A stretch of 64,000 nucleotides of DNA from Paramacrobiotus metropolitanus (Eukaryota > Tardigrada > Eutardigrada > Parachela > Macrobiotidae). The stretch's first letter is position 1; the number at the start of each line of letters is the position of its first letter. Position numbers and translations under genes: made by a program. Shown here in pieces: positions 1 through 64,000 of this stretch. Where the stretch lies: assembly GCF_019649055.1 (NCBI RefSeq), contig NW_026570288.1, forward strand, positions 186,001-250,000. The letters run 5' to 3'. The notes below the pieces were generated by a model. That model was not told the origin of the DNA, did no database searches, and was given only the letters and a program-made list of their open reading frames with translations.

Positions 1-1001
1 TCAGTCGACCCGATCTTCGGTGTCCCCTTCTCAAAGTGTCCCGCAGCGGACACTTTTCCGCCTGACTGACCAGTAAACACGGTCAGGCCTGGACTCGAAA
101 CAACGTTCGCTGGATCCGGAATAAATCGACACTTTGGACACGTCGAAAAAATAGGAGACATTGGCCTTTCCACACTTACAACCAAAAACACTGCCTGCTG
201 TTTACTTATTTTACTGCTGTTTGCTGCTCCGCTCCGCTTGCCTAATAAAATAATTTACAGTATATGCTGTATAAATAACTTACAGTATATTTTGCCCATT
301 AAAATAATATACAGTATATGCTGCCAGGAAGGTTTGTGTATATTTACAAAATAATTATTAGCTAGGTATAATTATTTGCCTATTAAATAATTTTGTATCA
401 ATAGAAATGAGTTTAAATTTCTGCTGCCAAGAAACATTTGCATTTACTTAAAAATAATTATTCGCTTTATTAATTTGCTCATTAAAATTGTCTGTAAGTA
501 CTCGTAGAAACAGCCTACATTTAATCCTGGCCTTTCTTTAAATAGTCATTAATAAAACTACATTTAATCCTCGCCTTTCTTTAAATAGTCATTCATAAAA
601 TGATCGTATTATAGTTCCGTTTTTTTCTTTAAGGTTTGATTCAGACGTTTATTCCCTTTTAAAAGGTTTCAAGTTTTTAATAAGTAGGAATAGGTTTTTT
701 GTAAATACTATAATGCACTAATATACTGCACTGCTATATTAATTAGTAAGTACGAGTATGTTACAAATAGCTGTTTATCTGTAAGATAGACATGTTACGT
801 AATATCAGAAGGCCACCATGCTCCACCATAGGCTAAAACAGTAGGTTACTGTACCACCATTACAATGGTAGCCGAAGCCTTCACTCTATGGCCTAAAGAA
901 CATAAAAAGCATGGACGATGTGAAACCGAGCGTCATCATAATAATGACCTTATAAAACCTTTGATATGAACCTCAACAACCTAACCATAATAATATTTTA
1001 G
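1..1001. other. AT-rich host flank, no gene seen
   Basis: No open frame or recognisable gene. The first 60 bases hold a 9-bp inverted repeat (AAAGTGTCC at 33-41 with GGACACTTT at 48-56). The rest is AT-rich with repeated 'acagtatat' words around 255-320. Confidence 0.6.
515..600. repeat. 43-bp direct tandem duplication
   Basis: Two adjacent copies (515-557 and 558-600) starting 'ctacatttaatcct' and differing at about two or three positions. No coding potential. Confidence 0.8.
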
Positions 1002-1336
1002 TGACGTAACTTAAGTAGGCGGGGCTGTCACACTGTCACCAAAATTCGACCACAAAAGGAAAATAATAATTTTTAAATAAATTTAAAAAATTATTATTTT
1101 AATGACGTAACTGAAGTAGGCGGGGCTGTCACACTGTCACCAAAATTCGACCACAAAAGGAAAATAATAATTTTTAAATAAATTTAAAAAATTATTATTT
1201 TAATGACGTAACTTAAGTAGGCGGGGCTGTCACACTGTCACCAAAATTCGACCACAAAAGGAAAATAATAATTCTTAAATAAATTTAAAAAATTATTATT
1301 TTAATGACGTAACTGAAGTAGGCGGGGCTGTCACAC
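1002..1336. repeat. 101-bp tandem repeat array (left part)
   Basis: Units begin 'tgacgtaact' at 1002, 1103, 1204 and 1305, an exact 101-bp period. Each has a GC-rich part ('ggcggggctgtcacactgtc') and an AT-rich part. The fourth unit is cut at 1336 by the LTR of giant element copy 1 and the array resumes at 34537. This is the host target of the insertion. Confidence 0.95.
1333..1336. repeat. Target site duplication ACAC, left
   Basis: ACAC precedes the LTR (which starts TGTGACAGC on +) and ACAC follows the other LTR at 34537-34540. Removing the element with one ACAC gives the uninterrupted 101-bp unit. Confidence 0.85.
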
Positions 1337-1764
1337 TGTGACAGCTGGCGAACAAAGGCTCACGATAGTGAGAGAAGGCTTTATTGTGGATAGCAATAAA
1401 GTACAGAGAACCAAAAACACAAAGGCTCGATGTGAGCTGTGGAATGAAAATCACCGAATGTCAGCTAGTGAATGAAAATGAACGGCACATCGAGCCGAAA
1501 GCATGGGAAAAAGCCTAATGCGGCACTGGGCAGATCCAACACGAGCGAACGAACGCTGATAGGACGAGATGTGGAAAGGGGGCGTGGCTCCGCCTACATC
1601 GAGGCCGATGATTGGCCGAGACGAAAGGCTGGGCGGAAAGCTGCCTGAGTCGAGGCCGATCTAGCGCTCGACAGCGAGTGCGACTCGGTGTGAGTCAGCA
1701 CACCGGAAGCGGGAGACTGTCGCTGGCTGCCTACTCGTAGGCTGCCATAGCGACTGGCCCAACA
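1337..1764 (-). repeat. 3' LTR of copy 1
   Basis: 428 bp, read on - as TGTTGGGCC...GCTGTCACA. It is nearly identical (about 2-3 differences) to the copy 2 LTR at 52877-53302, but differs at about 20 places from its own partner at 34114-34536. An AATAAA signal lies on the sense strand at 1385-1380 within a hairpin. No clear polypurine tract is visible just upstream in sense (1765-1790). Confidence 0.93.
1379..1401 (-). terminator. LTR hairpin carrying the poly(A) signal
   Basis: CTTTATTG (1379-1386), a 7-nt loop and CAATAAAG (1394-1401) form a perfect 8-bp stem. AATAAA lies in the stem on the sense strand, near the end of the LTR. The stem is kept in the 5' LTR, where the loop is one base shorter, and in copy 2. 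Confidence 0.6.
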
Positions 1765-1833
1765 TGCCTCTGGGCGGGAGTCCGAGCCCCTGCGAAGGAC
1801 CGGCCTCATACCGCTCAGTGCCCGCTCCGCACA

Positions 1834-1850
1834 CGACCCTATTGGGGTCG
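1834..1850 (-). other. TATTG-loop hairpin (CGACCC stem)
   Basis: CGACCC-TATTG-GGGTCG on +, 6 perfect pairs, just inside the 3' LTR. Also present in copy 2 at about 53374. Confidence 0.75.
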
Positions 1851-2709
1851 GTGGCTGCGCCTCGGGGGTGTCCGATGACGAAGGTCTCTCGGTGCCGCGT
1901 TCTCCTCCGGACCCGTGGTGGCGATACAACTCACGGCCGAAATCCGAAGGTCGGTCGGTGGTGTTGTTGGACCGGTGTAGGCATCTGTTGGTCGTGTCCG
2001 TAACGGCGAAAAAGTAAAAAAAAATAAAGTATTATTCCATCTGTCTCTCTCTCTAGTAAAAATAACATCACAATTCGTGGTGAGCAGGTTAGTGAAAAGA
2101 TCAATAAAATTGAGAACATCATTTCGAGATTAGAAAAAGTAAACTCAAAGTCTTTGGTCCGGGTCTTTGGTCCGGGTGCTCATTCCGACTAGAGCTGATC
2201 CACTCACGGGGGCTCCAGTCCACAGGATATCCGGCCATCTAGGTCCGAGGCATTGGTTCTCGGGATACCCAGTGGTACCGGTTCATTTCACCGAGGGTCG
2301 GGGGTTCGATCCTCGAGGGTCAAAGGTTCGACCCTATCAGCTTCGGGTAAAGGGTATGGATCTCCGTTGTCGGGTGTGAAACGGGCGTGAAACACACTTT
2401 CCGACCGGGATCCTCCGGTAAAAGGTTGATTGGAACCTTCTCAGCCGGGTAAGACAAGTCGTACTCACGTCCAGCCGGGGTTCATCAAGTAAGGTTAGTG
2501 GAGAGGCACCGTCGCATTCGCGAATACCATAAGGTACCCTCTCTAGGTGCAGGATAAGACCTATTGGGTCTATTGAGCAGTGGATCCTCCGGGAAAGTCC
2601 GGTGATCCGAGGTTCCATCCGGGCAAAAACCGTAATTTTGTATCCTGTCGCCTATTGGGCAACAAGGACCGGTTAACGCCTGGTCTCCATAGGGTTGAAT
2701 GGTCGATGG

Positions 2710-2746
2710 ACGTGGTTTACACTGCACTGTGCAGTGTAAACCACGT
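2710..2746. other. Perfect 18-bp palindromic hairpin
   Basis: ACGTGGTTTACACTGCAC (2710-2727) and its exact reverse complement (2729-2746) are separated by one base. Copy 2 keeps both arms exactly at 54246-54283 but has a two-base centre. Confidence 0.85.
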
Positions 2747-3178
2747 TCTGGTCCGAATAATGATATGGCCTCTGTACGGGAGTCCGACCCTGTATCCGGT
2801 TGACTTCAAGGTTTTGAAGTCCGATGGTAGGCTCGGTGACCGAGGGTCAGCTCCGATTGTGAAGTCAGAGTCCAAACTCAGCCTCGGTTGCTGAGTCTAA
2901 GTCCATTGGCAGCCTCGGTACTCGAGTTAGAGTCCGGGTTGTACCCTCGGCTGCACTGGCAAATGGATACGGAGATGTTCCGCTCGGCTGAGAATCCTGA
3001 ATTCGTCTCCTGTCATCTATTGGGTAACCCGGAGAGGGTGATCGCCGAGATTCGAAAGGTCCGAGGTTCCGAGCCCGAGGGTCGGGGGTTCAACCCTCGA
3101 GGGTCAGAGGTTCCAATCCTCGGTATCCAAAGGTCTGATGGTCGTTCCATCTCGGCAAAAACCCTTATTATCGGTGTA

Positions 3179-3197
3179 AGTCGCCTATTGGGCAACT
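3179..3197 (-). other. TATTG-loop hairpin (AGTCGCC stem)
   Basis: AGTCGCC-TATTG-GGCAACT on +. Six Watson-Crick pairs plus one C/A, which becomes a G-U wobble when the sense (-) RNA is folded. The same wobble appears in the hairpins at 2646-2664 and 3324-3340. Confidence 0.7.
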
Positions 3198-4715
3198 CTA
3201 CCGAGGGTCTCGCCGGTGAGATGAAGTCGCTATCCGGGGCAGCCTCGGTGGTGAGGTAGTCAGCATCCGCTAAAGCTGGTCCAAGGCATTCTGCCCGGGC
3301 AGAAACCCTTTTTAACATCTCCCGTCACCTATTGGGTAACATGGAGAGGGTCAATGTCGCTGGACAGGGTCCGAACAAGTATCCGAGGGTCAATTGGCCT
3401 CAGTGTCCGGGACTCCGAGCCTCGGTAACGAGACTGGCACAACATGCTCTGGTGGGAGTCCGCTTGATGCTAGAGATATCCACCGGGTGACTAGCAAAAA
3501 TCATGCAAAAGAGGCTCCTCGGCGGCTGCGTAGGACCTAATCGGGTCTAAGCCACGAGGTAGGCACTCTAAGTTTTAAAGACGGAGTCCAAGGTGGTCCG
3601 TTCCTCGGCTGATCCCGTGCTTCCACTTAGGCGGAAACACCCGGGATGCCGGAATATGGGGCTAAAGGCCTGTTGGGCCTGTTGGCATAGTTATGGACGT
3701 CCGTAGCCTCCTTCTGGGCGTGCAGTCGTGCCGGACTCATGAATCCTCTGCCGGCTGTTATAGCTCTTCAGGGGATTCATGAGTGCCCTAACGTCCTGGT
3801 ACATCCTTCCGGTGACCACAGTCCGATTCACGGTGAAATGGTCATGCCGGTCACTCATACCATTACTCCAACACAGCGTTGTGAGTAGGGGTAAGGGCAT
3901 GAGTGTGCCCTAATGTCCCACTTCTTCCGTTCCGTTCCGGGGGTGGAAGGGAGGCCTATTGGGCCTCAATGGGCATCCGCGGTAAGGTAAAGATCGTGGT
4001 TGATCTGCGTCGCTTGACGTGGTATCAGATCGTGGTTGTATGCGATCTGCGAAGGCTTGCATCCTCCGATGGTCCTTCTGCCGGAGGGACAGGCCGGTGG
4101 AGCGAAGCGGATCGCGCCGCGCAGCACCGTCCCGTCGCTTTTCGTACGACGGATTCCGCCGGAGTTATGCTGCCGAGGCCTATTGGGCACTCGCACTGAC
4201 TTCGATTACATTAGTCAGCCAGCTACTACTCCGATTCCCGGGGTGTCCATGGGTCTGTTGGCAAGCACGGTGAAGAAGGCGGCAGTGACGTCTTCTACAC
4301 CATGCTAGCGGAATCCTCTTGGGTTGAGTTCCGGAAATTAGTCATACGGGTTCGCTGACCGAGGGGGTATTTCGTCCTAGGTCGGCGTAATCCGTACTCC
4401 GTTAAAGGTTCGAGTCGTGCGGATCGGGTTGGGAGCCTATTGGGCTCTGAAAGTCGGAGTTATGGAACCGTATGTTCACCGGGTCCTTCTGCCGGCTGGG
4501 TTTAAGGAGGAGTGCCCAGCAGGCCATGCTGGGAACCCCTAGATAACCTCCTTACGTGCGAAGGGTCCGATATTGAGGTATCGAGCAATCTGCTCGGATC
4601 GAAGAAGGTTCGCATTCTGCTTCCGCTGCCGTTGTTCAGCAATGGATTGGAGCTATGTAAGATATAGGAACAGAAGTTCCTATATTATGCCGAAGTCTGG
4701 ATCCTTCCGCAGATG

Positions 4716-4732
4716 GAGGCCTATTGGGCCTC
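4716..4732 (-). other. TATTG-loop hairpin (GAGGCC stem)
   Basis: GAGGCC-TATTG-GGCCTC, 6 perfect pairs. An equivalent at 3951-3967 has the same stem. Copy 2 keeps one near 57650, while a second at 57463 is mutated in the loop and stem. Confidence 0.75.
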
Positions 4733-5138
4733 ATACCCCGGAGCCTTTAGGGTCCGGTGAGGTATCGAGCAATCTGCTCGGACCGAAAGACAGGTTGGTC
4801 TGTCGTAGTTAGGTGCGGTCTGCAGGTTGCCTTCCTCGCTGAGATCACCACGGACAGCCGTACTTGTGGCTGACTCCGTAACTTCTTAATGGTAGCGGAT
4901 GTGGTTAGGACTGCGATCTGCAGGAGGGTAAGATCGTGGTTAAGGCTATGATCTGCAGGGTAATGAAGGTTGGCTCGGTGAAAGGTATGCTCCGGGCCGT
5001 TTGGGCGTAGTACAGGGTCAAATCTACCGTCGTATCCCTTATTGAGGGTCCGGACTCGGTAGCTGATCGTGGTTTAACGGCTATAAAGTGGTTGGCCAAC
5101 GATCTGCGGCTCCACAAGCTGGGTTTCATCTATGGGAT

Positions 5139-5157
5139 ACGTCTCTATTGGAGACGT
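5139..5157 (-). other. TATTG-loop hairpin (ACGTCTC stem)
   Basis: ACGTCTC-TATTG-GAGACGT, 7 perfect pairs. The copy 2 version at 58050-58068 has one stem change (A to G) giving a T-G pair on +. Confidence 0.75.
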
Positions 5158-5223
5158 CGTCATGTCCGTTTGACCGGTTTTTCGGTTAGCCTAACCCTAT
5201 TGGGGTCCAGCTACCGGTCTCTT

Positions 5224-7533
5224 TCACTCCAAGTCCACGTTGACCGGGGCTCCACCACCGAAGTGGGAGCCTTCCGAGTCATCGTCCTTATCCCTTCGTC
5301 CCGGGTGGTTCGAAGATGTAGCCTCCTGGGTGCAGGTTGACTGCGATTCCGAGGCTTCCTGTCCGGGCTTTTCAGCTTTGGTTCGGCGGGCTTCGCGTCT
5401 TCGGCGGTTCCTGCCCGAGGATGATGAACCTGGCCACATGTTATACCGGTAGGATGACTTGCCCTCGGGCATCGGTGGTGATGTGAACCCGGGCGGCAAG
5501 TGGCGATGGGTCCGGCACCATTCCGAGAGGGTCGAGGCTTCATCGACATCCTTTTCCTCATCCGGATGGTACTGGTATTCCTTGTACCATCGCTCCGCCG
5601 TCATCAAGAAGTCACGCAGCCATAATCCTACCACTGTGTCTCGCATCGGCGCGCTCAGCTGGGCCACCGCCGTCCGAAGTCGGGGCGGAATGTTGTTATT
5701 CCGGTACGCGCAGTACAGGGTGTAGTGGCTGTGATGGTGGCCAAGTCGGGCCGCGAAGATCAGTCGCAAAGCTGTCTGGAAGGCCAACGGAGCATCTCCC
5801 CGGGCTTCTGGTTCGATGTTGCCAAGGTATTCGGGCAAACCCTGGGCCGCTCTGGCTGCAGTAATCACCATGGCTGCTTGTGCCTCGGTGAGTACGAACT
5901 GCGCCACCCATTCCGTATGGTCCGTGATCTCCCGTTCCGAAGAGAACAACGGGAGCTGGCTCAGTTGAGACCAATCCAGGTGGTCAAGTGGTAATCCCAA
6001 AGTCGCTGGGTCGGTTGTGCTAGGCAAACCGTTCGTCCGGTAGTATGGGAATCCGATGCCATAAGACAGCCGATCATTCATCTCGAAGTCCTCGGACCAT
6101 TGCCGATGTTCGAACATCTGTTGGTATCCGGAATGGTCGAGGAAGATCCGAAGGTCATTGACCAGGTGCCAGATTTGGTTTCGTCGATCCTCCCGGTACT
6201 GCATAGTGCCCATGATATAATTCGTCCGTTCCGTCGGGTGTGGTATCTCCACTGCCATACCCTGTCGGCGTGCATGGTCGTACCGAGGGTCATGCTGGCT
6301 AGGCACTACCGGTTCCGGGTCTGGTAATGGGCGCTGTGGCACTGGCAGCTCATCCAGCTGTTCCAAAGGTGGGGGTGGTCGTAGGGCTTGGTGTCGAGCC
6401 GCCTGATGTCGGGCCACGGGCTGGGTAAAGTTACGCCGGGACTTGCTGTTGGAGTCCACGACGAGCCCGGTATCCTCCGAACCGGATCGCTTGCCGGGGG
6501 AGGGTCGGGTCCGATCCTTCGAAGGCTGTTCATCTGGCCTATGTTGAGCCTCCAGCTTGTGTCGTAGGTCCCTTCCCAGCCTATGACGCAGGTCGCCTGG
6601 TGCCAAGTCCGACACACTCTGGGTTCTGCGGTTAGACGGAGTGGACCCTGTTGGGGTCACTGCTGCCGTCGCTGGTGGTTCTGCCGATCGAACCGCCGTT
6701 AGGGCCGGGGGCTGCGAGGGTGCGCTGTCCATTTGCTGGAGTGAGCCACCTTCTTGTGGGGCTACCAGCTGCTGTTCTACCTGGCTCCGCTGAATTGCCG
6801 GCAGAGCCTCCGTTTGTTGGGGGTCAAGGATTTGGGCCATATATTGTCGGCCGTCAGGTCCGGTGAGTGTTACCGTCAGCCCAGTGAGTGGGGCGGGGCC
6901 GACCTGGAACGCATTCTGGAGGCTGGACGTTTTTAGGGTCCGATCCGGATTCAGCACGTCCATATTAAGAGGTGCTGAGGGCTCATCCGGGAACCTTTTG
7001 GGTTCCGCCATGAGCCTAGCCTGTAAATCGCCGGCTACGCCTAACGTTGGATTCTTATTCTCCTTCTGGCGTGCTCGCTCGTCGCGCTCGCGCTGGGCCT
7101 TAGCGATTCTCCGGTCAGCTGCCGCTATTTCTCGGCGGTCGTCCTCGCGCTCCTGCTCCCGTCGTTGTTCACGGGCATGGACCAATCGGGCGTTGTCCGG
7201 GACTGCTGGGGTGTTATCCCAGCCGGGCTCGTGGGTACGTCTGCGGTAGCGCTGCATGTCCCACATGTAGAGCAATTGTCGGCCGTCCAACTCATCAAGG
7301 ATACGACTGTTATGGACGGCGTGCATGTAGGCACTCAGGTTCCCGGTGACGACCTGGACGTACAGGGCGTTAGCCTGGTCCCGTCGTGTGACTCTGTGAT
7401 CCCCGGCTTGTCTGTCCAAATGTCGTAACAGGCATTCTGCACAGGGTTGACGTGTCCGAGGAGAGTTGTTATTGGCCTTGCACGCCTGGCAGTCCGAGTC
7501 ATAGGCTTCCGTTCGGGGCTGGGGAGGCTGTGG
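5224..7533 (-). CDS. Accessory ORF at the 3' end of the element, CxxC cluster and helical domain
   Basis: Unrecognised protein, up to ~770 codons, stop TGA at 5224-5226. There is no ATG near its N terminus: the open frame runs back to a TGA at 7534-7536 and the first ATG is past the cysteine cluster. Visible parts in order: C-x2-C...C-x2-C within the first ~35 residues, a charged coiled-coil stretch rich in RE/RR/DE, a long P/Q/S-rich linker, then a ~250-residue mostly helical domain (motifs YYRTNGLP, RLGHHHSHY, LRDFLMTAERWYKEY) and a basic tail. Copy 2 encodes the same protein, with differences mainly synonymous and length changes in whole codons. It may be reached by splicing, since an AG (CACAG) lies just after the upstream stop. 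The domain could be a second capsid-like unit, but I cannot assign it. Confidence 0.75.
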   Translation of the reverse strand, partial: PQPPQPRTEAYDSDCQACKANNNSPRTRQPCAECLLRHLDRQAGDHRVTRRDQANALYVQVVTGNLSAYMHAVHNSRILDELDGRQLLYMWDMQRYRRRTHEPGWDNTPAVPDNARLVHAREQRREQEREDDRREIAAADRRIAKAQRERDERARQKENKNPTLGVAGDLQARLMAEPKRFPDEPSAPLNMDVLNPDRTLKTSSLQNAFQVGPAPLTGLTVTLTGPDGRQYMAQILDPQQTEALPAIQRSQVEQQLVAPQEGGSLQQMDSAPSQPPALTAVRSAEPPATAAVTPTGSTPSNRRTQSVSDLAPGDLRHRLGRDLRHKLEAQHRPDEQPSKDRTRPSPGKRSGSEDTGLVVDSNSKSRRNFTQPVARHQAARHQALRPPPPLEQLDELPVPQRPLPDPEPVVPSQHDPRYDHARRQGMAVEIPHPTERTNYIMGTMQYREDRRNQIWHLVNDLRIFLDHSGYQQMFEHRQWSEDFEMNDRLSYGIGFPYYRTNGLPSTTDPATLGLPLDHLDWSQLSQLPLFSSEREITDHTEWVAQFVLTEAQAAMVITAARAAQGLPEYLGNIEPEARGDAPLAFQTALRLIFAARLGHHHSHYTLYCAYRNNNIPPRLRTAVAQLSAPMRDTVVGLWLRDFLMTAERWYKEYQYHPDEEKDVDEASTLSEWCRTHRHLPPGFTSPPMPEGKSSYRYNMWPGSSSSGRNRRRREARRTKAEKPGQEASESQSTCTQEATSSNHPGRRDKDDDSEGSHFGGGAPVNVDLE

Positions 7534-7767
7534 TCAAAACACTTAACTTAATATTGTTAAGTTATTTTTGTTTTTAAACCTTTTGGGTCATTACGTAAAC
7601 CTATTGGGTTAAACGTTCTACGGTTAGATGTAAGCTTAAACGGTCGGGTACGGTCAGGTCTTGTCCGATCCTTTCTTTTCTCGCCTATTGGGCAAGAGAA
7701 ACATCCCCGTTACGGAGGTTATAGGTCTCGCCTATTGGGCAGGGAACCTCCGATGATGTACTTCCGT
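7534..7767 (-). other. Spacer between the two accessory coding blocks
   Basis: About 230 bp without coding potential. It holds the AT-stem hairpin at 7544-7564 and CC-TATTG-GG hairpins near 7598, 7690 and 7730. It is strongly conserved in copy 2 (60463-60703). Confidence 0.6.
7544..7564 (-). other. TATTG-loop hairpin with an all-different AT-rich stem
   Basis: TAACTTAA-TATTG-TTAAGTTA, 8 perfect pairs. It shares only the loop with the GC-stem members of the family. Exactly conserved in copy 2 at 60479-60499. Confidence 0.8.
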
Positions 7768-9480
7768 TTAGCTCTTCTTCTTCGGCAGGTCAGCCGGGTT
7801 AGTTGACTTGGCCCGTGCCAACCGCTTCTGGGCTTCCGTTTCGGCCGAAGTAGGAGCCTTCGCCGGGCTCGCCGAGCTTGCCCGCGTCTTAGGCAGGTGC
7901 TGTCCGAAGTCTTCAGGTAGGTAGAAGACGGAGAAGCGCTGCCCGTGGGTCTTGTACACCTCACTCGATCCGAGGACTTTCTGTCGGCAGGCTTGCTCGA
8001 GGACATACTCCAGCTCATCGGCCAGATAGTACAGGTTGGTTTCCTTTCTTCGGACCGGTCGGTACCGTGCATCTTCCAATTGAGGGTAAGCGGACATCAA
8101 GATGAACTCGAACCGACCTATTAGGTGGTTCAAAATCTCCCGGCGAGTTAATCCTTCCGGGTGTCGATCCGTCCGCAGGCAGGCGATCACTGCGTCCCGC
8201 CATCCGAGGTAAGTCTTCGGCGCTGGGTCTTGTTCTTCCCTCGGAAAGACGTAGTACGGTCGTTCCGTTTTGGTATATACCCGAAGGATGGCACCAGTCT
8301 CGTATGCCATCCGACAGTAGATCTTCACTCTGTCGAGGCTAAGGTCGAACCAGCTTCCGTCCTTGTCGACGCGCCAATGCTTCAGCAGCTGGTAAGCCAA
8401 CTCCGGGGTTGCGTAGGTGGGGCCCGACCATGACAGCGCCTTGAGTGCAGCGTGAACATGCACCCATCCAGGGTCGGTGTCGGAGATCCGAGGCTTCGGC
8501 TTAGATGCCCGCATGGTTGCCGGCTGTTTTGGCCAAGGAAGCCGAATGATAGGCTTCGATGGGATCTCCCGAGGCAGAACTTGCGCTGTGTCTTCGTGCC
8601 ACTTCATAAGTAGCTGGTCGGCCGGAGGGCTTGGGGTCCTTTGGTCGAAAAGGCCCGAGGCTTGCTGTCCGGAGGGGACCTTAGATCCCGTGTCCTCCAT
8701 TGGATCGTCCGGGTCATCTGCCGGAGGTTGTTCCTGATTGTCAGGCTCATCCTCCGGTTCTGGATGTTCGGGTGCCGCTGTTGGCGGCTTCCCTTTGCCA
8801 TCTTCGTTGTCGTCGTCGTCTCCATCCGAGTCGTCGGATTTGTCAGAGTCTTGGTCTGACTTGGCGTCCTTATCATCATCATCCTCCGAAGAGGGTTCCT
8901 CTTCCTCCTCGAGGGACTGGGCATTCCGCGAAGTCCTACCCTTGTTCTTGCGCTTCTTAGTTGAAGACTGGCCCCTTGTTGAGGTTCCAGCCTGCGAAGA
9001 CGACAAGTCCATGGGTGACGGGGGTTGGGATCCCGGAGGGGCTGAATGTGTGTCCTTGACAAATTTACCCCTTCTGTCTCGGGCCGAATGCTTAATGGGT
9101 TTACTGCCGGAGTCTTGGTCGGCTGAGGCGGACCTTTGCAAGCCGCCCGGGGCCCTTGGTCGTTCCGGAGGGAATCTACTACCCGAGGAGGCCGCCGTTG
9201 ATCTGGCCAGCTCCAGCCATACTCTGGCCTGGGGTGCAGGGTCTTCGTCTGGTCTGACCTGGACCTCAGCTCCTTCTGGGTCGTACTCCTTTGTGTGGAG
9301 GTACGACATCCGAAGCTTCTGTTCTCTCCGGTTCTTTTCGGGGATGAAGTTTGGTACTGTGTACCGGAGGTGGACTCTGCGCTGCGCGTTAGTAGTCTGC
9401 AGCTCCCTTCGTAGCACCATGGCCTTGAGGGTAGGATTTACTTCCCTCATGATATCTTCAATCTCGGCCTCTCCTTTCGG
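7768..9480 (-). CDS. Accessory chain, C-terminal segment: acidic region and winged-helix-like domains
   Basis: Stop TAA at 7768-7770. From N to C: a basic start, an S/P-rich linker, a strongly acidic run (E5, then D/S/K repeats), then about 230 residues with two consecutive alpha/beta units. Each has the helix-helix-helix-wing pattern of winged-helix domains, for example LTRREILNHL followed by LEYVLEQACRQK and FSVFYLPED, and WFDLSLDRVKIYCRM with PYYVFPREE. The C-tail is K/A-rich. In copy 2 this is continuous with the next segment. In copy 1 the frame breaks near 9480 at a C-run. A nucleic-acid or chromatin-binding role is inferred from fold pattern and charge only. Confidence 0.75.
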   Translation of the reverse strand, partial: PKGEAEIEDIMREVNPTLKAMVLRRELQTTNAQRRVHLRYTVPNFIPEKNRREQKLRMSYLHTKEYDPEGAEVQVRPDEDPAPQARVWLELARSTAASSGSRFPPERPRAPGGLQRSASADQDSGSKPIKHSARDRRGKFVKDTHSAPPGSQPPSPMDLSSSQAGTSTRGQSSTKKRKNKGRTSRNAQSLEEEEEPSSEDDDDKDAKSDQDSDKSDDSDGDDDDNEDGKGKPPTAAPEHPEPEDEPDNQEQPPADDPDDPMEDTGSKVPSGQQASGLFDQRTPSPPADQLLMKWHEDTAQVLPREIPSKPIIRLPWPKQPATMRASKPKPRISDTDPGWVHVHAALKALSWSGPTYATPELAYQLLKHWRVDKDGSWFDLSLDRVKIYCRMAYETGAILRVYTKTERPYYVFPREEQDPAPKTYLGWRDAVIACLRTDRHPEGLTRREILNHLIGRFEFILMSAYPQLEDARYRPVRRKETNLYYLADELEYVLEQACRQKVLGSSEVYKTHGQRFSVFYLPEDFGQHLPKTRASSASPAKAPTSAETEAQKRLARAKSTNPADLPKKKS

Positions 9481-10531
9481 GTTTATCGCCGTAGGTGTAC
9501 ATTTTGTTGAGGAATCGGGCGATCTGAAGGCGAGTGGTACCTCTTGGGTTCCGATAATAACCGATAGCTCGAACTATCCGCTGTTGCGGTGTTTCCTTCT
9601 GGCTTAACTTAGCCGGTGGTTTCGGGAGTACCAGTTCGCCCATTCGGTCCCAGGATCGGTGGAGTATAAAGGCCATACATTCATCCTGGATCCAGCTGAC
9701 TATCTTCCGCATGAATTGTGCGGTAAGGAAATGGCCTCGCTCTACCCGGTATTCTTCGGTGAGCCTCTCCACTAGGGCCTGGTAGACGTCTCTGCGTTCC
9801 GCGTCAGCTGTGGTAATGATCCGCCGGACGTCTTCCTTAAAGATCGCCTTGGAGAAGGTCGGTTCCGGTTCACCAGGTTGTCTGTCCGGCAGCCTGTTGC
9901 GGATGTTGTGGGCTGGCAGGTCAGACTCATCGGTGTCAGCATGGTAGTCCCACATCTCTTCACGGGGACCCTCGGCCAGATGTTGGGCCGAGGTTGGTTC
10001 CAGCTGGTCCGAGTCATTAAGCTTCCGTTTAACTGGGGTATTCTCCAGTGAGATCTCCGGGGATGCCGAACGTTCTAAGTCCCGGTCCCTTTGCTGGATG
10101 TTGTCAACCATCCGCTGGAGGTATGGTGGAAGCGAGGAGTCTCCTTGTGACTCCTTTTTCTCCTTCTTGACCTTGGGTGCCTCTTTTGGAGGCTTCTCCT
10201 CGGCCCAGTTTCGGATCTCGTTGATCCAACTCTCGATGCTTTGACCGGGTTTCAACTCGGGCCTAGGCCCCCGATTCTTGTCGGGTTCCTGTCGGCTCGA
10301 TGTTGACTCTGGTTCGCTATCCGAGGATGATTGCTCGGGTCGGACCTTTCTTCGGCCCTTGTTACGGCGGACTTCTACGTCCGAGACATCGGTATCTCCG
10401 CCGCCGCGAGGTTTCTTGGGCAGTCGGTTCGGAGACTCCTTCTTTGAGGTCGACTTTTTGGCCTCGCGCTTCTTCCGCATAGTGGTGGAGTTGGCCGAAT
10501 GGATTACTGAGCCGCTGAATGTCGGCATTTC
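9458..10531 (-). CDS. Accessory chain segment: basic region and linker-histone-like unit
   Basis: Same frame as the upstream 10532-14164 segment, separated from it only by a TAG at 10532-10534 (GAG in copy 2). It begins MPTFSGSV and has a K/R/S-rich stretch (KKREAKKSTSKKE), a helical block (DVYQALVERLTEEYRVERGH, then WIQDECMAFILHRSWDR), then RIVRAIGYYRNPRGTTRLQI. That last piece and the residues following the break resemble the globular winged-helix of H1/H15 proteins in spacing. In copy 1 the frame ends early at 9458 because of a one-base difference from copy 2. Confidence 0.7.
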   Translation of the reverse strand, partial: EMPTFSGSVIHSANSTTMRKKREAKKSTSKKESPNRLPKKPRGGGDTDVSDVEVRRNKGRRKVRPEQSSSDSEPESTSSRQEPDKNRGPRPELKPGQSIESWINEIRNWAEEKPPKEAPKVKKEKKESQGDSSLPPYLQRMVDNIQQRDRDLERSASPEISLENTPVKRKLNDSDQLEPTSAQHLAEGPREEMWDYHADTDESDLPAHNIRNRLPDRQPGEPEPTFSKAIFKEDVRRIITTADAERRDVYQALVERLTEEYRVERGHFLTAQFMRKIVSWIQDECMAFILHRSWDRMGELVLPKPPAKLSQKETPQQRIVRAIGYYRNPRGTTRLQIARFLNKMYTYGDKPERRGRD

Positions 10532-13500
10532 CTAATCTTCGATCTCCACTGATGGCCGCCGTTTAGGGTCAACCATCCGTTTTGACGGGACCACGGACGC
10601 CTTTTGGGGTACCGTGGCCTTCGAGGCTTCTTGTCCGCTGATTGGGGAAGGTGCGATGGGGTGCGGCGCCGGGATTTCTCCGGAGGCTCGCTTCTTGCGA
10701 TAGTCATCGCCCATCTGCTGCACAATCTCTTTCATCCGTTGGGTCAGGTTATGGTACTCACGGATGGTTTCGTTTGAGTCGTTGTCGGGCAGGTTATCGC
10801 GGCGACTCTTGAGGGCGTTATAATAGTTACGCTCCGCGCTCGCGGCCCTATTGATGCAGTCATCCCTTTCGGTCATGGTCAGGTCCTTTATGGAGTCCAT
10901 GGCCGGGTCGTCATGGTACTGACGGTGGGTCTGGTTACTAACCGCGGGCCCTAATTGGGGCTGCACAGCCGGTTGTACCTGACTTTCAACCGTCACTTCG
11001 GCGGCTATGTCCGGCACCGAGGTTGACATCGATGCTGTGCTGCCCGGCTCTTTTGCCGCTATCTGCAGTTTTGCCGGAGACGAAGTGTCCATCCGTTCTT
11101 GGGAGGCTTGCCGAGGTGTCCGCTTCGGGGAGAACCTCGGTGGTGGAGGCTGGAGAGGGGTCATACTAGGCATCCGGTTCGGCTGAGACAGAGCCCTAGT
11201 TGGGGACACCTGTTTCACCGGGGACCTGCTTCGTCCACTAGTTGACCGAGGCTCAGTCGAGAGCCTTGATGTTGACCGAAGGTCATTTAGCAGGGCTTGT
11301 TGCCACTGTCGCTCCTCCTCGCTATCCTCCGCGGCGTAGACATTAGGGTCCTCATCGTTACCTCCCGAGTTGTCGGGGTCGATTTCAGGGATAAGGTCGG
11401 TTTTAGGCTGGCCTTCCTCCAGGGGTGGTTCGCGGATACATACGGCCGGGTTGATCCTCGGGTTCCGTAACAGCTGGACATAGTCCAAAACCACCCTCGG
11501 TAACCTCTGTGTCCGAGGTACCTGCATGCTGCTCCGGAGTGCCATAAGTCTCCGTATAATAGTGTCGCGGTCGGTCGCAAAGTCCAAGATCTTCTGGGTT
11601 ATGCGGTTCCGATCTCTTGACGACATCTTATGTTCGAGCTGTCCACCGGTAAGTTCACCTTCTTGGATGACCCGGTAGAATTCGGCCTGTTTAATCTGGT
11701 CTACCAGCTGGTTGTGGTAAGCCAGGGCTTCCCGTTCCGTTGCGGTTAAGTCCGGTTGGATGGCCTGTAGTACTAACTGAGGCTGGGGGGCCGTCTTGTG
11801 GCTCTCACCCGGCGTCGGTCGTACCTTCTGACGGGGCTTCGATGGGTCTGAAGCTGTTTCCCGCATCACAATCTCTCGGACCTGTTCGAGGGTCCGGACT
11901 TGTCTCGGTGGTGATGAGAACAGCTTCCGTTTCGGGCCCTTGTCCTCATCCCTGTCCTTAGACCGAGGCTTCCTCGCGAACTTAGGCGAATCTGGGCCTC
12001 CGGGCTGATGAATAGCCCTGCCATCCGGGGTGCTCTCCGGGTTATCGGACTGTTCTGTCGGACGTCGGATGACGAGCACCTGTTCCGTTCGTTTTGGCCG
12101 AGCCGAACCACCTATTGGGGGTACCGGCAATGTTGTTGGCCTCGGTGCCTTGCTTGTGCTCGGTGGGTCCGGGGTTAAGTCCCGCGTCCGAGCGTAAGCT
12201 TCCCGTTCCGCTGTGGAGGGCTCGAGGGTCTCTTCTTCACCTTCTAAGGGTGGGACATCCATAGGCTCACCGGGCGGCGTAGCTGGTCGTGCGGGTGGCT
12301 TAGCCTGTTGGGCTTTACGCTCCGCGGCTTCACGTCGCTTGTTACGGTAGTAACCCTCGGTGATCCGCTTAATATCTTGCAGCGCCTGTATCAGGGTCTC
12401 CTCGGTGTCCGAAGATCTCGCTGCCGATAGGGTTAATATGGTGGCAATGGTCTTCCGGCTCGTATCCAAGGTGTTGGTATCGACGTCGAGCCTTGCCGCT
12501 CTAGGGTCCCAGGCGTTCATGGCATGAAGTTGAGCATGCATTTCATGGCTGGCATCCTCGGCTCGCTGAAGTGCTCGCCGAATCGTTTCCTCCATTCCGG
12601 GTACTGCCAGTGGCCAATTTCCTGACGGTGGAGTAGCCGTCGAGGGTGGCTTGATGGTCGGTCTCCGGGTTGATTGGTCAGATGTACCCTGCTCTGGGGG
12701 TTCAATCTGCCTGATCCGAGACTGATCCTTGGAGGCTCGGTCCGCCTCTCGCCGTTCTTTGGCCTGCTTTTCTTCTTCATAATCCCGGATGAAACCCGAG
12801 AGCCAAAGCACGCATGATTGCAGCTGAGCCTGGCTGTACTGATGTTTCGGGGTTTCCGGGTGTAGAAGTATCCGAGTTGCCCGGGTGTGGTTCTCAACTC
12901 CGGTGATGTCACCATCCAGTTTGAAGAACTCTGCGCTATGACGGTCGCAGAAGCCTCGGCGAGTCCGCATCTCCGTCAAGATGTTGTTAGCCCGAGTCAT
13001 GGCTTCAACTATGTAGGGTTGAGCGTCGGGCGGCAGGACTCCCGGGTCCGATATGTTTTCCATCGCCCGTACCATTGAGCGGGGCGAAAGGCGCTGGGTC
13101 GGTGCAACCTGTTGGGTCGCTACCGGCCGTTCCGGTTGTTGCGGTAGGTTCGCGGGGGCTTGAGTCGGCGGAGTAGCCGGGGGCTGAGTTGCCCGGGTAG
13201 CCGAAGGTTGGGTCGGCTGAGTGGCCGGAGGCTGAGGTGGAACCGTTTTGCGGCTCTCTTCCTCATGCCTTTTTCTCGCAAGTGCCACTTCTAAATCGGC
13301 TCTTAGGCTCTCCAGGTCCATTGTGGCTACCCGGTGTTGATCTTGGATCCGCTCCTTCAGCTTCCTCTGAGCCGGGGTCCGATCCTCCAGTTGGTTAGCC
13401 TGAGCGGCTAAGTCCCGGACATAGCCTTCGTTAAGGGCTATGTCGTCACGGAGAGTTTGGATCTCTTGTTCCGTCGGGGCTGGTTGGAGTTGAGGTGGCT

Positions 13501-14164
13501 CAGTTGGGTTGCCCCTCGAAGGTCCGGGGGTCCGAGGTTGAGGAGGCCCCGATGGTTGAGCCTGTTGAGGTCCGGGGGTCCGAGGTTGAGCCTCCTTGTG
13601 GCTTCTTTCCTCTAACTTCCTCCGGAGTTTCTCGGCATGCCCACGAGCCATGTCGCGCTGTTCGGTGATGGTCTGTAGAGTCGCATCGCCCGGTTGCAGC
13701 GTAGCAATCCGCTGGGTCAGAAGGTCCGCCGTTAGCTCAGTTTCGGCTAAGTCCCTCCTCAATTCTTCGGTAGTTATGGTGATACCGAAGTCCATTTCCG
13801 GTGGGTCATCGAACATCTCGATGTCCGGTGAGGGTATCGGTGACGGAGGTTCTGACATTGGTGATGCGCTTCGGTGTGAGCCTGGGCCGGGGGTCACTGT
13901 TGGTTCCCCATCACGGCTACGGCTCCGACTCGGACTATATTCCGAGTATTCATCCGAGTCCAGGTCGCCCTCTTCGGCGATGCGTCTCCCGAGGTATCCG
14001 AGTGACGCATCCAATTCCCGAACGTCTGCTGGTGCTGTTGGCATTCCGGCCTCGGTGAGCCTAGCCACTTGACGGAGGTTTCTCTCCAAGTTGCACCGAT
14101 CATTCAGCAGCTTGGATTGTTCACGGTCCTTGTCGAAGTGAGGCTTGTCCTCCGGCTTGTTTCT
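10532..14164 (-). CDS. Accessory chain, large central segment (~1,200 codons)
   Basis: Unrecognised, highly charged and P/Q-rich. It holds several short coiled-coil stretches (for example LRRDLAETELTADLLTQRI, and IQTLRDDIALNEGYVRDLAAQ), P/T/Q repeats and SP/SR-rich linkers. There are no membrane segments or catalytic motifs that I can see. Its frame continues upstream past a single TAA at 14165-14167 into the next segment, and downstream past a TAG at 10532-10534. Copy 2 covers only its end (about 63430-64000). That part is open, with GAG at the TAG position. A structural or scaffold role is the most that can be guessed. Confidence 0.75.
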   Translation of the reverse strand, partial: RNKPEDKPHFDKDREQSKLLNDRCNLERNLRQVARLTEAGMPTAPADVRELDASLGYLGRRIAEEGDLDSDEYSEYSPSRSRSRDGEPTVTPGPGSHRSASPMSEPPSPIPSPDIEMFDDPPEMDFGITITTEELRRDLAETELTADLLTQRIATLQPGDATLQTITEQRDMARGHAEKLRRKLEERSHKEAQPRTPGPQQAQPSGPPQPRTPGPSRGNPTEPPQLQPAPTEQEIQTLRDDIALNEGYVRDLAAQANQLEDRTPAQRKLKERIQDQHRVATMDLESLRADLEVALARKRHEEESRKTVPPQPPATQPTQPSATRATQPPATPPTQAPANLPQQPERPVATQQVAPTQRLSPRSMVRAMENISDPGVLPPDAQPYIVEAMTRANNILTEMRTRRGFCDRHSAEFFKLDGDITGVENHTRATRILLHPETPKHQYSQAQLQSCVLWLSGFIRDYEEEKQAKERREADRASKDQSRIRQIEPPEQGTSDQSTRRPTIKPPSTATPPSGNWPLAVPGMEETIRRALQRAEDASHEMHAQLHAMNAWDPRAARLDVDTNTLDTSRKTIATILTLSAARSSDTEETLIQALQDIKRITEGYYRNKRREAAERKAQQAKPPARPATPPGEPMDVPPLEGEEETLEPSTAEREAYARTRDLTPDPPSTSKAPRPTTLPVPPIGGSARPKRTEQVLVIRRPTEQSDNPESTPDGRAIHQPGGPDSPKFARKPRSKDRDEDKGPKRKLFSSPPRQVRTLEQVREIVMRETASDPSKPRQKVRPTPGESHKTAPQPQLVLQAIQPDLTATEREALAYHNQLVDQIKQAEFYRVIQEGELTGGQLEHKMSSRDRNRITQKILDFATDRDTIIRRLMALRSSMQVPRTQRLPRVVLDYVQLLRNPRINPAVCIREPPLEEGQPKTDLIPEIDPDNSGGNDEDPNVYAAEDSEEERQWQQALLNDLRSTSRLSTEPRSTSGRSRSPVKQVSPTRALSQPNRMPSMTPLQPPPPRFSPKRTPRQASQERMDTSSPAKLQIAAKEPGSTASMSTSVPDIAAEVTVESQVQPAVQPQLGPAVSNQTHRQYHDDPAMDSIKDLTMTERDDCINRAASAERNYYNALKSRRDNLPDNDSNETIREYHNLTQRMKEIVQQMGDDYRKKRASGEIPAPHPIAPSPISGQEASKATVPQKASVVPSKRMVDPKRRPSVEIED

Positions 14165-14793
14165 TTATTCTAAGGTGGATAGGAGCGTATGGCCCTTTTC
14201 TAGGGTCTTCCTAATCTCCTGCCACTTGCAAAGTCTGGCTTCGGCTTCGTCGGGCCGGTTTGATGAGTCGTCGGAGAGGACTATGCCGTAATTGTCGGCA
14301 CGTCGTTCGATGGAGGACAGAAGTCTCGGGAGCTCACGGGTTTCCCAGGGTCCTGTTGGGATCCCTTCCCAGACTAGGCCTGCAATGTCTGCGGATTCTC
14401 GGTTAACTTCGACAATTAGGTCAGTAACTCGTCGGGCGGCTTCTTGTCCGTTGAGGCTGTAGGCCTGTTCGCGGCGTCGTATCAACATCGTTATGATGTT
14501 GTCACTGAGCCTCCTCACTCGGTTGACTCTTTCCCAGAGTGCCATTCTGTCTCTGGCTCGGTCATACGCCTGGCGGGTGGCGGGGCTAGGTTGTTGCCCT
14601 TCCGGTCCGGCTCCCTCGGTTAGGTTGAAGGCCGCTATCTGTTGGTCCACATAGGCCACCGCGCCTTCCAGGAGCCATCTGTCACGGACGTCCGCTGGAA
14701 TTCTGTCGTGGCTGAGACGCTCAATTTCACCGAGCTTCAATTGGATCTCGATGTTGAGTTTCTCGGTTTCCGCCCATTGTTCCGAGTTAAAGG
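14165..14793 (-). CDS. Accessory chain segment, helical (~200 codons)
   Basis: Same frame as 10532-14164, separated only by TAA 14165-14167. Strongly helical composition (ELRRR..., DRARDRMALWERVNRVRR). No ATG opens it. Its frame overlaps the upstream segment (stop TGA at 14737-14739) and enters from it by a -1 change. A heptamer CCCTTTA on the sense strand lies at 14794-14788 exactly where the two frames can be joined. Whether this is programmed frameshifting or a deletion cannot be decided from one copy. Confidence 0.6.
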
Positions 14794-15864
14794 GTATCGG
14801 TCTCGGCGCCGGCGTAGTTCCGTTAGGAGTACGAGTCCTTGTTGCCGAGTTCTGCGGATAGCCACAAACGCGTCTGACTTGGCTACGTCACGCGGGGTCG
14901 GTGATACCGGGTTTTGGTTGTCATCGATGACCCTACGCAGGTTCCGGAACGCTTGCCGGGACTGCTGGATTTGCTGCGGGGTGAAGTTAGTAACTTCAGT
15001 TGACCGTCGGAGCATGTAGGAGTCATGGATGATACGGTTGATGGTCAATTCCTGATCCAAGTATCGAGGGTCGGTCGGTGAAGTTTCTTGATGCTCGCGG
15101 TTAAGTCGCACCGCTAAGTCATCCGACTCCCTCAAAGTCGCATAAACTTGTAGCCGGCTTGGGCTCGCTTCTCTGTCATCCGGGGTCCTTGTCGTTCCAG
15201 CCGAAGCCCCCGTACTTGTGGTTGCGACGGCTGATCCCCGTTCTGACCCTTGGCTCGTCAATCCGGGCACATCCACTGTTCTAGGGGGTGCCAGAGGGTG
15301 TTCGTCTCGAGCCTCTTCGATCTGGGCCTTCAGAAGCCAATAATGGGTGTGGATCAATTGCAGTTGTTGTCCTGTTAGAGGGGTTCGCGACAGCAGTTTC
15401 CGGAGTATTTCTACTCCAAGGTTCAAGGAGCTGACCCACGTGCGTTCGGATGCCGGATTTTCCAGTCCTTCGGCTTGTATCTGGCCTCTCATCCCTTTCA
15501 CGAGAGCTTCGGTCTGTCCGAGCAATGCGTGTACTTCGGCTATTGAAGGGTCAGGAGGAGGGTTGGTCGCTCCGGCCGAAGCCCCCGTAGTTGCGGTTGC
15601 TAAGGCTGGCCCTCTCTCCGAGGCTGGAGTCTCGGAGGTTGACTTCCGGGCTCTAAGTATGGCTCGGGTATCCTGGATATATTGTTCCAGCTCCTTCATC
15701 TCCGAGTTCAGTCGGGTCAATTCTTGCGCGAAGTTAGGGTCGCTCAACTTGAGAGCTTCTATCTTGCGCTGGACGAGAGTCCATTCACTCTCAGCTTCCA
15801 TAAGACCCAGTGTGAGTTCTTCCGAGGGTCGATCCGGCCGAAGATGCGGCCGAGATCGGTTCAA
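14737..15864 (-). CDS. Accessory chain segment, coiled-coil (~370 codons)
   Basis: Opens without an ATG at its 5' end (TTG at 15864). The first internal ATG is in LGLMEAESEW. Helical, with heptad-like stretches (LTRLNSEMKELEQYIQDTRA; GQQLQLIHTHYWLLKAQIEE) and two copies of a G/A/T linker around ATTGASAGATNPP and ATTSTGASAGTTRTP, so part of it may be an internal duplication. Joined to the neighbours only by frame changes at both ends. Confidence 0.6.
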   Translation of the reverse strand: MNRSRPHLRPDRPSEELTLGLMEAESEWTLVQRKIEALKLSDPNFAQELTRLNSEMKELEQYIQDTRAILRARKSTSETPASERGPALATATTGASAGATNPPPDPSIAEVHALLGQTEALVKGMRGQIQAEGLENPASERTWVSSLNLGVEILRKLLSRTPLTGQQLQLIHTHYWLLKAQIEEARDEHPLAPPRTVDVPGLTSQGSERGSAVATTSTGASAGTTRTPDDREASPSRLQVYATLRESDDLAVRLNREHQETSPTDPRYLDQELTINRIIHDSYMLRRSTEVTNFTPQQIQQSRQAFRNLRRVIDDNQNPVSPTPRDVAKSDAFVAIRRTRQQGLVLLTELRRRRDRYPLTRNNGRKPRNSTSRSN

Positions 15865-16495
15865 CCGTAATTGCGGTTGCCGAAGGTCTGGCTGTGGAAG
15901 GTCCGGGTATCGAGGGTTCGGCTGTCGGTTGAGCCGGGGCTGCCTCCGCCGATGATATCGGAATCTTCGGTCTTTTCAGCATATGGACCGAAAAGGCCTT
16001 CGTTCCGTCTTCGTAATATCGAGTGAACGAAGATGGTGTCCGTTGACGTTCCGGCCGAGCTGTCGCTGATACCACCGGAGGCATATTTGTGCCGTCCTGT
16101 CGTGGCGCCGCCGGTAAAGTCGGCTGCTGCGAGGCTCCCATGGGTCCGGTTACTATGGGGTATCCCATCAGAGGGTTGACCGCGCCGCCTTGTGGCTGGT
16201 TCATACCCATCTGGTTGCACCATTGGGTGAACATGGCGAACATTTGGTTCGGCATGGGGTTCATCCCGGCTTGAGTCATCAGCGGCCCTATTGGGGCCGG
16301 CTGGATGCTCGTTACCGTAATCGGGATGTATGGTAGCGTCGGTGGCATGACTGGTCCGGGGATGAATGGTCCCGGTAGAAGTGGCGGGCGGATCTGACCT
16401 AATGGGTCGATCGGTACTGCCGGTACGTTCTGACCGGTGGCCGCGCTCACATTCACCAAAAGTCCGGTTTCGTCGAGCATAGTGCCCGGTGGCAA
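15791..16495 (-). CDS. Accessory chain segment, P/M-rich
   Basis: About 230 codons, P/G/M/Q-rich (PMPNQMFAMFTQWCNQMGMN). It begins near ATG-containing sequence (MLDETGLL) but probably continues from the frame of the 16496-16734 segment. It contains the hairpin 16283-16299, which it translates as APIGP. Frame changes at both ends lie at CC or CCC runs. Confidence 0.55.
   Translation of the reverse strand: MPPGTMLDETGLLVNVSAATGQNVPAVPIDPLGQIRPPLLPGPFIPGPVMPPTLPYIPITVTSIQPAPIGPLMTQAGMNPMPNQMFAMFTQWCNQMGMNQPQGGAVNPLMGYPIVTGPMGASQQPTLPAAPRQDGTNMPPVVSATARPERQRTPSSFTRYYEDGTKAFSVHMLKRPKIPISSAEAAPAQPTAEPSIPGPSTARPSATAITVEPISAASSAGSTLGRTHTGSYGS
16283..16299 (-). other. TATTG-loop hairpin inside an accessory ORF
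   Basis: CGGCCC-TATTG-GGGCCG, 6 perfect GC pairs, in coding sequence. Confidence 0.75.
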
Positions 16496-16734
16496 GGTCT
16501 GGAGGGGGCATCGTCCGGGGTTGAGTGACCATCCGTGACCCGACCGTTAAACCTGCCAAAGAATCAGCCGCTACGTTCGCATGCGGATTTGTTACCTGTG
16601 GGATTGGGGTTTGGGTGGCCGAACGCGTTTCAGCTCGAGCCCGATCGGTCGTGCGGGTACGGCTGAGATCGTCGGTTGTCGCGTCGGCTGCTGTTCGATC
16701 CACTCGACGGAGGGTCTCGTCGTCGGTCAGACAT
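16496..16734 (-). CDS. Accessory chain, probable N terminus
   Basis: An ATG at 16734-16732 (MSDRR...) opens the chain 175 bp after the integrase stop. The frame changes within the first ~10 codons at a CC. The downstream frame then reads D/R/T-rich residues (AADATTDDLSRTRTTDRARA) through to the next segment. The ATG choice is an inference: it is the only one between the integrase stop and this reading frame that leads into it. Confidence 0.5.
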
Positions 16735-16908
16735 CGTTATGAGAGGCTATTGGGATAAAGGAGATACGGCTCGTTAGCATTCTGATAAGGCCAAATAAGT
16801 TCAACTGAAGATTCCATGCACAACTGAAGAGGTCCCATTCCGACACCAAAGGTCCATTCTTAACTATGTCCTAGCTAAGCCCTAACTTATTCTAAGTTAA
16901 CTATGGCC
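16735..16908 (-). other. Spacer after integrase
   Basis: 174 bp, AT-richer than its surroundings. Repeated TTAACTTA/TAAGTTA words and one weak TATTG hairpin near 16745. No ORF. Confidence 0.5.
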
Positions 16909-19395
16909 CTATGTTTGTGGTGTGGTGGGTTTTGATGTTTTGGGCTTCTTTGTGGGTTTGGTCGATTTGACCGGTTCTGCCCGTCCTTCAGCGATCCTGT
17001 CGAGGATGTCCTTGTGTGCCTCGTCTTCGGCCACTTGAGCTTCTTCAAGTACTTCCTGAGCCGTTAACTTAGGCTTCTTAACCGTCCCGTACTTCCGCTT
17101 TGGAGCCGAGGGTTCAACTGTCTTATCGGTTGGGATTGTCGGGACCGGTGTGTCGGGTCGCTTCTTCACCGGTTTCGTCGCTTTTACCGGCTTCTCCTTC
17201 GGTACCTTAAGCTTCTCAGGCTTGGTTAAGGTAGCCTCGGGTTTTGCGGCTAAGTCCACTGACTTCTTCGGGTTAGCCTCGGATGATCCGGCTAAGTCCT
17301 TGGGTTTCTCCGGGATGGCCTCGGGTTCATCCTCTATCACAGCCTGCTTCTGCAGTTCCTGCAGGGCTGGTGTCTCGAAGTCCGACGGAGGCTTCTTCCT
17401 CGGTCGGCCACGTTTTCCTTTTGGTTTGGAGGGTTCCACTGGACTTAGTTTGTCGGACGGACCCTTATTGGGGTCCTGAACCGACGTTAAGTCCGGTTTC
17501 TGAGGCTCCTTTGTCGGTTCCTTTGGCTTCTTTTCGGTTGAGTTAGCCTTTCGGGCCCGGGTATTGCGAGCGGGCTGACCCTCATGGGGGTACGGCACCG
17601 TTGCAAGGTTATTACCCGGGGATACCTCGGATTTCTTCTGGCCGTAAGATCGGGTGATCCGCCGACGCTTGTTGCTTGGATGATGCTTACATCTATCCAC
17701 GGCGACAACATCTTCCTTTCCGGTTTCGACGTTGCGGAGCCAAAGGTTGTTGGGTCCTTTATAGTTGAGTACCGTCCATACTCCATCGTACCGTTCCTTC
17801 CTGGTAGGATCCTTATTGGGATACTCTACCAGGACGAGGTCTCTCTTCTGGAAGTCCGGTATGGATTTCTTCTTGTTGTAGAGTTCGGCTGCTTTCTGGA
17901 AGGCTTCGTCGATATTTGTCTTCGCGATGTCGTGAGCCCTCCGGAGCCGTTCCTTCATCCTTCTGATGTATTGTTCCTTGTCGGTGTAGTGTTCCGGTGC
18001 GTTGGTTCCGGTGATGACGTCCTGAGGTATGGTCATCTCACGTCCGTACAGCATGTAGTAGGGTGAGAACCCGGTGGTCGCATGTTTGGCTCGGTTGATT
18101 CCGCATACTACGTACTGTAGGTTCCGGTGCCATCGGTGACCATCCTTGGCGTCGCATTCCTTCCGAATTCCGTCCCAGATCGTCTGCATGGAACGTTCGA
18201 CTTGGCCTTGACCCTCTGGGTGGTAGGCTGTTCCGAAGGTATGCTCGATCCCGAAGATCCTGGCCACTTTGGCGAAGGTCTTAGCCGTGAAGTGGGATCC
18301 TTGGTCGGTGTGGAGGTGGGTCGGCATGCCGTATTTCAAGACGACATCCTCCACGAAGAATTTTTCGAACTCCTTTGCCGAGTTAGTCTTGGTCGCTCGG
18401 GCTATGGTGAACTTGGTGAACTGGTCGGTAACGACCGCGATATATTGGTATCCTTTCGACTCAGTCCGAGGTAAAGGTCCTTTAAAGTCCGCGTAGATTC
18501 GGAACCATGGTTCACCGACCTCCATCTTCTGGAGTTTACCGGGTGGTTTAGTCCGAGGCTTGGTCACCAAGGTACACCGGGGGCAGTTATCCACGTAGTC
18601 GTGAATGTCGGATAGCATCCGGTCCCAGTAGTACCGAAGCTTCGCTGCCTCCAGTGTCTTCACGCGGCCGAAGTGGTTGCCGGTTTTTCCGTCGTGAAGT
18701 GCTCGGATGATGCCTTTTCGCATGAAGAGCGGGACCACGAACCGTCGTTCCAACTTGGTGTTGTGGGTGGTCAGCCGGTACAATAGGCCTCCGCTCATTT
18801 GGTAATGTTCCAACAATGGCGACTTGTGGTCCAGCTGGTCCTGGTTTTCCAGCTCATCGATCTTTTTCCGGAGGTGAGGGTCCCGGAGTTGCAGTCTGCC
18901 TAACTCCTTATTGGACTCCATCGGCTTTTCTTCTTCTTCGTCCTCGGGTTCGCCTTGTGAGCCCGGGACCTCCGGTCCGTTAACCTCGGTAGTCCGTACC
19001 TTTGCGGTTTCGACCCTAGACTCGCCTTGTGAGCCCGGGTCGTCCGGTACGACTACGTTGATTACCCTTACATATGGGGTAGACAGGTCGTTCCAGTCCG
19101 AGATGACCTTACATCCGGGCAGCGGAGTTGCTTTTGGAACGGGGCGACGCATATTTGTGGTCTGCCTCCATTCAGCTGCCACTCGGAGAGACCTTATTTT
19201 AGCCTCGTCCGTCCAGCCTCCGGGCTCGAGTATGAGGTCCGGATGTCTTCGGCTCTTTTCCTTGATTTCGTGTCTTTGTACCCGGAGAGACCTTATTTTG
19301 ATCTCATCCTTGAAGTCCTCAAAATTAGGTACCTGGTCCAATTCTTCATGGGGGTCGTTATCGTTCAAGGGGCCACCGAGACAGAGCATCCGCAT
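16909..19395 (-). CDS. Integrase with long basic AT-hook tail
   Basis: Integrates the cDNA. In order: a linker with two KIRSLRV repeats, then the HHCC zinc domain (ALHDGKTGNHFG, then NCPRC), then the catalytic core with D (IYADFKGP), D (HTDQGSHF) and E (GQGQVERS), then a C-terminal beta domain of the GPY/F type (DGVWTVLNYKGPNNLWL). A ~260-residue K/P-rich tail follows, with GKRGRPRKKPP, a classic AT-hook core. The stop is TAG at 16909-16911. The N-terminal end overlaps the RNase H frame, and the two meet at a CCCC run near 19373, where the frame changes by one. Most Ty3 integrases end soon after the GPY/F module or carry a chromodomain. Here no chromodomain is seen and the tail may do the chromatin targeting. 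Confidence 0.9.
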   Translation of the reverse strand: MRMLCLGGPLNDNDPHEELDQVPNFEDFKDEIKIRSLRVQRHEIKEKSRRHPDLILEPGGWTDEAKIRSLRVAAEWRQTTNMRRPVPKATPLPGCKVISDWNDLSTPYVRVINVVVPDDPGSQGESRVETAKVRTTEVNGPEVPGSQGEPEDEEEEKPMESNKELGRLQLRDPHLRKKIDELENQDQLDHKSPLLEHYQMSGGLLYRLTTHNTKLERRFVVPLFMRKGIIRALHDGKTGNHFGRVKTLEAAKLRYYWDRMLSDIHDYVDNCPRCTLVTKPRTKPPGKLQKMEVGEPWFRIYADFKGPLPRTESKGYQYIAVVTDQFTKFTIARATKTNSAKEFEKFFVEDVVLKYGMPTHLHTDQGSHFTAKTFAKVARIFGIEHTFGTAYHPEGQGQVERSMQTIWDGIRKECDAKDGHRWHRNLQYVVCGINRAKHATTGFSPYYMLYGREMTIPQDVITGTNAPEHYTDKEQYIRRMKERLRRAHDIAKTNIDEAFQKAAELYNKKKSIPDFQKRDLVLVEYPNKDPTRKERYDGVWTVLNYKGPNNLWLRNVETGKEDVVAVDRCKHHPSNKRRRITRSYGQKKSEVSPGNNLATVPYPHEGQPARNTRARKANSTEKKPKEPTKEPQKPDLTSVQDPNKGPSDKLSPVEPSKPKGKRGRPRKKPPSDFETPALQELQKQAVIEDEPEAIPEKPKDLAGSSEANPKKSVDLAAKPEATLTKPEKLKVPKEKPVKATKPVKKRPDTPVPTIPTDKTVEPSAPKRKYGTVKKPKLTAQEVLEEAQVAEDEAHKDILDRIAEGRAEPVKSTKPTKKPKTSKPTTPQT

Positions 19396-20289
19396 TATCG
19401 CAGAAAACTCCAGGTTTGTACTCGATGGTAATGTCCTTGCCTTGCAGAGCCAAAGCCCACCGTGTTAACCGGGGGTTGATGCCGGGTCTATTGGACTCAC
19501 AGCGCATCAGGTTCTGTAAGGCTCGGTGATCCGTTTTGACGGTGAAGGTTCCGTGGTCAATGAAGTGTTTGAACTTCTGGACGGCCCAAACTACGGCTAG
19601 GCATTCCCATTCGGTGACTCCGTAGTTCTTCTCGGCTCCATGGAGAACTCGGCTGGCAAATGCTACGGGGTGGTCTTCTTGTGACAACACCGCGCCAAGT
19701 CCGGCTCCACTGGCATCACATTCGATTACTGTCTTCTTGGTCGGGTCGAACTTTGCGAGTACCGGGGCTGTGGTTAGAGCCTCTTTGATGCCGTTGAACT
19801 CCGCTGTATGGTCGTCCGTCCAGTCTGTCCGGATGGAATTAGTCTTCCGAAGGAGTTCGTACATCTTCGATGTCCGTTGGGCATAATTACGGATGAATTT
19901 CCGGTAGTAGTTGGCCAACCCGAGGAACGACCGCAATTGGCGTTCTGTTCGCGGGGGTTGGTGTTGCGCAATAGCCGCTACCTTTTCGTCGTCGGTTTGG
20001 ACTCCGGCTTTGCTGAGGACATGTCCGAGGAAGGGTAACTTATCCGTTCCAACCTCGCACTTCGAGGGTTTGATGGTGAACCCGGCCTCAAGTAGGCAGT
20101 CCAGGGTGGCTCGGAAGGCTTCCTTGAATTCTTCAAAGGTCCGGCCGAAGAAGATGATGTCATCGATGTACGCAAAACACCTTTCTTGCGGGCTTTTGCA
20201 GTTATCTTATCGACATGCATCTGGAAGGTTGCGGGTCCGTTACAGACTCCGAACGGCATCCGGTTAAACCTGTACATGCCTTCTGGCGT
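19358..20289 (-). pseudogene. Reverse transcriptase C-terminal part and RNase H (interrupted)
   Basis: After the nested insertion the frame resumes with MYRFNRMPFGVCNGPATFQM. About 90 bases later it breaks by one at a T-run (near 20185), just before the catalytic YIDD motif, which is read in the other frame. Then follow the thumb and connection (LRSFLGLANYYRKFIRNYA) and RNase H with D (ECDASGAG), E (TEWECLAVVWA) and D (KTDHRAL). It ends at ALSRWPLER. This copy cannot make a functional RT because of the insertion and frame break. Confidence 0.88.
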
Positions 20290-20298
20290 AACGAAGGT
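20290..20298. repeat. 9-bp TSD of nested non-LTR element, left
   Basis: AACGAAGGT, repeated at 23529-23537. Both copies lie in the RT codons around TTFV of the host retrotransposon. Confidence 0.85.
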
Positions 20299-23200
20299 GA
20301 GATTTATTAGCGCAAGCCAGTTTCACTCACACAGAATATAAAGAAAACAGAAATAATTACAGTAAAAATATTTCCTTAAATTTCTCGGCTCCATCCATGG
20401 TTCCGAGTACGGAAGCAGCGTTGCCTCTTTGGATTTCAATCGACAAACGCTGACGGAGAAATTCGAGTGAGCGAAGCTCGCCAGTATGCTGCTGTAATCG
20501 TTTGCCAATTTCCTTCACTAAAAGTGATGCCGACTTTCCCCAGGGACCAAAAGTCTCGAATGCAAGAGGCGCAAAGATGTATCGGCCCTCCAGATAAGCA
20601 TACAACTTGGCTTTTTTATCTTCCGCCTGCGCTGCTGCGGATCCGGCGGCAGCCGAAGTAGACTTTATATGGGACAAGGCGACAGTATCCACGCAGGTCA
20701 CGTCCCATGCCAAGCACATGCCACGTTTCCAGGCAAACGTAGTGCATCCGTCTGGGCGGCGACCGGACGTATGGGACGTACCACGCGGTTCCAGTTTTGC
20801 TGGGACGCCCGCTGAAACCAACGATCGGCACACAATGCTGTTAAGTCCACCGTGTCTAGGATGACGTCTAGCGGAAAATGAGCATGACAGTCCGTGGTGG
20901 CCATATACATCTACGGGCTTGTGACATTTCGCGCATAGATGTGCTTCGCAAATGATAGCGCCTAACCTGAGCCCAACTGATATCTTCAGGGTGTCGTCGT
21001 CCAGGAGGTTGCCGATGTGAGCTGAAGGCAAAGCATTCAACCAAATGCCAGCTTCCGGTTTTGATTGTGCGAGGAGTCTGGCCCTGTTTATTTCATCTTC
21101 ATGAAAGATCTCAAGCAATGTGGACAGCGATGCATTACATAACGGTAAATCCCACGTGCGTTGTGAATTCCTGAAAGAGGCCTCCGGGAGTTCCGTCTGC
21201 CGGGATTTAGCTTTCCACGACTGCCGTGCGCTTTCAGCGTCCACTGCCGGGTGATGAGGAAGCAGTTGCGGCATTAGTTCGGATACGGAATGAATCGAAG
21301 CCAAATAGGCTGGGAGGGATAATTCTTCCGCCCGACGGATGCCGATACCGCCTCTACTCACTGGTAATGACGCTTGCCGCCAACACGGGTAATCGTTTTG
21401 GTTTGTTCGCACATTGCATAATATCTGAAAACACTCCCGCATCGCTTCGTCCAACTGATAAAGCTGTTGTGGCTGCTTCCAAGCGTTGCAACATCGCAGC
21501 ATGTACATTATTTTTGGGGCACCGAGGCAGTTCTTTAAGAGGAATAATGCCTGGTGCCGGGGGAGGAGCTCCAGTCTCGCGCAAGCCATTTTCAACGTGG
21601 TAGCCTTCTCGGCGATAGCTGGGCCGATAGCGTCGTCCAGAACGGGAGCGCCTAGCAATGAAAATGTCGCACTGGTTAAGATTCGCAGACTGGGGTACTT
21701 TTCTCGAAAACTGTCCACGACTTCCTGCTGAGCTTCCTCTGATCCACCGCAGACGTAAAGCTCGCATTTCGCTTCGTTAACAATCAGACCGATAGCCCGT
21801 GCACGTTCGGTGATCTGATCAAACGCATGGGCCACTGCCGCAGGCTTACCGCCCAAGGTACCGTCATCTAAGAACCACGCATTCAGGTCCGCTATCAGAT
21901 CCGCTATAACCGGTTGTAGCGCTAGACAAAACAATAGCGGTCCCAAAGGATCACCCTGCTGAACCCCGGATTCAGACGACAGCAGGAACTGCTCCAGAAA
22001 AAGCCACGAGTGGTTTCCGTAAGCTAACTGGAGAAATTTGCCATATTCAGGGAGGTGCAATTTACCGGCGTTTAACACAGCTTCCCGTGACACGGTATTA
22101 AAAGCATTTCTGAAATCAATTTTCAGTATTGCCGTGGGCGTCGCTGTTGAGGACTCCGCAAAAAGTCTGGTGGCGTGCACAATGGCTTCAGCCCCGCCGC
22201 GAACGTTGAAGCCGAGTTGCTGAGGCGACAGGACAGCTGTTACACGGTCGGCCACTCTGGAGCAGATAATTTTTGCTATCAGTCTCCGTAGCGTCAGACC
22301 AACCGCTATCGGGCGCAGGCCACCATCTTTCTTGCGTAAAGCAAGCAGCTTTCCACCAAATAACACAGGGCGAACATCGTCTGGTAGAGTTCCGTCGACC
22401 AACAGATTCAGTACGGCTGCGAGCGATTCACACAAAGGTTTAGAATGATCGTCCAGTTTGTGACCCACCATGTCGAGCAAATGCTGAGGACGCAAAGAGT
22501 CTGGTCCGGCTGCTGATCCCCCCGGAAAAGCATGTATGGCAGAGAAAACTTCGGCTGCGGTTACAGGTGGCGCTGCGTTCGTTGGCGGGTCGAGCTGAGC
22601 CGTAGTTGGTGGGGGCGGACTTTCGGGGTGTTTTTCTCTCAACTCCTGTAGAACGATGGGAGAAGGGGAAGCGATGGCGTCGGTGGATAGGATGAGGCGC
22701 ATGGCTCCGGAAATGCAGCCGTCATCGATCTTTTGGCCAACCCGACGGGCCAGATCTTCGTCGACAGAGCGTTTCTTCGTGGTACTTGGGGGTGGTGTGG
22801 GAGGGGGTTCTTCATCCCGATCATAAGACCCTACATTCCTCTTCACAACGGAAGCAAGTGACTCGTTTCGTTCGGGTTTGGCCTTTGGTGGAACGCGTAA
22901 CGTTGTTGAGGCGAAGGCGAACAACTTCAGCCACGAGGTTTTGTCGTTTTTACTGGCGACCCGCTGGAGAGCTGCCTGGAGAGAGGCTCTGGCGGCCGGC
23001 CGGGCGCCGTGTGGGATACGACGCATGACACGCTCCTTCGAGGGCTGAAACGGAGCTTCTGTCGTAGGTGGCGTAGGCGCAGCTCCGGCGGCATTGGTCG
23101 CTGCCGCACTTTGAACTGGAAGGGTAGATGCGCGCCGCTGGCATGCTTCTTTGTGCTTGGTGATCCCGATACCTTTTGAAAAACGATTCTGGCAGAACGG

Positions 23201-23528
23201 GCACTGCTGATCGCGTGGCTTTGTTTTCACCATATCTGGGATCCAAATGAAGAGCGACTAACCTGTTGGGATAAGGGGGACGCGGGATGCTAGGAGGATC
23301 AGGTCCGCCGGACCCGTAAGGTAGTGGGATCCCGTTACGAGGCGATCCGCACCACGGTTAGATCCTCCCTGCCACCCTTACAACCAAGAGGGAACAATCC
23401 CCGATTTGGTGCACAGGGAAATTATGCGCTTGAGATGAGCATGGTTCCGTATGGTACATCAAAAATCCACATCCAAAGGAACACTCCAATGTATTACAGA
23501 CTCCTCTCTGTGATTGCTACCGAAGGAC
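20299..23528 (-). mobile_element. Nested non-LTR retrotransposon (3.2 kb) inserted in RT
   Basis: Flanked by the 9-bp duplication AACGAAGGT. One long ORF (20357-23233), ~295 bp 5' UTR and ~58 bp 3' UTR ending AATAAATCTC without a poly(A) tail. Base composition differs from the host element and it has none of the TATTG-loop hairpins. The ORF is intact, so the insertion looks recent relative to the decay of copy 1. A 3' fragment of a related element lies at 52426-52725. Confidence 0.9.
20357..23233 (-). CDS. Non-LTR RT with N-terminal zinc finger and restriction-like endonuclease
   Basis: 958 residues from ATG 23233. An N-terminal zinc finger (CPFCQNRFSKGIGITKHKEA plus C) is followed by an A/P/T-rich linker. 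The RT has GGSAAGPDSLRPQHL, LRKKDGGLRPIAVG, KIDFRNAFNTVSRE, VQQGDPLGPLLF and a catalytic box FLDD (usually YADD). After the thumb come a CCHC-like knuckle (CAKCHKPVDVYGHHGLSC) and RRPDG...WDVTCVD, matching the PD...D pattern of the restriction-like endonuclease of R2-type elements. It ends FLRQRLSIEIQRGNAASVLG. Single-ORF layout with RLE puts it in the R2-like superfamily. I cannot name the clade. Confidence 0.85.
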   Translation of the reverse strand: MVKTKPRDQQCPFCQNRFSKGIGITKHKEACQRRASTLPVQSAAATNAAGAAPTPPTTEAPFQPSKERVMRRIPHGARPAARASLQAALQRVASKNDKTSWLKLFAFASTTLRVPPKAKPERNESLASVVKRNVGSYDRDEEPPPTPPPSTTKKRSVDEDLARRVGQKIDDGCISGAMRLILSTDAIASPSPIVLQELREKHPESPPPPTTAQLDPPTNAAPPVTAAEVFSAIHAFPGGSAAGPDSLRPQHLLDMVGHKLDDHSKPLCESLAAVLNLLVDGTLPDDVRPVLFGGKLLALRKKDGGLRPIAVGLTLRRLIAKIICSRVADRVTAVLSPQQLGFNVRGGAEAIVHATRLFAESSTATPTAILKIDFRNAFNTVSREAVLNAGKLHLPEYGKFLQLAYGNHSWLFLEQFLLSSESGVQQGDPLGPLLFCLALQPVIADLIADLNAWFLDDGTLGGKPAAVAHAFDQITERARAIGLIVNEAKCELYVCGGSEEAQQEVVDSFREKYPSLRILTSATFSLLGAPVLDDAIGPAIAEKATTLKMACARLELLPRHQALFLLKNCLGAPKIMYMLRCCNAWKQPQQLYQLDEAMRECFQILCNVRTNQNDYPCWRQASLPVSRGGIGIRRAEELSLPAYLASIHSVSELMPQLLPHHPAVDAESARQSWKAKSRQTELPEASFRNSQRTWDLPLCNASLSTLLEIFHEDEINRARLLAQSKPEAGIWLNALPSAHIGNLLDDDTLKISVGLRLGAIICEAHLCAKCHKPVDVYGHHGLSCSFSARRHPRHGGLNSIVCRSLVSAGVPAKLEPRGTSHTSGRRPDGCTTFAWKRGMCLAWDVTCVDTVALSHIKSTSAAAGSAAAQAEDKKAKLYAYLEGRYIFAPLAFETFGPWGKSASLLVKEIGKRLQQHTGELRSLEFLRQRLSIEIQRGNAASVLGTMDGAEKFKEIFLL

Positions 23529-23537
23529 AACGAAGGT
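23529..23537. repeat. 9-bp TSD of nested non-LTR element, right
   Basis: AACGAAGGT, matching 20290-20298. Confidence 0.85.
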
Positions 23538-23940
23538 TGTCATGTCCTTCGAGGCTTCGTCCATTGGGATCTGCCAAAAACCGGATTGGCAATCTACCTT
23601 GCCGTAATATTCCATCCCGGCGCACTTGTCCAGTAGTTCATCCGGGTTCGGAAGGGGGTAGTTGTTCTTTTTGGTTACTGCATTCAACTTAATGTAGTTG
23701 ATGCAGAACCTGGTTCCGACGGAGCCGTCCGGGTTTTTCTTGGCTGCCAAGACCACGGGGAAGCTCCATGCTGCGTCGGAGGGTTCGATCACTCCTTGGT
23801 CCAGCATCTCTTGGACATGTTTGGAGATGAATTCACGACCCTTCCAACTGGTTCTAGTTGGGTTCATCTTTAAAGGCTTTGCACCTTGGACGTCGATGAC
23901 GTGAGTGACTCCCTTGACGTCACCGTAGGGTCGTTTTGAG
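23529..23940 (-). pseudogene. Reverse transcriptase N-terminal part (fingers/palm)
   Basis: Reads YGDVKGVTHVIDVQGAKP, then SKHVQEMLDQGVIEPSDAAW, SFPVVLAAKKNPDGSVGTRF, LPNPDELLDKCAGMEYYGKV and DCQSGFWQIPMDEASKDMTT, the fingers and first catalytic Asp of a Ty3-type RT. It is cut after TTFV by the nested element. The frame differs from the upstream spacer ORF; the change lies near 23940 at a CCC. Confidence 0.9.
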
Positions 23941-25651
23941 GTTGGAAAACAAGCCGATACTCCCATGCGATGTCCCGTAGAACTTGTCGCTGCTCATCGG
24001 TTAAGTTGTCACCGAGCTTCATGGAGTTAATGGCTTTCTTTTGTTCTTCGACGGTTGCCGGGTCTTCGTCACCTTCTTGGGTAAGTCGGACCCGGGCCTT
24101 TTGGTCGTCCGTCATATGTTCGTACGGCTCGACTCGACCCATTGGGGTTCCTTTCCGGATGGTTATATCCTTATTAGTATGGTTAGCCACGAGGATGGTG
24201 AACTTCTTCCCGTCATGTGGGGTCGGACCATCCTTCATCTCGATACCTTCCGCTAAGGCTTCTTCCGAGCCGAGGTACATCAGGTACTTGTTTTTAGCGG
24301 GGTCGACTTCTATGTCGAGGGTTACCGTAACTTCGACGATAGCCCTGGGAAGTAGCTGGACCTTCTGCTGGGTCCGTACCGTAGTGGCGTCATATTGTGT
24401 CGTCCTCGATAAGCTGTATGGCCGGTCCCCATGTTGTGAGACCCGGGCTACTCCCATCGGGATTTCCCATTCGATCCCTTCATTGTCGGGCTCGAACCCG
24501 TAGGTGTCGCTGTAGTGCATGTATCCGATCTTCGCACCCCTTCGGAGTACCTGGTTGTACTCAGTCGCGTTTTGGATCTTGATCCAAGCGGTATCGCAAG
24601 TTGGTCGGATCTCAATGGTGTCTTCGATCGGCCGAACTCCGGAGTGCTTCCGCCGGAAAGACTCGAAATGGATATCCCGGTGAGGGGCCATGCTCTTAAG
24701 GGTTCGCACCAGTACGGCACATGTTGAAAAGGGTGGTAAGGTACACTTGTTCTCAATGAACACGGGCTGTCGGTATTCATCCTTATCCTCGGTATGGAGC
24801 TGAAGACGATTGACGGTTGGGCCCGTGGCTATTGGCTTCGTCCTCCGTGCCCGTTTCCATGGGTTATAGACGGTGGTCTCGGACTTAGTCTGTCGTACCG
24901 AGGCTGCCTTCGGTTTAGCCGAGGCTCCGTCTGGACTTGTATTTTTGTCGGGTTCAACCGGGTTACCTCCGACGAATGTCGCCTGTTGGGCAATCTGTTC
25001 GTCGTCGGTCTGAGATACCCGTTGTCCCGCCGCACGGACGTCATACGTGGGACTGCCTTCCGAGGACTCAGTTTCGGAGGTGTTAGAGTCCTGTTCTAGG
25101 GCCGTGTCGCTGGACGTAGCCGAGGTTACTAGGCTGTCACCCGGGTGGGAAACCGTAATTGCGGTTAACTCAGCCCGTCGTTGGCCCGAGCCTCCGTTCT
25201 GAGGTTGCTGGGCTTCCTTTAAGGGTTCGTTGCCGGACGATCCGCCTTTTGGGGGTTCGTCCGGGGGTGTGTCGATTCCTACCCACTGAACCGAAGGATC
25301 GAAGCCTATGTCATTATCATCGTCGTCATCAGAAGTATCCGATGAGTTGTTATCTGAAGGGTCGGATGGCTCATTATCAGAGTCAGTGTCCGGTGAGTCA
25401 CTTGTACTCTGTACGTCCGAGGCTTCCGAGTCCCAATCTCCGAATTCGTCGGTTTCGCCTTCCACCGCTGTTCCGGCGGATGGTCCAAGTAGACCGTCAG
25501 TAACCCTAGTTGGGGTCTGCTGAGTCGGTCCTTCCCACCTTCTCGGTTCGGGAGGTCCAGGGGATGGTGGCCTACCATGCTCCCAGACTTCTTCATTCCG
25601 AGTTCTGAGGGCTTGAACGATCGCTCCATTGTTTTCATGGCAGACGGGCAT
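23870..25651 (-). CDS. Pol spacer between protease and RT, acidic plus beta-rich
   Basis: Up to 593 codons in one frame. The N-terminal half is acidic and S/D-rich (DTDSDNEPSDPSDNNSSDTS). The second half looks beta-rich: two units with ENKCTLPPFSTCAVLV and LPRAIVEVTVTLDIEV, followed by TNKDITIRKGTPMGRVEPY and a helical end before RT. This resembles the barrel-like spacer found between protease and RT in several invertebrate Ty3 elements. The true coding part is probably about 23940-25640, entered from the 25306-26523 frame by a -1 change. No catalytic motif seen. Confidence 0.65.
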   Translation of the reverse strand: MPVCHENNGAIVQALRTRNEEVWEHGRPPSPGPPEPRRWEGPTQQTPTRVTDGLLGPSAGTAVEGETDEFGDWDSEASDVQSTSDSPDTDSDNEPSDPSDNNSSDTSDDDDDNDIGFDPSVQWVGIDTPPDEPPKGGSSGNEPLKEAQQPQNGGSGQRRAELTAITVSHPGDSLVTSATSSDTALEQDSNTSETESSEGSPTYDVRAAGQRVSQTDDEQIAQQATFVGGNPVEPDKNTSPDGASAKPKAASVRQTKSETTVYNPWKRARRTKPIATGPTVNRLQLHTEDKDEYRQPVFIENKCTLPPFSTCAVLVRTLKSMAPHRDIHFESFRRKHSGVRPIEDTIEIRPTCDTAWIKIQNATEYNQVLRRGAKIGYMHYSDTYGFEPDNEGIEWEIPMGVARVSQHGDRPYSLSRTTQYDATTVRTQQKVQLLPRAIVEVTVTLDIEVDPAKNKYLMYLGSEEALAEGIEMKDGPTPHDGKKFTILVANHTNKDITIRKGTPMGRVEPYEHMTDDQKARVRLTQEGDEDPATVEEQKKAINSMKLGDNLTDEQRQVLRDIAWEYRLVFQPQNDPTVTSRESLTSSTSKVQSL

Positions 25652-26523
25652 TCTAGGGCCATGTATTCCTGATCCGGGGCTTGTGCCCGTGTATTAGCTA
25701 GGCGGCCCCCGTTTTGTGGGTGCACAGCCTCGGCTAACCTTACTTTCTTGGCCTGGTGCCAGTTACAAGGCTCAATCGGAGGTTCAGAGTCCGGTACGAC
25801 CCTAGTTATACGGGTGTCTTCTCCGTATCGACTCCAAAAGGAGGCAGTATCCAGGGTACCGAAGTGGTAAGGGTCCCGGAAGTGCCACATAAGGCGTCGG
25901 CCCAGTTCATGGGACTGGATCTCCAGTAGCGCCGGTATGGGGAGCTGATGTTCCACAAATTGTGCGTGGAGTACGATCCGCTCTTCTTCCCATTCGATGA
26001 TCTCTTCTTCTAAGGCTTCGGTTAGGTTAATTACCTCCTGGCATTCCTCCCTTGCAGCTCGGATCTGATCATCCGTCCTTGCGCCGACTCGATCGAGTGC
26101 GAGTCTTATGCCGATCGTCCGGGTTTCAAGGAGGTGTCGAATGCCGGAAAACCAGGTTCGGTACCTTTGGTTAAGTATACCAGAGGCCGATGCCTCTGGT
26201 ATCGGGATAGACTTTAGTATCCCTCGGACTGGTTCCAATCGGGTCGTCCGTACTTTCGCCAAGTATTGTTCGATGGCGTTATGGATCTGCAGCTCCGTTA
26301 CGAGGCTTCGTTCGGTATCCGAGCATTGCGGGCAGACCGGGGGTCCGGGGTTCATCGGGTGATCAAGCCGATTTATCCGAGCCTCATTCGCTGCCGTGCC
26401 CGATGCCTCTGGTATCGGGATAGGCTGCACTACACCCGAAGATGGGTTCCGCTGACCCTCATTGGGGGTCGTTCGTTGGCGCCCGGATGAAGACAAACTT
26501 GGAATGCAAGTAGTCGCATCCAA
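25306..26523 (-). CDS. Pol segment downstream of protease
   Basis: The natural-looking part is about 25650-26460. It has CPQCSDTERSL (a single CxxC), a direct repeat of the PIPIPEAS word, a helical stretch (LTEALEEEIIEWEEERIVLH) and TRITRVVPDSEPPIEP. The protease frame ends at a CCCCC run near 26460 and this frame takes over one base on. Downstream of 25650 the 23870-25651 frame looks natural instead. Function not recognised. Confidence 0.6.
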   Translation of the reverse strand: MDATTCIPSLSSSGRQRTTPNEGQRNPSSGVVQPIPIPEASGTAANEARINRLDHPMNPGPPVCPQCSDTERSLVTELQIHNAIEQYLAKVRTTRLEPVRGILKSIPIPEASASGILNQRYRTWFSGIRHLLETRTIGIRLALDRVGARTDDQIRAAREECQEVINLTEALEEEIIEWEEERIVLHAQFVEHQLPIPALLEIQSHELGRRLMWHFRDPYHFGTLDTASFWSRYGEDTRITRVVPDSEPPIEPCNWHQAKKVRLAEAVHPQNGGRLANTRAQAPDQEYMALECPSAMKTMERSFKPSELGMKKSGSMVGHHPLDLPNREGGKDRLSRPQLGLLTVYLDHPPEQRWKAKPTNSEIGTRKPRTYRVQVTHRTLTLIMSHPTLQITTHRILLMTTMIMT

Positions 26524-27874
26524 GAAGTACAGGAACGTCCGAGTCGTTGGGTTGGACGTGGAAGGTATGGGGACTGGTGAATCCTTGCAAGGTTACCGGT
26601 ACGGTACAGCAATGGGTCACCATGAAGGCGATTTGTCCGCCAACACCGCGTATTTTGGTGAAGTACCCCAGGGATTCGAGTTTAAGATTGTTGGCCCGGC
26701 AGAAACGCTCCTCTATTAGGGATGTTTCGGCTCCGGTGTCCAACATGGCCGTGGTTGTTACCGGTCCAATTTGAACTTCATGTGTCCATGCCCGGACCAC
26801 CTTCGGTCGTCCGGTGGACTGTAACGGTTGGATCGTTACTTCTCGGATGGTCACTTCGACCGGAATTAGGGTTGTCGTTGATCCGCCGGGGACACTATTG
26901 GTGTCTACGCGCAGCGGTGATGAAATTCTGTCCCGTCTCGGTAGGTCTACTCCGTCTTGTGGGATGACCTCCGAGGGTCGGTGTGGACTTAGTCGTTCTG
27001 CCGGGGCTTGTGAGCCTGGTAGCCCGGATGGAACTTCCATAACCGAGTGACTCGCCTCCGGACGGTTAGCTACTCCGTCCATTAACGATTCGGCGGTTTC
27101 CATCGGGTGTATCCGACTTGCTATTCGTTCTTCCATGGATGGTTGACCCTCTCGTAAGGTTGAGAGGTTGTATTGCATGTTGAAGAACGTCCGCGATCCG
27201 GTTACAGTTCGTGCCGGTTGTCGCTGGAAGAGGTCCGCTTCCTGCTGCAGACAGTAGGCGGGTACCTGTGCCTCCAAAGGTACTGCTTCCCAGTCTTCGA
27301 AGTACTCCGTTACTTCGTCGGTCGGAGCCTCCGGCCGTCTACCTGGTTGGCCTACCAAGGACGGTTCAGGCGTCATTCTGACGTCCTGCGAGGTTGCGGG
27401 TCGGCGTCCCGATTCTCCGCTTAGCCCGTGGCTCGTAATGCCTAATTGGGCACCGAGCCGTCCGGGCAGCCTGGTGACGTTTCTCGTCCCGGCTGGTCGG
27501 GTCCGGTTTCTCCGGCCGACATCCCCGGCTTCACCTTCTGGGCCTGGGGGTCCGGGCACGTTCTGTGTCCCGGCTGCCGATCGGATCCAAGTTCCTTGGC
27601 CGATCCTCCCAGGTACCTGTTCTGGTCCGGGAGCCGCATTTTCGGCGTGGCGAGGTTCGGGTCGATTCTCCGAGTATCCGAACCGGGGATGTTCGGCGCC
27701 TAGTTGGGCTGCCGTCCCCGCCGCTAAGATTCTAGCGGACTCGCTGACCGTTGCGGAGGCTAAATCCTCGTTGAGGTTCCGAGTTATGTCCGAAGGGTTA
27801 ATCCGGTTAGTAGGGTTATCCTTATCCGGTGGTTCCGTTGGATGACAGAGGTCGAATGAGTCACCGGAGCTCAT
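26459..27874 (-). CDS. Retropepsin-like aspartic protease with long N-terminal region
   Basis: 471 codons from ATG 27874, which overlaps the end of the zinc-knuckle ORF by 14 bases in another frame. The first ~340 residues are G/P/R/E-rich linker. The protease domain is at the C terminus: TTTAMLDTGAETSLIEERF carries the catalytic D-T-G, followed by IRGVGGQIAFMV and SDVPVLLGCDYL (the flap and hydrophobic-G pattern). The junction reads CTCCGGTGAC on the sense strand, so pol could start at this ATG or be reached by +1 frameshifting at CGG-TGA. Confidence 0.8.
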   Translation of the reverse strand: MSSGDSFDLCHPTEPPDKDNPTNRINPSDITRNLNEDLASATVSESARILAAGTAAQLGAEHPRFGYSENRPEPRHAENAAPGPEQVPGRIGQGTWIRSAAGTQNVPGPPGPEGEAGDVGRRNRTRPAGTRNVTRLPGRLGAQLGITSHGLSGESGRRPATSQDVRMTPEPSLVGQPGRRPEAPTDEVTEYFEDWEAVPLEAQVPAYCLQQEADLFQRQPARTVTGSRTFFNMQYNLSTLREGQPSMEERIASRIHPMETAESLMDGVANRPEASHSVMEVPSGLPGSQAPAERLSPHRPSEVIPQDGVDLPRRDRISSPLRVDTNSVPGGSTTTLIPVEVTIREVTIQPLQSTGRPKVVRAWTHEVQIGPVTTTAMLDTGAETSLIEERFCRANNLKLESLGYFTKIRGVGGQIAFMVTHCCTVPVTLQGFTSPHTFHVQPNDSDVPVLLGCDYLHSKFVFIRAPTNDPQ

Positions 27875-29003
27875 CGACCTTAGGCGTTTCCCTGGGATGT
27901 ACCCGGGACAGGCCCGCCAATTGCCGGTTGGTATCCGCCCGGGCCCCTATTGGGGGCCGGGGACGGCGGCAGTTGCGGCCGTTGGGCTGGTGGCGGGGTT
28001 GCCAATGGGGGTCGACCACCATTCTGGGGTTCCTCCGTTTCCTGGCCGGGCTGCCGGTTAGGGCTGCCTTGGCCGCCGAATCCGCCGGCATTCTGCTGAC
28101 GGGGGCGTGGGGTGGTACGATGTTCGGGTAGTTCTGATTCGCCGAGCCTAATGGCCATCCGTTATCGTACCGGTACCTCCAGTCCAGGTACCATCTCCGG
28201 TTTGGGTTGTCTTCCAGCCGGAGGTTGGCGTAGCCACAACTCGCTTGGTTGTGGTTGCCCCATAGGCAGTGACCACAGGAAAATATTCCGTCCTGGGTCC
28301 ACTGGAAGAACTTGGCTTCCATCCGATCGACGTAGGTTGCCTGCTGGCGAGCCTCCTGCTGTGGTGTCCGAGGCTGCCGCTGCACGTTCTGGGGCTGTCC
28401 GCCTCCACCCGCGCGGTTGCCGAAGTTTCCGCGGCCGCGATTCCCGCCGCCACGTCTTCCGCCGGAGCCACCATATTGTGAGGCTCCACCGCGTCCATAT
28501 CCGCCTCCGAAGCCATACCCCTGGTTCTGAGGTTGGCCGTAGCCGGAGTTCTGGCCGTAGCCCTGTTGGGGCTGGCCATAGCCGGGGCTCCGAGGCTGGC
28601 TGTAGCCCTGTTGGGGCTGGCAATAGCCGGAGTAACCCTGGCTCTGTGATTGGCCGTAGCCGGGGCTCCGAGGCTGACTCGGTTGGCCGCTATTTCCATA
28701 GGCTGGCGGCGTGACCATGGTCCCTGTTGGGGCTCCATTCAGGTTCATCGCCGCCATTGCTGCCCAAGTCTGCTCAATTTGACCACGGGCCTGGGGTGGT
28801 GGTGTCGCCGGAGGGCTCTGTCGGTGAAGCCCCGGTTGCACGTTCTGGTAACCTGGCGAGTTGGGTTGGATGTATCCGGGAGCCGGTTGGGTCACAGGAA
28901 CGGGAGTCGCCGTCCTGACGGTGATGTTGTTGGTGGAATTGCCACCTTTAACTACCTGATACATCGGCTTGCCCCGGGTGAAGTCCCGTACATAGTCCCG
29001 GAA
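27861..29003 (-). CDS. Nucleocapsid-like segment with a CCHC zinc knuckle
   Basis: Same frame as the capsid segment upstream, separated by a single TAG (29004-29006). From N to C: a P/Q/T region, a repeated GYGQPQ/GYSQPRSPGYG section, an RGG-box (GGRRGGGNRGRGNFGNRAGG), a helix, then CGHCLWGNHNQASC, which fits C-x2-C-x4-H-x4-C, and a basic tail (ARKRRNPRM). Expected to bind and package genomic RNA, so a candidate partner of the dispersed hairpins. Two TGTTG-loop hairpins at 28559-28573 and 28604-28618 fall in the GYGQ repeats. Confidence 0.8.
   Translation of the reverse strand, partial: FRDYVRDFTRGKPMYQVVKGGNSTNNITVRTATPVPVTQPAPGYIQPNSPGYQNVQPGLHRQSPPATPPPQARGQIEQTWAAMAAMNLNGAPTGTMVTPPAYGNSGQPSQPRSPGYGQSQSQGYSGYCQPQQGYSQPRSPGYGQPQQGYGQNSGYGQPQNQGYGFGGGYGRGGASQYGGSGGRRGGGNRGRGNFGNRAGGGGQPQNVQRQPRTPQQEARQQATYVDRMEAKFFQWTQDGIFSCGHCLWGNHNQASCGYANLRLEDNPNRRWYLDWRYRYDNGWPLGSANQNYPNIVPPHAPVSRMPADSAAKAALTGSPARKRRNPRMVVDPHWQPRHQPNGRNCRRPRPPIGARADTNRQLAGLSRVHPRETPKVDELR
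27942..27958 (-). other. TATTG-loop hairpin (GGCCCC stem)
   Basis: GGCCCC-TATTG-GGGGCC, 6 perfect pairs, in the basic tail of the nucleocapsid segment (read RPPIGA). Confidence 0.75.
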
Positions 29004-30353
29004 CTAACGCGTCGTCTTCGGCATTCGGACGTCCAGGGCTGCCCGAAGGATTGGCTCCGTGACATTCGTCCGTAGGTAGAAGACTGCCAGTTCTTCGGTG
29101 AGGTTGCCTCGTTGCTTGAGGTTTATGATGGCATCATAGTACTGCTCGGGGGTCTCTTGCCCCAGCATGTACTTTCTGGTGGTAATGTCCGCGACTGCCG
29201 TGACCTGCTTGTCAGGGTCCATAAACCGGGCCGCAAATTGCTGCAGCCAGTAGTCGACGGTCCATCCGTTTTCTTCGGGCTCCAGAGTTGACTGGTTCTG
29301 ATACCATTCCAGGGCTTGTCCAGTAAGGGCGCCCTCCAGCTCCGTCATAAAGGCGACATCCGTCATTGCGACGCCGTCAGCCTCCGACCGATAGATTCGC
29401 CGGATCTTTGTGATCCAGCCTTCCACCTTGGCCCCGTCGCCGTTGAACTTCGGCAACTCTGCCCGATTCTTCCGGGCCAAGATCCGGTTGTTCCGCTCTT
29501 CGTATCGGCGCCGGCCTTCTTCGTAGCCTTCCTGTCGGGCTTGAGCAATGTCTTGCTCATCGGGTGGTGGGGTCTGATGGTGTTGGACCGCCGGCATTGC
29601 CTGTTGGGCTACCGGAGGGTTCCAAGCTACCGGGTAGGCCGCTTGCTGGTTCTGCGCAGCCGGGGCGGGTTGAGGTGGGTACGGCTGTGGTTGGGGTTGG
29701 GGGTATGGATTACCAGGGGGTGCCGGCTGGGGCTGTCCAGGTCCAGGCGGAGGATTCTGCACTCCGTACCCCTGGTTCTGTGGCGGGTTTGGTGCCACAT
29801 ACCCAGGCATCCTTTGAAGGACTCTGTTGTGGTCAAGCCACATCCCCGGTGGTATAACCACGTATTGGTCGGCCTGGGGCACCGGACCTATTGGGTCCAT
29901 ATTGCCTTGCCGAGGCTGGCAAGGTCCATTGCCAACAGCGCCGGGGCCAACCAGACCTATTGGGTCACGGTTGTCTGGCCGAGGCTGCTGTGATGCGTTA
30001 TCCGGATATCCGGGGCGTACCGGGTCAGCCCAATTGCGCTGCCCTGCCGATACAGGTTGAACTTCGATCCTCGGCGGGTACGTGTTCTGGGAACCCGAAC
30101 GTTGTCGGTCCCGGTTGGAGTTTCCCGAATTAGGCTGTGAGCCTCCCGCCGAAGCGTTCGTCGGTGGTCGAAGTCCCATGCCGGATCCGTTTACCGGGGC
30201 TCGGAGGTTCGAGCCTCGGGGGTCCGAGCCTCGGAGGTTCGAGGCTCGGGGGTCGTCCTGTCCGGTTGAAGTCGATACTACAGGCCTTGTTCCGGTTGAG
30301 ACCATCGTCGTTGTGGATGTTCCTCCGTAGGCCGTAGTCGTTGTGGTAGTTGA
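29004..30353 (-). CDS. Gag capsid-like segment
   Basis: A P/Q/G/N-rich first half, then ARQEGYEEGRRRYEERNNRI and a retrotransposon-gag domain: LPKFNGDGAKVEGWITKIRR, AFMTELEGALTGQALEWYQN, QFAARFMDPDKQVTAVADIT, MLGQETPEQYYDAIINLKQR and FYLRTNVTEPILRAAL. This matches the helical capsid of Ty3 Gag in motif order. It ends at a TAG (29004-29006), with the same frame continuing into the nucleocapsid. Upstream the frame continues past another TAG (30354-30356) into ORF1. Hairpins at 29884-29898 and 29954-29966 are read DPIG. Confidence 0.85.
   Translation of the reverse strand, partial: STTTTTTAYGGTSTTTMVSTGTRPVVSTSTGQDDPRASNLRGSDPRGSNLRAPVNGSGMGLRPPTNASAGGSQPNSGNSNRDRQRSGSQNTYPPRIEVQPVSAGQRNWADPVRPGYPDNASQQPRPDNRDPIGLVGPGAVGNGPCQPRQGNMDPIGPVPQADQYVVIPPGMWLDHNRVLQRMPGYVAPNPPQNQGYGVQNPPPGPGQPQPAPPGNPYPQPQPQPYPPQPAPAAQNQQAAYPVAWNPPVAQQAMPAVQHHQTPPPDEQDIAQARQEGYEEGRRRYEERNNRILARKNRAELPKFNGDGAKVEGWITKIRRIYRSEADGVAMTDVAFMTELEGALTGQALEWYQNQSTLEPEENGWTVDYWLQQFAARFMDPDKQVTAVADITTRKYMLGQETPEQYYDAIINLKQRGNLTEELAVFYLRTNVTEPILRAALDVRMPKTTR
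29884..29898 (-). other. TATTG-loop hairpin (GGACC stem)
   Basis: GGACC-TATTG-GGTCC, 5 perfect pairs, in gag. A near neighbour with a GACC stem is at 29954-29966. Confidence 0.7.
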
Positions 30354-32888
30354 CTAGGTCGGTGCGTTGGGAGTGGCCGTCGAAGTGTTTCGCTCCGGCT
30401 CCGGGGCTGACGGTACCGCCGGTGCCCTCGGTACGGGTCCCACTGATGGTTCAGCCCTAAGCATTCCGACCTGGTAGAACTGACTCTCGAGAGCCCCCAT
30501 CTGACCTGTTGGGTTCAACAGGGGGTTATCTCGTCGCAGGTAGTCATCAATCTGCTGACATTTATCCTGCTCTTGGGTAGTCCGGTAGGACGGGGGTTGC
30601 TCGGTCATGGAGTCCTCGAGATATGTCTTCTCTTCCTTCAGGCATGCGACCTCGATGCCCAGGTTTTCTCGTTCCTGGTACATCTGGTTGTACTTATCAC
30701 CAAGGTCGTTGTACCGGTTAGATAGGTCGATGCCGAAGTTGTAAAGCTCCTGTTGGTACTTCAGGAGACGGTCCTTGTCCATTTCCCACTGGGTCTTCTC
30801 GGACTCAAGCTGTGTGATCCGGGCTCGTTGAGCCTCGATGACTGCGAGGCTCTCGGTACGAGCCTGTTCGAACCGGGCTGTCTCGTTCTGGAGATGGGTG
30901 GTGAGGGCAAGGATCTGCTGGCCAAGTTGAGCCTGGCATAGCCGAAGGTCTACGGCTATACCCTCCGGGTCGTTCTGGTTCTCTCGGAGGTTCGCATAGG
31001 CCGTCCGGAGGAAGTCGAGTTCCGAGTTGAGCTCGTCGATCTCTCCCTCCAGGCCGATGATGCCCTGCTTAAGGTGATGGTTCTCCTCGCGATACTCATC
31101 CACCCGGTCGAACATCTTATGGAGTTCCGCCGAGCCAGCCTCGGAGTGGCCGAGGGCATGTAACCGCTGCTCCAAGTCTTGGCGCAGGGTGGCCACTTCG
31201 GCCCGAGACTGCTCCAGCATGTCCTGGAGTCTAGTGACTTCGGCTTGTTCATGACGGCAGGGCTCCTCAGTTACTTGTAACTGGGCCTCTAACCGTTCGA
31301 TCTCCTGGTTAAGGTCGTCAATGACGGTGTTCGCACGTTCGAGTTCGTCAGTGAGCCTCTTGCGCTCCTGCTTGTGCGATGCTACCGTCTGGGACAAGAC
31401 GTTCTCCGTCGATTCGACGATGTTTTGTCCGGCCAAGAGCTGGTTTTGCAGCTCGTATATCCGTTGGCGGAGGATCTGTGGGTTGTCGATCTTCTCCGGG
31501 GGGGTCTTTGTTAGGTACCGCCGGGGTGTGTAGTCCGAGGCTCCGATGTGTGAGCCTGGGTATTGCTTCGGTGACGGAAACCTGAAGCCTTTTCTGCTGT
31601 CCGGACGCTCGGTCACCTTATTGGGTAACACGGTTGCGTCGAAAACGTCGTCGGTCGGTGATGGAGTTTTATCAGCCCCGGGGTTCGGGGGTTCGAACAT
31701 CGGTGGTGTAGCCGGAAGGTCCGAGGTTGGCTTCGCGACCTTCGGTGAAGCCGATTTCGACTTACGTGCGGCCTGTGAGGCTTCAATCCGGCTGGCTCGG
31801 GCTGGCGTAGGTTCACTGCCGGGGGTTTTGGGTTTCGGGGATGACGGTCCGCCAGCCGAGGTTAAGTTAACCTCGGTAACCGAACCCTCAACCTCGCCCG
31901 TGGAGGTTGCGACCGACGAAATCCGGAATTTGATCGGAGAGACGGCTTTTTTAGCCGAGGAAGTGGGGGTTGCCAGCCGGGTCTTGGGTGTTCCAACCTG
32001 TTGGGTCGGAGTCCGGGCCCCGGTGTTGGGGGTCCGAGCCTCGGTGTCCGAGGCTCGAGCCTCGGTGTTCGAGGTTCCAGCCGACTGCAACCTTCCCGTT
32101 GAGGATTTTGAAGTTCCCGAGGTCGGCTTCGATAGGTTCGAAGTCCGAGTTGGAGTCCCGGTGAGGGTCCTCAGGTCCGGTGTGGTCGCCTTCGGAGTCC
32201 CCGAGGGTCGTTTCGGGTCCGGCGACGTCGATTTCCGACTGTTGTCCGAAGATTTTGGATTATTGCCCGTTGGTTTGGGGCTTTGAACCGGGGTCGGTGG
32301 GGACTTAGTCGGTGAACCCGCCTTGTGGGTCACCCCCCGTATCGGTGATGCCATACCCTTCATTTGGCTCGGGCTCATCTGGCCTTGCCTCGACTTTGGT
32401 CCAGCCATGCCGCCCTGTTGGGGCAGCACAGGGTCACCCATGTCTGGTGACACCTCGGAGCTACTTAGCGCCGGGCTCGAGGCTCCATGGTCCGGGGTTG
32501 TAGCCGGGAAGAAGACTGGCGAGGCACCTATTGGGTGCCCAAGTCCAGCCGCAGGCTCAGAGTTCGCAGTTTGACCTATTGGGTCATGCGGAACCTCCGG
32601 CTCAGCCTGTGGTAGCTCGAGGAACGTCCGGTCATGTGCGTCCTCGAAGCTATCCTCCGGCGATTGGGTAAAATCGTCCGCAAGGATCCGCGCATCTCGC
32701 TTCTCCTTGGCCGATTTGGTCGACTGGTTCGATTTGTTGGATTTGCCGGACTTACTCGATCGGTTGGAGTCCGATGAGTGAGGGTCGCCGCCCGGGCCTG
32801 CATGACGGAAGGTGTACCCGCCTGCATTGTCACGTCGGGCGTAGCCTTGGTCGAACTTCCGTTCGTATGGGTTCTCTCGACCGGACAT
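30354..32888 (-). CDS. ORF1: low-complexity N terminus and long coiled coil
   Basis: About 844 residues from ATG 32888 (MSGRENPYERKFDQGYARRD). I chose this start because upstream in-frame sequence is low-quality and lacks another ATG. The first ~470 residues are S/T/P/K-rich with repeats of S-K-S-x-K-S and T/P words. Residues ~500-770 form a strong coiled coil (LTDELERANTVIDDLNQEIE; IIGLEGEIDELNSELDFLRT; RARITQLESEKTQWEMDKDR), and the C-tail is P-rich. It ends at a single TAG in frame with gag. It may be the N-terminal part of a very long Gag or a separate structural protein. No similarity recognised. Confidence 0.75.
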   Translation of the reverse strand: MSGRENPYERKFDQGYARRDNAGGYTFRHAGPGGDPHSSDSNRSSKSGKSNKSNQSTKSAKEKRDARILADDFTQSPEDSFEDAHDRTFLELPQAEPEVPHDPIGQTANSEPAAGLGHPIGASPVFFPATTPDHGASSPALSSSEVSPDMGDPVLPQQGGMAGPKSRQGQMSPSQMKGMASPIRGVTHKAGSPTKSPPTPVQSPKPTGNNPKSSDNSRKSTSPDPKRPSGTPKATTPDLRTLTGTPTRTSNLSKPTSGTSKSSTGRLQSAGTSNTEARASDTEARTPNTGARTPTQQVGTPKTRLATPTSSAKKAVSPIKFRISSVATSTGEVEGSVTEVNLTSAGGPSSPKPKTPGSEPTPARASRIEASQAARKSKSASPKVAKPTSDLPATPPMFEPPNPGADKTPSPTDDVFDATVLPNKVTERPDSRKGFRFPSPKQYPGSHIGASDYTPRRYLTKTPPEKIDNPQILRQRIYELQNQLLAGQNIVESTENVLSQTVASHKQERKRLTDELERANTVIDDLNQEIERLEAQLQVTEEPCRHEQAEVTRLQDMLEQSRAEVATLRQDLEQRLHALGHSEAGSAELHKMFDRVDEYREENHHLKQGIIGLEGEIDELNSELDFLRTAYANLRENQNDPEGIAVDLRLCQAQLGQQILALTTHLQNETARFEQARTESLAVIEAQRARITQLESEKTQWEMDKDRLLKYQQELYNFGIDLSNRYNDLGDKYNQMYQERENLGIEVACLKEEKTYLEDSMTEQPPSYRTTQEQDKCQQIDDYLRRDNPLLNPTGQMGALESQFYQVGMLRAEPSVGPVPRAPAVPSAPEPERNTSTATPNAPT
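32523..32539 (-). other. TATTG-loop hairpin (GGCACC stem)
   Basis: GGCACC-TATTG-GGTGCC, 6 perfect pairs, in ORF1 (read HPIGA). Another with a TGACC stem follows at 32572-32586. Confidence 0.75.
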
Positions 32889-32898
32889 CTTCGGTGGT

Positions 32899-32913
32899 GG
32901 CTCTATTGGAGCC
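32899..32913 (-). other. TATTG-loop hairpin (GGCTC stem)
   Basis: GGCTC-TATTG-GAGCC, 5 perfect pairs, just upstream of the ORF1 ATG. The inner stem pair next to the closing C-G is T-A rather than the usual C-G, so the CC/GG flanks are not obligatory. Confidence 0.75.
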
Positions 32914-34099
32914 TTGAAGTAGCCTCCGGGTTGACCCTTCAGCCAAGAAGTCGGACTATCCCTATTGGGGACTTGTCCGAAGTTGATGAGGCTTTTTGCC
33001 TGTTGAAGGTCCGAGGGTCCGGTGGGGGGGGCAGAGGTCCGGTGGGGTGTGGGGTGATGGTGTGGGTGTGCTTGTACTACTTGCAACTCAGTACTGTTGT
33101 CAATACAGGGTACAGCTTGCGTACGTCCTATACTACGGCACTGACCGCTATGACGTCGCACACCGTTAAGTGGTCTTGCAGATTACTGCCTACGTCACGA
33201 TTCTGCGCGCCGCGTGCAAAATTCCAAAAAAACAGTGACTCACTACGGACTTATAACATAGGGAATCTCCCCGTTATCCTGATTGGTCAGATTTTAGTAT
33301 GGTAAATCGGCCGTCGTGACGTCACAATTATTTAAATTTTTGAATTAATTAATTTCCGAGATGGAAAAATTCGGAAAAATCAAGAAAAATTCAGGAAAAA
33401 TTTTCTAGCCGGTCAAAAATTAATTTACCCGGGGGAAAGTTATTCCCTTAGTTTTTGGAAGGTTCAGAAAGGTCGTTAACCGAGGCTCAGAGGGTCTACA
33501 CCGAGGCTCGAGGGTCCGGCCTAGTAAGGCTGGCTAACCCTATTTTAACCCGTAAAAAGATGTTTTAAGCCCGTTTTATCCGGGTGAAAATAAGTTTTAG
33601 CCGGCCAAATTACTTTTGGTCCGGTGAAAATGAAAAATGCCCGGCTATATCGGGTCTTATGAGGCTCTACACGGTTTACCGAGGGTCAATCGACCCTTTT
33701 TACCGGGTAAATCCGAGTGAATCCGCCTGGTGATCCGGTGAATCCGCGCTGTTATAGTTGCGGGTGCCACTTAAGACAAAGGCGACCCCGACTGATGAGG
33801 CTGAGAGGGTCCGCGAGGGTCCGTGCCGTACGTTCTGTCCGGGGATCCGCGGGAACCGCCAATCAACCCGGGCAAAGTCCGTCCGAGGGTTGTCTCCGCG
33901 AGGAACGTTCCGTTCACGCGCAAGGAAGAGGGTCCGCCGAGGCTTTCTGCCCGCAAGAGAGAGAGAAGAGACCAGACCGTTCTGGCTGGCGGCGATCAGA
34001 TGGGGATAGGAACCGTTGGTTCTCCCCTGTCTTCACGTCGGCCGTTACGGATGTAATTCTACACCGTGGTCTCAAAGGGTCCGTTGAAGGAAAAACTCA

Positions 34100-34113
34100 A
34101 CGATATGCTATCA
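34100..34113 (-). other. Candidate primer-binding site, atypical
   Basis: Immediately after the 5' LTR the sense strand reads TGATAGCATATCG. Its first bases partly fit the complement of initiator tRNA-Met (TGGTAGCA...), but position 3 is A rather than the G required by a CCA end. An inverted repeat (CGTTGA/TCAACG) follows. It could be a mutated PBS, or priming may be different. Confidence 0.35.
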
Positions 34114-34536
34114 TGTGACAGCTGGCGAACAAAGGCTCACGATAGTGAGAGAAGGCTTTATTGTGATAGCAATAAAGTACAGAAAACCCAAACACAAAGG
34201 CTCGATGTGAGGTGGAGAATGAAAATCACCGAATATCAGCTAGTGAATGAAAATGAACGGCACATCGAGCCATAACATGGGAAAAAGCCTAATGCGGCAC
34301 TGGGCAGATCCAACACGAGCGAACGAACGCTGATAGGCCGAGATGAGGAAAGGAGGCGTGGCTCCGCCTACATCGAGGCCGGTGATTGGCCGAGACGTGA
34401 GGCTGGGCGGAAAGCTGCCTGAGTCGAGGCCGATCTAGCGCTCGACAGCGAGTGCGACTCGGTGTGAGTCAGCACACCGGAAGCGGGACTGTCGCTGGCT
34501 GCCTGCTCGTAGGCTGCCATAGCGACTGACCCAACA
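34114..34536 (-). repeat. 5' LTR of copy 1
   Basis: 423 bp with the same TG...CA ends as 1337-1764 but about 20 differences, including a rearranged stretch around 34210 and small indels. It is followed by ACAC and the resumed 101-bp array. Confidence 0.92.
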
Positions 34537-34710
34537 ACACTGTCACCAAAATTCGACCACAAAAGGAAAATAATAATTTTTAAATAAATTTAACAAATTA
34601 TTATTTTAATGACGTAACTGAAGTAGGCGGGGCTGTTACACTGTCACCGAAATACGGCCACAAATGGAAAATAATAACTTTGAAATAAATTTTGAAATTA
34701 GTAAATTAAA
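34537..34710. repeat. 101-bp tandem repeat array (right part)
   Basis: Rest of the interrupted unit plus a further, more divergent unit ('ctgttacactgtcaccgaaa'), decaying by about 34710. It confirms the insertion site of copy 1. Confidence 0.85.
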
Positions 34711-34882
34711 TGACGAATTAATTCATAAATAAAATCAATTACTTAATAAAACACAATAATTAAAAATATCCAGTTCCATTAAAACGTTTTCCATTTACAA
34801 TAAAAACATTTGCCCAGAGACTTGAGCTTAATTGCGAATCCGCTGATTGTGTTTGACAGGGAAGGCAGGATCCAGAGTCAGG

Positions 34883-35776
34883 ATGGATGCGATGGAAGTG
34901 GAAGGAGCGGAGACGGAGGGATCCCTGCCCCAGCTGACGAGGGGCCCGTCCACCCCCCTGCGCAGCGCGGACAGCAGTGAAGAATAAGATGCCTACCTGG
35001 CCATGATGCCCGAGCCCGGGAGGACAAACAAGTGTTGGGAGCCTCCATTTCCTTCCCTCTCATCGTCAAGAAGTTCAACCCCGTCTTCTTCTGGAGCTGG
35101 GACGTCCACTCCGACAACTGCGCCATTTGCCGCGTCATGCTCATGGAGCCCTGCCTCAACTGCCAGGTCAACAACAAGACCTCCTTCATCGGTCAGTATC
35201 TGTAAATTCGCATTCTGTGCAATATTAAAAGCATTTTCCACAGTTTGGCATAATCGCGACATCGCCTTATCCTCGATTTAATTTAAATTTAAACAAGAAT
35301 TTAATTTGAATTAATTAGAAATTTAGTTTGAATTAAAAAAAAATTTAATTTGTAATTTGAATTAAACAGGAATTTAGATAATACGAATTACAGACTGAAT
35401 TTAACTTGAATTAAACAGGAATTTAATTTCAGTTAAGTAGGAATTTAATTTGAATTAAACAAGAATTTAGATAATTCGAATTACAGCCTGAAGAGGAATT
35501 TAACTTGAATCAAACAGTTGAATTAAGTAGGATTAGTTCAGATTTAATTCAGAATTAATAAACTGAGGCTATTCTCGGCAGCCGAAGTGTTTTGAGGGTG
35601 TTTGCTTCTCGGCATCAGTTTTGAGGGTGTTTACTTTTTTGTACAAATAAATTGAAATAATTGCAGTAGTGTGGGGCGAGTGCAACCACGCCTTCCGCAA
35701 CTGCTGCATGTCCGCCTGGATGAAGAACGCCAGCCACGCCGGCTCGGGCGCGGCCAGCAAGTGCCCGCTGTGTTAG
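34883..35776 (+). pseudogene. Rbx2: RBX2/RNF7-like RING-H2 gene, two exons, disrupted
   Basis: RBX2 is the RING subunit of cullin-5-type ubiquitin ligases. Exon 1 (to 35191, donor GTCAGT) has KKFNPVFFWSWDVHSDNCAI and CRVMLMEPCLNCQ. Exon 2 (from 35667, after TTGCAG) has VVWGECNHAFRNCCMSAWMK and KCPLC. The Trp, Cys and His order fits RBX2 better than RBX1. Breaks: a TAA 33 codons after the first ATG, a frame change before the RING part, and a TAG (35774-35776) directly after the last zinc-binding Cys, where family members have about 11 more residues. In-frame sequence after the TAG still resembles that tail. The intron is AT-rich. Introns are kept, so it is not a processed copy. Confidence 0.75.
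35280..35560. repeat. Degenerate AT-rich intronic repeat
   Basis: Within the RBX2-like intron. Irregular repetition of words such as 'gaatttaatttgaattaaac' about every 30-60 bases, with alternating orientation. Confidence 0.6.
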
Positions 35777-36640
35777 TCCGTGTGGCTCATCGAGGGCATC
35801 GGCAAGACGGCAACTGACCGGAAAAGCAACCTGGATTGCGGATATTTGGATGGTGCTGCTCCTGTGATAGAATCGTCAAATTGAGCTTTGCTGTATTTCT
35901 CTGCTCAAGTCTTTTTGTTAATTAAGGGTTATAATAAATTGCTATTTATTAGGAAAGTCAATGACTCAATGGTAACGGACAACAGTTGAATTCTGGGCTG
36001 AAGTGCGGAAACTCAAACAGTTGTTTCTGAAATGATTTGAAAGGAAATTTGAAAAACAAATATTCAAAAAAGATTTATTCTTGAGTATTCTTTTCATAAT
36101 CACAGAAATAAATATTAGCATAGAAGTAGTATAATTATATGGAATAGTTACTGATATGTCTGTCGTTCGCTTCTATCTGTACAGTATTTCGAATGTATCG
36201 TTGTTATCGTTTCACTTCTCAAAACCCGCGCGCGTCCCTCACAAAAATTTTTAATCAAATCACACCGACATGGTTTCGAATCTAAATTGAAATGAGATTA
36301 CAATTATAGAGTTATTGCAGAAATCATGTTACAAATCACGCTACAAAAATCCTACAGCAGCTTTCGTTAGGAATTCAGCCTGCACATGAAAACGAGAGAA
36401 AAGCGCGCTCACGAGAGCAAAACAAGCGCTCGATACTCAAAACAAGTACTTACAGTAGTGCTAATAACAGTGCAGCTGATAAGCAGCGACAAGAATGTGC
36501 TAAGTACAAAAAGCCAAGACTGGTGAGCATCGGAAGGCAATCAGGAGAATAGTCGGGGGAAAGTAGGAGAGAGAAGATGCAAACAGCAAATGCATTCAGT
36601 ATAATCAGAATTCGCTACGAAAATCATCTGCGTCGGATCG
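35777..36640. other. Intergenic, nothing recognised
   Basis: AT-rich, no ORF of interest. The right end (about 36570-36640) resembles 50520-50590 ('tcatctgcgtcggatcg' in both), probably part of a 3' UTR shared by two related genes. Confidence 0.5.
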
Positions 36641-36685
36641 GTGGTGCACAGTTATATCGGCCAGAGCAGAGAGGAAATTAGACAA

Positions 36686-38075
36686 TCAATAGGGCCACTG
36701 CAAGGGCAGGTCCTCCGGCGGTGCCTGCGGCTGCACCACCCCGGCTGCCGGTGCCACGCCGGGCTGCGGCAGTTGCGGCCGACCGTTGAATGGAGGTGGC
36801 GGCAGCTGCGGAGGGCGTGGGAACCAAGGTGGCGGAAACTGTGGCGGAAACTGCAGCGGGCCGAAGAGCTGCGGTGGCGGGAGCTGCAGTATTTCCGGGT
36901 GGCCGGTCCGCATGCGCCGCTTGGTCTCCCACTTCTCCTGCCAGAAGGCGATGTCCTCCTGCTGTTGGACGCCCATGTCCTGGTTGGCCATCTGTGGCTG
37001 ACGCACCTCCGCCACTCCAGGAGCCACGGCTTGATATCCAACCGGCGCTTGCCCGCGCACTGGCGGCGGTCCGGGATGGCGGATGTCCAGTTGGGCAGCG
37101 TGTGGGACAGCGAAGTTGCCGTGCTGCACCGGAGGCCACGGCGCAGGGAGTGGCTGCTCCACCGGCATCGGTACCGGAAACGCTAACGGACCAGCGGACG
37201 GGTGGGCGGAGGCGGACGCTGTGGGCTCGCCGACGCCCACGGACGGCTGTGGAACGTGCTGCACAGCCTGCTGAACCACTGGACGCGTTTCCCCACGGTA
37301 TTTTGCCAGTTTTTTCTCGAAGTCCTGCTCGTCATCACACTTTGCTCGCCGGATGTAATATTTTTTCCCTTTCAGCTTCTGTTTTCCATCTCTGTAAGAA
37401 ACTCCATCAAAAAAAGCCTGTGAATGTTTCGGCAGCAGCCAGCTCAAAATGCGCTAGTGTAAATTAATGCAAATTCTTACCAATCGACTGCATTGAGTAA
37501 TAAAGAATGTCAAAATAAGCACTGGATCAAAAGGCAAGGCACCAGACTAAATAAAATTAAAGAAACGACTAACTGAAATAATGCAAATTTTAAAATATTT
37601 CATTTTTTTCCCACTGCACTTACTCGTGCGCCTCTGTCATCAGCATCTCAGTTGCGTAGCATTTCATGACGACACACGGCTCCGGAGCTGAACGGAGCAC
37701 AAAGCACGGCTCCTGGACGGTGAATCCCTTGTCTTTATCAAATATATCATCCAAATCCAAGCTACCGAGGACAGCTGCAGAAGACACAGTGTTGACATTG
37801 TACCAGTTGTACTGCGCTAAATCCGACTGTTCCACATTCTCCATCATAAAGCGAACTGCATAGCAACACGTGTCCTGCAATAACAAGCACTGCACTATCA
37901 GCACCGGCGGGAACGACAACAAAATGCAAACCGTTTTCTATGCAAACCATTTTTACAAGAAATGCAAACCATTTTTCTTGCATAAGTTGAAGTACTCCGG
38001 CAGCGAGCGCTTTTTGATGGCGCTGATGGCTATCACACGATCAAATATCAGAGCCAAATCCCAATTATTTCTGCT
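36686..38075 (-). CDS. Unrecognised multi-exon gene with proline-rich C terminus
   Basis: At least three exons on -. The last exon is 36686-37391, entered at acceptor TTTCTTACAG, and begins DGKQKLKGKKYYIRRAKCDD. The previous exon is 37624-37874 (acceptor TTATTGCAG, donor GTAAGT), reading DTCCYAVRFMMENVEQSDLA through VVMKCYATEMLMTEAHE. Phases match across this junction. An earlier exon around 37985-38075 reads LALIFDRVIAISAIKKRSLP plus EYFNL. The C-terminal ~150 residues are P/Q-rich (QFPPPWFPRPPQLPPPPF), ending LQWPY and a TGA. The family is not recognised. The composition suggests a nuclear or scaffold protein, but that is only a guess. 5' end not located. Confidence 0.5.
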
Positions 38076-38299
38076 TTCGAAAGAAGTAAAACTGCGATAC
38101 GGTTTAAACTAAACTGTACACGTAGTAAACAATCCACAATCCACTGAACAATCCACAAATCTCTCAATAAAAATCCGGAATGATAAATGGCGAGCTGCGG
38201 TTCGCGGTAGTGCAGCACTAACGGAAACCGCCCAAATAGCATGCAATATGCCATTTGGGCTTTTCCCAGCAGGGCAGCACAACCCACACGTTCGTCGAT

Positions 38300-39969
38300 C
38301 CCGTCACCCGATCCAGGTACCAGTTAATTTCAAAAGAACTTCCAAAAAGATTTTAAACAATGATAAAACGATAAGAAGGAGAGGTTGTAAAGATGCAGCA
38401 AAACGGCGCTGACAGACTGAAAGCTGCAGCCTGCTGAGACTGCCTATCTGAGACTGCTGAGAATGCCTAGCGCAGTAAGTAAGTAACACCGTTTCAATGG
38501 GTACAGAGACGGAGCAGTAACTATCGAGTTTAACATCGCGTCTCCAGCACAACGTATAGGTAGGTACTCAGGCTCGAAGCCTCGATACAGGCAGCACTGC
38601 GCATCCAATAAATAACATGTACTGTATGTATGCAGTTTTCCTGTGCAATAGATGGATCTATTTTGAGCGTATGCTCCGCCCACCGACTCGAGATGGCTGA
38701 GACGATTCTCGCGAGGATGGCGCCCCGTGGCGGTTTGATATGTGTGGTGGGCTGAAACAGTCTACATACTCATGAGTGATGTAGACTTGCCCTTACAACG
38801 CTCTGCGTTTGGCCCTTAACCAGTGAGCTCGTTGGTGTGGCACCTGTGGATTCTGGCTGCTTGCTTCTGTAATTTTTTTGTCGGTCTCTGTGTTTGCTAG
38901 GTTCGCGAATGTTTTAAATTCATCTTAATTGTCAGTTGTTTTCATCTGTGTTGGTTTGAAATGTCCATCGACCGAGAAGAATACTTATTGAGTGATCTGA
39001 TGTAAACTTGCATGAAGCCATGAACTTTCGAAGGCTAAATTGCACCAGATAAAGTTTGAAAACTAACTCCTGATTCAGGCGATCTAATATGATTTTTAAA
39101 ACTTGATGCACTGGGTGTTGAAATAAATATCTTAAAAGTATAACTGCGAGAGCGATTTTGAAAAAAATTGTTTTAACTCAAGTTATTTACGAAAATCAAA
39201 ACCCCAAATGTGTTTTTTTAAGTTTGTGAAGTTTAAAAAATTTTTTTCAAAAAAAGCCCTTGCAAGGTGCAGGAGGACTATGTTTACGATTTTCTGGGTG
39301 GTCTATCTAAAATTCTGTATGGTTGCCTGAAGGCTGAAGACTAGTTAATTTTTGAGCGTGATTTATTCAATCCACATTTTAAAATGTGTATTTAAACCGA
39401 TCTTTCCGGTTTTAAGTTATGAATTTTTCCCAATTTAAACTGGATATAATAAAGTATATCAAGAAAGAAAATACGATTTAAAAAAACTTAAAAAACCGAC
39501 CTTCATCTGAATAAAGCCAAAAAAGGCACTAGCCATGGCCTTAATAAATTGCAGTTAGCATGCAAGTCTGTAGCAAATTCTCGAATCTGACGCAGCACCC
39601 GTGGGTAGCGAGCTCTGACGACAATTTCGGCACGCACATCAAACTGATCGAAGTCGAACGCGCCTATGCTTCGCACAACGATTTTAAACTGTTAATTTGT
39701 CAATTATGCAATTTATCATCATTATTATTTGTGCTTCATTTTGTGATTTTGGTAATATAATGCTCATGCAGGTTAAATGTTGGATAACCTACTAATTATA
39801 TTTTGGTTAATTATTTGATTTTACATGTAAGTATTTTTACTCATGTTTAATGTTGAATTTATTGTCCCGGTATCAGTTTTCGCGAATTGTGCAAGTCAAT
39901 ACTGTAATTGTATTCAGGTGGAATAATTCATTGGAATTTGTTTCGTTGTAATTAATTATGCAACTGCAG
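38300..39969. other. Intergenic, no gene supported
   Basis: AT-rich. One short ORF on + (39560, 66 codons) and scattered ORFs on - have no recognisable features. Confidence 0.4.
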
Positions 39970-40677
39970 CATCAACGCCATTGCGAAGCGCTCGCTGTCG
40001 GAGAACTTTAACTACCAGAACGCATCCAGGAGTCCCGAGGCATACGGCGCAACTTCATGATCGACTCGTACCCCCTGAACCCCACCGAGTACCTCATCTC
40101 CACCTCGTTCCGCCGCAACGTTACGCGACGTGTGCGGCATCGTGCGCATCCAGGCCGTCCTGGAGCAGTGGGGCCTCATCAACTTCCAGGTGCACTCCGA
40201 TAATCGCCCCATGGACTTCAGACCCAGGTACACCTAAACAGACTCTGCAGTTCAAACCGTTTTAACTTGCACGCAGATAGTCAGTGTTCCTTCACTTCTT
40301 CAATTGCTGAGAGCATGCTCCATGCATACTTCTTGTAGCTATAGCAAGAATTTGCGTTGCCAATTTGAAAGTTAAATTTTTAACGTTGAATTAATTTATA
40401 CTCGTAATAATTTCGATTTCACTACAATGCAATTGATAGTTGTATTATGAAGCAGATTTTTTAATTTATTTGATAACTGAATGCAATGCTTATGCAGCAA
40501 CACGGCCCACTACAACATTCTGTTGGACACGCCGGTGGGCATCCAGTCGCTGGCGGGGGCCGGACAGACGGCGGTGTCGGTCCCGCGCTCCGGCGCCGGC
40601 ACGCGAACGGTCTTGTCCTTGCTCACGGTGACGGACGCGCCGCTGATGGCGTCGGTGATTCGCTCCAGAGTTGGTTA
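39970..40677 (+). pseudogene. SMARCC/Moira-like SWIRM exons, disrupted
   Basis: SMARCC proteins are core scaffold subunits of SWI/SNF remodellers. The exon at 39970-40227 encodes a SWIRM domain: INAIAKRSLSENFN, then in a second frame RRNFMIDSYPLNPTEYLIST, then in a third DVCGIVRIQAVLEQWGLINF plus QVHSDNRPMDFRP. The next exon (40498 on, after TTATGCAG) reads NTAHYNILLDTPVGIQSL, matching the piece after SWIRM in SMARCC. The intron phase fits. Two one-base frame changes disrupt the SWIRM exon. The SANT domain expected downstream is absent; instead a CNC-bZIP exon starts about 270 bp later. The end of the second exon is uncertain. Confidence 0.7.
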
Positions 40678-40949
40678 AACTGTTATTCCGGTTGCAGTAA
40701 ATATTGTGGTATTTTTTTTACAGACTGATAATCATTTAATTCACGGCTGAAACCGCGCTTCCGGTTGTAGTGAATTAAATAATTTTTTTGCAAAAACACT
40801 TTTGCACACATTATTACAGAAACTGCACTTCATTCAATAGTGAAAGCGTTTATATTTTAGAAAGAATTGTTTTTGCTAATTGCAACGAATAATGACAGCG
40901 TGTCGTTATTAGTTGATAACTTGATGTTATATAATTTTGTGAATGTCTT

Positions 40950-41869
40950 ATGCAGAGTCGGGAAAGCAGCGAGGAGATGGAGAGCTCCAGCGCCGCCGAG
41001 AGCTCCGGCTCGACACAGGCACAGCTGCGGCGGTTCGGTGTCCATTACGGGGGAGCTGTGCAGCCGGCCGAACCGCGACGACCGGGCGGCATCGGAGCTG
41101 GGCCTGCCGGTGTCGGCGGAGGAGATCGTCAACATGCCGGTGAGGAGCTCAACAGCCTCGTCAGCGGCCAGAGCACGGGCCTCGGCCTGAGCCTGACGCT
41201 TAGCCAGGAGCAGATCCAGCTCATGAAGGATATCCGCCGCCGCGGCACGGACAAGGTGGCCGCGCAGCACTGCCGCCAGAGGAAGGTAGGCACGGCGACG
41301 CCCCGCATATTGGTCTCGTTGTTTTATTTTAGTGTTACTTAGTGTTGTCCTATTATCAGCCCGTTCTATTAGTAATTTCAGTAATAACCCTGTTCTTATT
41401 TTGAATTTGTTTTATTATTAATTCTGTCTTTTTTATCACTGTGTCTTGTCAGTTTCGCTGTTAATTCTCTTGCTAATTTGTTCATAAAAAATCTTTTCCT
41501 TATTTCCATATTTGTTGTGTTTTGCTGTTGAATTCTTTGTTATTTTATTTTTAATTCTATCATTTATTTTTGTTTGAGTAACGTAGCGTTTTTGGACAGA
41601 TCGACGACATGAGTCACCTGGAGCGGGAGATCTACAATCTGCGGCAGGAGCTGTCGCTGGCCACCGCTCGCCGCGACGAAGCCGCCCGGCAGTGCGAGGT
41701 GTTCCGGGCGGCGTTGGCCGGGCCCAGTGTCATCCAGGCGCTGAGCAGCAGTAAACAGACGGTACACGTCGGCGGCCAGCAGCATCATCACGCGTTCGTG
41801 TTGGTGGCCAATGTCCAAGCCAACGCTAACGCCTCCGGCCCGCTGCGCAAACGGAAGAAGGACGCCTGA
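40950..41869 (+). pseudogene. CNC-bZIP transcription factor (Nrf/Skn-1/Cnc-like), 3' exons, frame-broken
   Basis: CNC factors control oxidative and xenobiotic stress genes. The first exon (to 41287, donor GTAGGC) has the CNC domain, ELCSRPNRDDRAASELGLPV then SAEEIVNMPV, followed in the other frame by LSLTLSQEQIQLMKDIRRRG and TDKVAAQHCRQRK, the basic region. The second exon (41600-41869, after TTGGACAG) continues in phase with a leucine zipper (MSHLEREIYNLRQELSLA) and ends RKRKKDA, TGA. Frame changes occur at a GGGGG run near 41050 and at GTGAGGAG near 41140. They compensate, so only the CNC core is out of frame. This is either a pseudogene or an assembly error. A likely poly(A) signal lies at 42221. 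Confidence 0.8.
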
Positions 41870-42220
41870 GCGGATGAGAATTATTCTTTAATTTTTTTTG
41901 TTTTCTGGTGATGAGCGGCGCGTTATGAGGAACGCTGTAGTGGAAAGAGGGCGGAGATGGTTGATTAATTGGATTAGATTCATTTTACGGTTGGTATTTT
42001 GAAGAGTTTTATTCGGCATCCAACCCGACCCGAGCGGACCTGGGCGGAAATGGGAATTCAACTCCGTGGTCAGCAAACCTTTCATTTGGCGTGTTGTATT
42101 GATCCTGATCAGATGGTGTTTTGTTGTTTTCGCGTTGTACACACAAACAATATTATTATTAATCTGGCATTAAAAAGCATTCTTGCCGTGTGCTGAAACA
42201 TTTCAACATAAGGAACTGGC

Positions 42221-42226
42221 AATAAA
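42221..42226 (+). terminator. Candidate poly(A) signal AATAAA
   Basis: About 350 bp after the CNC-like stop codon, same strand. Confidence 0.4.
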
Positions 42227-42807
42227 ATGAATGAATGTTGTCGTTAATAAATAATTTTATTTACTTCACTGAGCACATAGAGCTATATGGGGGTACTAAC
42301 TAAAGTAATTACAGCATTTTGAGCATTATTGTACTTAAATTGTGGGTGAGCACATAGGCGAATTAACTCGCTTGGGCGGGAGGGGCACTGAGAACCCGAG
42401 AACCCAAAAGACGGTCATCTAATTGCCGTAGAAACTGCATCAACATTTTTGCAACTTCATCGCATCGCATTATGAGGAAGTGATCAAATGCACAGGTGAA
42501 ATACAGTGAGAAAAAAACAGTCCGAATGATCTTGCTGTTTGCTTCGCACTCCAAGAAGACTCAGAATTTTCAAAATCGCTGCAGATCCGAAAGCTGCACC
42601 CCGGAAGCAGCGCACAAATAACACAGATACGGCCCAGTCGGTGGTGTGAATTAGACTCTAGGTCCGGATCCTATGAACGTTTAGCGTTTTTATCAGTGTC
42701 GAATCAGTCTGCTTTTACTTCTATTATTACGTTCGCGGTAGGCTCGGCTTGCCCACTGAATAGCGGCTCGCCCACTCAATACCTAACAAAATCAGCATGC
42801 TGGAAAC

Positions 42808-43262
42808 GTAAGTGCATGTCTATACAGTAGCCTATTTCAGATTGCACGGTTTGTGCTAGTTTCGGCTCCGGTTCCATGTGGAACCTTCGGTTCCGGGTTG
42901 TTTTACGTCCGTTCGCGACGTTAGCAGCTGTAACCTAGCGTCGTGCGGTGACGCGTAAAAACTATCTGCCTTACGCGGATGCTTGCAACGGCTCAGACAC
43001 ATCAGTGAATGGCAGGCCAGCGTATGCTGCCCGTGGATCTTTTTTGAGCACTCAGACCGCCGACCGTTAGCAGGGTGGTCACGTCCTTGCGCGCACTCGA
43101 CTCGATTTATTTTTTCGTTGCTGTACGTGACCAAAGTGTAACCGCACAAAGATCTGAAGCAGTTTTCATCCTGCCAACGTACTGCTTATCTGACGCCGTG
43201 CGATTCTGTGTACGGAGCCTCTACCGTATGCAATCTGAAATAGGCTAGTTACAGACACTTAC
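42808..43262. mobile_element. TIR MITE (~455 bp)
   Basis: The left end, starting GTAAGTGCATGTCTATACAG, and the right end, read on -, are imperfect inverted repeats of about 40 bp sharing GTAAGTG and AGCCTATTTCAGATTGCA. No transposase. The TSD is not clear. This 'CCTATTT' is not a TATTG-loop hairpin. Confidence 0.6.
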
Positions 43263-44117
43263 AGTCGCTGACGGCATTATCACGCCGTTGCCAGATTGGG
43301 CCCATCGATGTTGTTGAGTGTTAACTTGCAACTACGGGCACGCTCTTCTAGTTTTTGCGAATTGTTTTTTTGCCATCTGTAAACTGATCTTTATAGCAGG
43401 GAATTGTTGGCCGATAATCCATCTTACACCAGGTTTATCGCGTTTTGATGGTCTGGACGCACTAATTTGTTAACGCTTCGGCGTCTGCATATATCTTTAT
43501 AATAAATTCTGTATGTGCTCATAGAAAAATTTTACGAGCACACTTTTGGAGTTATTTTGCGAAATAGATACCTACATCACATCGCATGCCCAATTGCGAG
43601 TATCCATATTAGTACTAGTAGTTTCGTACAAGTATTGTATGTATCTAATTGGGTGTACTGTACTTTATTATTTCAATAACGCGATAACAATATCAAGTAT
43701 CTAATTGCATGTCTATTGGTTAAGTTGACAACTGGTACTTGATCGCTACGTGTTTCCCGATGCAGAAGCGACTGAGTTCTCCAGCGCTGCAACGACTGAG
43801 GCTTTCGTCCCTTCGAAGTCTTTCCCGTCGGCCCAGGGCGTTAAAGTTACTGTTAATTACGCATGCTTGTACAGAAAATGTTCGATTACTGCAGGGCAGG
43901 CAGACTGACATATTGTATACAGGTAGACTGCATGTGGCACTGTGTGAAATTTTATGTGATTCGCCAAAATTGCACACTCATAATAATTATTATTCTTTGC
44001 AGTACTCCTACCGTCCTACGCTCGCTGTAATATTATTGCAACACAATACAGTACTTTATTATAAAAATTAGCATTATACGATGCGGCAAAAGTGAAATGA
44101 ATGTCGTTGTACGTGTA
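43263..44117. other. Intergenic, nothing recognised
   Basis: AT-rich. A short word near 43664 ('cgataacaatatcaag') recurs slightly changed at about 52410. No gene supported. Confidence 0.4.
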
Positions 44118-44804
44118 TTAAGGGATTTGGCCCGGTACATAGCATTAAATTCGTGTACATCCACGGGAACTTTCGCTGCCGCGCACTCCCAAACACTTTT
44201 TTCCATTGCTTTATGGTATTTTCTAGCCAAATGATTTGTATACAGAGGCGTGAAGTCCGTTTTCGCGCGCAACATCCGGTTCGGTAGCTATGGCTGTTAG
44301 AAAATTCCAAAAAGTTTAAATGCCTTCAGGTGTACCAAAAGTCTCATTATGGACCGATCCCTTTCAAATTTTGTACGTAAATGCACATAACCATGAAGAT
44401 CGTTCTTACACCGATCCACTGTTCTAGCATGTTTTTCAAATTTTAAAATGAATTTCAAAAATTTTAAAATTCAGTTTAAAATTCGAAAAAAATCGTGGAA
44501 GTCTGGATCCGTGTAACAACGCTCTTCATGCTTATGTGCATTTACGTGCAAAATTTGAAAGGGATCGGTCCATAATGAGACTTTTGGTACACCTGAATGC
44601 ATTTAAACTTTTTGGAATTTTTTAACAGCCATAACTGCCGAACCGGATGTTGCGCGCGCAAACGGATTTCACACCTACGTGTACAACTCTTTTCTCTACA
44701 GAACACCATAAAGCCATGCAAAAAAGTGTTTAGGAGTGGGCGACAGCGAAAGTTTTCGTGGATGTACACGAATTTGGTGCTATGTACCGGGCCAAATCCC
44801 TTAA
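44118..44804. mobile_element. Fold-back element with TTAA ends (complete)
   Basis: 687 bp bounded by TTAA at 44118-44121 and 44801-44804. Two arms of nearly 300 bp are inverted copies of each other: 'ggcccggtacatag' near the left end and 'ctatgtaccgggcc' at the right, with 'cataatgagacttttggtac' and its mirror inside. The core is AT-rich. No protein. TTAA flanks recall piggyBac-type targets, but the ends read GGG...CCC, so the superfamily is open. Relatives at 49925-50312 and 52020-52084. Confidence 0.8.
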
Positions 44805-45016
44805 AGTGTACTATGCATTGTAGCGAATAATTATTGAATACAGTAACTATAAGACTTAGTACAGTAGTCAGTACAGCACTTTCCGTATTAATAACGATAA
44901 GAAGCTAGGTAACAACGAATTACTGTACAAGTACAGTACAGCAATTACTGTACTGAAGGCGGTGTAATGATCGGCTTAACACAGATGTTGCCAATTTGCA
45001 GCGCAACGTTACATGG

Positions 45017-45892
45017 ATGCGGATGGCAGGATTTCGACGGCTTTTGGTTGGCGCAGAGACCATCAATTACCAGAACACCGTAGCGGTGCGGGTGGATCCG
45101 GCGACAGATGAGTGCTGGCTGGGCTACATTCAGGACCTGCGCGGTGACCACGTGCTGGTAGATTTCGACTGCGCCGCCGCACCGGCGCGCTACATCCATG
45201 CTTCAAGAGTGTGGCCGCAAGCCATCGCGTCGCACAGTCCGGTTAACCCGTCGGCATCGGCATCCGGCCACGAGACATACCCAAAGTGTTGCGGCATGTC
45301 AGTGGTGGCGGCCCTCCGCGACGCTCCCGACGGCCCCTTCCGCTTCCGTCCGGCCACGGTGCTGCGTTTCATCTCCAAATGCCGAATGTACTTCGTCAGC
45401 ACGAAAGAAGCTGCTAACGCGTCGGGAGGTGGAGAGCGTAATGTGATTGCCGTTGTGGATCGGTGTCAGTTGATGGGCCGGCTGCCCTTCAACGAAGCAC
45501 CGCTGCTGACCAGGACCAGCGGCATCCTCTACACACAGCACGAATTCGTCAAGCGTACGGCCGCGATCACGACGCAGTCGCTCTTCGACACAAGAACGGA
45601 CGCGCGTCAGTTTGTTGACGCTCTTCGTCAAGTCTACAGGGCGTACCCGTTGGCCATGGGCGACAGGGAAGACAGCTGCCGTTTTCACATGCGCATCGGT
45701 TCGGATGACTGTACGCTTGTTGTCGTTGACAGCCAGAACGACCTCGCAGCAATGGACTGGACGACCGGATTACTACTGCAGCTACTGGAGACGCATGCCA
45801 CGTTGCGTGCCAGTCGGGCGACAGTAACTGTTCCTGATCATACGAAGCAGACATCTCGCTGCATCGAGGGTGCACATTTCTTCAATTTATAG
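45017..45892 (+). CDS. Probable tardigrade-type lineage-specific protein
   Basis: The open frame runs from about 44960; the first ATG is 45017, giving 291 residues to TAG 45890. Key stretches: NTVAVRVDPATDECWLGYIQ, DHVLVDFDCAAAPARYIHAS, RVWP, DGPFRFRPATVLRFISKC and FVKRTAAITTQSLF. The motif order (WLGYIQD, VDFD, PARxIHxxxVWP) resembles, from memory, proteins that are expanded in eutardigrades and often carry F-box or BTB domains elsewhere in the chain. No F-box or BTB is visible here. The gene may have a 5' exon, since TTTGCAG precedes the open frame. The next gene downstream on the same strand has an F-box. Function unknown. Confidence 0.65.
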   Translation: MRMAGFRRLLVGAETINYQNTVAVRVDPATDECWLGYIQDLRGDHVLVDFDCAAAPARYIHASRVWPQAIASHSPVNPSASASGHETYPKCCGMSVVAALRDAPDGPFRFRPATVLRFISKCRMYFVSTKEAANASGGGERNVIAVVDRCQLMGRLPFNEAPLLTRTSGILYTQHEFVKRTAAITTQSLFDTRTDARQFVDALRQVYRAYPLAMGDREDSCRFHMRIGSDDCTLVVVDSQNDLAAMDWTTGLLLQLLETHATLRASRATVTVPDHTKQTSRCIEGAHFFNL

Positions 45893-46575
45893 ACATATAT
45901 ATTTTAAACGTACATTATACATACAAATGATACAGTATATAGATACATAGGTATATGACGTATATCATACGGTATATGTAATTATCGTATGTATATAGAT
46001 ATAAATTTTATAAAATAATAATATGTACTATAGTATTTACCACTAGAAGTACGTACTCGTAGTACTGACATTGAGTACCTTGCGTCTGTACATACATCCG
46101 AACACTATTTAAACAGTACTACTATATCTATAATTATACTGTATTTCACTGTACTTTAACCAGTTAATTAATTTAACGATACGCTGTACCGTAAGTGCAC
46201 AAGACGCTTAACTACACCGTCTACACGGACACCGTCGCACTGATATCGAATTTAGTGTAGCTGCCAATTAACGGGCAGTTGTGAAGTTAAGTACTTACAA
46301 GTTAATGTACAGAATCACAGATGCGTACAGATAGAAGCACTCATTTCCGTCATTTGACAATTCCAATCGAAGATTACAATAAGTATAGGAAAGTGCTGCC
46401 CTAATCGCAAGTGAATGAATGTCAACGTTGCCATGCAGATTTGTTCTCGCTGTTATTTAACCGGTTGTATTTCTAAGGATTTAGCCGATGTGTGGGAAGT
46501 AATGGCAAGAGAGTGGCGAAGTGGGATGCCGGAACTGGGAGCTACACTTGTGCGGTCGCTTGTTCATTTACAGAT
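45893..46575. other. AT-rich intergenic
   Basis: Low-complexity 'tatata' and 'gtac' words; no ORF. Possibly the 3' UTR of the upstream gene and promoter of the next. Confidence 0.4.
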
Positions 46576-47712
46576 ATGTGCCATTTGCCACTGATACTCT
46601 TGACGGAGATCCTGGAAGTTCTGGACCTGCACACACAGGCCCAAGCCAGACGGTAGGTTACAGTAATTGACACGGGAATAATCGTGTTAATATAGATAGA
46701 TACACTTTAGCAAATTTCTTCTGCAGAGTGTGTGCGTTGTGGCAAGAGATTCTGCAGCAGCCCCGCGCGGCGCACCACATCAGCATCTTAACGGAAAACT
46801 TCCCCCAAACGCAGGACGGTGACCCTCACTATAGCTGTTGCCGCATCGCGATGGTGTTGAGCAGGAGCATCACTGCGGCCACGAAGAGCCTCACCATCAC
46901 AGCACGCGCCCACGACTGGGAGGCGGAGGAGTTCAACTGGCACGTCGAAAGTTTTGTGCGGGAACTATTGGAGAATATGCGCATCATGCTGCCCTTCCTC
47001 ATCATCAAGTCCTTCTGCCTGCGAAATTGGGACTATCCCTACGTCCAGGGATGGTTTCATCCACACTGCGAACGATTGATCGTTGATAAAGGGGAAGTAC
47101 GCGATTTTAATTATGACATGTGTGCGGACGCCAACCTAGACCTAGACGACTTACCGGATGTCGAAAGACGCTTCTTCGATTGGCACTTTTCTGCGGAGTT
47201 GGTTTTGAAGGGGACGATTATGTCCTTCCCCCGAGTAGTATGTCGGTGGGGGGACGGCTATGCGGAAGTCAAAAGACTGATCACCTGGGCCTTGGACCGG
47301 CCGCTACCCCCAGTCAGCGCCGAGGGGTACTCCCACGTAGCCGCCGTGCACGCTCGCTGGTGCAGCACTCTGGCTTACCCGCAGGAATGGAAGCCCATCC
47401 GCTACTTCCTCAACAAGCAAGTACTTACTAGTCCTAGTTTTGTGACTCATGTTATGCAGTCGGAGTAGAAATGTAGTACACATGTACTAGTTAGTGGAAA
47501 TACGCAAGCGCCGAGCCGTCAGGCCCGTCACTAGGTTTGGGCTATGGACGACGGTGTTCAGTGTCCATGTTATTCTTGTGTACTGTAGGTTCAGTGGATT
47601 CCATCCGGATGGCAGTCCGCACGCGTGGGACCATGTCGACCTAAGAAATCTTGATCTCAGCCAGCTCAGCAAGCTGGCCCTATGGGGCATCTATGGGATG
47701 TTCAAAGTGTGA
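46576..47712 (+). CDS. F-box protein, three exons
   Basis: Exon 1 (46576-46652) starts MCHLPLILLTEILEVLDLHT. Exon 2 (46727 to ~47420) continues in phase as RVCALWQEILQQPR, giving a complete F-box of about 40 residues that would bind Skp1. The rest of exon 2 is a substrate-side region (EEFNWHVESFVRELLENMRI; CERLIVDKGEVRDFNYDMCA; FFDWHFSAELVLKGTIM). A third exon (47589-47712) reads FSGFHPDGSPHAWDHVDLRN and ends KV, TGA. The first intron is canonical. At the second, the obvious donor (CAA|GTACTT at 47421) and acceptor (CTGTAG at 47588) leave the frames one base out of phase. Another donor, or a broken frame, is possible. Similar C-terminal HPDG motifs are remembered in tardigrade F-box families. 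Confidence 0.65.
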
Positions 47713-48412
47713 TTATTTAAGTAATTATTCGCCTGCGCACGACCGAAAACCAAGAAACGCCTCTTAAGATAATAACGAATGAATATTGCTATTGACTCAC
47801 GACTAGTTAACTAATTTTAACTAGTCGCGAGCCTGTAGCATAGGGGGCCCGCCATTTCGTTGATGGAAATTCGTCGACCGCCACTTCGTCCAACAGACAC
47901 GATGCTGAATCGTCACGATGTTGAGCTGGTACTTAGCTAAACCGTCTTGTTTTCTGGCCCACGCTCAAGCTCTGACTCAGACTCTGACCACTCAAATTTT
48001 TTTCCTAGTTTTTGGTTTCCTTATGCTTTCTTATGGTTTTATATGTTTGCCTTTTTAGTACTTTTTGTCTTATGTTTTACATATCACTCGTTCCAAACTG
48101 CAATGGTCATTGTGATTAGTTTCTCCTCAAGAAATTAAGTACTGAAATATAAGAATTGGACATATTAAGTTTTTCAACCGTTTCAGTTGCTTGGAGCCCG
48201 CGCGCATCCCGCTTACAGTTAGATATTAATTTCATCACATCACACTGACATGGTTAACAATTTTGATGAGATTTAAAGGCAGAATTACTAAATTTATTGT
48301 CGAATTCAGGTACAGAAGTCTACGATTACATAAATTTAACAAGGTCATCGAAGTTTCTAGCTCTTCTTCCATTCCGTCAATCGTGGAAAGGGCGCGCTGC
48401 AGAGACTGCGTA
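47713..48412. other. Intergenic with a short CATTTCGT-type repeat
   Basis: At 47840-47905 'gccatttcgttgatgg' and 'ccgccacttcgtcc' resemble the repeat at 49563-49810. Otherwise AT-rich without a supported gene. Confidence 0.4.
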
Positions 48413-48718
48413 TCACAGTCCAACACACGCAGCAACTGCAGTACATAGCTGGTCTTGGTCGGCCGCTGCGCGACACGCTTTGGAAAACGCTTCCCATCCG
48501 AATACATTCGTCTTGGCCGCTTTCTTCAGCACATCCGTGCACGGGTGGCCGGTGCACATCTTTCTTAACCGTTTCATCGACGTGGGTAATGGAAGGCGCC
48601 AGTTGCTTCCATACACAGCATACTTTTTTATACAATCCACAAATTTCTTCCCGAATTCCCGTAGAGCTTGTTGATTGGTTGTCACTCGCAAATCCACATT
48701 AAGGACTATATCAGACAT
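48413..48718 (-). CDS. Small hypothetical ORF
   Basis: 101 codons from ATG 48718 (MSDIVLNVDLRVTTNQQALR, later GSNWRLPLPTSMKRLRKM). Mixed helical composition, not repetitive. Beyond its stop another frame (about 48290-48410) reads QSLQRALSTIDGMEEELETS, which also looks protein-like, so the gene may be longer with an intron or frame break. No family recognised. Confidence 0.35.
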   Translation of the reverse strand: MSDIVLNVDLRVTTNQQALREFGKKFVDCIKKYAVYGSNWRLPLPTSMKRLRKMCTGHPCTDVLKKAAKTNVFGWEAFSKACRAAADQDQLCTAVAACVGL

Positions 48719-49263
48719 GGATTTTAGTGGTGTTGCGCGAGTGTATAGCGCAAGCGTGTTCTGTCATGAGCGGCATGCATCATGAATCACGTACATTTTC
48801 ATAGCCATAACGAGCGTGCCTAAAATGGATACATTTATGGATGCACAACAGCTTTTTGTGGTATGCAAGCCAGAGGTTGTGGCTTAACGATACCAAGCAA
48901 ATGATTGTGCGTGAAGAAAGGAATGAATCAATAAACCAAACCAATAGTCTTTGTTGTCTGCAGTATTTTATCTCTCGTAACACGTATTAAGTGCCTGGCT
49001 AAAAAAAGTAGTGTGCGATGAAGTTGTGGAATTGATTTAGTACACCACCAACCAGCCTCGGATCAACTTCTACTGGACTAACTAATCTGTTTGGCATTGC
49101 ATGCCTGTTGTATTTAGCATTCGAGTTGTTGTCTGCTAATCTGAATAAAAGGTCATCGGGTCGGTCAGGTCATTGCCGCTAAAGCTAGTAGTCTAGTAAA
49201 GGTCATTATCCACCGTAATCCACAGCTACCTTCAGCTACGTAACAGTAGACCGTGTAGATTTT

Positions 49264-49916
49264 TCAACAGCGCCGCTGCATCGGCCGATGGTGTGTAACG
49301 CTCTGAGTTACTTGCTCTTGCAAATCTTCTAGTGTCTCGTCACTCATCGGCAGAATTTCCCGCAGGAACCTCATATTATCTGCGATAATACGGAGAAAGA
49401 TAGACTGGGACAAACTGCCTACCTCCAAATTATTCAACAACTGGGAATTCAGAGCTTTCAGTTGATTAAGGGCACTATTCAGCCATTGCTGGCGTACCTC
49501 ATCCCGAGACGGCACATTTCAACGCTCATTATTCAATTTCTCGATCGGCCCCGTTACAGCCTAAGTGGTCGCGCAGCATTTCGTCGTGGGACATTTCGCC
49601 ACACGTTTTCCGTCACAGCGGCTAGTTTTTTTGGGACAACTGCTTCCGCAGCTGTTTTGTTGTGGGGCATTTGATCGCGCGACATTTGGGGAATCGAAAA
49701 ATTATCGACTGGTTTATGGCAACGAACTGTCATATGACTTTTTGCCACAAAATCGAATTGTCTTAGACGAAATGTCCGTAAAACCAAATGTCCCGCGACG
49801 ACCTGTCGCGTAGGCATCAGCTGCGAGAACGACCGCACGCCATCGGACAGTTCGTCCAAATAGTGTAGACTGGCCGGCGCCACGTCGAAATCACCATGCG
49901 CGGTTGTATCCTCCAT
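49264..49916 (-). pseudogene. Hypothetical helical protein interrupted by a repeat
   Basis: Starts at ATG 49916 (MEDTTAHGDFDVAPASLHYL, DELSDGVRSFSQLMPTR). It then runs into the CATTTCGTC-type repeat (49563-49810). A second block, 49264-49515, is strongly helical (QWLNSALNQLKALNSQLLNN; SIFLRIIADNMRFLREILPM) and ends QRRC. The two parts may be exons of one gene with the repeat in an intron, or one exon split by an insertion. No function recognised. Confidence 0.4.
49563..49810. mobile_element. CATTTCGTC-type inverted-repeat element (MITE-like)
   Basis: Ends read 'cgcagcatttcgtcgtggga' on the left and 'ggacatttggttttacgg' on the complementary strand on the right. Internal words 'gacatttcg', 'gacatttgg' and 'caaaatcgaatt' recur in both orientations. 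No coding capacity of its own. A shorter relative is at 47840-47905. Confidence 0.5.
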
Positions 49917-49924
49917 AAAGCTTG

Positions 49925-50312
49925 TTCACTGTTCTAGCACGTTGTCAAATTTTAAAATAAATTTCAAAAATTTTAAAATCCATTTTAAAATTTGAAAAAA
50001 TCATGGAACTCTGGATCGGTGTAAAAACGATCTTCATGGCCATGTGAATTTACGTCCAAAATTTGAAGGAGATCGGTCCATAATGAGACTTTTGGTACAC
50101 CTGAATGCATTTAAACTTTTTGGAATTTTCTAAGTGCCATAACTCCCGAACCGGATGCTGCGCGCACAAACGGTTTTCTCGCCTGTGTATACAAATCATC
50201 TGACTACAGAATGTCATAAAACAAAAGAAAAAAGGGTTTGGGAGTGCGCGAAAGTAAAAGTTTTCGTGCATGAACACGATTTTGGTACCATGTACCGGGC
50301 CACTTCCCTTAA
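49925..50312. mobile_element. Fold-back element, one arm only
   Basis: Matches the core and right arm of the 44118-44804 element ('cactgttctagca' at the left; 'catgtaccgggccacttccc' and TTAA at the right end, 50309-50312). The opposite arm is missing. Confidence 0.75.
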
Positions 50313-50519
50313 GCTTTACAGAAACACAGCACATGCACAGAGAAAAACCAGATCGCACACAAGTGCAACGAAACAAGTGCAGATTTCCGCACATAAAGGA
50401 CAAATTGACAAGACAATATTGCTAGCGATGCTGCAGCTGATACACTGTGACAGGAATTACGGAGGGGCCACCAGCGGAAAACGAAAGAAAAAGAGGGAGA
50501 AAGAGGAGAGGCAGACAGA

Positions 50520-50790
50520 CAGCAAAGGCAGACCACGGTGCATTTAGTTAATTATATCATTTGTTAGAGATAATTTGTCATCTGCGTCGGATCGCTAGAT
50601 ATCTAATCGTCCCGACATGTACCCAGGCTCAATCAAATAAGTAATCAATGGGAATGGATGCGGGGATGGCGGAGTAGGAGGTGGTCCGGTCGGCAGCCCG
50701 CACAGCCACTGGACTGGAGAGTGCAGTGGCCTCCACGCGGGGAGACTGCTGCCGGGTGCTGTGCGTGAGTGTACAGAGGCACTCACGAGA
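50520..50790 (-). pseudogene. Possible 3'-end paralog of the proline-rich gene at 36.7 kb
   Basis: 50577-50593 shares 'tcatctgcgtcggatcg' with 36623-36639, and the bases around it are alignable (gcatt.agt.aat.at). Just beyond, the minus strand has a short P-rich frame (GPPPTPPSPHPFPLITYLIE). A truncated duplicate of the 3' end is the simplest reading. Confidence 0.35.
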
Positions 50791-51199
50791 CTCCAACTTA
50801 TCCTGAATTTTGATTTTTTTTTAAAGCGTTCTGGTTAGAAAATTTTAGGAGTTGGTCTTAAGTATGGCGAAACGCAATTGCCATACTAAGAATACTTAAT
50901 AGTACTTTAGCAGTGTGAAATAGAGTATGTAAAAAAAAGTACATACCTACGTGGATACTGTAACCACGGATAGATTTGTAAGACAGTAAGTAATTAAGTA
51001 AGGATAGATTTATAATAATTCAATTTTTGAACTGCCGTACGACTGCCGGAACAGTCAATAAACTCAAACCTGACCTATCCAATACACACGTGCCGAGCTC
51101 GAATGCGCGAGGCTTACCTTGTACCATTAAGACGGTACCGATAGCTGGCCAAAAAAGCGCGGCGCCGGAACTTATTAGACGCCCCGGGGAGATAGTTTC

Positions 51200-51211
51200 G
51201 GGGGGGGGGGG
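51200..51211. repeat. 12-base G homopolymer
   Basis: Uninterrupted G run; a likely spot for sequencing error. Confidence 0.9.
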
Positions 51212-51234
51212 CGTTCTTATTATTTCGTGACGGG

Positions 51235-51310
51235 GTGCGCTCCTTCGAGGAGCTGCCGGCCTACCTCCGCGACTTCATCGAACATCACTTCAACACGAAC
51301 GACATGAACA
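51235..51310 (+). other. Candidate exon remnant
   Basis: GC-rich island in AT-rich DNA reading VRSFEELPAYLRDFIEHHFN then TNDMN, ending at a GTACGT donor-like site. A second GC-rich patch at 51660-51775 (LYLCGRNMDVKMVGVCFDAL) has stops on both sides. Both look like decayed exons of unknown origin. Confidence 0.3.
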
Positions 51311-52019
51311 GTACGTACAGCTTCATAATTTTACTTCATTCACTAAGTAGAGTACAGATACACCAAAAAGTGGCCTTTAGCGATTGTCCAATTAAAACAC
51401 TTTTCCCAGCGACTGCATCGACTCTTTACATAACTTCAGCCACTATGTGCTCTGTATATCAATTGGGCTACGTTGTACTCAAATTTGCATTATGAATACC
51501 AAATAAAAAACCCCATAAAACTGTTATTTTATTTTGCCCGCGCCGGTTGAAGCTGTCGGGTTACAGTTTGCTCAAATTAGCCAACCCCAGCTGCACGGTG
51601 TTTTGAATGTGCATATGAATTTGAATGTGACCTTTACACGTAATACATATGCGTCTAACAGGGGTCGGACAAGTGGACGCCAACGAGTAACGACTGTACC
51701 TGTGCGGCCGCAACATGGACGTCAAGATGGTCGGTGTTTGCTTCGACGCCCTGCTGGCCGTGTGAGAGGGATGAGGGTAGCGTTAAAGCACTCCCTGTTA
51801 CCTGGTGCCGTAAGCCGACTGAAGTATGACGTTGTGGCTGAACATGGTCCTTATGTACCGCGCCAATTTAACCATATGTACAGCCGTAGCGTCACACTCC
51901 AGGCGCATGACTGCAGCAATACAACGATTACTGAAATGCGCTACTGTTATCCCCTCGTATTTATATACGTATCTGTATAGATAATTATACGGTACCTATA
52001 GTTACGTAAGACGCTGCGC

Positions 52020-52084
52020 ATATGGACCGAATTCCGCATGTACCGGACCGAATTTGGTACAATGTACCGGGCCGCTTCCCTTAA
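52020..52084. mobile_element. Fold-back element, terminal remnant
   Basis: 65 bp matching the right terminus of the TTAA fold-back family ('aatgtaccgggccgcttccc' then TTAA at 52081-52084). Confidence 0.65.
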
Positions 52085-52425
52085 TTACGTGCTGCACAAA
52101 AATATTACTGTACCAGGGAGCAAATTTAGATCAGTTGTTCTCTGTTCTTAGACCTCCCGAGGCTGTTTTCTGCTGATTAAGTGTACTGCGTTGTGATGTT
52201 AACTGTTGTGTATAAGCTAAATGTACAAGTTTTCAGTCATTTTGCTGCCACATTAGTTGAGACTGTAATAAATGACAGTCCAGGTAATTTACGGTATGCG
52301 AGAGGGCAGCCGCGCACGGACGGCAGTTCGTGAAAACCGGCGAGTGGTCGGAACTTGGAAGTCGCTGTTTCTGTCGCTAAGCATATGTAATTTTATTTCC
52401 AAAACCGCGATACCAATATCAAGAA

Positions 52426-52725
52426 TCAGTTTCGGTTGAAGAAAACAACATTTTCAACCGTACCAGTAACAGAAGCGGCATTACCCCTTTGAATTGCTAA
52501 TGAAATATTCTGCCTTAAAAACTCGTGGCTTTTTATCTCGCCGGTTTGTAGCTCGATCCTCTTTCCGACTTCTTTGAGCAGCTTCTTTGCCGATGTACCA
52601 AAACTACCAAAGGTTTCAAATCCGACAGCGGCAAACTCATATTGTCCTGACAGGAAGCTGTACTTCTTCATTTTTTCAACTTCAGCATGATCTATGTTCG
52701 AAACAGCGATGTTATATACTCGTAC
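52426..52725 (-). pseudogene. 3' fragment of a relative of the nested non-LTR element
   Basis: Encodes about 100 C-terminal residues (QYEFAAVGFETFGSFGTSAK, then LRQNISLAIQRGNAASVTG), alignable to the end of the 20357-23233 protein (IFAPLAFETFGPWGKSAS, RQRLSIEIQRGNAASVLG). 5'-truncated, as is typical of target-primed insertion. It differs too much to be a copy of the same insertion. Confidence 0.8.
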
Positions 52726-52876
52726 TGCTCATTCAGCTAATGATCTGTTAGCAACACCACGTCCACAACCAAAATGTACAGAAAATTGTGCTCTACAAGG
52801 AAACGTGCATCCAATGCGCGTGTTTGCACCGGCACCGCCCCTCTACCGCATACCTACCAGGAATTCGAGCGGATAC
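52726..52876. other. Host flank of copy 2
   Basis: No gene seen. It ends 'gagcggatac' next to the LTR. The TSD partner lies beyond the window. Confidence 0.5.
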
Positions 52877-53302
52877 TGTGACAGCTGGCGAACAAAGGCT
52901 CACGATAGTGAGAGAAGGCTTTATTGTGGATAGCAATAAAGTACAGAGAACCAAAAACACAAAGGCTCGATGTGAGCTGTGGAATGAAAATCACCGAATG
53001 TCAGCTAGTGAATGAAAATGAACGGCACATCGAGCCGAAAGCATGGGAAAAAGCCTAATGCGGCACTGGGCAGATCCAACACGAGCGAACGAACGCTGAT
53101 AGGCCGAGATGTGGAAAGGGGGCGTGGCTCCGCCTACATCGAGGCCGATGATTGGCCGAGACGAAAGGCTGGGCGGAAAGCTGCCTGAGTCGAGGCCGAT
53201 CTAGCGCTCGACAGCGAGTGCGACTCGGTGTGAGTCAGCACACCGGAAGCGGGACTGTCGCTGGCTGCCTACTCGTAGGCTGCCATAGCGACTGGCCCAA
53301 CA
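52877..53302 (-). repeat. 3' LTR of copy 2
   Basis: 426 bp. About 2-3 differences from 1337-1764: a C/A near position 225, and a two-base indel near the inner end. Confidence 0.93.
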
Positions 53303-54245
53303 TGCCTCTGGGCGGGAGTCCGAGCCCCTGCGAAGGACCGGCCTCGTACCGCTCCAGTGCCCGCTCCGCACACGACCCTATTGGGGTCGGTGGCTGCGCC
53401 TCGGGGGTGTCCGATGACGAAGGTCTCTCGGTGCCGCGTTCTCCTCCGGACCCGTGGTGGCGATACAACTCACGGCCGAAATCCGAAGGTCGGTCGGTGG
53501 TTGTTGGACCGGTGTAGGCATCTGTTGGTCGTGTCCGTAACGGCGAAAAAGTAAAAAAAAATAAAGTATTATTCCATTTCTCTCTCTCTCTAGTAAAAAT
53601 AACATCACAATTCCTGGTGAGCAGGTTAGTGAAAAGATCAATAAAATTGAGAACATCATTTCGAGATTAGAAAAGTAAACTCAAAGTCTTTGGTCCGGGG
53701 CTTTGGTCCGGGTGCTCATTCCGACTAGAGCTGATCCGCTCACGGGGGCTCCAGTCCACAGGATATCCGGCCATCTAGGTCCGAGGCATCGGTTCTCGGG
53801 ATACCAAGTGGTACCGGTTCATTTCACCGAGGGTCAGGGGTTCGACCCTCGAGGGTCAAAGGTTCGACCCTATCAACTTCGGGTAAAGGGTATGGATCTC
53901 CATTGTCGGGTGTGAAACGGGCGTAAAACACACTTTCCGACCGGGATCCTCCGGTAAAAGGTTGATTGGAACCTTCTCAGCCGGGTAAGGCAAGTCGTAC
54001 TCACGTCCAGCCGAGGTTCATCGGGTAAGGTTAATGGAGAGGCACTGTCGCAGTCGCGAATACCGTAAGGTACCCTCTCTAGGTGCAGGATAAGACCTAT
54101 TGGGTCTATTGAGCGGTAGATCCTCCGGGGAAGTCCGGTGATCCGAGGTTCCATCCGGGCAAAAACCGTAATTTTGTATCCTGTCGCCTATTGGGCAACA
54201 AGGACCGGTTAACGCCTGGTCTCCATAGGGTTGAATGGTCGATGG

Positions 54246-54283
54246 ACGTGGTTTACACTGCACTTGTGCAGTGTAAACCACGT
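54246..54283. other. 18-bp palindromic hairpin, copy 2
   Basis: Both arms identical to 2710-2746, with a two-base instead of one-base centre. Confidence 0.85.
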
Positions 54284-56109
54284 TCTGGTCTGAATGATGG
54301 TATGGCCTCTGTACGGGAGTCCGACCCTGTATCCGGTTGGCTCCAAGGTTTTGAAGTCCGATGGTAGGCTCGGTAACCGAGGTCAGCTCCGGTTGTAAAA
54401 TCAGAGTCCAAGCTCAGCCTCGGTTGCTGAGTCTAAGTCCACTGGCAGCCTCGGTACTCGAGTTAGAGTCCGGGTTGTACCCTCGGCTGCGCTGGCAAAT
54501 GGATACGGTGATGTTCGGCTCGGCTAAAAATCCTAAATTCGTCTCCTGTCACCTATTGGGTAACTCGGAGAGGATGATCGCCGGGGTTCGAAGGGTCCGA
54601 GGGTCCGATGGTCATTCCATCCCGGCAAAACCCTTATTCGCGGTATAGGTCGCCTATTGGGCAACTCTACCGAGGGTCTTACCGGTGAGATGAAGTCGCT
54701 ATCCGGGGCAGCCTCCGTGTCTGGGGTAGCCTCGGTGGTGAGGTAGTCAGCATCCGCTAGGGCTGGTCCAAAGGCATTCTGCCCGGGCAAAAACCCTTTT
54801 TAACGTCTCTCGTCACCTATTGGGTAACATGGAGAGGGTCAATGTCGCTGGACAGGGTCCGAACAAGTATCCGAGGGTCAATTGGCCTCAGTGTCCGGGA
54901 CTCCGAGCCTCGGTAACGAGACTGGCCCAACATGCTCTGGTGGGAGTCCGCTTGATGCTGGAGATGTCCACCGGGTGACTAGCGAAAATCATGCAGAAGA
55001 GGCTCCTCGGCGGCTGCATAGGACCTAATTGGGTCTAAGCCACGAGGTAGGCACTCTAAGTTTTAAAGACGGAGTCCAAGCTGGTCCGTTCCTCGGCTGA
55101 TCCCGTGCTTCCACTTAGGCGGAAACACCCGGGATGCCGGAATATGGGGCTAAAGGCCTATTGGGCCTGTTGGCGTAGTTATGGACGTCCGTGGCCTCCT
55201 TCTGAGCGTGCAGTCGTGCCGGACTCATGAATCCTCTGCCGGGCTGTTATAGCTCTTCAGGGGATTCATGAGTGCCCTAACGTCCTGGTACATCCTTCCG
55301 GTGACCACAGTCCGATTCACGGTGAAATGGTCATGCCGGTCACTCATACCATTACTCCAACACAGCGTTGTGAGTAGGGGTAAGGGCATGAGTATGCCCT
55401 AATGTCCCACTTCCTCCGTTCCGGGGTGGAAGGGAGGCCTTTTATTCTTCGATGGGCATCCACGGTAAGGTAAGGATCATGGTGGATTTGCGTCGCTTGA
55501 TATGGTATCAGGTCGTGGTTGTACGCGATCTGCGAAGGCTTGCATCCTCCGATGGTCCTTCTGCCGGAGGGACAGGCCGGTGGAGCGAAGCGGATCGCGC
55601 CGCGCAGCACCGTCCCGTCGCTTTTCGTACGACGGATTCCGCCGGAGTTATACTGCCGAGGCCTATTGGGCTCTCGTGCTGACTTCAAGTGGAGGTCAGT
55701 CAGCTATTACTCCGATTCCCGGGGTGTCCATGGGTCTGTTGGCAAACACGTTGCTGAAGATTGCAGTGGCTTCTTCGGGAACATGTTAGCGGAATCCTCC
55801 TGGATTAGGTTCCGGAAATTAGTCATACGGGTTCGCTGACCGAGGGGTATTTCTTCCTAGGTCGGCGTAATCCGTACTCCGTTAAAGGTTCGAGTCGTGC
55901 GGATCGGGTTGTCAGGAAGTATGGCTTCCTGTACCACACGGTCCGCATTCGGTTGAGAAATAGGAGCCTATTGGGCTCGAGAGGTCAGAGTTATGGAACT
56001 GTATGTCCACCGGGTCCTTCTGCCGGCTGGGTTTGGGCAGGAGTGCCCAGCAAGTCATGCTGGGAGCCCCTGGATAACCTCCTTACGTGCGAAGGGTCCG
56101 ATACTGAGG

Positions 56110-57500
56110 CTGTCACCAGGGCCTTGCTGATATAGGACGTTTTTCGCTGCCTATGTCCACGAGGTCCCGGCTAGTAAGGTTCAAGGGTAAGAGCCTATTG
56201 GGCTCTACGGTCCAAGTTACGGAGCTGATCCGCCGGGAGTCCTCTGTCGGAGGGACCTGAACAGGGACAACTGTGTTGTGCGCAGTTGTGCTTGTCCAGT
56301 CGCTATTCGTACGATTCGTCCCGATATGACGTTCCATGGTTCACGCTTTCTTCCAAGGTCAGCCTCCAGGGTCCTTCTGCCGGAGGGGATGGCCAATGAC
56401 GAGCCGTGTTGTACCCGTCTCGCCTCTGGTCAGCCGCTATTCGTGCGATTTATCCCGGTGAACTGAGGTTTTCTTCCAGGTTCGACCCTTCTAGTCCGAG
56501 GGTCGGAGAGTTGGACGTCGGGGTATCCCTATTGGGGTCTACTCCCTGAGTCGATGGTGGGTCGGGATTCTACCACGCCCTATGATGTTCCCTTTTAGCT
56601 CCGGGGATAGCAGGTCGGCGGGGTCGCTGATCCAGCTGGAGCCAGCTAACCGTCGGGGGTCGGCTAACCCTTTAGTTCGGTTGCATCCCCTCGCTTTTTG
56701 GCTCGGTTCGCCTCCTGTCATTGTCGCCGGAGACCGGAACATTCCGTCCGGTTCATCCAGGGGAAGCCTGGGGAGACGTCCGGTACGGTCCAAGTTGAAC
56801 TCGTACTTATCGGGTCTATCCGAGGGATCCATCCGAGGTTCGATTCCAGAGTCTTCTGCCGGGGTGGATTATCCGTGCAGAACAGCAGGTCATCCTGATC
56901 TGCGCGGAGAAACCGCCTTTCGTGCGAAGGTCCGGACTAGCGTGGTTTAGGAGGCCTCTCTTCCAGAACTACGGTAGTCCGAGGGTTGCCGGTTCGGTTC
57001 TCCTCTACTGACGACGAGGTCTAAATTCTGCCTTAGTCGTCCGTGGGGGATCAGGCTCCGCTAACTTCTGGCGGCCTATTGGGCACCTTCCCTGGAACCT
57101 ATTGGGTTCACGGGGAAGCTATCGAGGGTTCATGTGCCATGTCCGACTTTGCTTCAAACCGTCCATTTCCGGAGGGTGAGGTGAGATCCATGTTTCGGTG
57201 GTCCTGGCAAGAGCGGTCAGGTTCCCTATCGGCCAAACCCACCCTTGCCAGGGCCTAAAGGTTCGTCAGGCCTGGCTGGGCACTTGCCTCAGAACCTATT
57301 GGGTTCACAAGGTAGTTGTCTAGCCTTTCGTGAGGTTAAGTCCGGTTAGGTCCACTTCTTTCGGACTCTGTCTTTTGATCCGAGGTATTTCCGTTCCCGC
57401 GATGTAGGTGATATCGCTTCCCGCGTCGGAGGGACGGAACTTTAGAATGTTCATCCACAGGTGGAGGCCTATTAGACCTCATACCCCGGAGCCTTTAGGG
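56110..57500 (-). other. Segment present only in copy 2
   Basis: Copy 1 jumps at about 4573 from 'gggtccgatattgag' to 'gtatcgagcaatctgctcgg', skipping this stretch. It carries further TATTG hairpins (56190, 57095, 57292) and no ORF. It is a deletion in copy 1 or an insertion in copy 2; the repeat at its right end (next entry) suggests deletion by recombination. Confidence 0.7.
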
Positions 57501-57718
57501 TCCGGTGAGGTATCGAGCAATCTGCTCGGATCGAAGACGGTTCGCATTCTGCTTCCGCTGCCGTTGTTCAGCAATGGATTGGAGCTATGTAAGATATAGG
57601 AACGGGAGTTCCTATATGATACCGATGTCTGGATCCTGCCGCAGATGGAGGCCTATTGGGCCTCATAACCCGGGGCCTTTAGGGTCCGGTGAGGTATCGA
57701 GCAATCTGCTCGGATCGA
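57463..57718. repeat. ~73-bp direct repeat (57463-57535 and 57646-57718)
   Basis: Both copies run from 'gaggcctatt' to 'gcaatctgctcggatcgaa'. In copy 1 the second is whole (4716 on) and the first survives only as its end at about 4577. Confidence 0.8.
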
Positions 57719-58134
57719 AAGACAAGTTGGTCTGTCGTGGTTAGGTGCAGTCTGCAGGTTGCCTTCCTCGCTGAGATCACCACGGACAGCCGTACTTGTG
57801 GCTGACTCCGTAACTTCTTAATGGTAGCAGATGTGGTTGGGACTGCGATCTGCAGGAGGATAAGGTCATGGTTAAGGCTGTAATCTGCGGGGTGATGAAG
57901 GTTGGACGTAATACAAGGTCAGATCTACCGCCGTATCCCTTATTGAGGGTCCGGTTTAGGTAGCTAATCGTGGTTAATGCGATCTACACTGCTGTAGGGT
58001 GGTTGGCCAACGATCTGTGGCTCCACGAGCTGGGTTCCATCTATGGGATACGTCTCTATTGGAGGCGTCGTCATGTCCATTTGACCGGTTTTGCGGTTAG
58101 CCTAACCCTATTGGGGTCCAGCTACCGGTCCCTT

Positions 58135-60462
58135 TCATTCCAAGTCCACGTTGACCGGGGCTCCACCACCAAAGTGGGAACCTTCCGAGTCATCGTCCTT
58201 ATCCCGTTCCCGTCGGCTTGGGTGGTTCGAGGATGTAGCCTCCTGGGTACAGGTTGACTGCGATTCCGAGGCTTCCTGTCCGGGCTTTTCAGCTTTGGTT
58301 CGGCGGGCTTCGCGTCTTCGGCGGTTCCTGCCCGAGGATGATGAACCTGGCCACATGTTATACCGGTAGGATGACTTGCCCTCGGGCATCGGTGGTGATG
58401 TGAACCCGGGCGGCAAGTGGCGATGGGTCCGGCACCATTCCGAGAGGGTCGAGGCTTCGTCAACGTCCTTTTCCTCGTCCGGATGGTACTGATATTCCTT
58501 GTACCATCGCTCTGCCGTCATCAAGAAGTCACGCAGCCATAATCCTACCACTGTGTCTCGCATCGGCGCGCTCAGCTGGGCCACCGCCGTCCGAAGTCGG
58601 GGCGGAATGTTGTTATTCCGGTACGCGCAGTACAGGGTGTAATGGCTGTGATGGTGGCCAAGTCGGGCCGCGAAGATCAGTCGCAAAGCTGTCTGGAAGG
58701 CCAACGGAGCGTCTCCCCGGGCTTCTGGTTCGATGTTGCCAAGGTATTCGGGCAAACCCTGGGCCGCTCTGGCTGCAGTAATCACCATGGCTGCTTGTGC
58801 CTCGGTGAGTACGAACTGCGCCACCCATTCTGTATGGTCCGTGATCTCCCGTTCCGAAGAGAACAGCGGGAGCTGGCTCAGTTGAGACCAATCCAGGTGG
58901 TCAAGTGGCAATCCCAAATTCGCTGGGTCGGTTGTGCTAGGCAAACCGTTCGTCCGGTAGTATGGGAATCCGATGCCATAGGACAGCCGATCATGCATCT
59001 CGAAGTCCTCGGACCATTGCCGATGTTCGAACATCTGTTGGTATCCGGAATGGTCGAGGAAGATCCGAAGGTCATTGACCAGGTGCCAGATTTGGTTTCG
59101 TCGATCCTCCCGGTACTGCATAGTGCCCATGATGTAGTTCGTCCGTTCCGTCCGGTGTGGAATTTCCACTGCAATACCCTGTCGGCGTGCATGGTCGTAC
59201 CGAGGGTCATGCTGGCTAGGCACTACCGGTTCCGGGTCTGGTAATGGGCGCTGTGGCACTGGCAGCTCGTCCAGCTGCTCCAAAGGTGGGGGTGGTCGCA
59301 GGGCTGGGTGTCGAGCCGTCTGGTGTCGGGCCACAGGCTGAGTGAAGTTACGCCGGGACTTGCTATTGGAGTCCACGACGAGCCCAGTATCCTCCGAACC
59401 GGATCGCTTGCCGGGGGAGGGTCGGGTCCGAACCTTCGAAGGGTGCTCATCTGGTTGTCGCGCGGTCGCGGGCCTATGTTGAGCCTCCAGCTTATGTCGT
59501 AGATCCCTTCCCAGCCTATGACGCAGGTCACCGGGTGCCAAGTCCGACACGCTCTGGGTTCTGCGGTTAGACGGAGTGGACCCTGTTGGGGTCACTGCTG
59601 CCGTCGCTGGTGGTTCTGCCGATCGGACCACTGGTTGGGCCGGGGGCTGCGAGGGTGCGCTGTCCATTTGCTGGAGGGAGCCACCTTCTTGTGGGGCTAC
59701 CAGCTGCTGTTCCACCTGGCTCCGCTGGATTGCCGGCAGAGGCTCCGTTTGTTGGGGATCGAGGATTTGGGCCTTATATTGTTGGCCGTCAGGTCCAGTG
59801 AGCGTTACCGTCAACCCGGTAAGTGGGGCGGGGCCGACCTGGAAGGCATCCTGGAGGCTGGACGTTTTTAGGGTCCGATCCGGATTGAGCACGTCCATAT
59901 TAAGGGGTGCCGAGGGCTCATCCGGGAACCTTTTGGGTTCCGCCATGAGCCTAGCCTGTGAATCGCCGGCTACGCCTAAGATTGGATTCTTGTTCTCCTT
60001 CTGGCGTGCTCGCTCGTCGCGCTCGCGCTGGGCCTTAGCGATTCTCCGGTCAGCTGCCGCTATTTCTCGGCGGTCGTCCTCGCGCTCCTGCTCCCGACGT
60101 TGTTCACGGGCATGGACCAATCGGGCGTTGTCCGGGACTGCTGGGGTGTTATCCCAGCCGGGCTCGTGGGTACGTCTGCGGTAGCGCTGCATGTCCCACA
60201 TGTAGAGCAGTTGTCGACCGTCCAACTCATCAAGGATGCGGCTGTTATGGACGGCGTGCATGTAGGCACTCAAGTTCCCGGTGACGACCTGGACGTACAG
60301 GGCATTGGCCTGGTCCCGTCGTGTGACTCTGTGATCCCCGGCTTGTCTGTCCAAGTGTCGTAACAGGCATTCTGCGCAGGGTTGGCGTGTCCGAGGAGAG
60401 TTGTTATTGGCCTTGCACGCCTGGCAATCCGGGTCATAGGCTTCCGTTCGGGGCTGGGAAGG
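58135..60462 (-). CDS. Accessory ORF with CxxC cluster, copy 2
   Basis: Ortholog of 5224-7533. Open back to a TAG at 60463-60465, again with no N-terminal ATG before the CxxC...CxxC cluster (C-x2-C in DCQAC, C-x2-C in CAEC). It differs from copy 1 by whole-codon insertions (an extra six residues near the PATARQPDEH stretch and two near RRERDKDDD) and mostly synonymous changes. In the motif YQYHPDEEKDVDEAS the five base changes I compared are all third-position and silent. Confidence 0.8.
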   Translation of the reverse strand, partial: PSQPRTEAYDPDCQACKANNNSPRTRQPCAECLLRHLDRQAGDHRVTRRDQANALYVQVVTGNLSAYMHAVHNSRILDELDGRQLLYMWDMQRYRRRTHEPGWDNTPAVPDNARLVHAREQRREQEREDDRREIAAADRRIAKAQRERDERARQKENKNPILGVAGDSQARLMAEPKRFPDEPSAPLNMDVLNPDRTLKTSSLQDAFQVGPAPLTGLTVTLTGPDGQQYKAQILDPQQTEPLPAIQRSQVEQQLVAPQEGGSLQQMDSAPSQPPAQPVVRSAEPPATAAVTPTGSTPSNRRTQSVSDLAPGDLRHRLGRDLRHKLEAQHRPATARQPDEHPSKVRTRPSPGKRSGSEDTGLVVDSNSKSRRNFTQPVARHQTARHPALRPPPPLEQLDELPVPQRPLPDPEPVVPSQHDPRYDHARRQGIAVEIPHRTERTNYIMGTMQYREDRRNQIWHLVNDLRIFLDHSGYQQMFEHRQWSEDFEMHDRLSYGIGFPYYRTNGLPSTTDPANLGLPLDHLDWSQLSQLPLFSSEREITDHTEWVAQFVLTEAQAAMVITAARAAQGLPEYLGNIEPEARGDAPLAFQTALRLIFAARLGHHHSHYTLYCAYRNNNIPPRLRTAVAQLSAPMRDTVVGLWLRDFLMTAERWYKEYQYHPDEEKDVDEASTLSEWCRTHRHLPPGFTSPPMPEGKSSYRYNMWPGSSSSGRNRRRREARRTKAEKPGQEASESQSTCTQEATSSNHPSRRERDKDDDSEGSHFGGGAPVNVDLE

Positions 60463-60478
60463 CTATGGTCAAAACACT

Positions 60479-60499
60479 TAACTTAATATTGTTAAGTTA
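60479..60499 (-). other. TATTG-loop hairpin with AT stem, copy 2
   Basis: TAACTTAA-TATTG-TTAAGTTA, identical to 7544-7564. Confidence 0.8.
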
Positions 60500-60703
60500 T
60501 TTTTGTTTTTAAACCTTTTGGGTCATTACGTAAACCTATTGGGTTAAACGTTCTATGGTTAGATGTAAGCTTAGACGGTCGGGTACGGTCAGGTCTTGTC
60601 CGATCCTTTCCCTTCTCGCCTATTGGGCAAGAGAAACATCCCCGTTACGGAGGTTATAGGGTCTCGTCTATTGGGCAAGGAACCTCCGATGATGTACTTC
60701 CGT

Positions 60704-63700
60704 TTAGCTTTTCTTCTTCGGCAGGTCAGCCGGGTTAGTTGACTTGGCCCGTGCCAACCGCTTCTGGGCTTCCGTTTCGGCCGAAGTAGGAGCCTTCGCC
60801 GGGCTCGCCGAGCTTGCCCGCGTCTTAGGCAGGTGCTGCCCGAAGTCTTCAGGTAGGTAGAAGACGGAGAAGCGCTGCCCGTGGGTCTTGTAAACCTCAC
60901 TCGATCCGAGGACTTTCTGTCGGCAGGCTTGCTCCAAGACGTACTCCAGCTCATCGGCCAGGTAGTACAGGTTGGTTTCCTTTCTTCGGACCGGTCGGTA
61001 CCGTGCATCTTCCAATTGAGGGTAAGCGGACATCAGGATGAACTCGAACCGACCTATTAGGTGGTTCAAAATCTCCCGGCGAGTTAATCCTTCCGGGTGT
61101 CGATCCGTCCGCAGGCAGGCGATCACTGCGTCCCGCCATCCGAGGTAAGTCTTCGGCGCTGGGTCTTGTTCTTCCCTCGGAAAGACGTAGTACGGTCGTT
61201 CCGTTTTGGTATATACCCGAAGGATGGCACCAGTCTCGTATGCCATCCGACAGTAGATCTTCACTCTGTCGAGGCTAAGGTCGAACCAGCTTCCGTCCTT
61301 GTCGACGCGCCAATGCTTCAGCAGCTGGTAAGCCAACTCCGGGGTTGCGTAGGTGGGGCCCGACCATGACAGCGCCTTGAGTGCAGCGTGAACATGCACC
61401 CATCCGGGGTCGGTGTCGGAGATCCGAGGCTTCGGTCTGGATGCCCGCATGGTTGCCGGCTGTTTTGGCCGGGGAAGCCGAATGATGGGCTTCGATGGGA
61501 TCTCCCGAGGCAGGACTTGCGCTGTGTCTTCATGCCACTTCATAAGTAGCTGGTCGGCCGGAGGGCTCGGGGTCCTTTGGTCGAAAAAGCCCGAGGCTTG
61601 TTGTCCGGATGGGACCGTCGATCCCGCATCTTCCATCGGATCGTCCGGGTCATCTGCCGGAGGTTGTTCCCGATTGTCAGGCTCATCCTCCGGTTCTGGA
61701 TGTTCGGGTGCCGCTGTTGGCGGCTGCCCTTTGCCATCTTCGTTATCGTCGTCGTCGCCATCCGAATCGTCGGATTTGTCAGAGTCTTGGTCTGACTTGG
61801 CGTCCTTGTCATCATCATCCTCCGAAGAGGGTTCTTCTTCCTCCTCGAGGGACTGAGCATTCCGCGAAGTCCTACCCTTGTTCTTGCGCTTCTTAGTCAA
61901 AGACTGGCCCCTTGTTGAGGTTCCAGCCTGCGAAGACGACAAGTCCATGGGTGACGGGGGTTGGGATCCCGGAGGGGCTGAATGTGTGTCCTTGACAAAT
62001 TTACCCCTTCTGTCTCGGGCCGAATGCTTAATGGGTTTACTGCCGGAGTCTTGGTCGGCTGAGGCGGACCTTTGCAAGCCGCCCGGGGCTCTTGGTCGTT
62101 CTGGAGGAAATCTGCTACCTGAGGAGGCTGCCGTTGATCTGGCCAGCTCCAACCATACTTTGGCTTGGGGTGCAGGGTCTTCCTCTGGGCTATACTTCTT
62201 TGTGTGGAGGTACGACATCCGAAGCTTCTGTTCCCTCCGGTTCTTTTCGGGGATGAAGTTCGGTACGGTATACCGAAGGTGGACTCTGCGCTGCGCGTTA
62301 GTGGTCTGCAGCTCCCTTCGTTGCACCATCTTCTCGAGGGTAGGGTTTGCTTCCCTCATGATATCCTCGATCTCGGCCTCACCTTTCGGTTTATCGCCGT
62401 AGGTGTACATCTTGTTGAGGAACCGTGCGATCTGGAGGCGAGTGGTACCTCTTGGGTTCCGGTAATAGCCAATGGCTCTGACTATCCGCTGTTCCGGTGT
62501 TTCCGTCTGGCTTAACTTAGCCGGTGGTTTCGGGAGCACCAGTTCGCCCATTCGGTCCCAAGATCGGTGGAGTATAAAGGCCATGCATTCATCCTGGATC
62601 CAGCTGACTATCTTCCGCATGAATTGTGCGGTAAGGAAATGGCCTCGCTCTACCCGGTATTCTTCGGTGAGCTTCTCCACTAGGGCCTGGTAAACGTCTC
62701 TGCGTTCCGCGTCAGCTGTGGTGATGATCCGCCGGACATCTTCCTTAAAGATCGCCTTGGAGAAGGTCGGTTCCGGTTCCCCAGGCTGTCTGTCCGGTAG
62801 CCTGTTGCGGATGTTGTCCGGGGCTGGGAGATCAGACTCGTCGGTGTCAGCATGGTAGTCCCACATCTCTTCATGGGGACCCTCGGCCAGATGTTTGGCC
62901 GAGCTTGGTTCCAGCTGGTCCGATTCGTTAAGCTTCCGCTTGACTGGGGTATCCTCCATTTCAATCTCCGGGGATGCCGAGCGTTCTAAATCCCGGTCTC
63001 TTTGCTGGATGTTGTCAACCATCCGCTGGAGGTATGGTGGGAGCGAGGAGTCTCCTTGTGACTCCTTTTTCTCCTTCTTGACCTTGGGTGCCTCTTTTGG
63101 AGGCTTCTCCTCGGCCCAGTTTCGGATCTCGTTGATCCAACTCTCGATGCTTTGACCGGGTTTCAACTCAGGCCTAGGCCCTCGATTCTTGTCGGGTTCC
63201 TGTCGGCTTGATGTTGACTCTGGTTCACTATCCGAGGACGGTTGCTCGGGTCGGACCTTTCTTCGGCCCTTGTTACGGCGAACTTCTACGTCCGAGACGT
63301 CAGTGTCTCCGCCGCCGCGAGGTTTCTTGGGCAGTCGGTTAGGAGACTCCTTCTTTGAGGTCGACTTTTTGGCCTCGCGCTTCTTCCGCATAGTGGTGGA
63401 GTTGGCTGAGTGGACCACGGAGCCGCTAAATGTCGGCATTTCCTCATCCTCGATCTCCACCGATGGCCGCCGTTTAGGGTCAACCATCCGTTTTGAGGGG
63501 ACCACGGACGCCTTTTGGGGTACCGTGGCCTTCGAGGCTTCTTGTCCGCTAATTGGGGAAGGTGCAATGGGGTGTGGCGCCGGGATTTCTCCGGAGGCTC
63601 GCTTCTTACGATAGTCGTCGCCCATCTGCTGCACGATCTCCTTCATCCGTTGGGTCAGGTTATGGTACTCACGGATGGTTTCGTTGGAGTCGTTGTCGGG

Positions 63701-64000
63701 CAAGTTATCGCGGCGACTCTTGAGAGCGTTATAGTAGTTACGCTCCGCGCTCGCGGCCCTATTGATGCAGTCGTCCCTCTCGGTCATGGTCAAGTCCTTT
63801 ATGGAATCCATGCCCGGGTCGTTGTGGTACTGACGGTGGGTCTGGTTACTAACCGCGGGCCCTAATTGGGGCTGCACAGCCGGTTGTACCTGACTTTCAA
63901 CCGTCACTTCGGCGGCTATGTCCGGCACCGAGGTTGACATCGATGCTGTGCTGCCTGGCTCCTTTGCCGCTATCTGCAGTTTTGCCGGGGACGAAGTGTC
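60704..64000 (-). CDS. Accessory chain, continuous in copy 2 (partial)
   Basis: More than 1,098 codons open to the window edge, corresponding to copy 1 segments 7768-9480, 9458-10531 and the end of 10532-14164 as one frame. At the copy 1 TAG it has GAG (reading EDEEMPTF), and at the copy 1 frame break near 9480 it has one base less in a C-run. It contains the basic region, the helical block, the linker-histone-like unit, the acidic run and the two winged-helix-like units in order. A nine-codon in-frame deletion relative to copy 1 lies near 62190. An internal ATG (63940) is unlikely to be the start, since the frame continues upstream. Confidence 0.85.
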   Translation of the reverse strand, partial: DTSSPAKLQIAAKEPGSTASMSTSVPDIAAEVTVESQVQPAVQPQLGPAVSNQTHRQYHNDPGMDSIKDLTMTERDDCINRAASAERNYYNALKSRRDNLPDNDSNETIREYHNLTQRMKEIVQQMGDDYRKKRASGEIPAPHPIAPSPISGQEASKATVPQKASVVPSKRMVDPKRRPSVEIEDEEMPTFSGSVVHSANSTTMRKKREAKKSTSKKESPNRLPKKPRGGGDTDVSDVEVRRNKGRRKVRPEQPSSDSEPESTSSRQEPDKNRGPRPELKPGQSIESWINEIRNWAEEKPPKEAPKVKKEKKESQGDSSLPPYLQRMVDNIQQRDRDLERSASPEIEMEDTPVKRKLNESDQLEPSSAKHLAEGPHEEMWDYHADTDESDLPAPDNIRNRLPDRQPGEPEPTFSKAIFKEDVRRIITTADAERRDVYQALVEKLTEEYRVERGHFLTAQFMRKIVSWIQDECMAFILHRSWDRMGELVLPKPPAKLSQTETPEQRIVRAIGYYRNPRGTTRLQIARFLNKMYTYGDKPKGEAEIEDIMREANPTLEKMVQRRELQTTNAQRRVHLRYTVPNFIPEKNRREQKLRMSYLHTKKYSPEEDPAPQAKVWLELARSTAASSGSRFPPERPRAPGGLQRSASADQDSGSKPIKHSARDRRGKFVKDTHSAPPGSQPPSPMDLSSSQAGTSTRGQSLTKKRKNKGRTSRNAQSLEEEEEPSSEDDDDKDAKSDQDSDKSDDSDGDDDDNEDGKGQPPTAAPEHPEPEDEPDNREQPPADDPDDPMEDAGSTVPSGQQASGFFDQRTPSPPADQLLMKWHEDTAQVLPREIPSKPIIRLPRPKQPATMRASRPKPRISDTDPGWVHVHAALKALSWSGPTYATPELAYQLLKHWRVDKDGSWFDLSLDRVKIYCRMAYETGAILRVYTKTERPYYVFPREEQDPAPKTYLGWRDAVIACLRTDRHPEGLTRREILNHLIGRFEFILMSAYPQLEDARYRPVRRKETNLYYLADELEYVLEQACRQKVLGSSEVYKTHGQRFSVFYLPEDFGQHLPKTRASSASPAKAPTSAETEAQKRLARAKSTNPADLPKKKS

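Follow-up and report, generated by a model that had tools for sequence, protein, structure and literature searches.

Family-specific pentaloop hairpins scattered along a giant Ty3/gypsy-type element of the tardigrade Paramacrobiotus metropolitanus

Dispersed signals, giant elements and the element in the window

The available part of PMC6281560 describes dispersed packaging signals on the genomic RNA of ssRNA viruses (MS2, picornaviruses, hepatitis B virus): many stem-loops with a common recognition motif in the loop. Among LTR retrotransposons, work on the packaging of Ty3 and Ty1 genomic RNA describes a basic nucleocapsid with one knuckle that is needed for it, and calls the packaging signals of Ty3 not precisely defined, both UTRs and POL being needed; the accessible parts of these two papers mention no recurrent hairpin that keeps one loop (PMC11381356, PMC4974528). 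Burro elements are giant Gypsy-like LTR elements of more than 30 kb with extra coding parts. They carry BIR, BCL2-like, MATH and ankyrin domains, and the accessible part of their description says nothing of a hairpin code (PMC6431247).

The window is the whole stretch that was analysed, 64,000 nt of the forward strand of NW_026570288.1 (186,001-250,000; GCF_019649055.1, Paramacrobiotus metropolitanus). It holds a 33.2-kb Ty3/gypsy-type LTR element whose sense strand is the minus strand, and all of its features given below lie on that strand. The 3' LTR in sense (1337..1764, TG...CA) has 95.1% identity to the 5' LTR (34114..34536). Two direct TG...CA LTRs with a target-site duplication, here ACAC at both outer sides (ends and duplication both by eye), place it among the Ty3/gypsy LTR retrotransposons (Metaviridae). 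So does the gene order of protease, RT, RNase H and integrase. An ORF at 29004..30305 resembles the C-terminal half of a Gag capsid. The next one, at 27861..28964, is nucleocapsid-like, with an RG/GG-rich stretch and one CX2CX4HX4C knuckle, and is our candidate reader of the loop. Both assignments are by eye, and neither ORF has a Pfam match. The aspartic protease ORF is at 26459..27874 (PF13975, E=6.7e-9), the RNase H at 19358..19936 (PF17919, E=2.2e-34) and the integrase at 16909..19395 (PF17921 and PF00665). By comparison with P0001 the element's own RT starts near 23900 and is split by a nested insert, so the RVT_1 match at 20357-23233 may belong to the insert. Several ORFs without an above-cut-off Pfam match follow downstream of the integrase. 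The closest named protein relatives, taking the best two, are both from this same tardigrade, and one scan of viral contigs gave no relatives.

This element is like Ty3 in its gag-pol and its one-knuckle nucleocapsid-like ORF, and like Burro in exceeding 30 kb and having extra coding parts. Unlike Burro, it has no BIR, BCL2-like, MATH or ankyrin domain among the Pfam matches of 16 window ORFs (E up to 0.1). It shares with the viruses described above multiple stem-loops with a common loop motif across the genomic RNA. It differs from them in that the carrier is an LTR retrotransposon of more than 30 kb, in that sister families differ in loop, and in that the loop is so nearly uniform that it can be read from sequence alone.

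Hairpins along the sense strand

We searched with a relaxed rule (CAANA and four variant loops on at least four Watson-Crick pairs, G-U allowed). Applied to 1701-33400, it finds 38 sense-strand sites and 3 on the opposite strand. The earlier note had proposed a comparison with shuffled sequence, and 100 dinucleotide shuffles average 1.44 sites and never exceed 5. One of the 38 has a CATTA loop (16396), and another is a weak 4-bp CAAAA hairpin inside the nested insert (20791). The element proper has 36 CAAHA hairpins, most of which carry CAATA. If stems must have 5 or more Watson-Crick pairs, the window family (28.4 kb) keeps 29 CAAHA hairpins versus 0.20 in dinucleotide shuffles, and CAATA with a Watson-Crick stem of at least 5 occurs 14 times versus 0.025 in 40 shuffles. 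A chance origin is rejected, as these counts are far above the shuffles.

The dispersed hairpins of the earlier note are therefore real, and its 15 listed sites were all found, each within 1 base of its position. Its figure of more than 40 is slightly high for this copy. A second copy of the family, cut by the window end (53373..63104), adds 23 hairpins, 22 of them with CAAHA loops, the first at 53373-53389 and the last at 63090-63104. Calling the loop invariant was an overstatement, since the 29 hairpins with at least 5 pairs divide into 18 CAATA, 8 CAACA and 3 CAAAA. The nested insert has 0 hairpins with at least 5 pairs, as had been claimed. The same claim for host DNA nearly holds: 34540-52870 has 2 on its plus strand versus 0.20 shuffled (at least 5 pairs); the relaxed rule finds 1 and 2 sites on the two strands of 33401-53000. 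Comparison of the window with Rfam gives no match at the gathering score, so no curated RNA family is present.

Read in sense, the sites of this copy begin with CGACCC-CAATA-GGGTCG at 1834..1850, whose 6-bp stem is the same in 27/28 aligned sequences, some of which are overlapping pieces of one copy. There follow AGACC-CAATA-GGTCT (2557..2571) and three stems with a G-U inside: CTTGTTGCC-CAATA-GGCGACAGG (2644..2666), which changes from GTTGCC/GGCGAC to GTTACC/GGTGAC in some copies, GAGTTGCC-CAATA-GGCGACTT (3178..3198) and TGTTACC-CAATA-GGTGACG (3323..3341). Next are AGGCC-CAACA-GGCCT (3666..3680), GAGGCC-CAATA-GGCCTC at both 3951..3967 and 4716..4732, GAGCC-CAATA-GGCTC (4433..4447), CCCT-CAATA-AGGG (5036..5048), ACGTCTC-CAATA-GAGACGT (5139..5157) and GACCC-CAATA-GGGTT (5193..5207). 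Further on lie TAACTTAA-CAATA-TTAAGTTA (7544..7564), AACC-CAATA-GGTT (7598..7610) and TCTTGCC-CAATA-GGCGAGA (7679..7697). GACC-CAATA-GGTC at 29954..29966 has TCCGACC-AACAA-GGTCGGG at the aligned place in a sister family, family B.

Other sites are listed as lying in ORFs. Those with CAATA are CGGCCC-CAATA-GGGCCG (16283..16299), GACAC-CAATA-GTGTC (26891..26905), GGCCCC-CAATA-GGGGCC (27942..27958), TGGACC-CAATA-GGTCCG (29883..29899), GGGCACC-CAATA-GGTGCCT (32522..32540), TGACC-CAATA-GGTCA (32572..32586), GGCTC-CAATA-GAGCC (32899..32913) and GTCCC-CAATA-GGGAT (32958..32972). With CAACA there are GACCC-CAACA-GGGTC (6644..6658), GCCGC-CAACA-GCGGC (8774..8788), AGCC-CAACA-GGCT (12302..12314), GCGACC-CAACA-GGTTGC (13104..13120), TTGCC-CAACA-GGCGA (24979..24993), AGCCC-CAACA-GGGCT (28559..28573, repeated at 28604..28618), TCCGACC-CAACA-GGTTGGA (31992..32010) and CTGTGCTGCCC-CAACA-GGGCGGCATGG (32405..32431). 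CAAAA is found in GGAACC-CAAAA-GGTTCC (6990..7006), GCCTC-CAAAA-GAGGC (10179..10193) and GAGCCG-CAAAA-CGGTTC (13240..13256). As the earlier note had it, the hairpins occur in coding and noncoding parts and in more than one codon phase; in fact the CAAHA hairpins occupy all three. Coding constraint is rejected as their cause for this reason.

Of the 36 CAAHA sites the 3' noncoding part has 12, the 3' coding half 11 and the 5' coding half 13. The leader beside the 5' LTR is a usual place for a packaging signal; here the leader has no CAAHA hairpins. The density peaks in the 3' noncoding part at 3.47 per kb versus 0.75 and 1.40 in the coding parts. Localisation signals are commonly found in 3' noncoding parts, so one can imagine that the hairpins serve to transport the long unspliced RNA, export it from the nucleus or localise it, with either a host RNA-binding protein or an accessory protein of the element as their reader. 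The unmatched ORFs past the integrase would suit this scenario. However, the coding parts carry sites too, and since sister families in one genome differ in loop, a host reader requires one host protein reading two loops or else two host proteins. We consider this scenario unlikely.

Stem pairing and the sister family

A linear motif without structure is rejected because pairing extends beyond the core. Next to the 9-nt core CCCAAHAGG the flanking pair is Watson-Crick at 35/38 sites (background 0.249), and pairing falls to background after about four further pairs. The pair just outside the core is C-G 10 times, A-T 12, G-C 12 and T-A 1. The C-G closing pair is found in 27/29 code hairpins vs 7/36 others. 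In a 205-nt context, 34/37 code hairpins have a stem probability above 0.5 vs 18/40 hairpins with other pentaloops. Pentaloops are the most enriched loop length, with 54 vs 21.2 shuffled in the window family and 48 vs 10.3 (maximum 20 in 30 shuffles) in the sister family.

Since the hairpins would form in DNA too, one can also argue that they act during reverse transcription, when the DNA is single-stranded, and mark places of binding or pausing, for instance. The strand of the imperfect pairs bears on this. The earlier note took a recurring C/A pair on the plus strand to be G-U in the sense RNA, and this is true for its site 3179. Over the first four further pairs the window family has 16 G-U vs 9 A-C (background share 0.352, p=0.003), an excess that points to sense RNA and speaks against the DNA scenario. 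The sister family does not favour G-U (6 vs 7 A-C, p=0.22). Across its related copies there are 10 G-U vs 29 A-C, near background, and several sites have the C-A mismatch at pair 6; on the opposite strand such A-C mismatches would read as G-T, which suits the DNA scenario. We still regard action in DNA as very unlikely.

Family B is found in the same genome and has about 88% RNase H identity to the window family. Its 16.0 kb have 19 ACANA hairpins vs 0.20 shuffled and 0 CAAHA, and the 28.4 kb of the window family have 1 ACANA vs 0.50 shuffled, all with at least 5 Watson-Crick pairs. In 8 inter-related copies of the sister 3' part the counts are 43 ACANA vs 0.20 and 0 CAAHA. Each family thus has the loop of the other at background only. 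The 7-nt cores agree: CCAAHAG pairs onward at 48/60 places in the window family and 3/17 in the sister, and CACANAG at 29/32 in the sister and 1/7 in the window family. What is new here is that two sister families in one genome share a hairpin design and differ in its loop. No hairpin excess is seen in the part that was read of a more distant family. A third group, group D, has pentaloop hairpins in excess without a single fixed loop.

The sister family also carries the evidence of paired change. Where both sides of its stems changed, pairing was kept in 11/11, 9/9 and 18/18 cases with three overlapping references, vs 10/14, 14/26 and 1/13 for control hairpins. The window family has 1/1 vs 7/14 for controls, too few to test. 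It must be noted that some window-family sites are likely duplicates, with GTTRCC/GGYGAC at three places, GAGGCC at two and AGCCC at two. Such alike sites are what a functionless small palindrome, moving or duplicating within the elements, would leave. However, the stems differ freely, three pair types are common just outside the core, the changes at aligned sister-family sites are paired, and sequences aligned between sites differ mainly by substitutions, with few gaps. It is hardly credible that a palindrome of this kind accounts for the hairpins.

In the gag-pol part, the sole part compared, the two families for the most part have their hairpins at different places. This matters for another scenario, that they are translation or processing signals (pausing, reinitiation, cleavage) of a multi-ORF RNA. 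The element does have many consecutive ORFs on one strand, and the hairpins at 7544, 7598 and 7679 shortly precede an ORF start. Signals of this kind are nevertheless improbable: every codon phase is used, most sites fall either within ORFs or in the long 3' noncoding part, and most gag-pol sites do not coincide between the families.

A protein that reads the loop

We argue that these are almost certainly functional RNA hairpins. Support for the RNA structure suggested by the earlier note comes from the polarity of the loops, the excess of G-U over A-C in the window family, the local folding, the pairing that goes on beyond the core and the paired changes in the sister family. That note also offered binding sites for Gag or another protein, with packaging or localisation as the purpose. 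Because the sister family uses another loop throughout, there is more support for a trans-acting RNA-binding protein than the note's author could know; Gag and packaging are what we infer beyond this. It is probable that the reader is encoded by the element. That it is Gag, and that the step is packaging, we put at an even chance.

Our best reading overall, about which we are evenly balanced, is that the hairpins serve selective packaging, as multiple recognition sites for an RNA-binding protein which the element encodes and which is most likely the Gag nucleocapsid. Along its sense RNA each family scatters hairpins that have about 5-6 pairs and a single kind of pentaloop. The window-family unit is a closing CC/GG with a C-A-A-H-A loop on an otherwise free stem, and the sister unit has A-C-A-N-A. 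One protein per family would read the loop and closing pairs, and the candidate is the nucleocapsid with its RGG box and CCHC knuckle. The RG-rich stretch and the CX2CX4HX4C knuckle are also present in family B, and the knuckle in group D. Many sites could then make packaging of an unusually long genomic RNA cooperative and self-selective.

Phage lambda boxB is a short hairpin with a GNRNA pentaloop in which the fourth base is freest; it is read by a basic peptide and there are few per genome. The tardigrade hairpins are likewise short, with a pentaloop whose fourth base is freest. Unlike boxB, their loops start with C or A rather than G, being CAAHA or ACANA and not GNRNA, and there are dozens per element.

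Two other ideas were dropped. Kissing between loops within the RNA is unlikely, as 0 sense hairpins have the exact complementary loop TATTG with four pairs. Winged-helix-like domains in 3' ORFs, suggested by eye, were considered as the reader; AlphaFold2 gives mean pLDDT of 41.8 and 40.6 (3 and 2 sequences), and the domains have no above-cut-off Pfam match and no notable PDB sequence match. No homologue scored for a 560-aa 3' ORF.

More tentatively, co-resident giant families may run an orthogonal address system. Each family would have rewritten a single loop in dozens of hairpins, most of which arose at different places, to suit the Gag that it encodes, and would thereby package no 30-kb RNA but its own. 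In that case the hairpins would be a written record of changing protein-RNA specificity, as though every family tagged its RNA for a loop-reading protein.

The usual degeneracy of dispersed packaging signals makes it hard to demonstrate them. Here the signal is readable, with dozens of sites per element, a contrast between two sisters and a more distant family without the code, so that loop recognition, cooperativity and self-selection can all be tested directly. If our reading is true, the principle of dispersed packaging signals extends to LTR retrotransposons, and it could help explain how elements of at least 30 kb secure the packaging of their RNA. In the literature searched, from which subscription papers are mostly absent, we met no report of such a hairpin code and no paper on Paramacrobiotus retrotransposons.

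Longer loops are also above the shuffles. For loops of 6, 7, 8 and 9 nt the sister family has 21, 26, 18 and 31 hairpins vs 10.7, 11.6, 10.5 and 11.0, and the window family has 38, 33, 36 and 33 vs 20.9, 20.2, 21.4 and 22.8. Both RNAs are therefore generally rich in hairpins beyond the code sites.

Pairing, loop and strand of the window-family hairpins

Copy 1, the window's Ty3/gypsy element from the tardigrade Paramacrobiotus metropolitanus (1337-34536, 33.2 kb, sense on the minus strand, bounded by LTRs), carries dispersed hairpins whose sense loop is CAATA, with the variants CAACA and CAAAA (together CAAHA). Under a relaxed rule there are 38 sites in its sense strand versus 3 on the opposite strand. 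One hundred dinucleotide shuffles of the element give a mean of 1.44 and a maximum of 5, which confirms the excess behind an earlier note's proposal of dispersed sites for an RNA-binding protein. The element proper holds 36 CAAHA sites. Their density is 3.47 per kb across the 3' noncoding region, 0.75 and 1.40 per kb across the coding halves, and zero over the 0.9-kb leader. Among hairpins with loops of 3-8 bases and stems of at least 5, the commonest loop is CAATA (14), followed by GAA (6) and CAACA (5). Pentaloops are the most strongly enriched length (54 vs 21.2 shuffled), and lengths of 3 (40 vs 26.9), 6 (38 vs 20.9), 7 (33 vs 20.2), 8 (36 vs 21.4) and 9 (33 vs 22.8) are also above shuffles. 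The same note saw none of these hairpins in host DNA. This is nearly correct: over 34540-52870, the + strand has 2 CAAHA hairpins with at least 5 pairs versus 0.20 expected. Genome-wide, the example hairpin GGCCCAATAGGCC occurs 106 times and its letters reversed 11 times. Among the 100 places listed, taken together rather than singly, neighbours on the same contig appear co-oriented and many lie at window-family loci.

The code element is a hairpin rather than a linear word. Taking CCCAAHAGG as the core (38 sites in copy 1), the first pair beyond it is Watson-Crick in 35 of 38, and pairs 2-5 in 23, 24, 19 and then 9, against a background of 25%. If G-U is counted too, the first four pairs give 35, 32, 28 and 22 of 38. 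The pair adjoining the core is C-G in 10, A-T in 12, G-C in 12 and T-A in 1. Three pair types are thus common just outside the core, so pairing is maintained without a fixed stem sequence. The closing pair is C-G in 27/29 code hairpins of at least 5 pairs versus 7/36 other pentaloop hairpins. This closing C-G therefore seems to belong to what is recognised.

These hairpins appear to act as sense RNA in the window family. Over pairs 1-4 beyond the core, copy 1 has 16 G-U versus 9 A-C (background G-U share 0.352, p=0.003), which supports the earlier suggestion that G-U in the sense RNA points to RNA structure. The same count in copy 2, which is related to copy 1, gives 9 versus 2. First internal mismatches are G-U 8 and A-C 2 in copy 1, and 86 versus 3 across 27 related, partly overlapping loci. 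Folded in a 205-nt context, 34/37 code stems of at least 4 pairs have a mean probability >0.5, compared with 18/40 control hairpins with other pentaloops and at least 5 pairs.

The window and sister families use separate loops

With 150 of 1196 candidates scored, RNase H copies include one group that shares ~92-99% identity with the window, while the others share 80-88%. The sister family examined here comprises one 88% element in two pieces (L031 and L032) and eight further 3' parts (L033-L040) that are 77-89% identical to it. Over all ten pieces, which are related copies, loop lengths 3-9 are seen 34, 35, 114, 46, 62, 31 and 76 times, versus 34.6, 31.6, 31.8, 25.2, 23.2, 26.6 and 25.0 shuffled. 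ACAAA loops number 29 and ACACA 17, versus 0.05 each. The single element has 48 pentaloops (10.3 shuffled), with loops of 7 (26 vs 11.6) and 9 (31 vs 11.0) also in excess; these longer loops are diverse in sequence in the pooled list. The window family has 29 CAAHA and 1 ACANA (0.50 expected). The sister element has 0 and 19 in 16 kb, and the eight 3' parts 0 and 43. This shows that each family uses its own loop. AGAAM loops also occur in the sister family, 4 in the single element and 11 in the eight 3' parts, some of them in a spaced row of hairpins (L031 sense 5278-5342).

Paired changes were read in eight other sister sequences from hairpins set in one reference. Two-sided changes keep pairing in 11/11, 9/9 and 18/18 cases for three overlapping, non-independent references, and in 10/14, 14/26 and 1/13 for control hairpins in the same sequences (one example is GCTGACT/AGTCAGC versus GCCGACT/AGTCGGC). 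Such changes are too few for a test among the 9 of 30 loci taken from the window family, 1/1 versus 7/14 in controls. A site listing for that family has conserved stems with few paired changes (e.g. GTTGCC/GGCGAC to GTTACC/GGTGAC) across at most 28 sequences, namely 27 loci, some of them overlapping pieces of one copy, plus copy 2; 3 of its 12 sites have just one aligned sequence.

In gag-pol, an alignment at ~54% identity compares 13 window-family with 17 sister sites. One site lies at a matching place with its loop exchanged, GACC-CAATA-GGTC at window 29954 and TCCGACC-AACAA-GGTCGGG in the sister, the alignment being uncertain at this identity. The comparison suggests gain and loss of sites under a persisting loop rule.

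A candidate reader and other families

One loop per family, another in its sister and free stems are the pattern expected from a single trans-acting reader, which would recognise the loop and closing pairs. That two sister families within a single genome differ in their loops suggests that the element itself encodes this reader. The leading candidate in each family is an ORF that resembles nucleocapsid and combines an RG-rich stretch with a single CCHC knuckle. In Ty3, packaging and trafficking are described as under nucleocapsid control (PMC4974528). The likely gain would be that an element captures its own very long RNA cooperatively and rejects the RNAs of its sister. Against a code read by the nucleocapsid, the sister family does not prefer G-U (6 vs 7 A-C; 10 vs 29 across related copies) and has a recurring C-A mismatch, hairpins of other loop lengths are generally abundant, and the leader is without sites.

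Further pentaloop-bearing elements (group D; RNase H 84% and 80%) have 17 vs 3.8, 17 vs 6.1 and 11 vs 4.7 pentaloops over shuffles. Their long stems are retained in related copies, and their loops are A-rich and not uniform (CAAHA 0, ACANA 1, AGAAM 3, AACAA 1 and AAHYC 5; shuffled 0.40 or less). Group D may have a looser code or may be ancestral. A more distantly related family (38% identical in integrase; scored at 54 of 2032 candidate places) shows no surplus of pentaloops in either stretch read (3 vs 8.3 and 3 vs 4.7), and all five loop classes are at 0. These reads may stop short of the 3' noncoding part, and L041 seems to exit the element after ~1.3 kb.

Element architecture and minor observations

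The LTRs of copy 1 are ~425 bp each and 95% identical to each other, with ACAC outside both (read by eye), and the domain order is that of Ty3/gypsy: protease, RNase H, integrase. Its RT region holds an insert at ~19950-23900, termed a non-LTR element in the earlier note and bounded here by base composition, its own RVT_1 ORF and the point where similarity to the relative P0001 stops. Copy 2 starts at ~52877 and is truncated by the window edge. A 101-bp tandem repeat on both flanks of copy 1 (929-1342 and 34537-34715) seems to be its insertion target. Between the copies, an inverted repeat at 44118-44804 has 343-nt arms, 88% complementary and 1 nt apart. A near-perfect 37-nt palindrome at 2710-2746, in the 3' noncoding part of copy 1, recurs at 14 further places at 92-97% (reverse-strand matches, query 910-947) and is a possible dimer or cruciform site.

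A large ORF lies 3' of integrase in copy 2 (60704-63940) and in L031 (4346-7423), parts of it 44-47% identical between families. It has no Pfam match over the cut-off, and its structure models are poor. Hairpins with 6-9 nt loops are ~1.4 to 2.8 times over dinucleotide shuffles in copy 1 and L031/L032. Several ACANA hairpins (L031 sense 5950, 6148 and 6207, and aligned copies) share a C-A mismatch at their sixth pair, and pairing resumes beyond it. At L031 sense 5278, 5294, 5310 and 5342, a row of hairpins at 16- or 32-nt spacing, with AGAAA or AGAAC loops and differing stems, adjoins the 3' end of the sister family's last long ORF.
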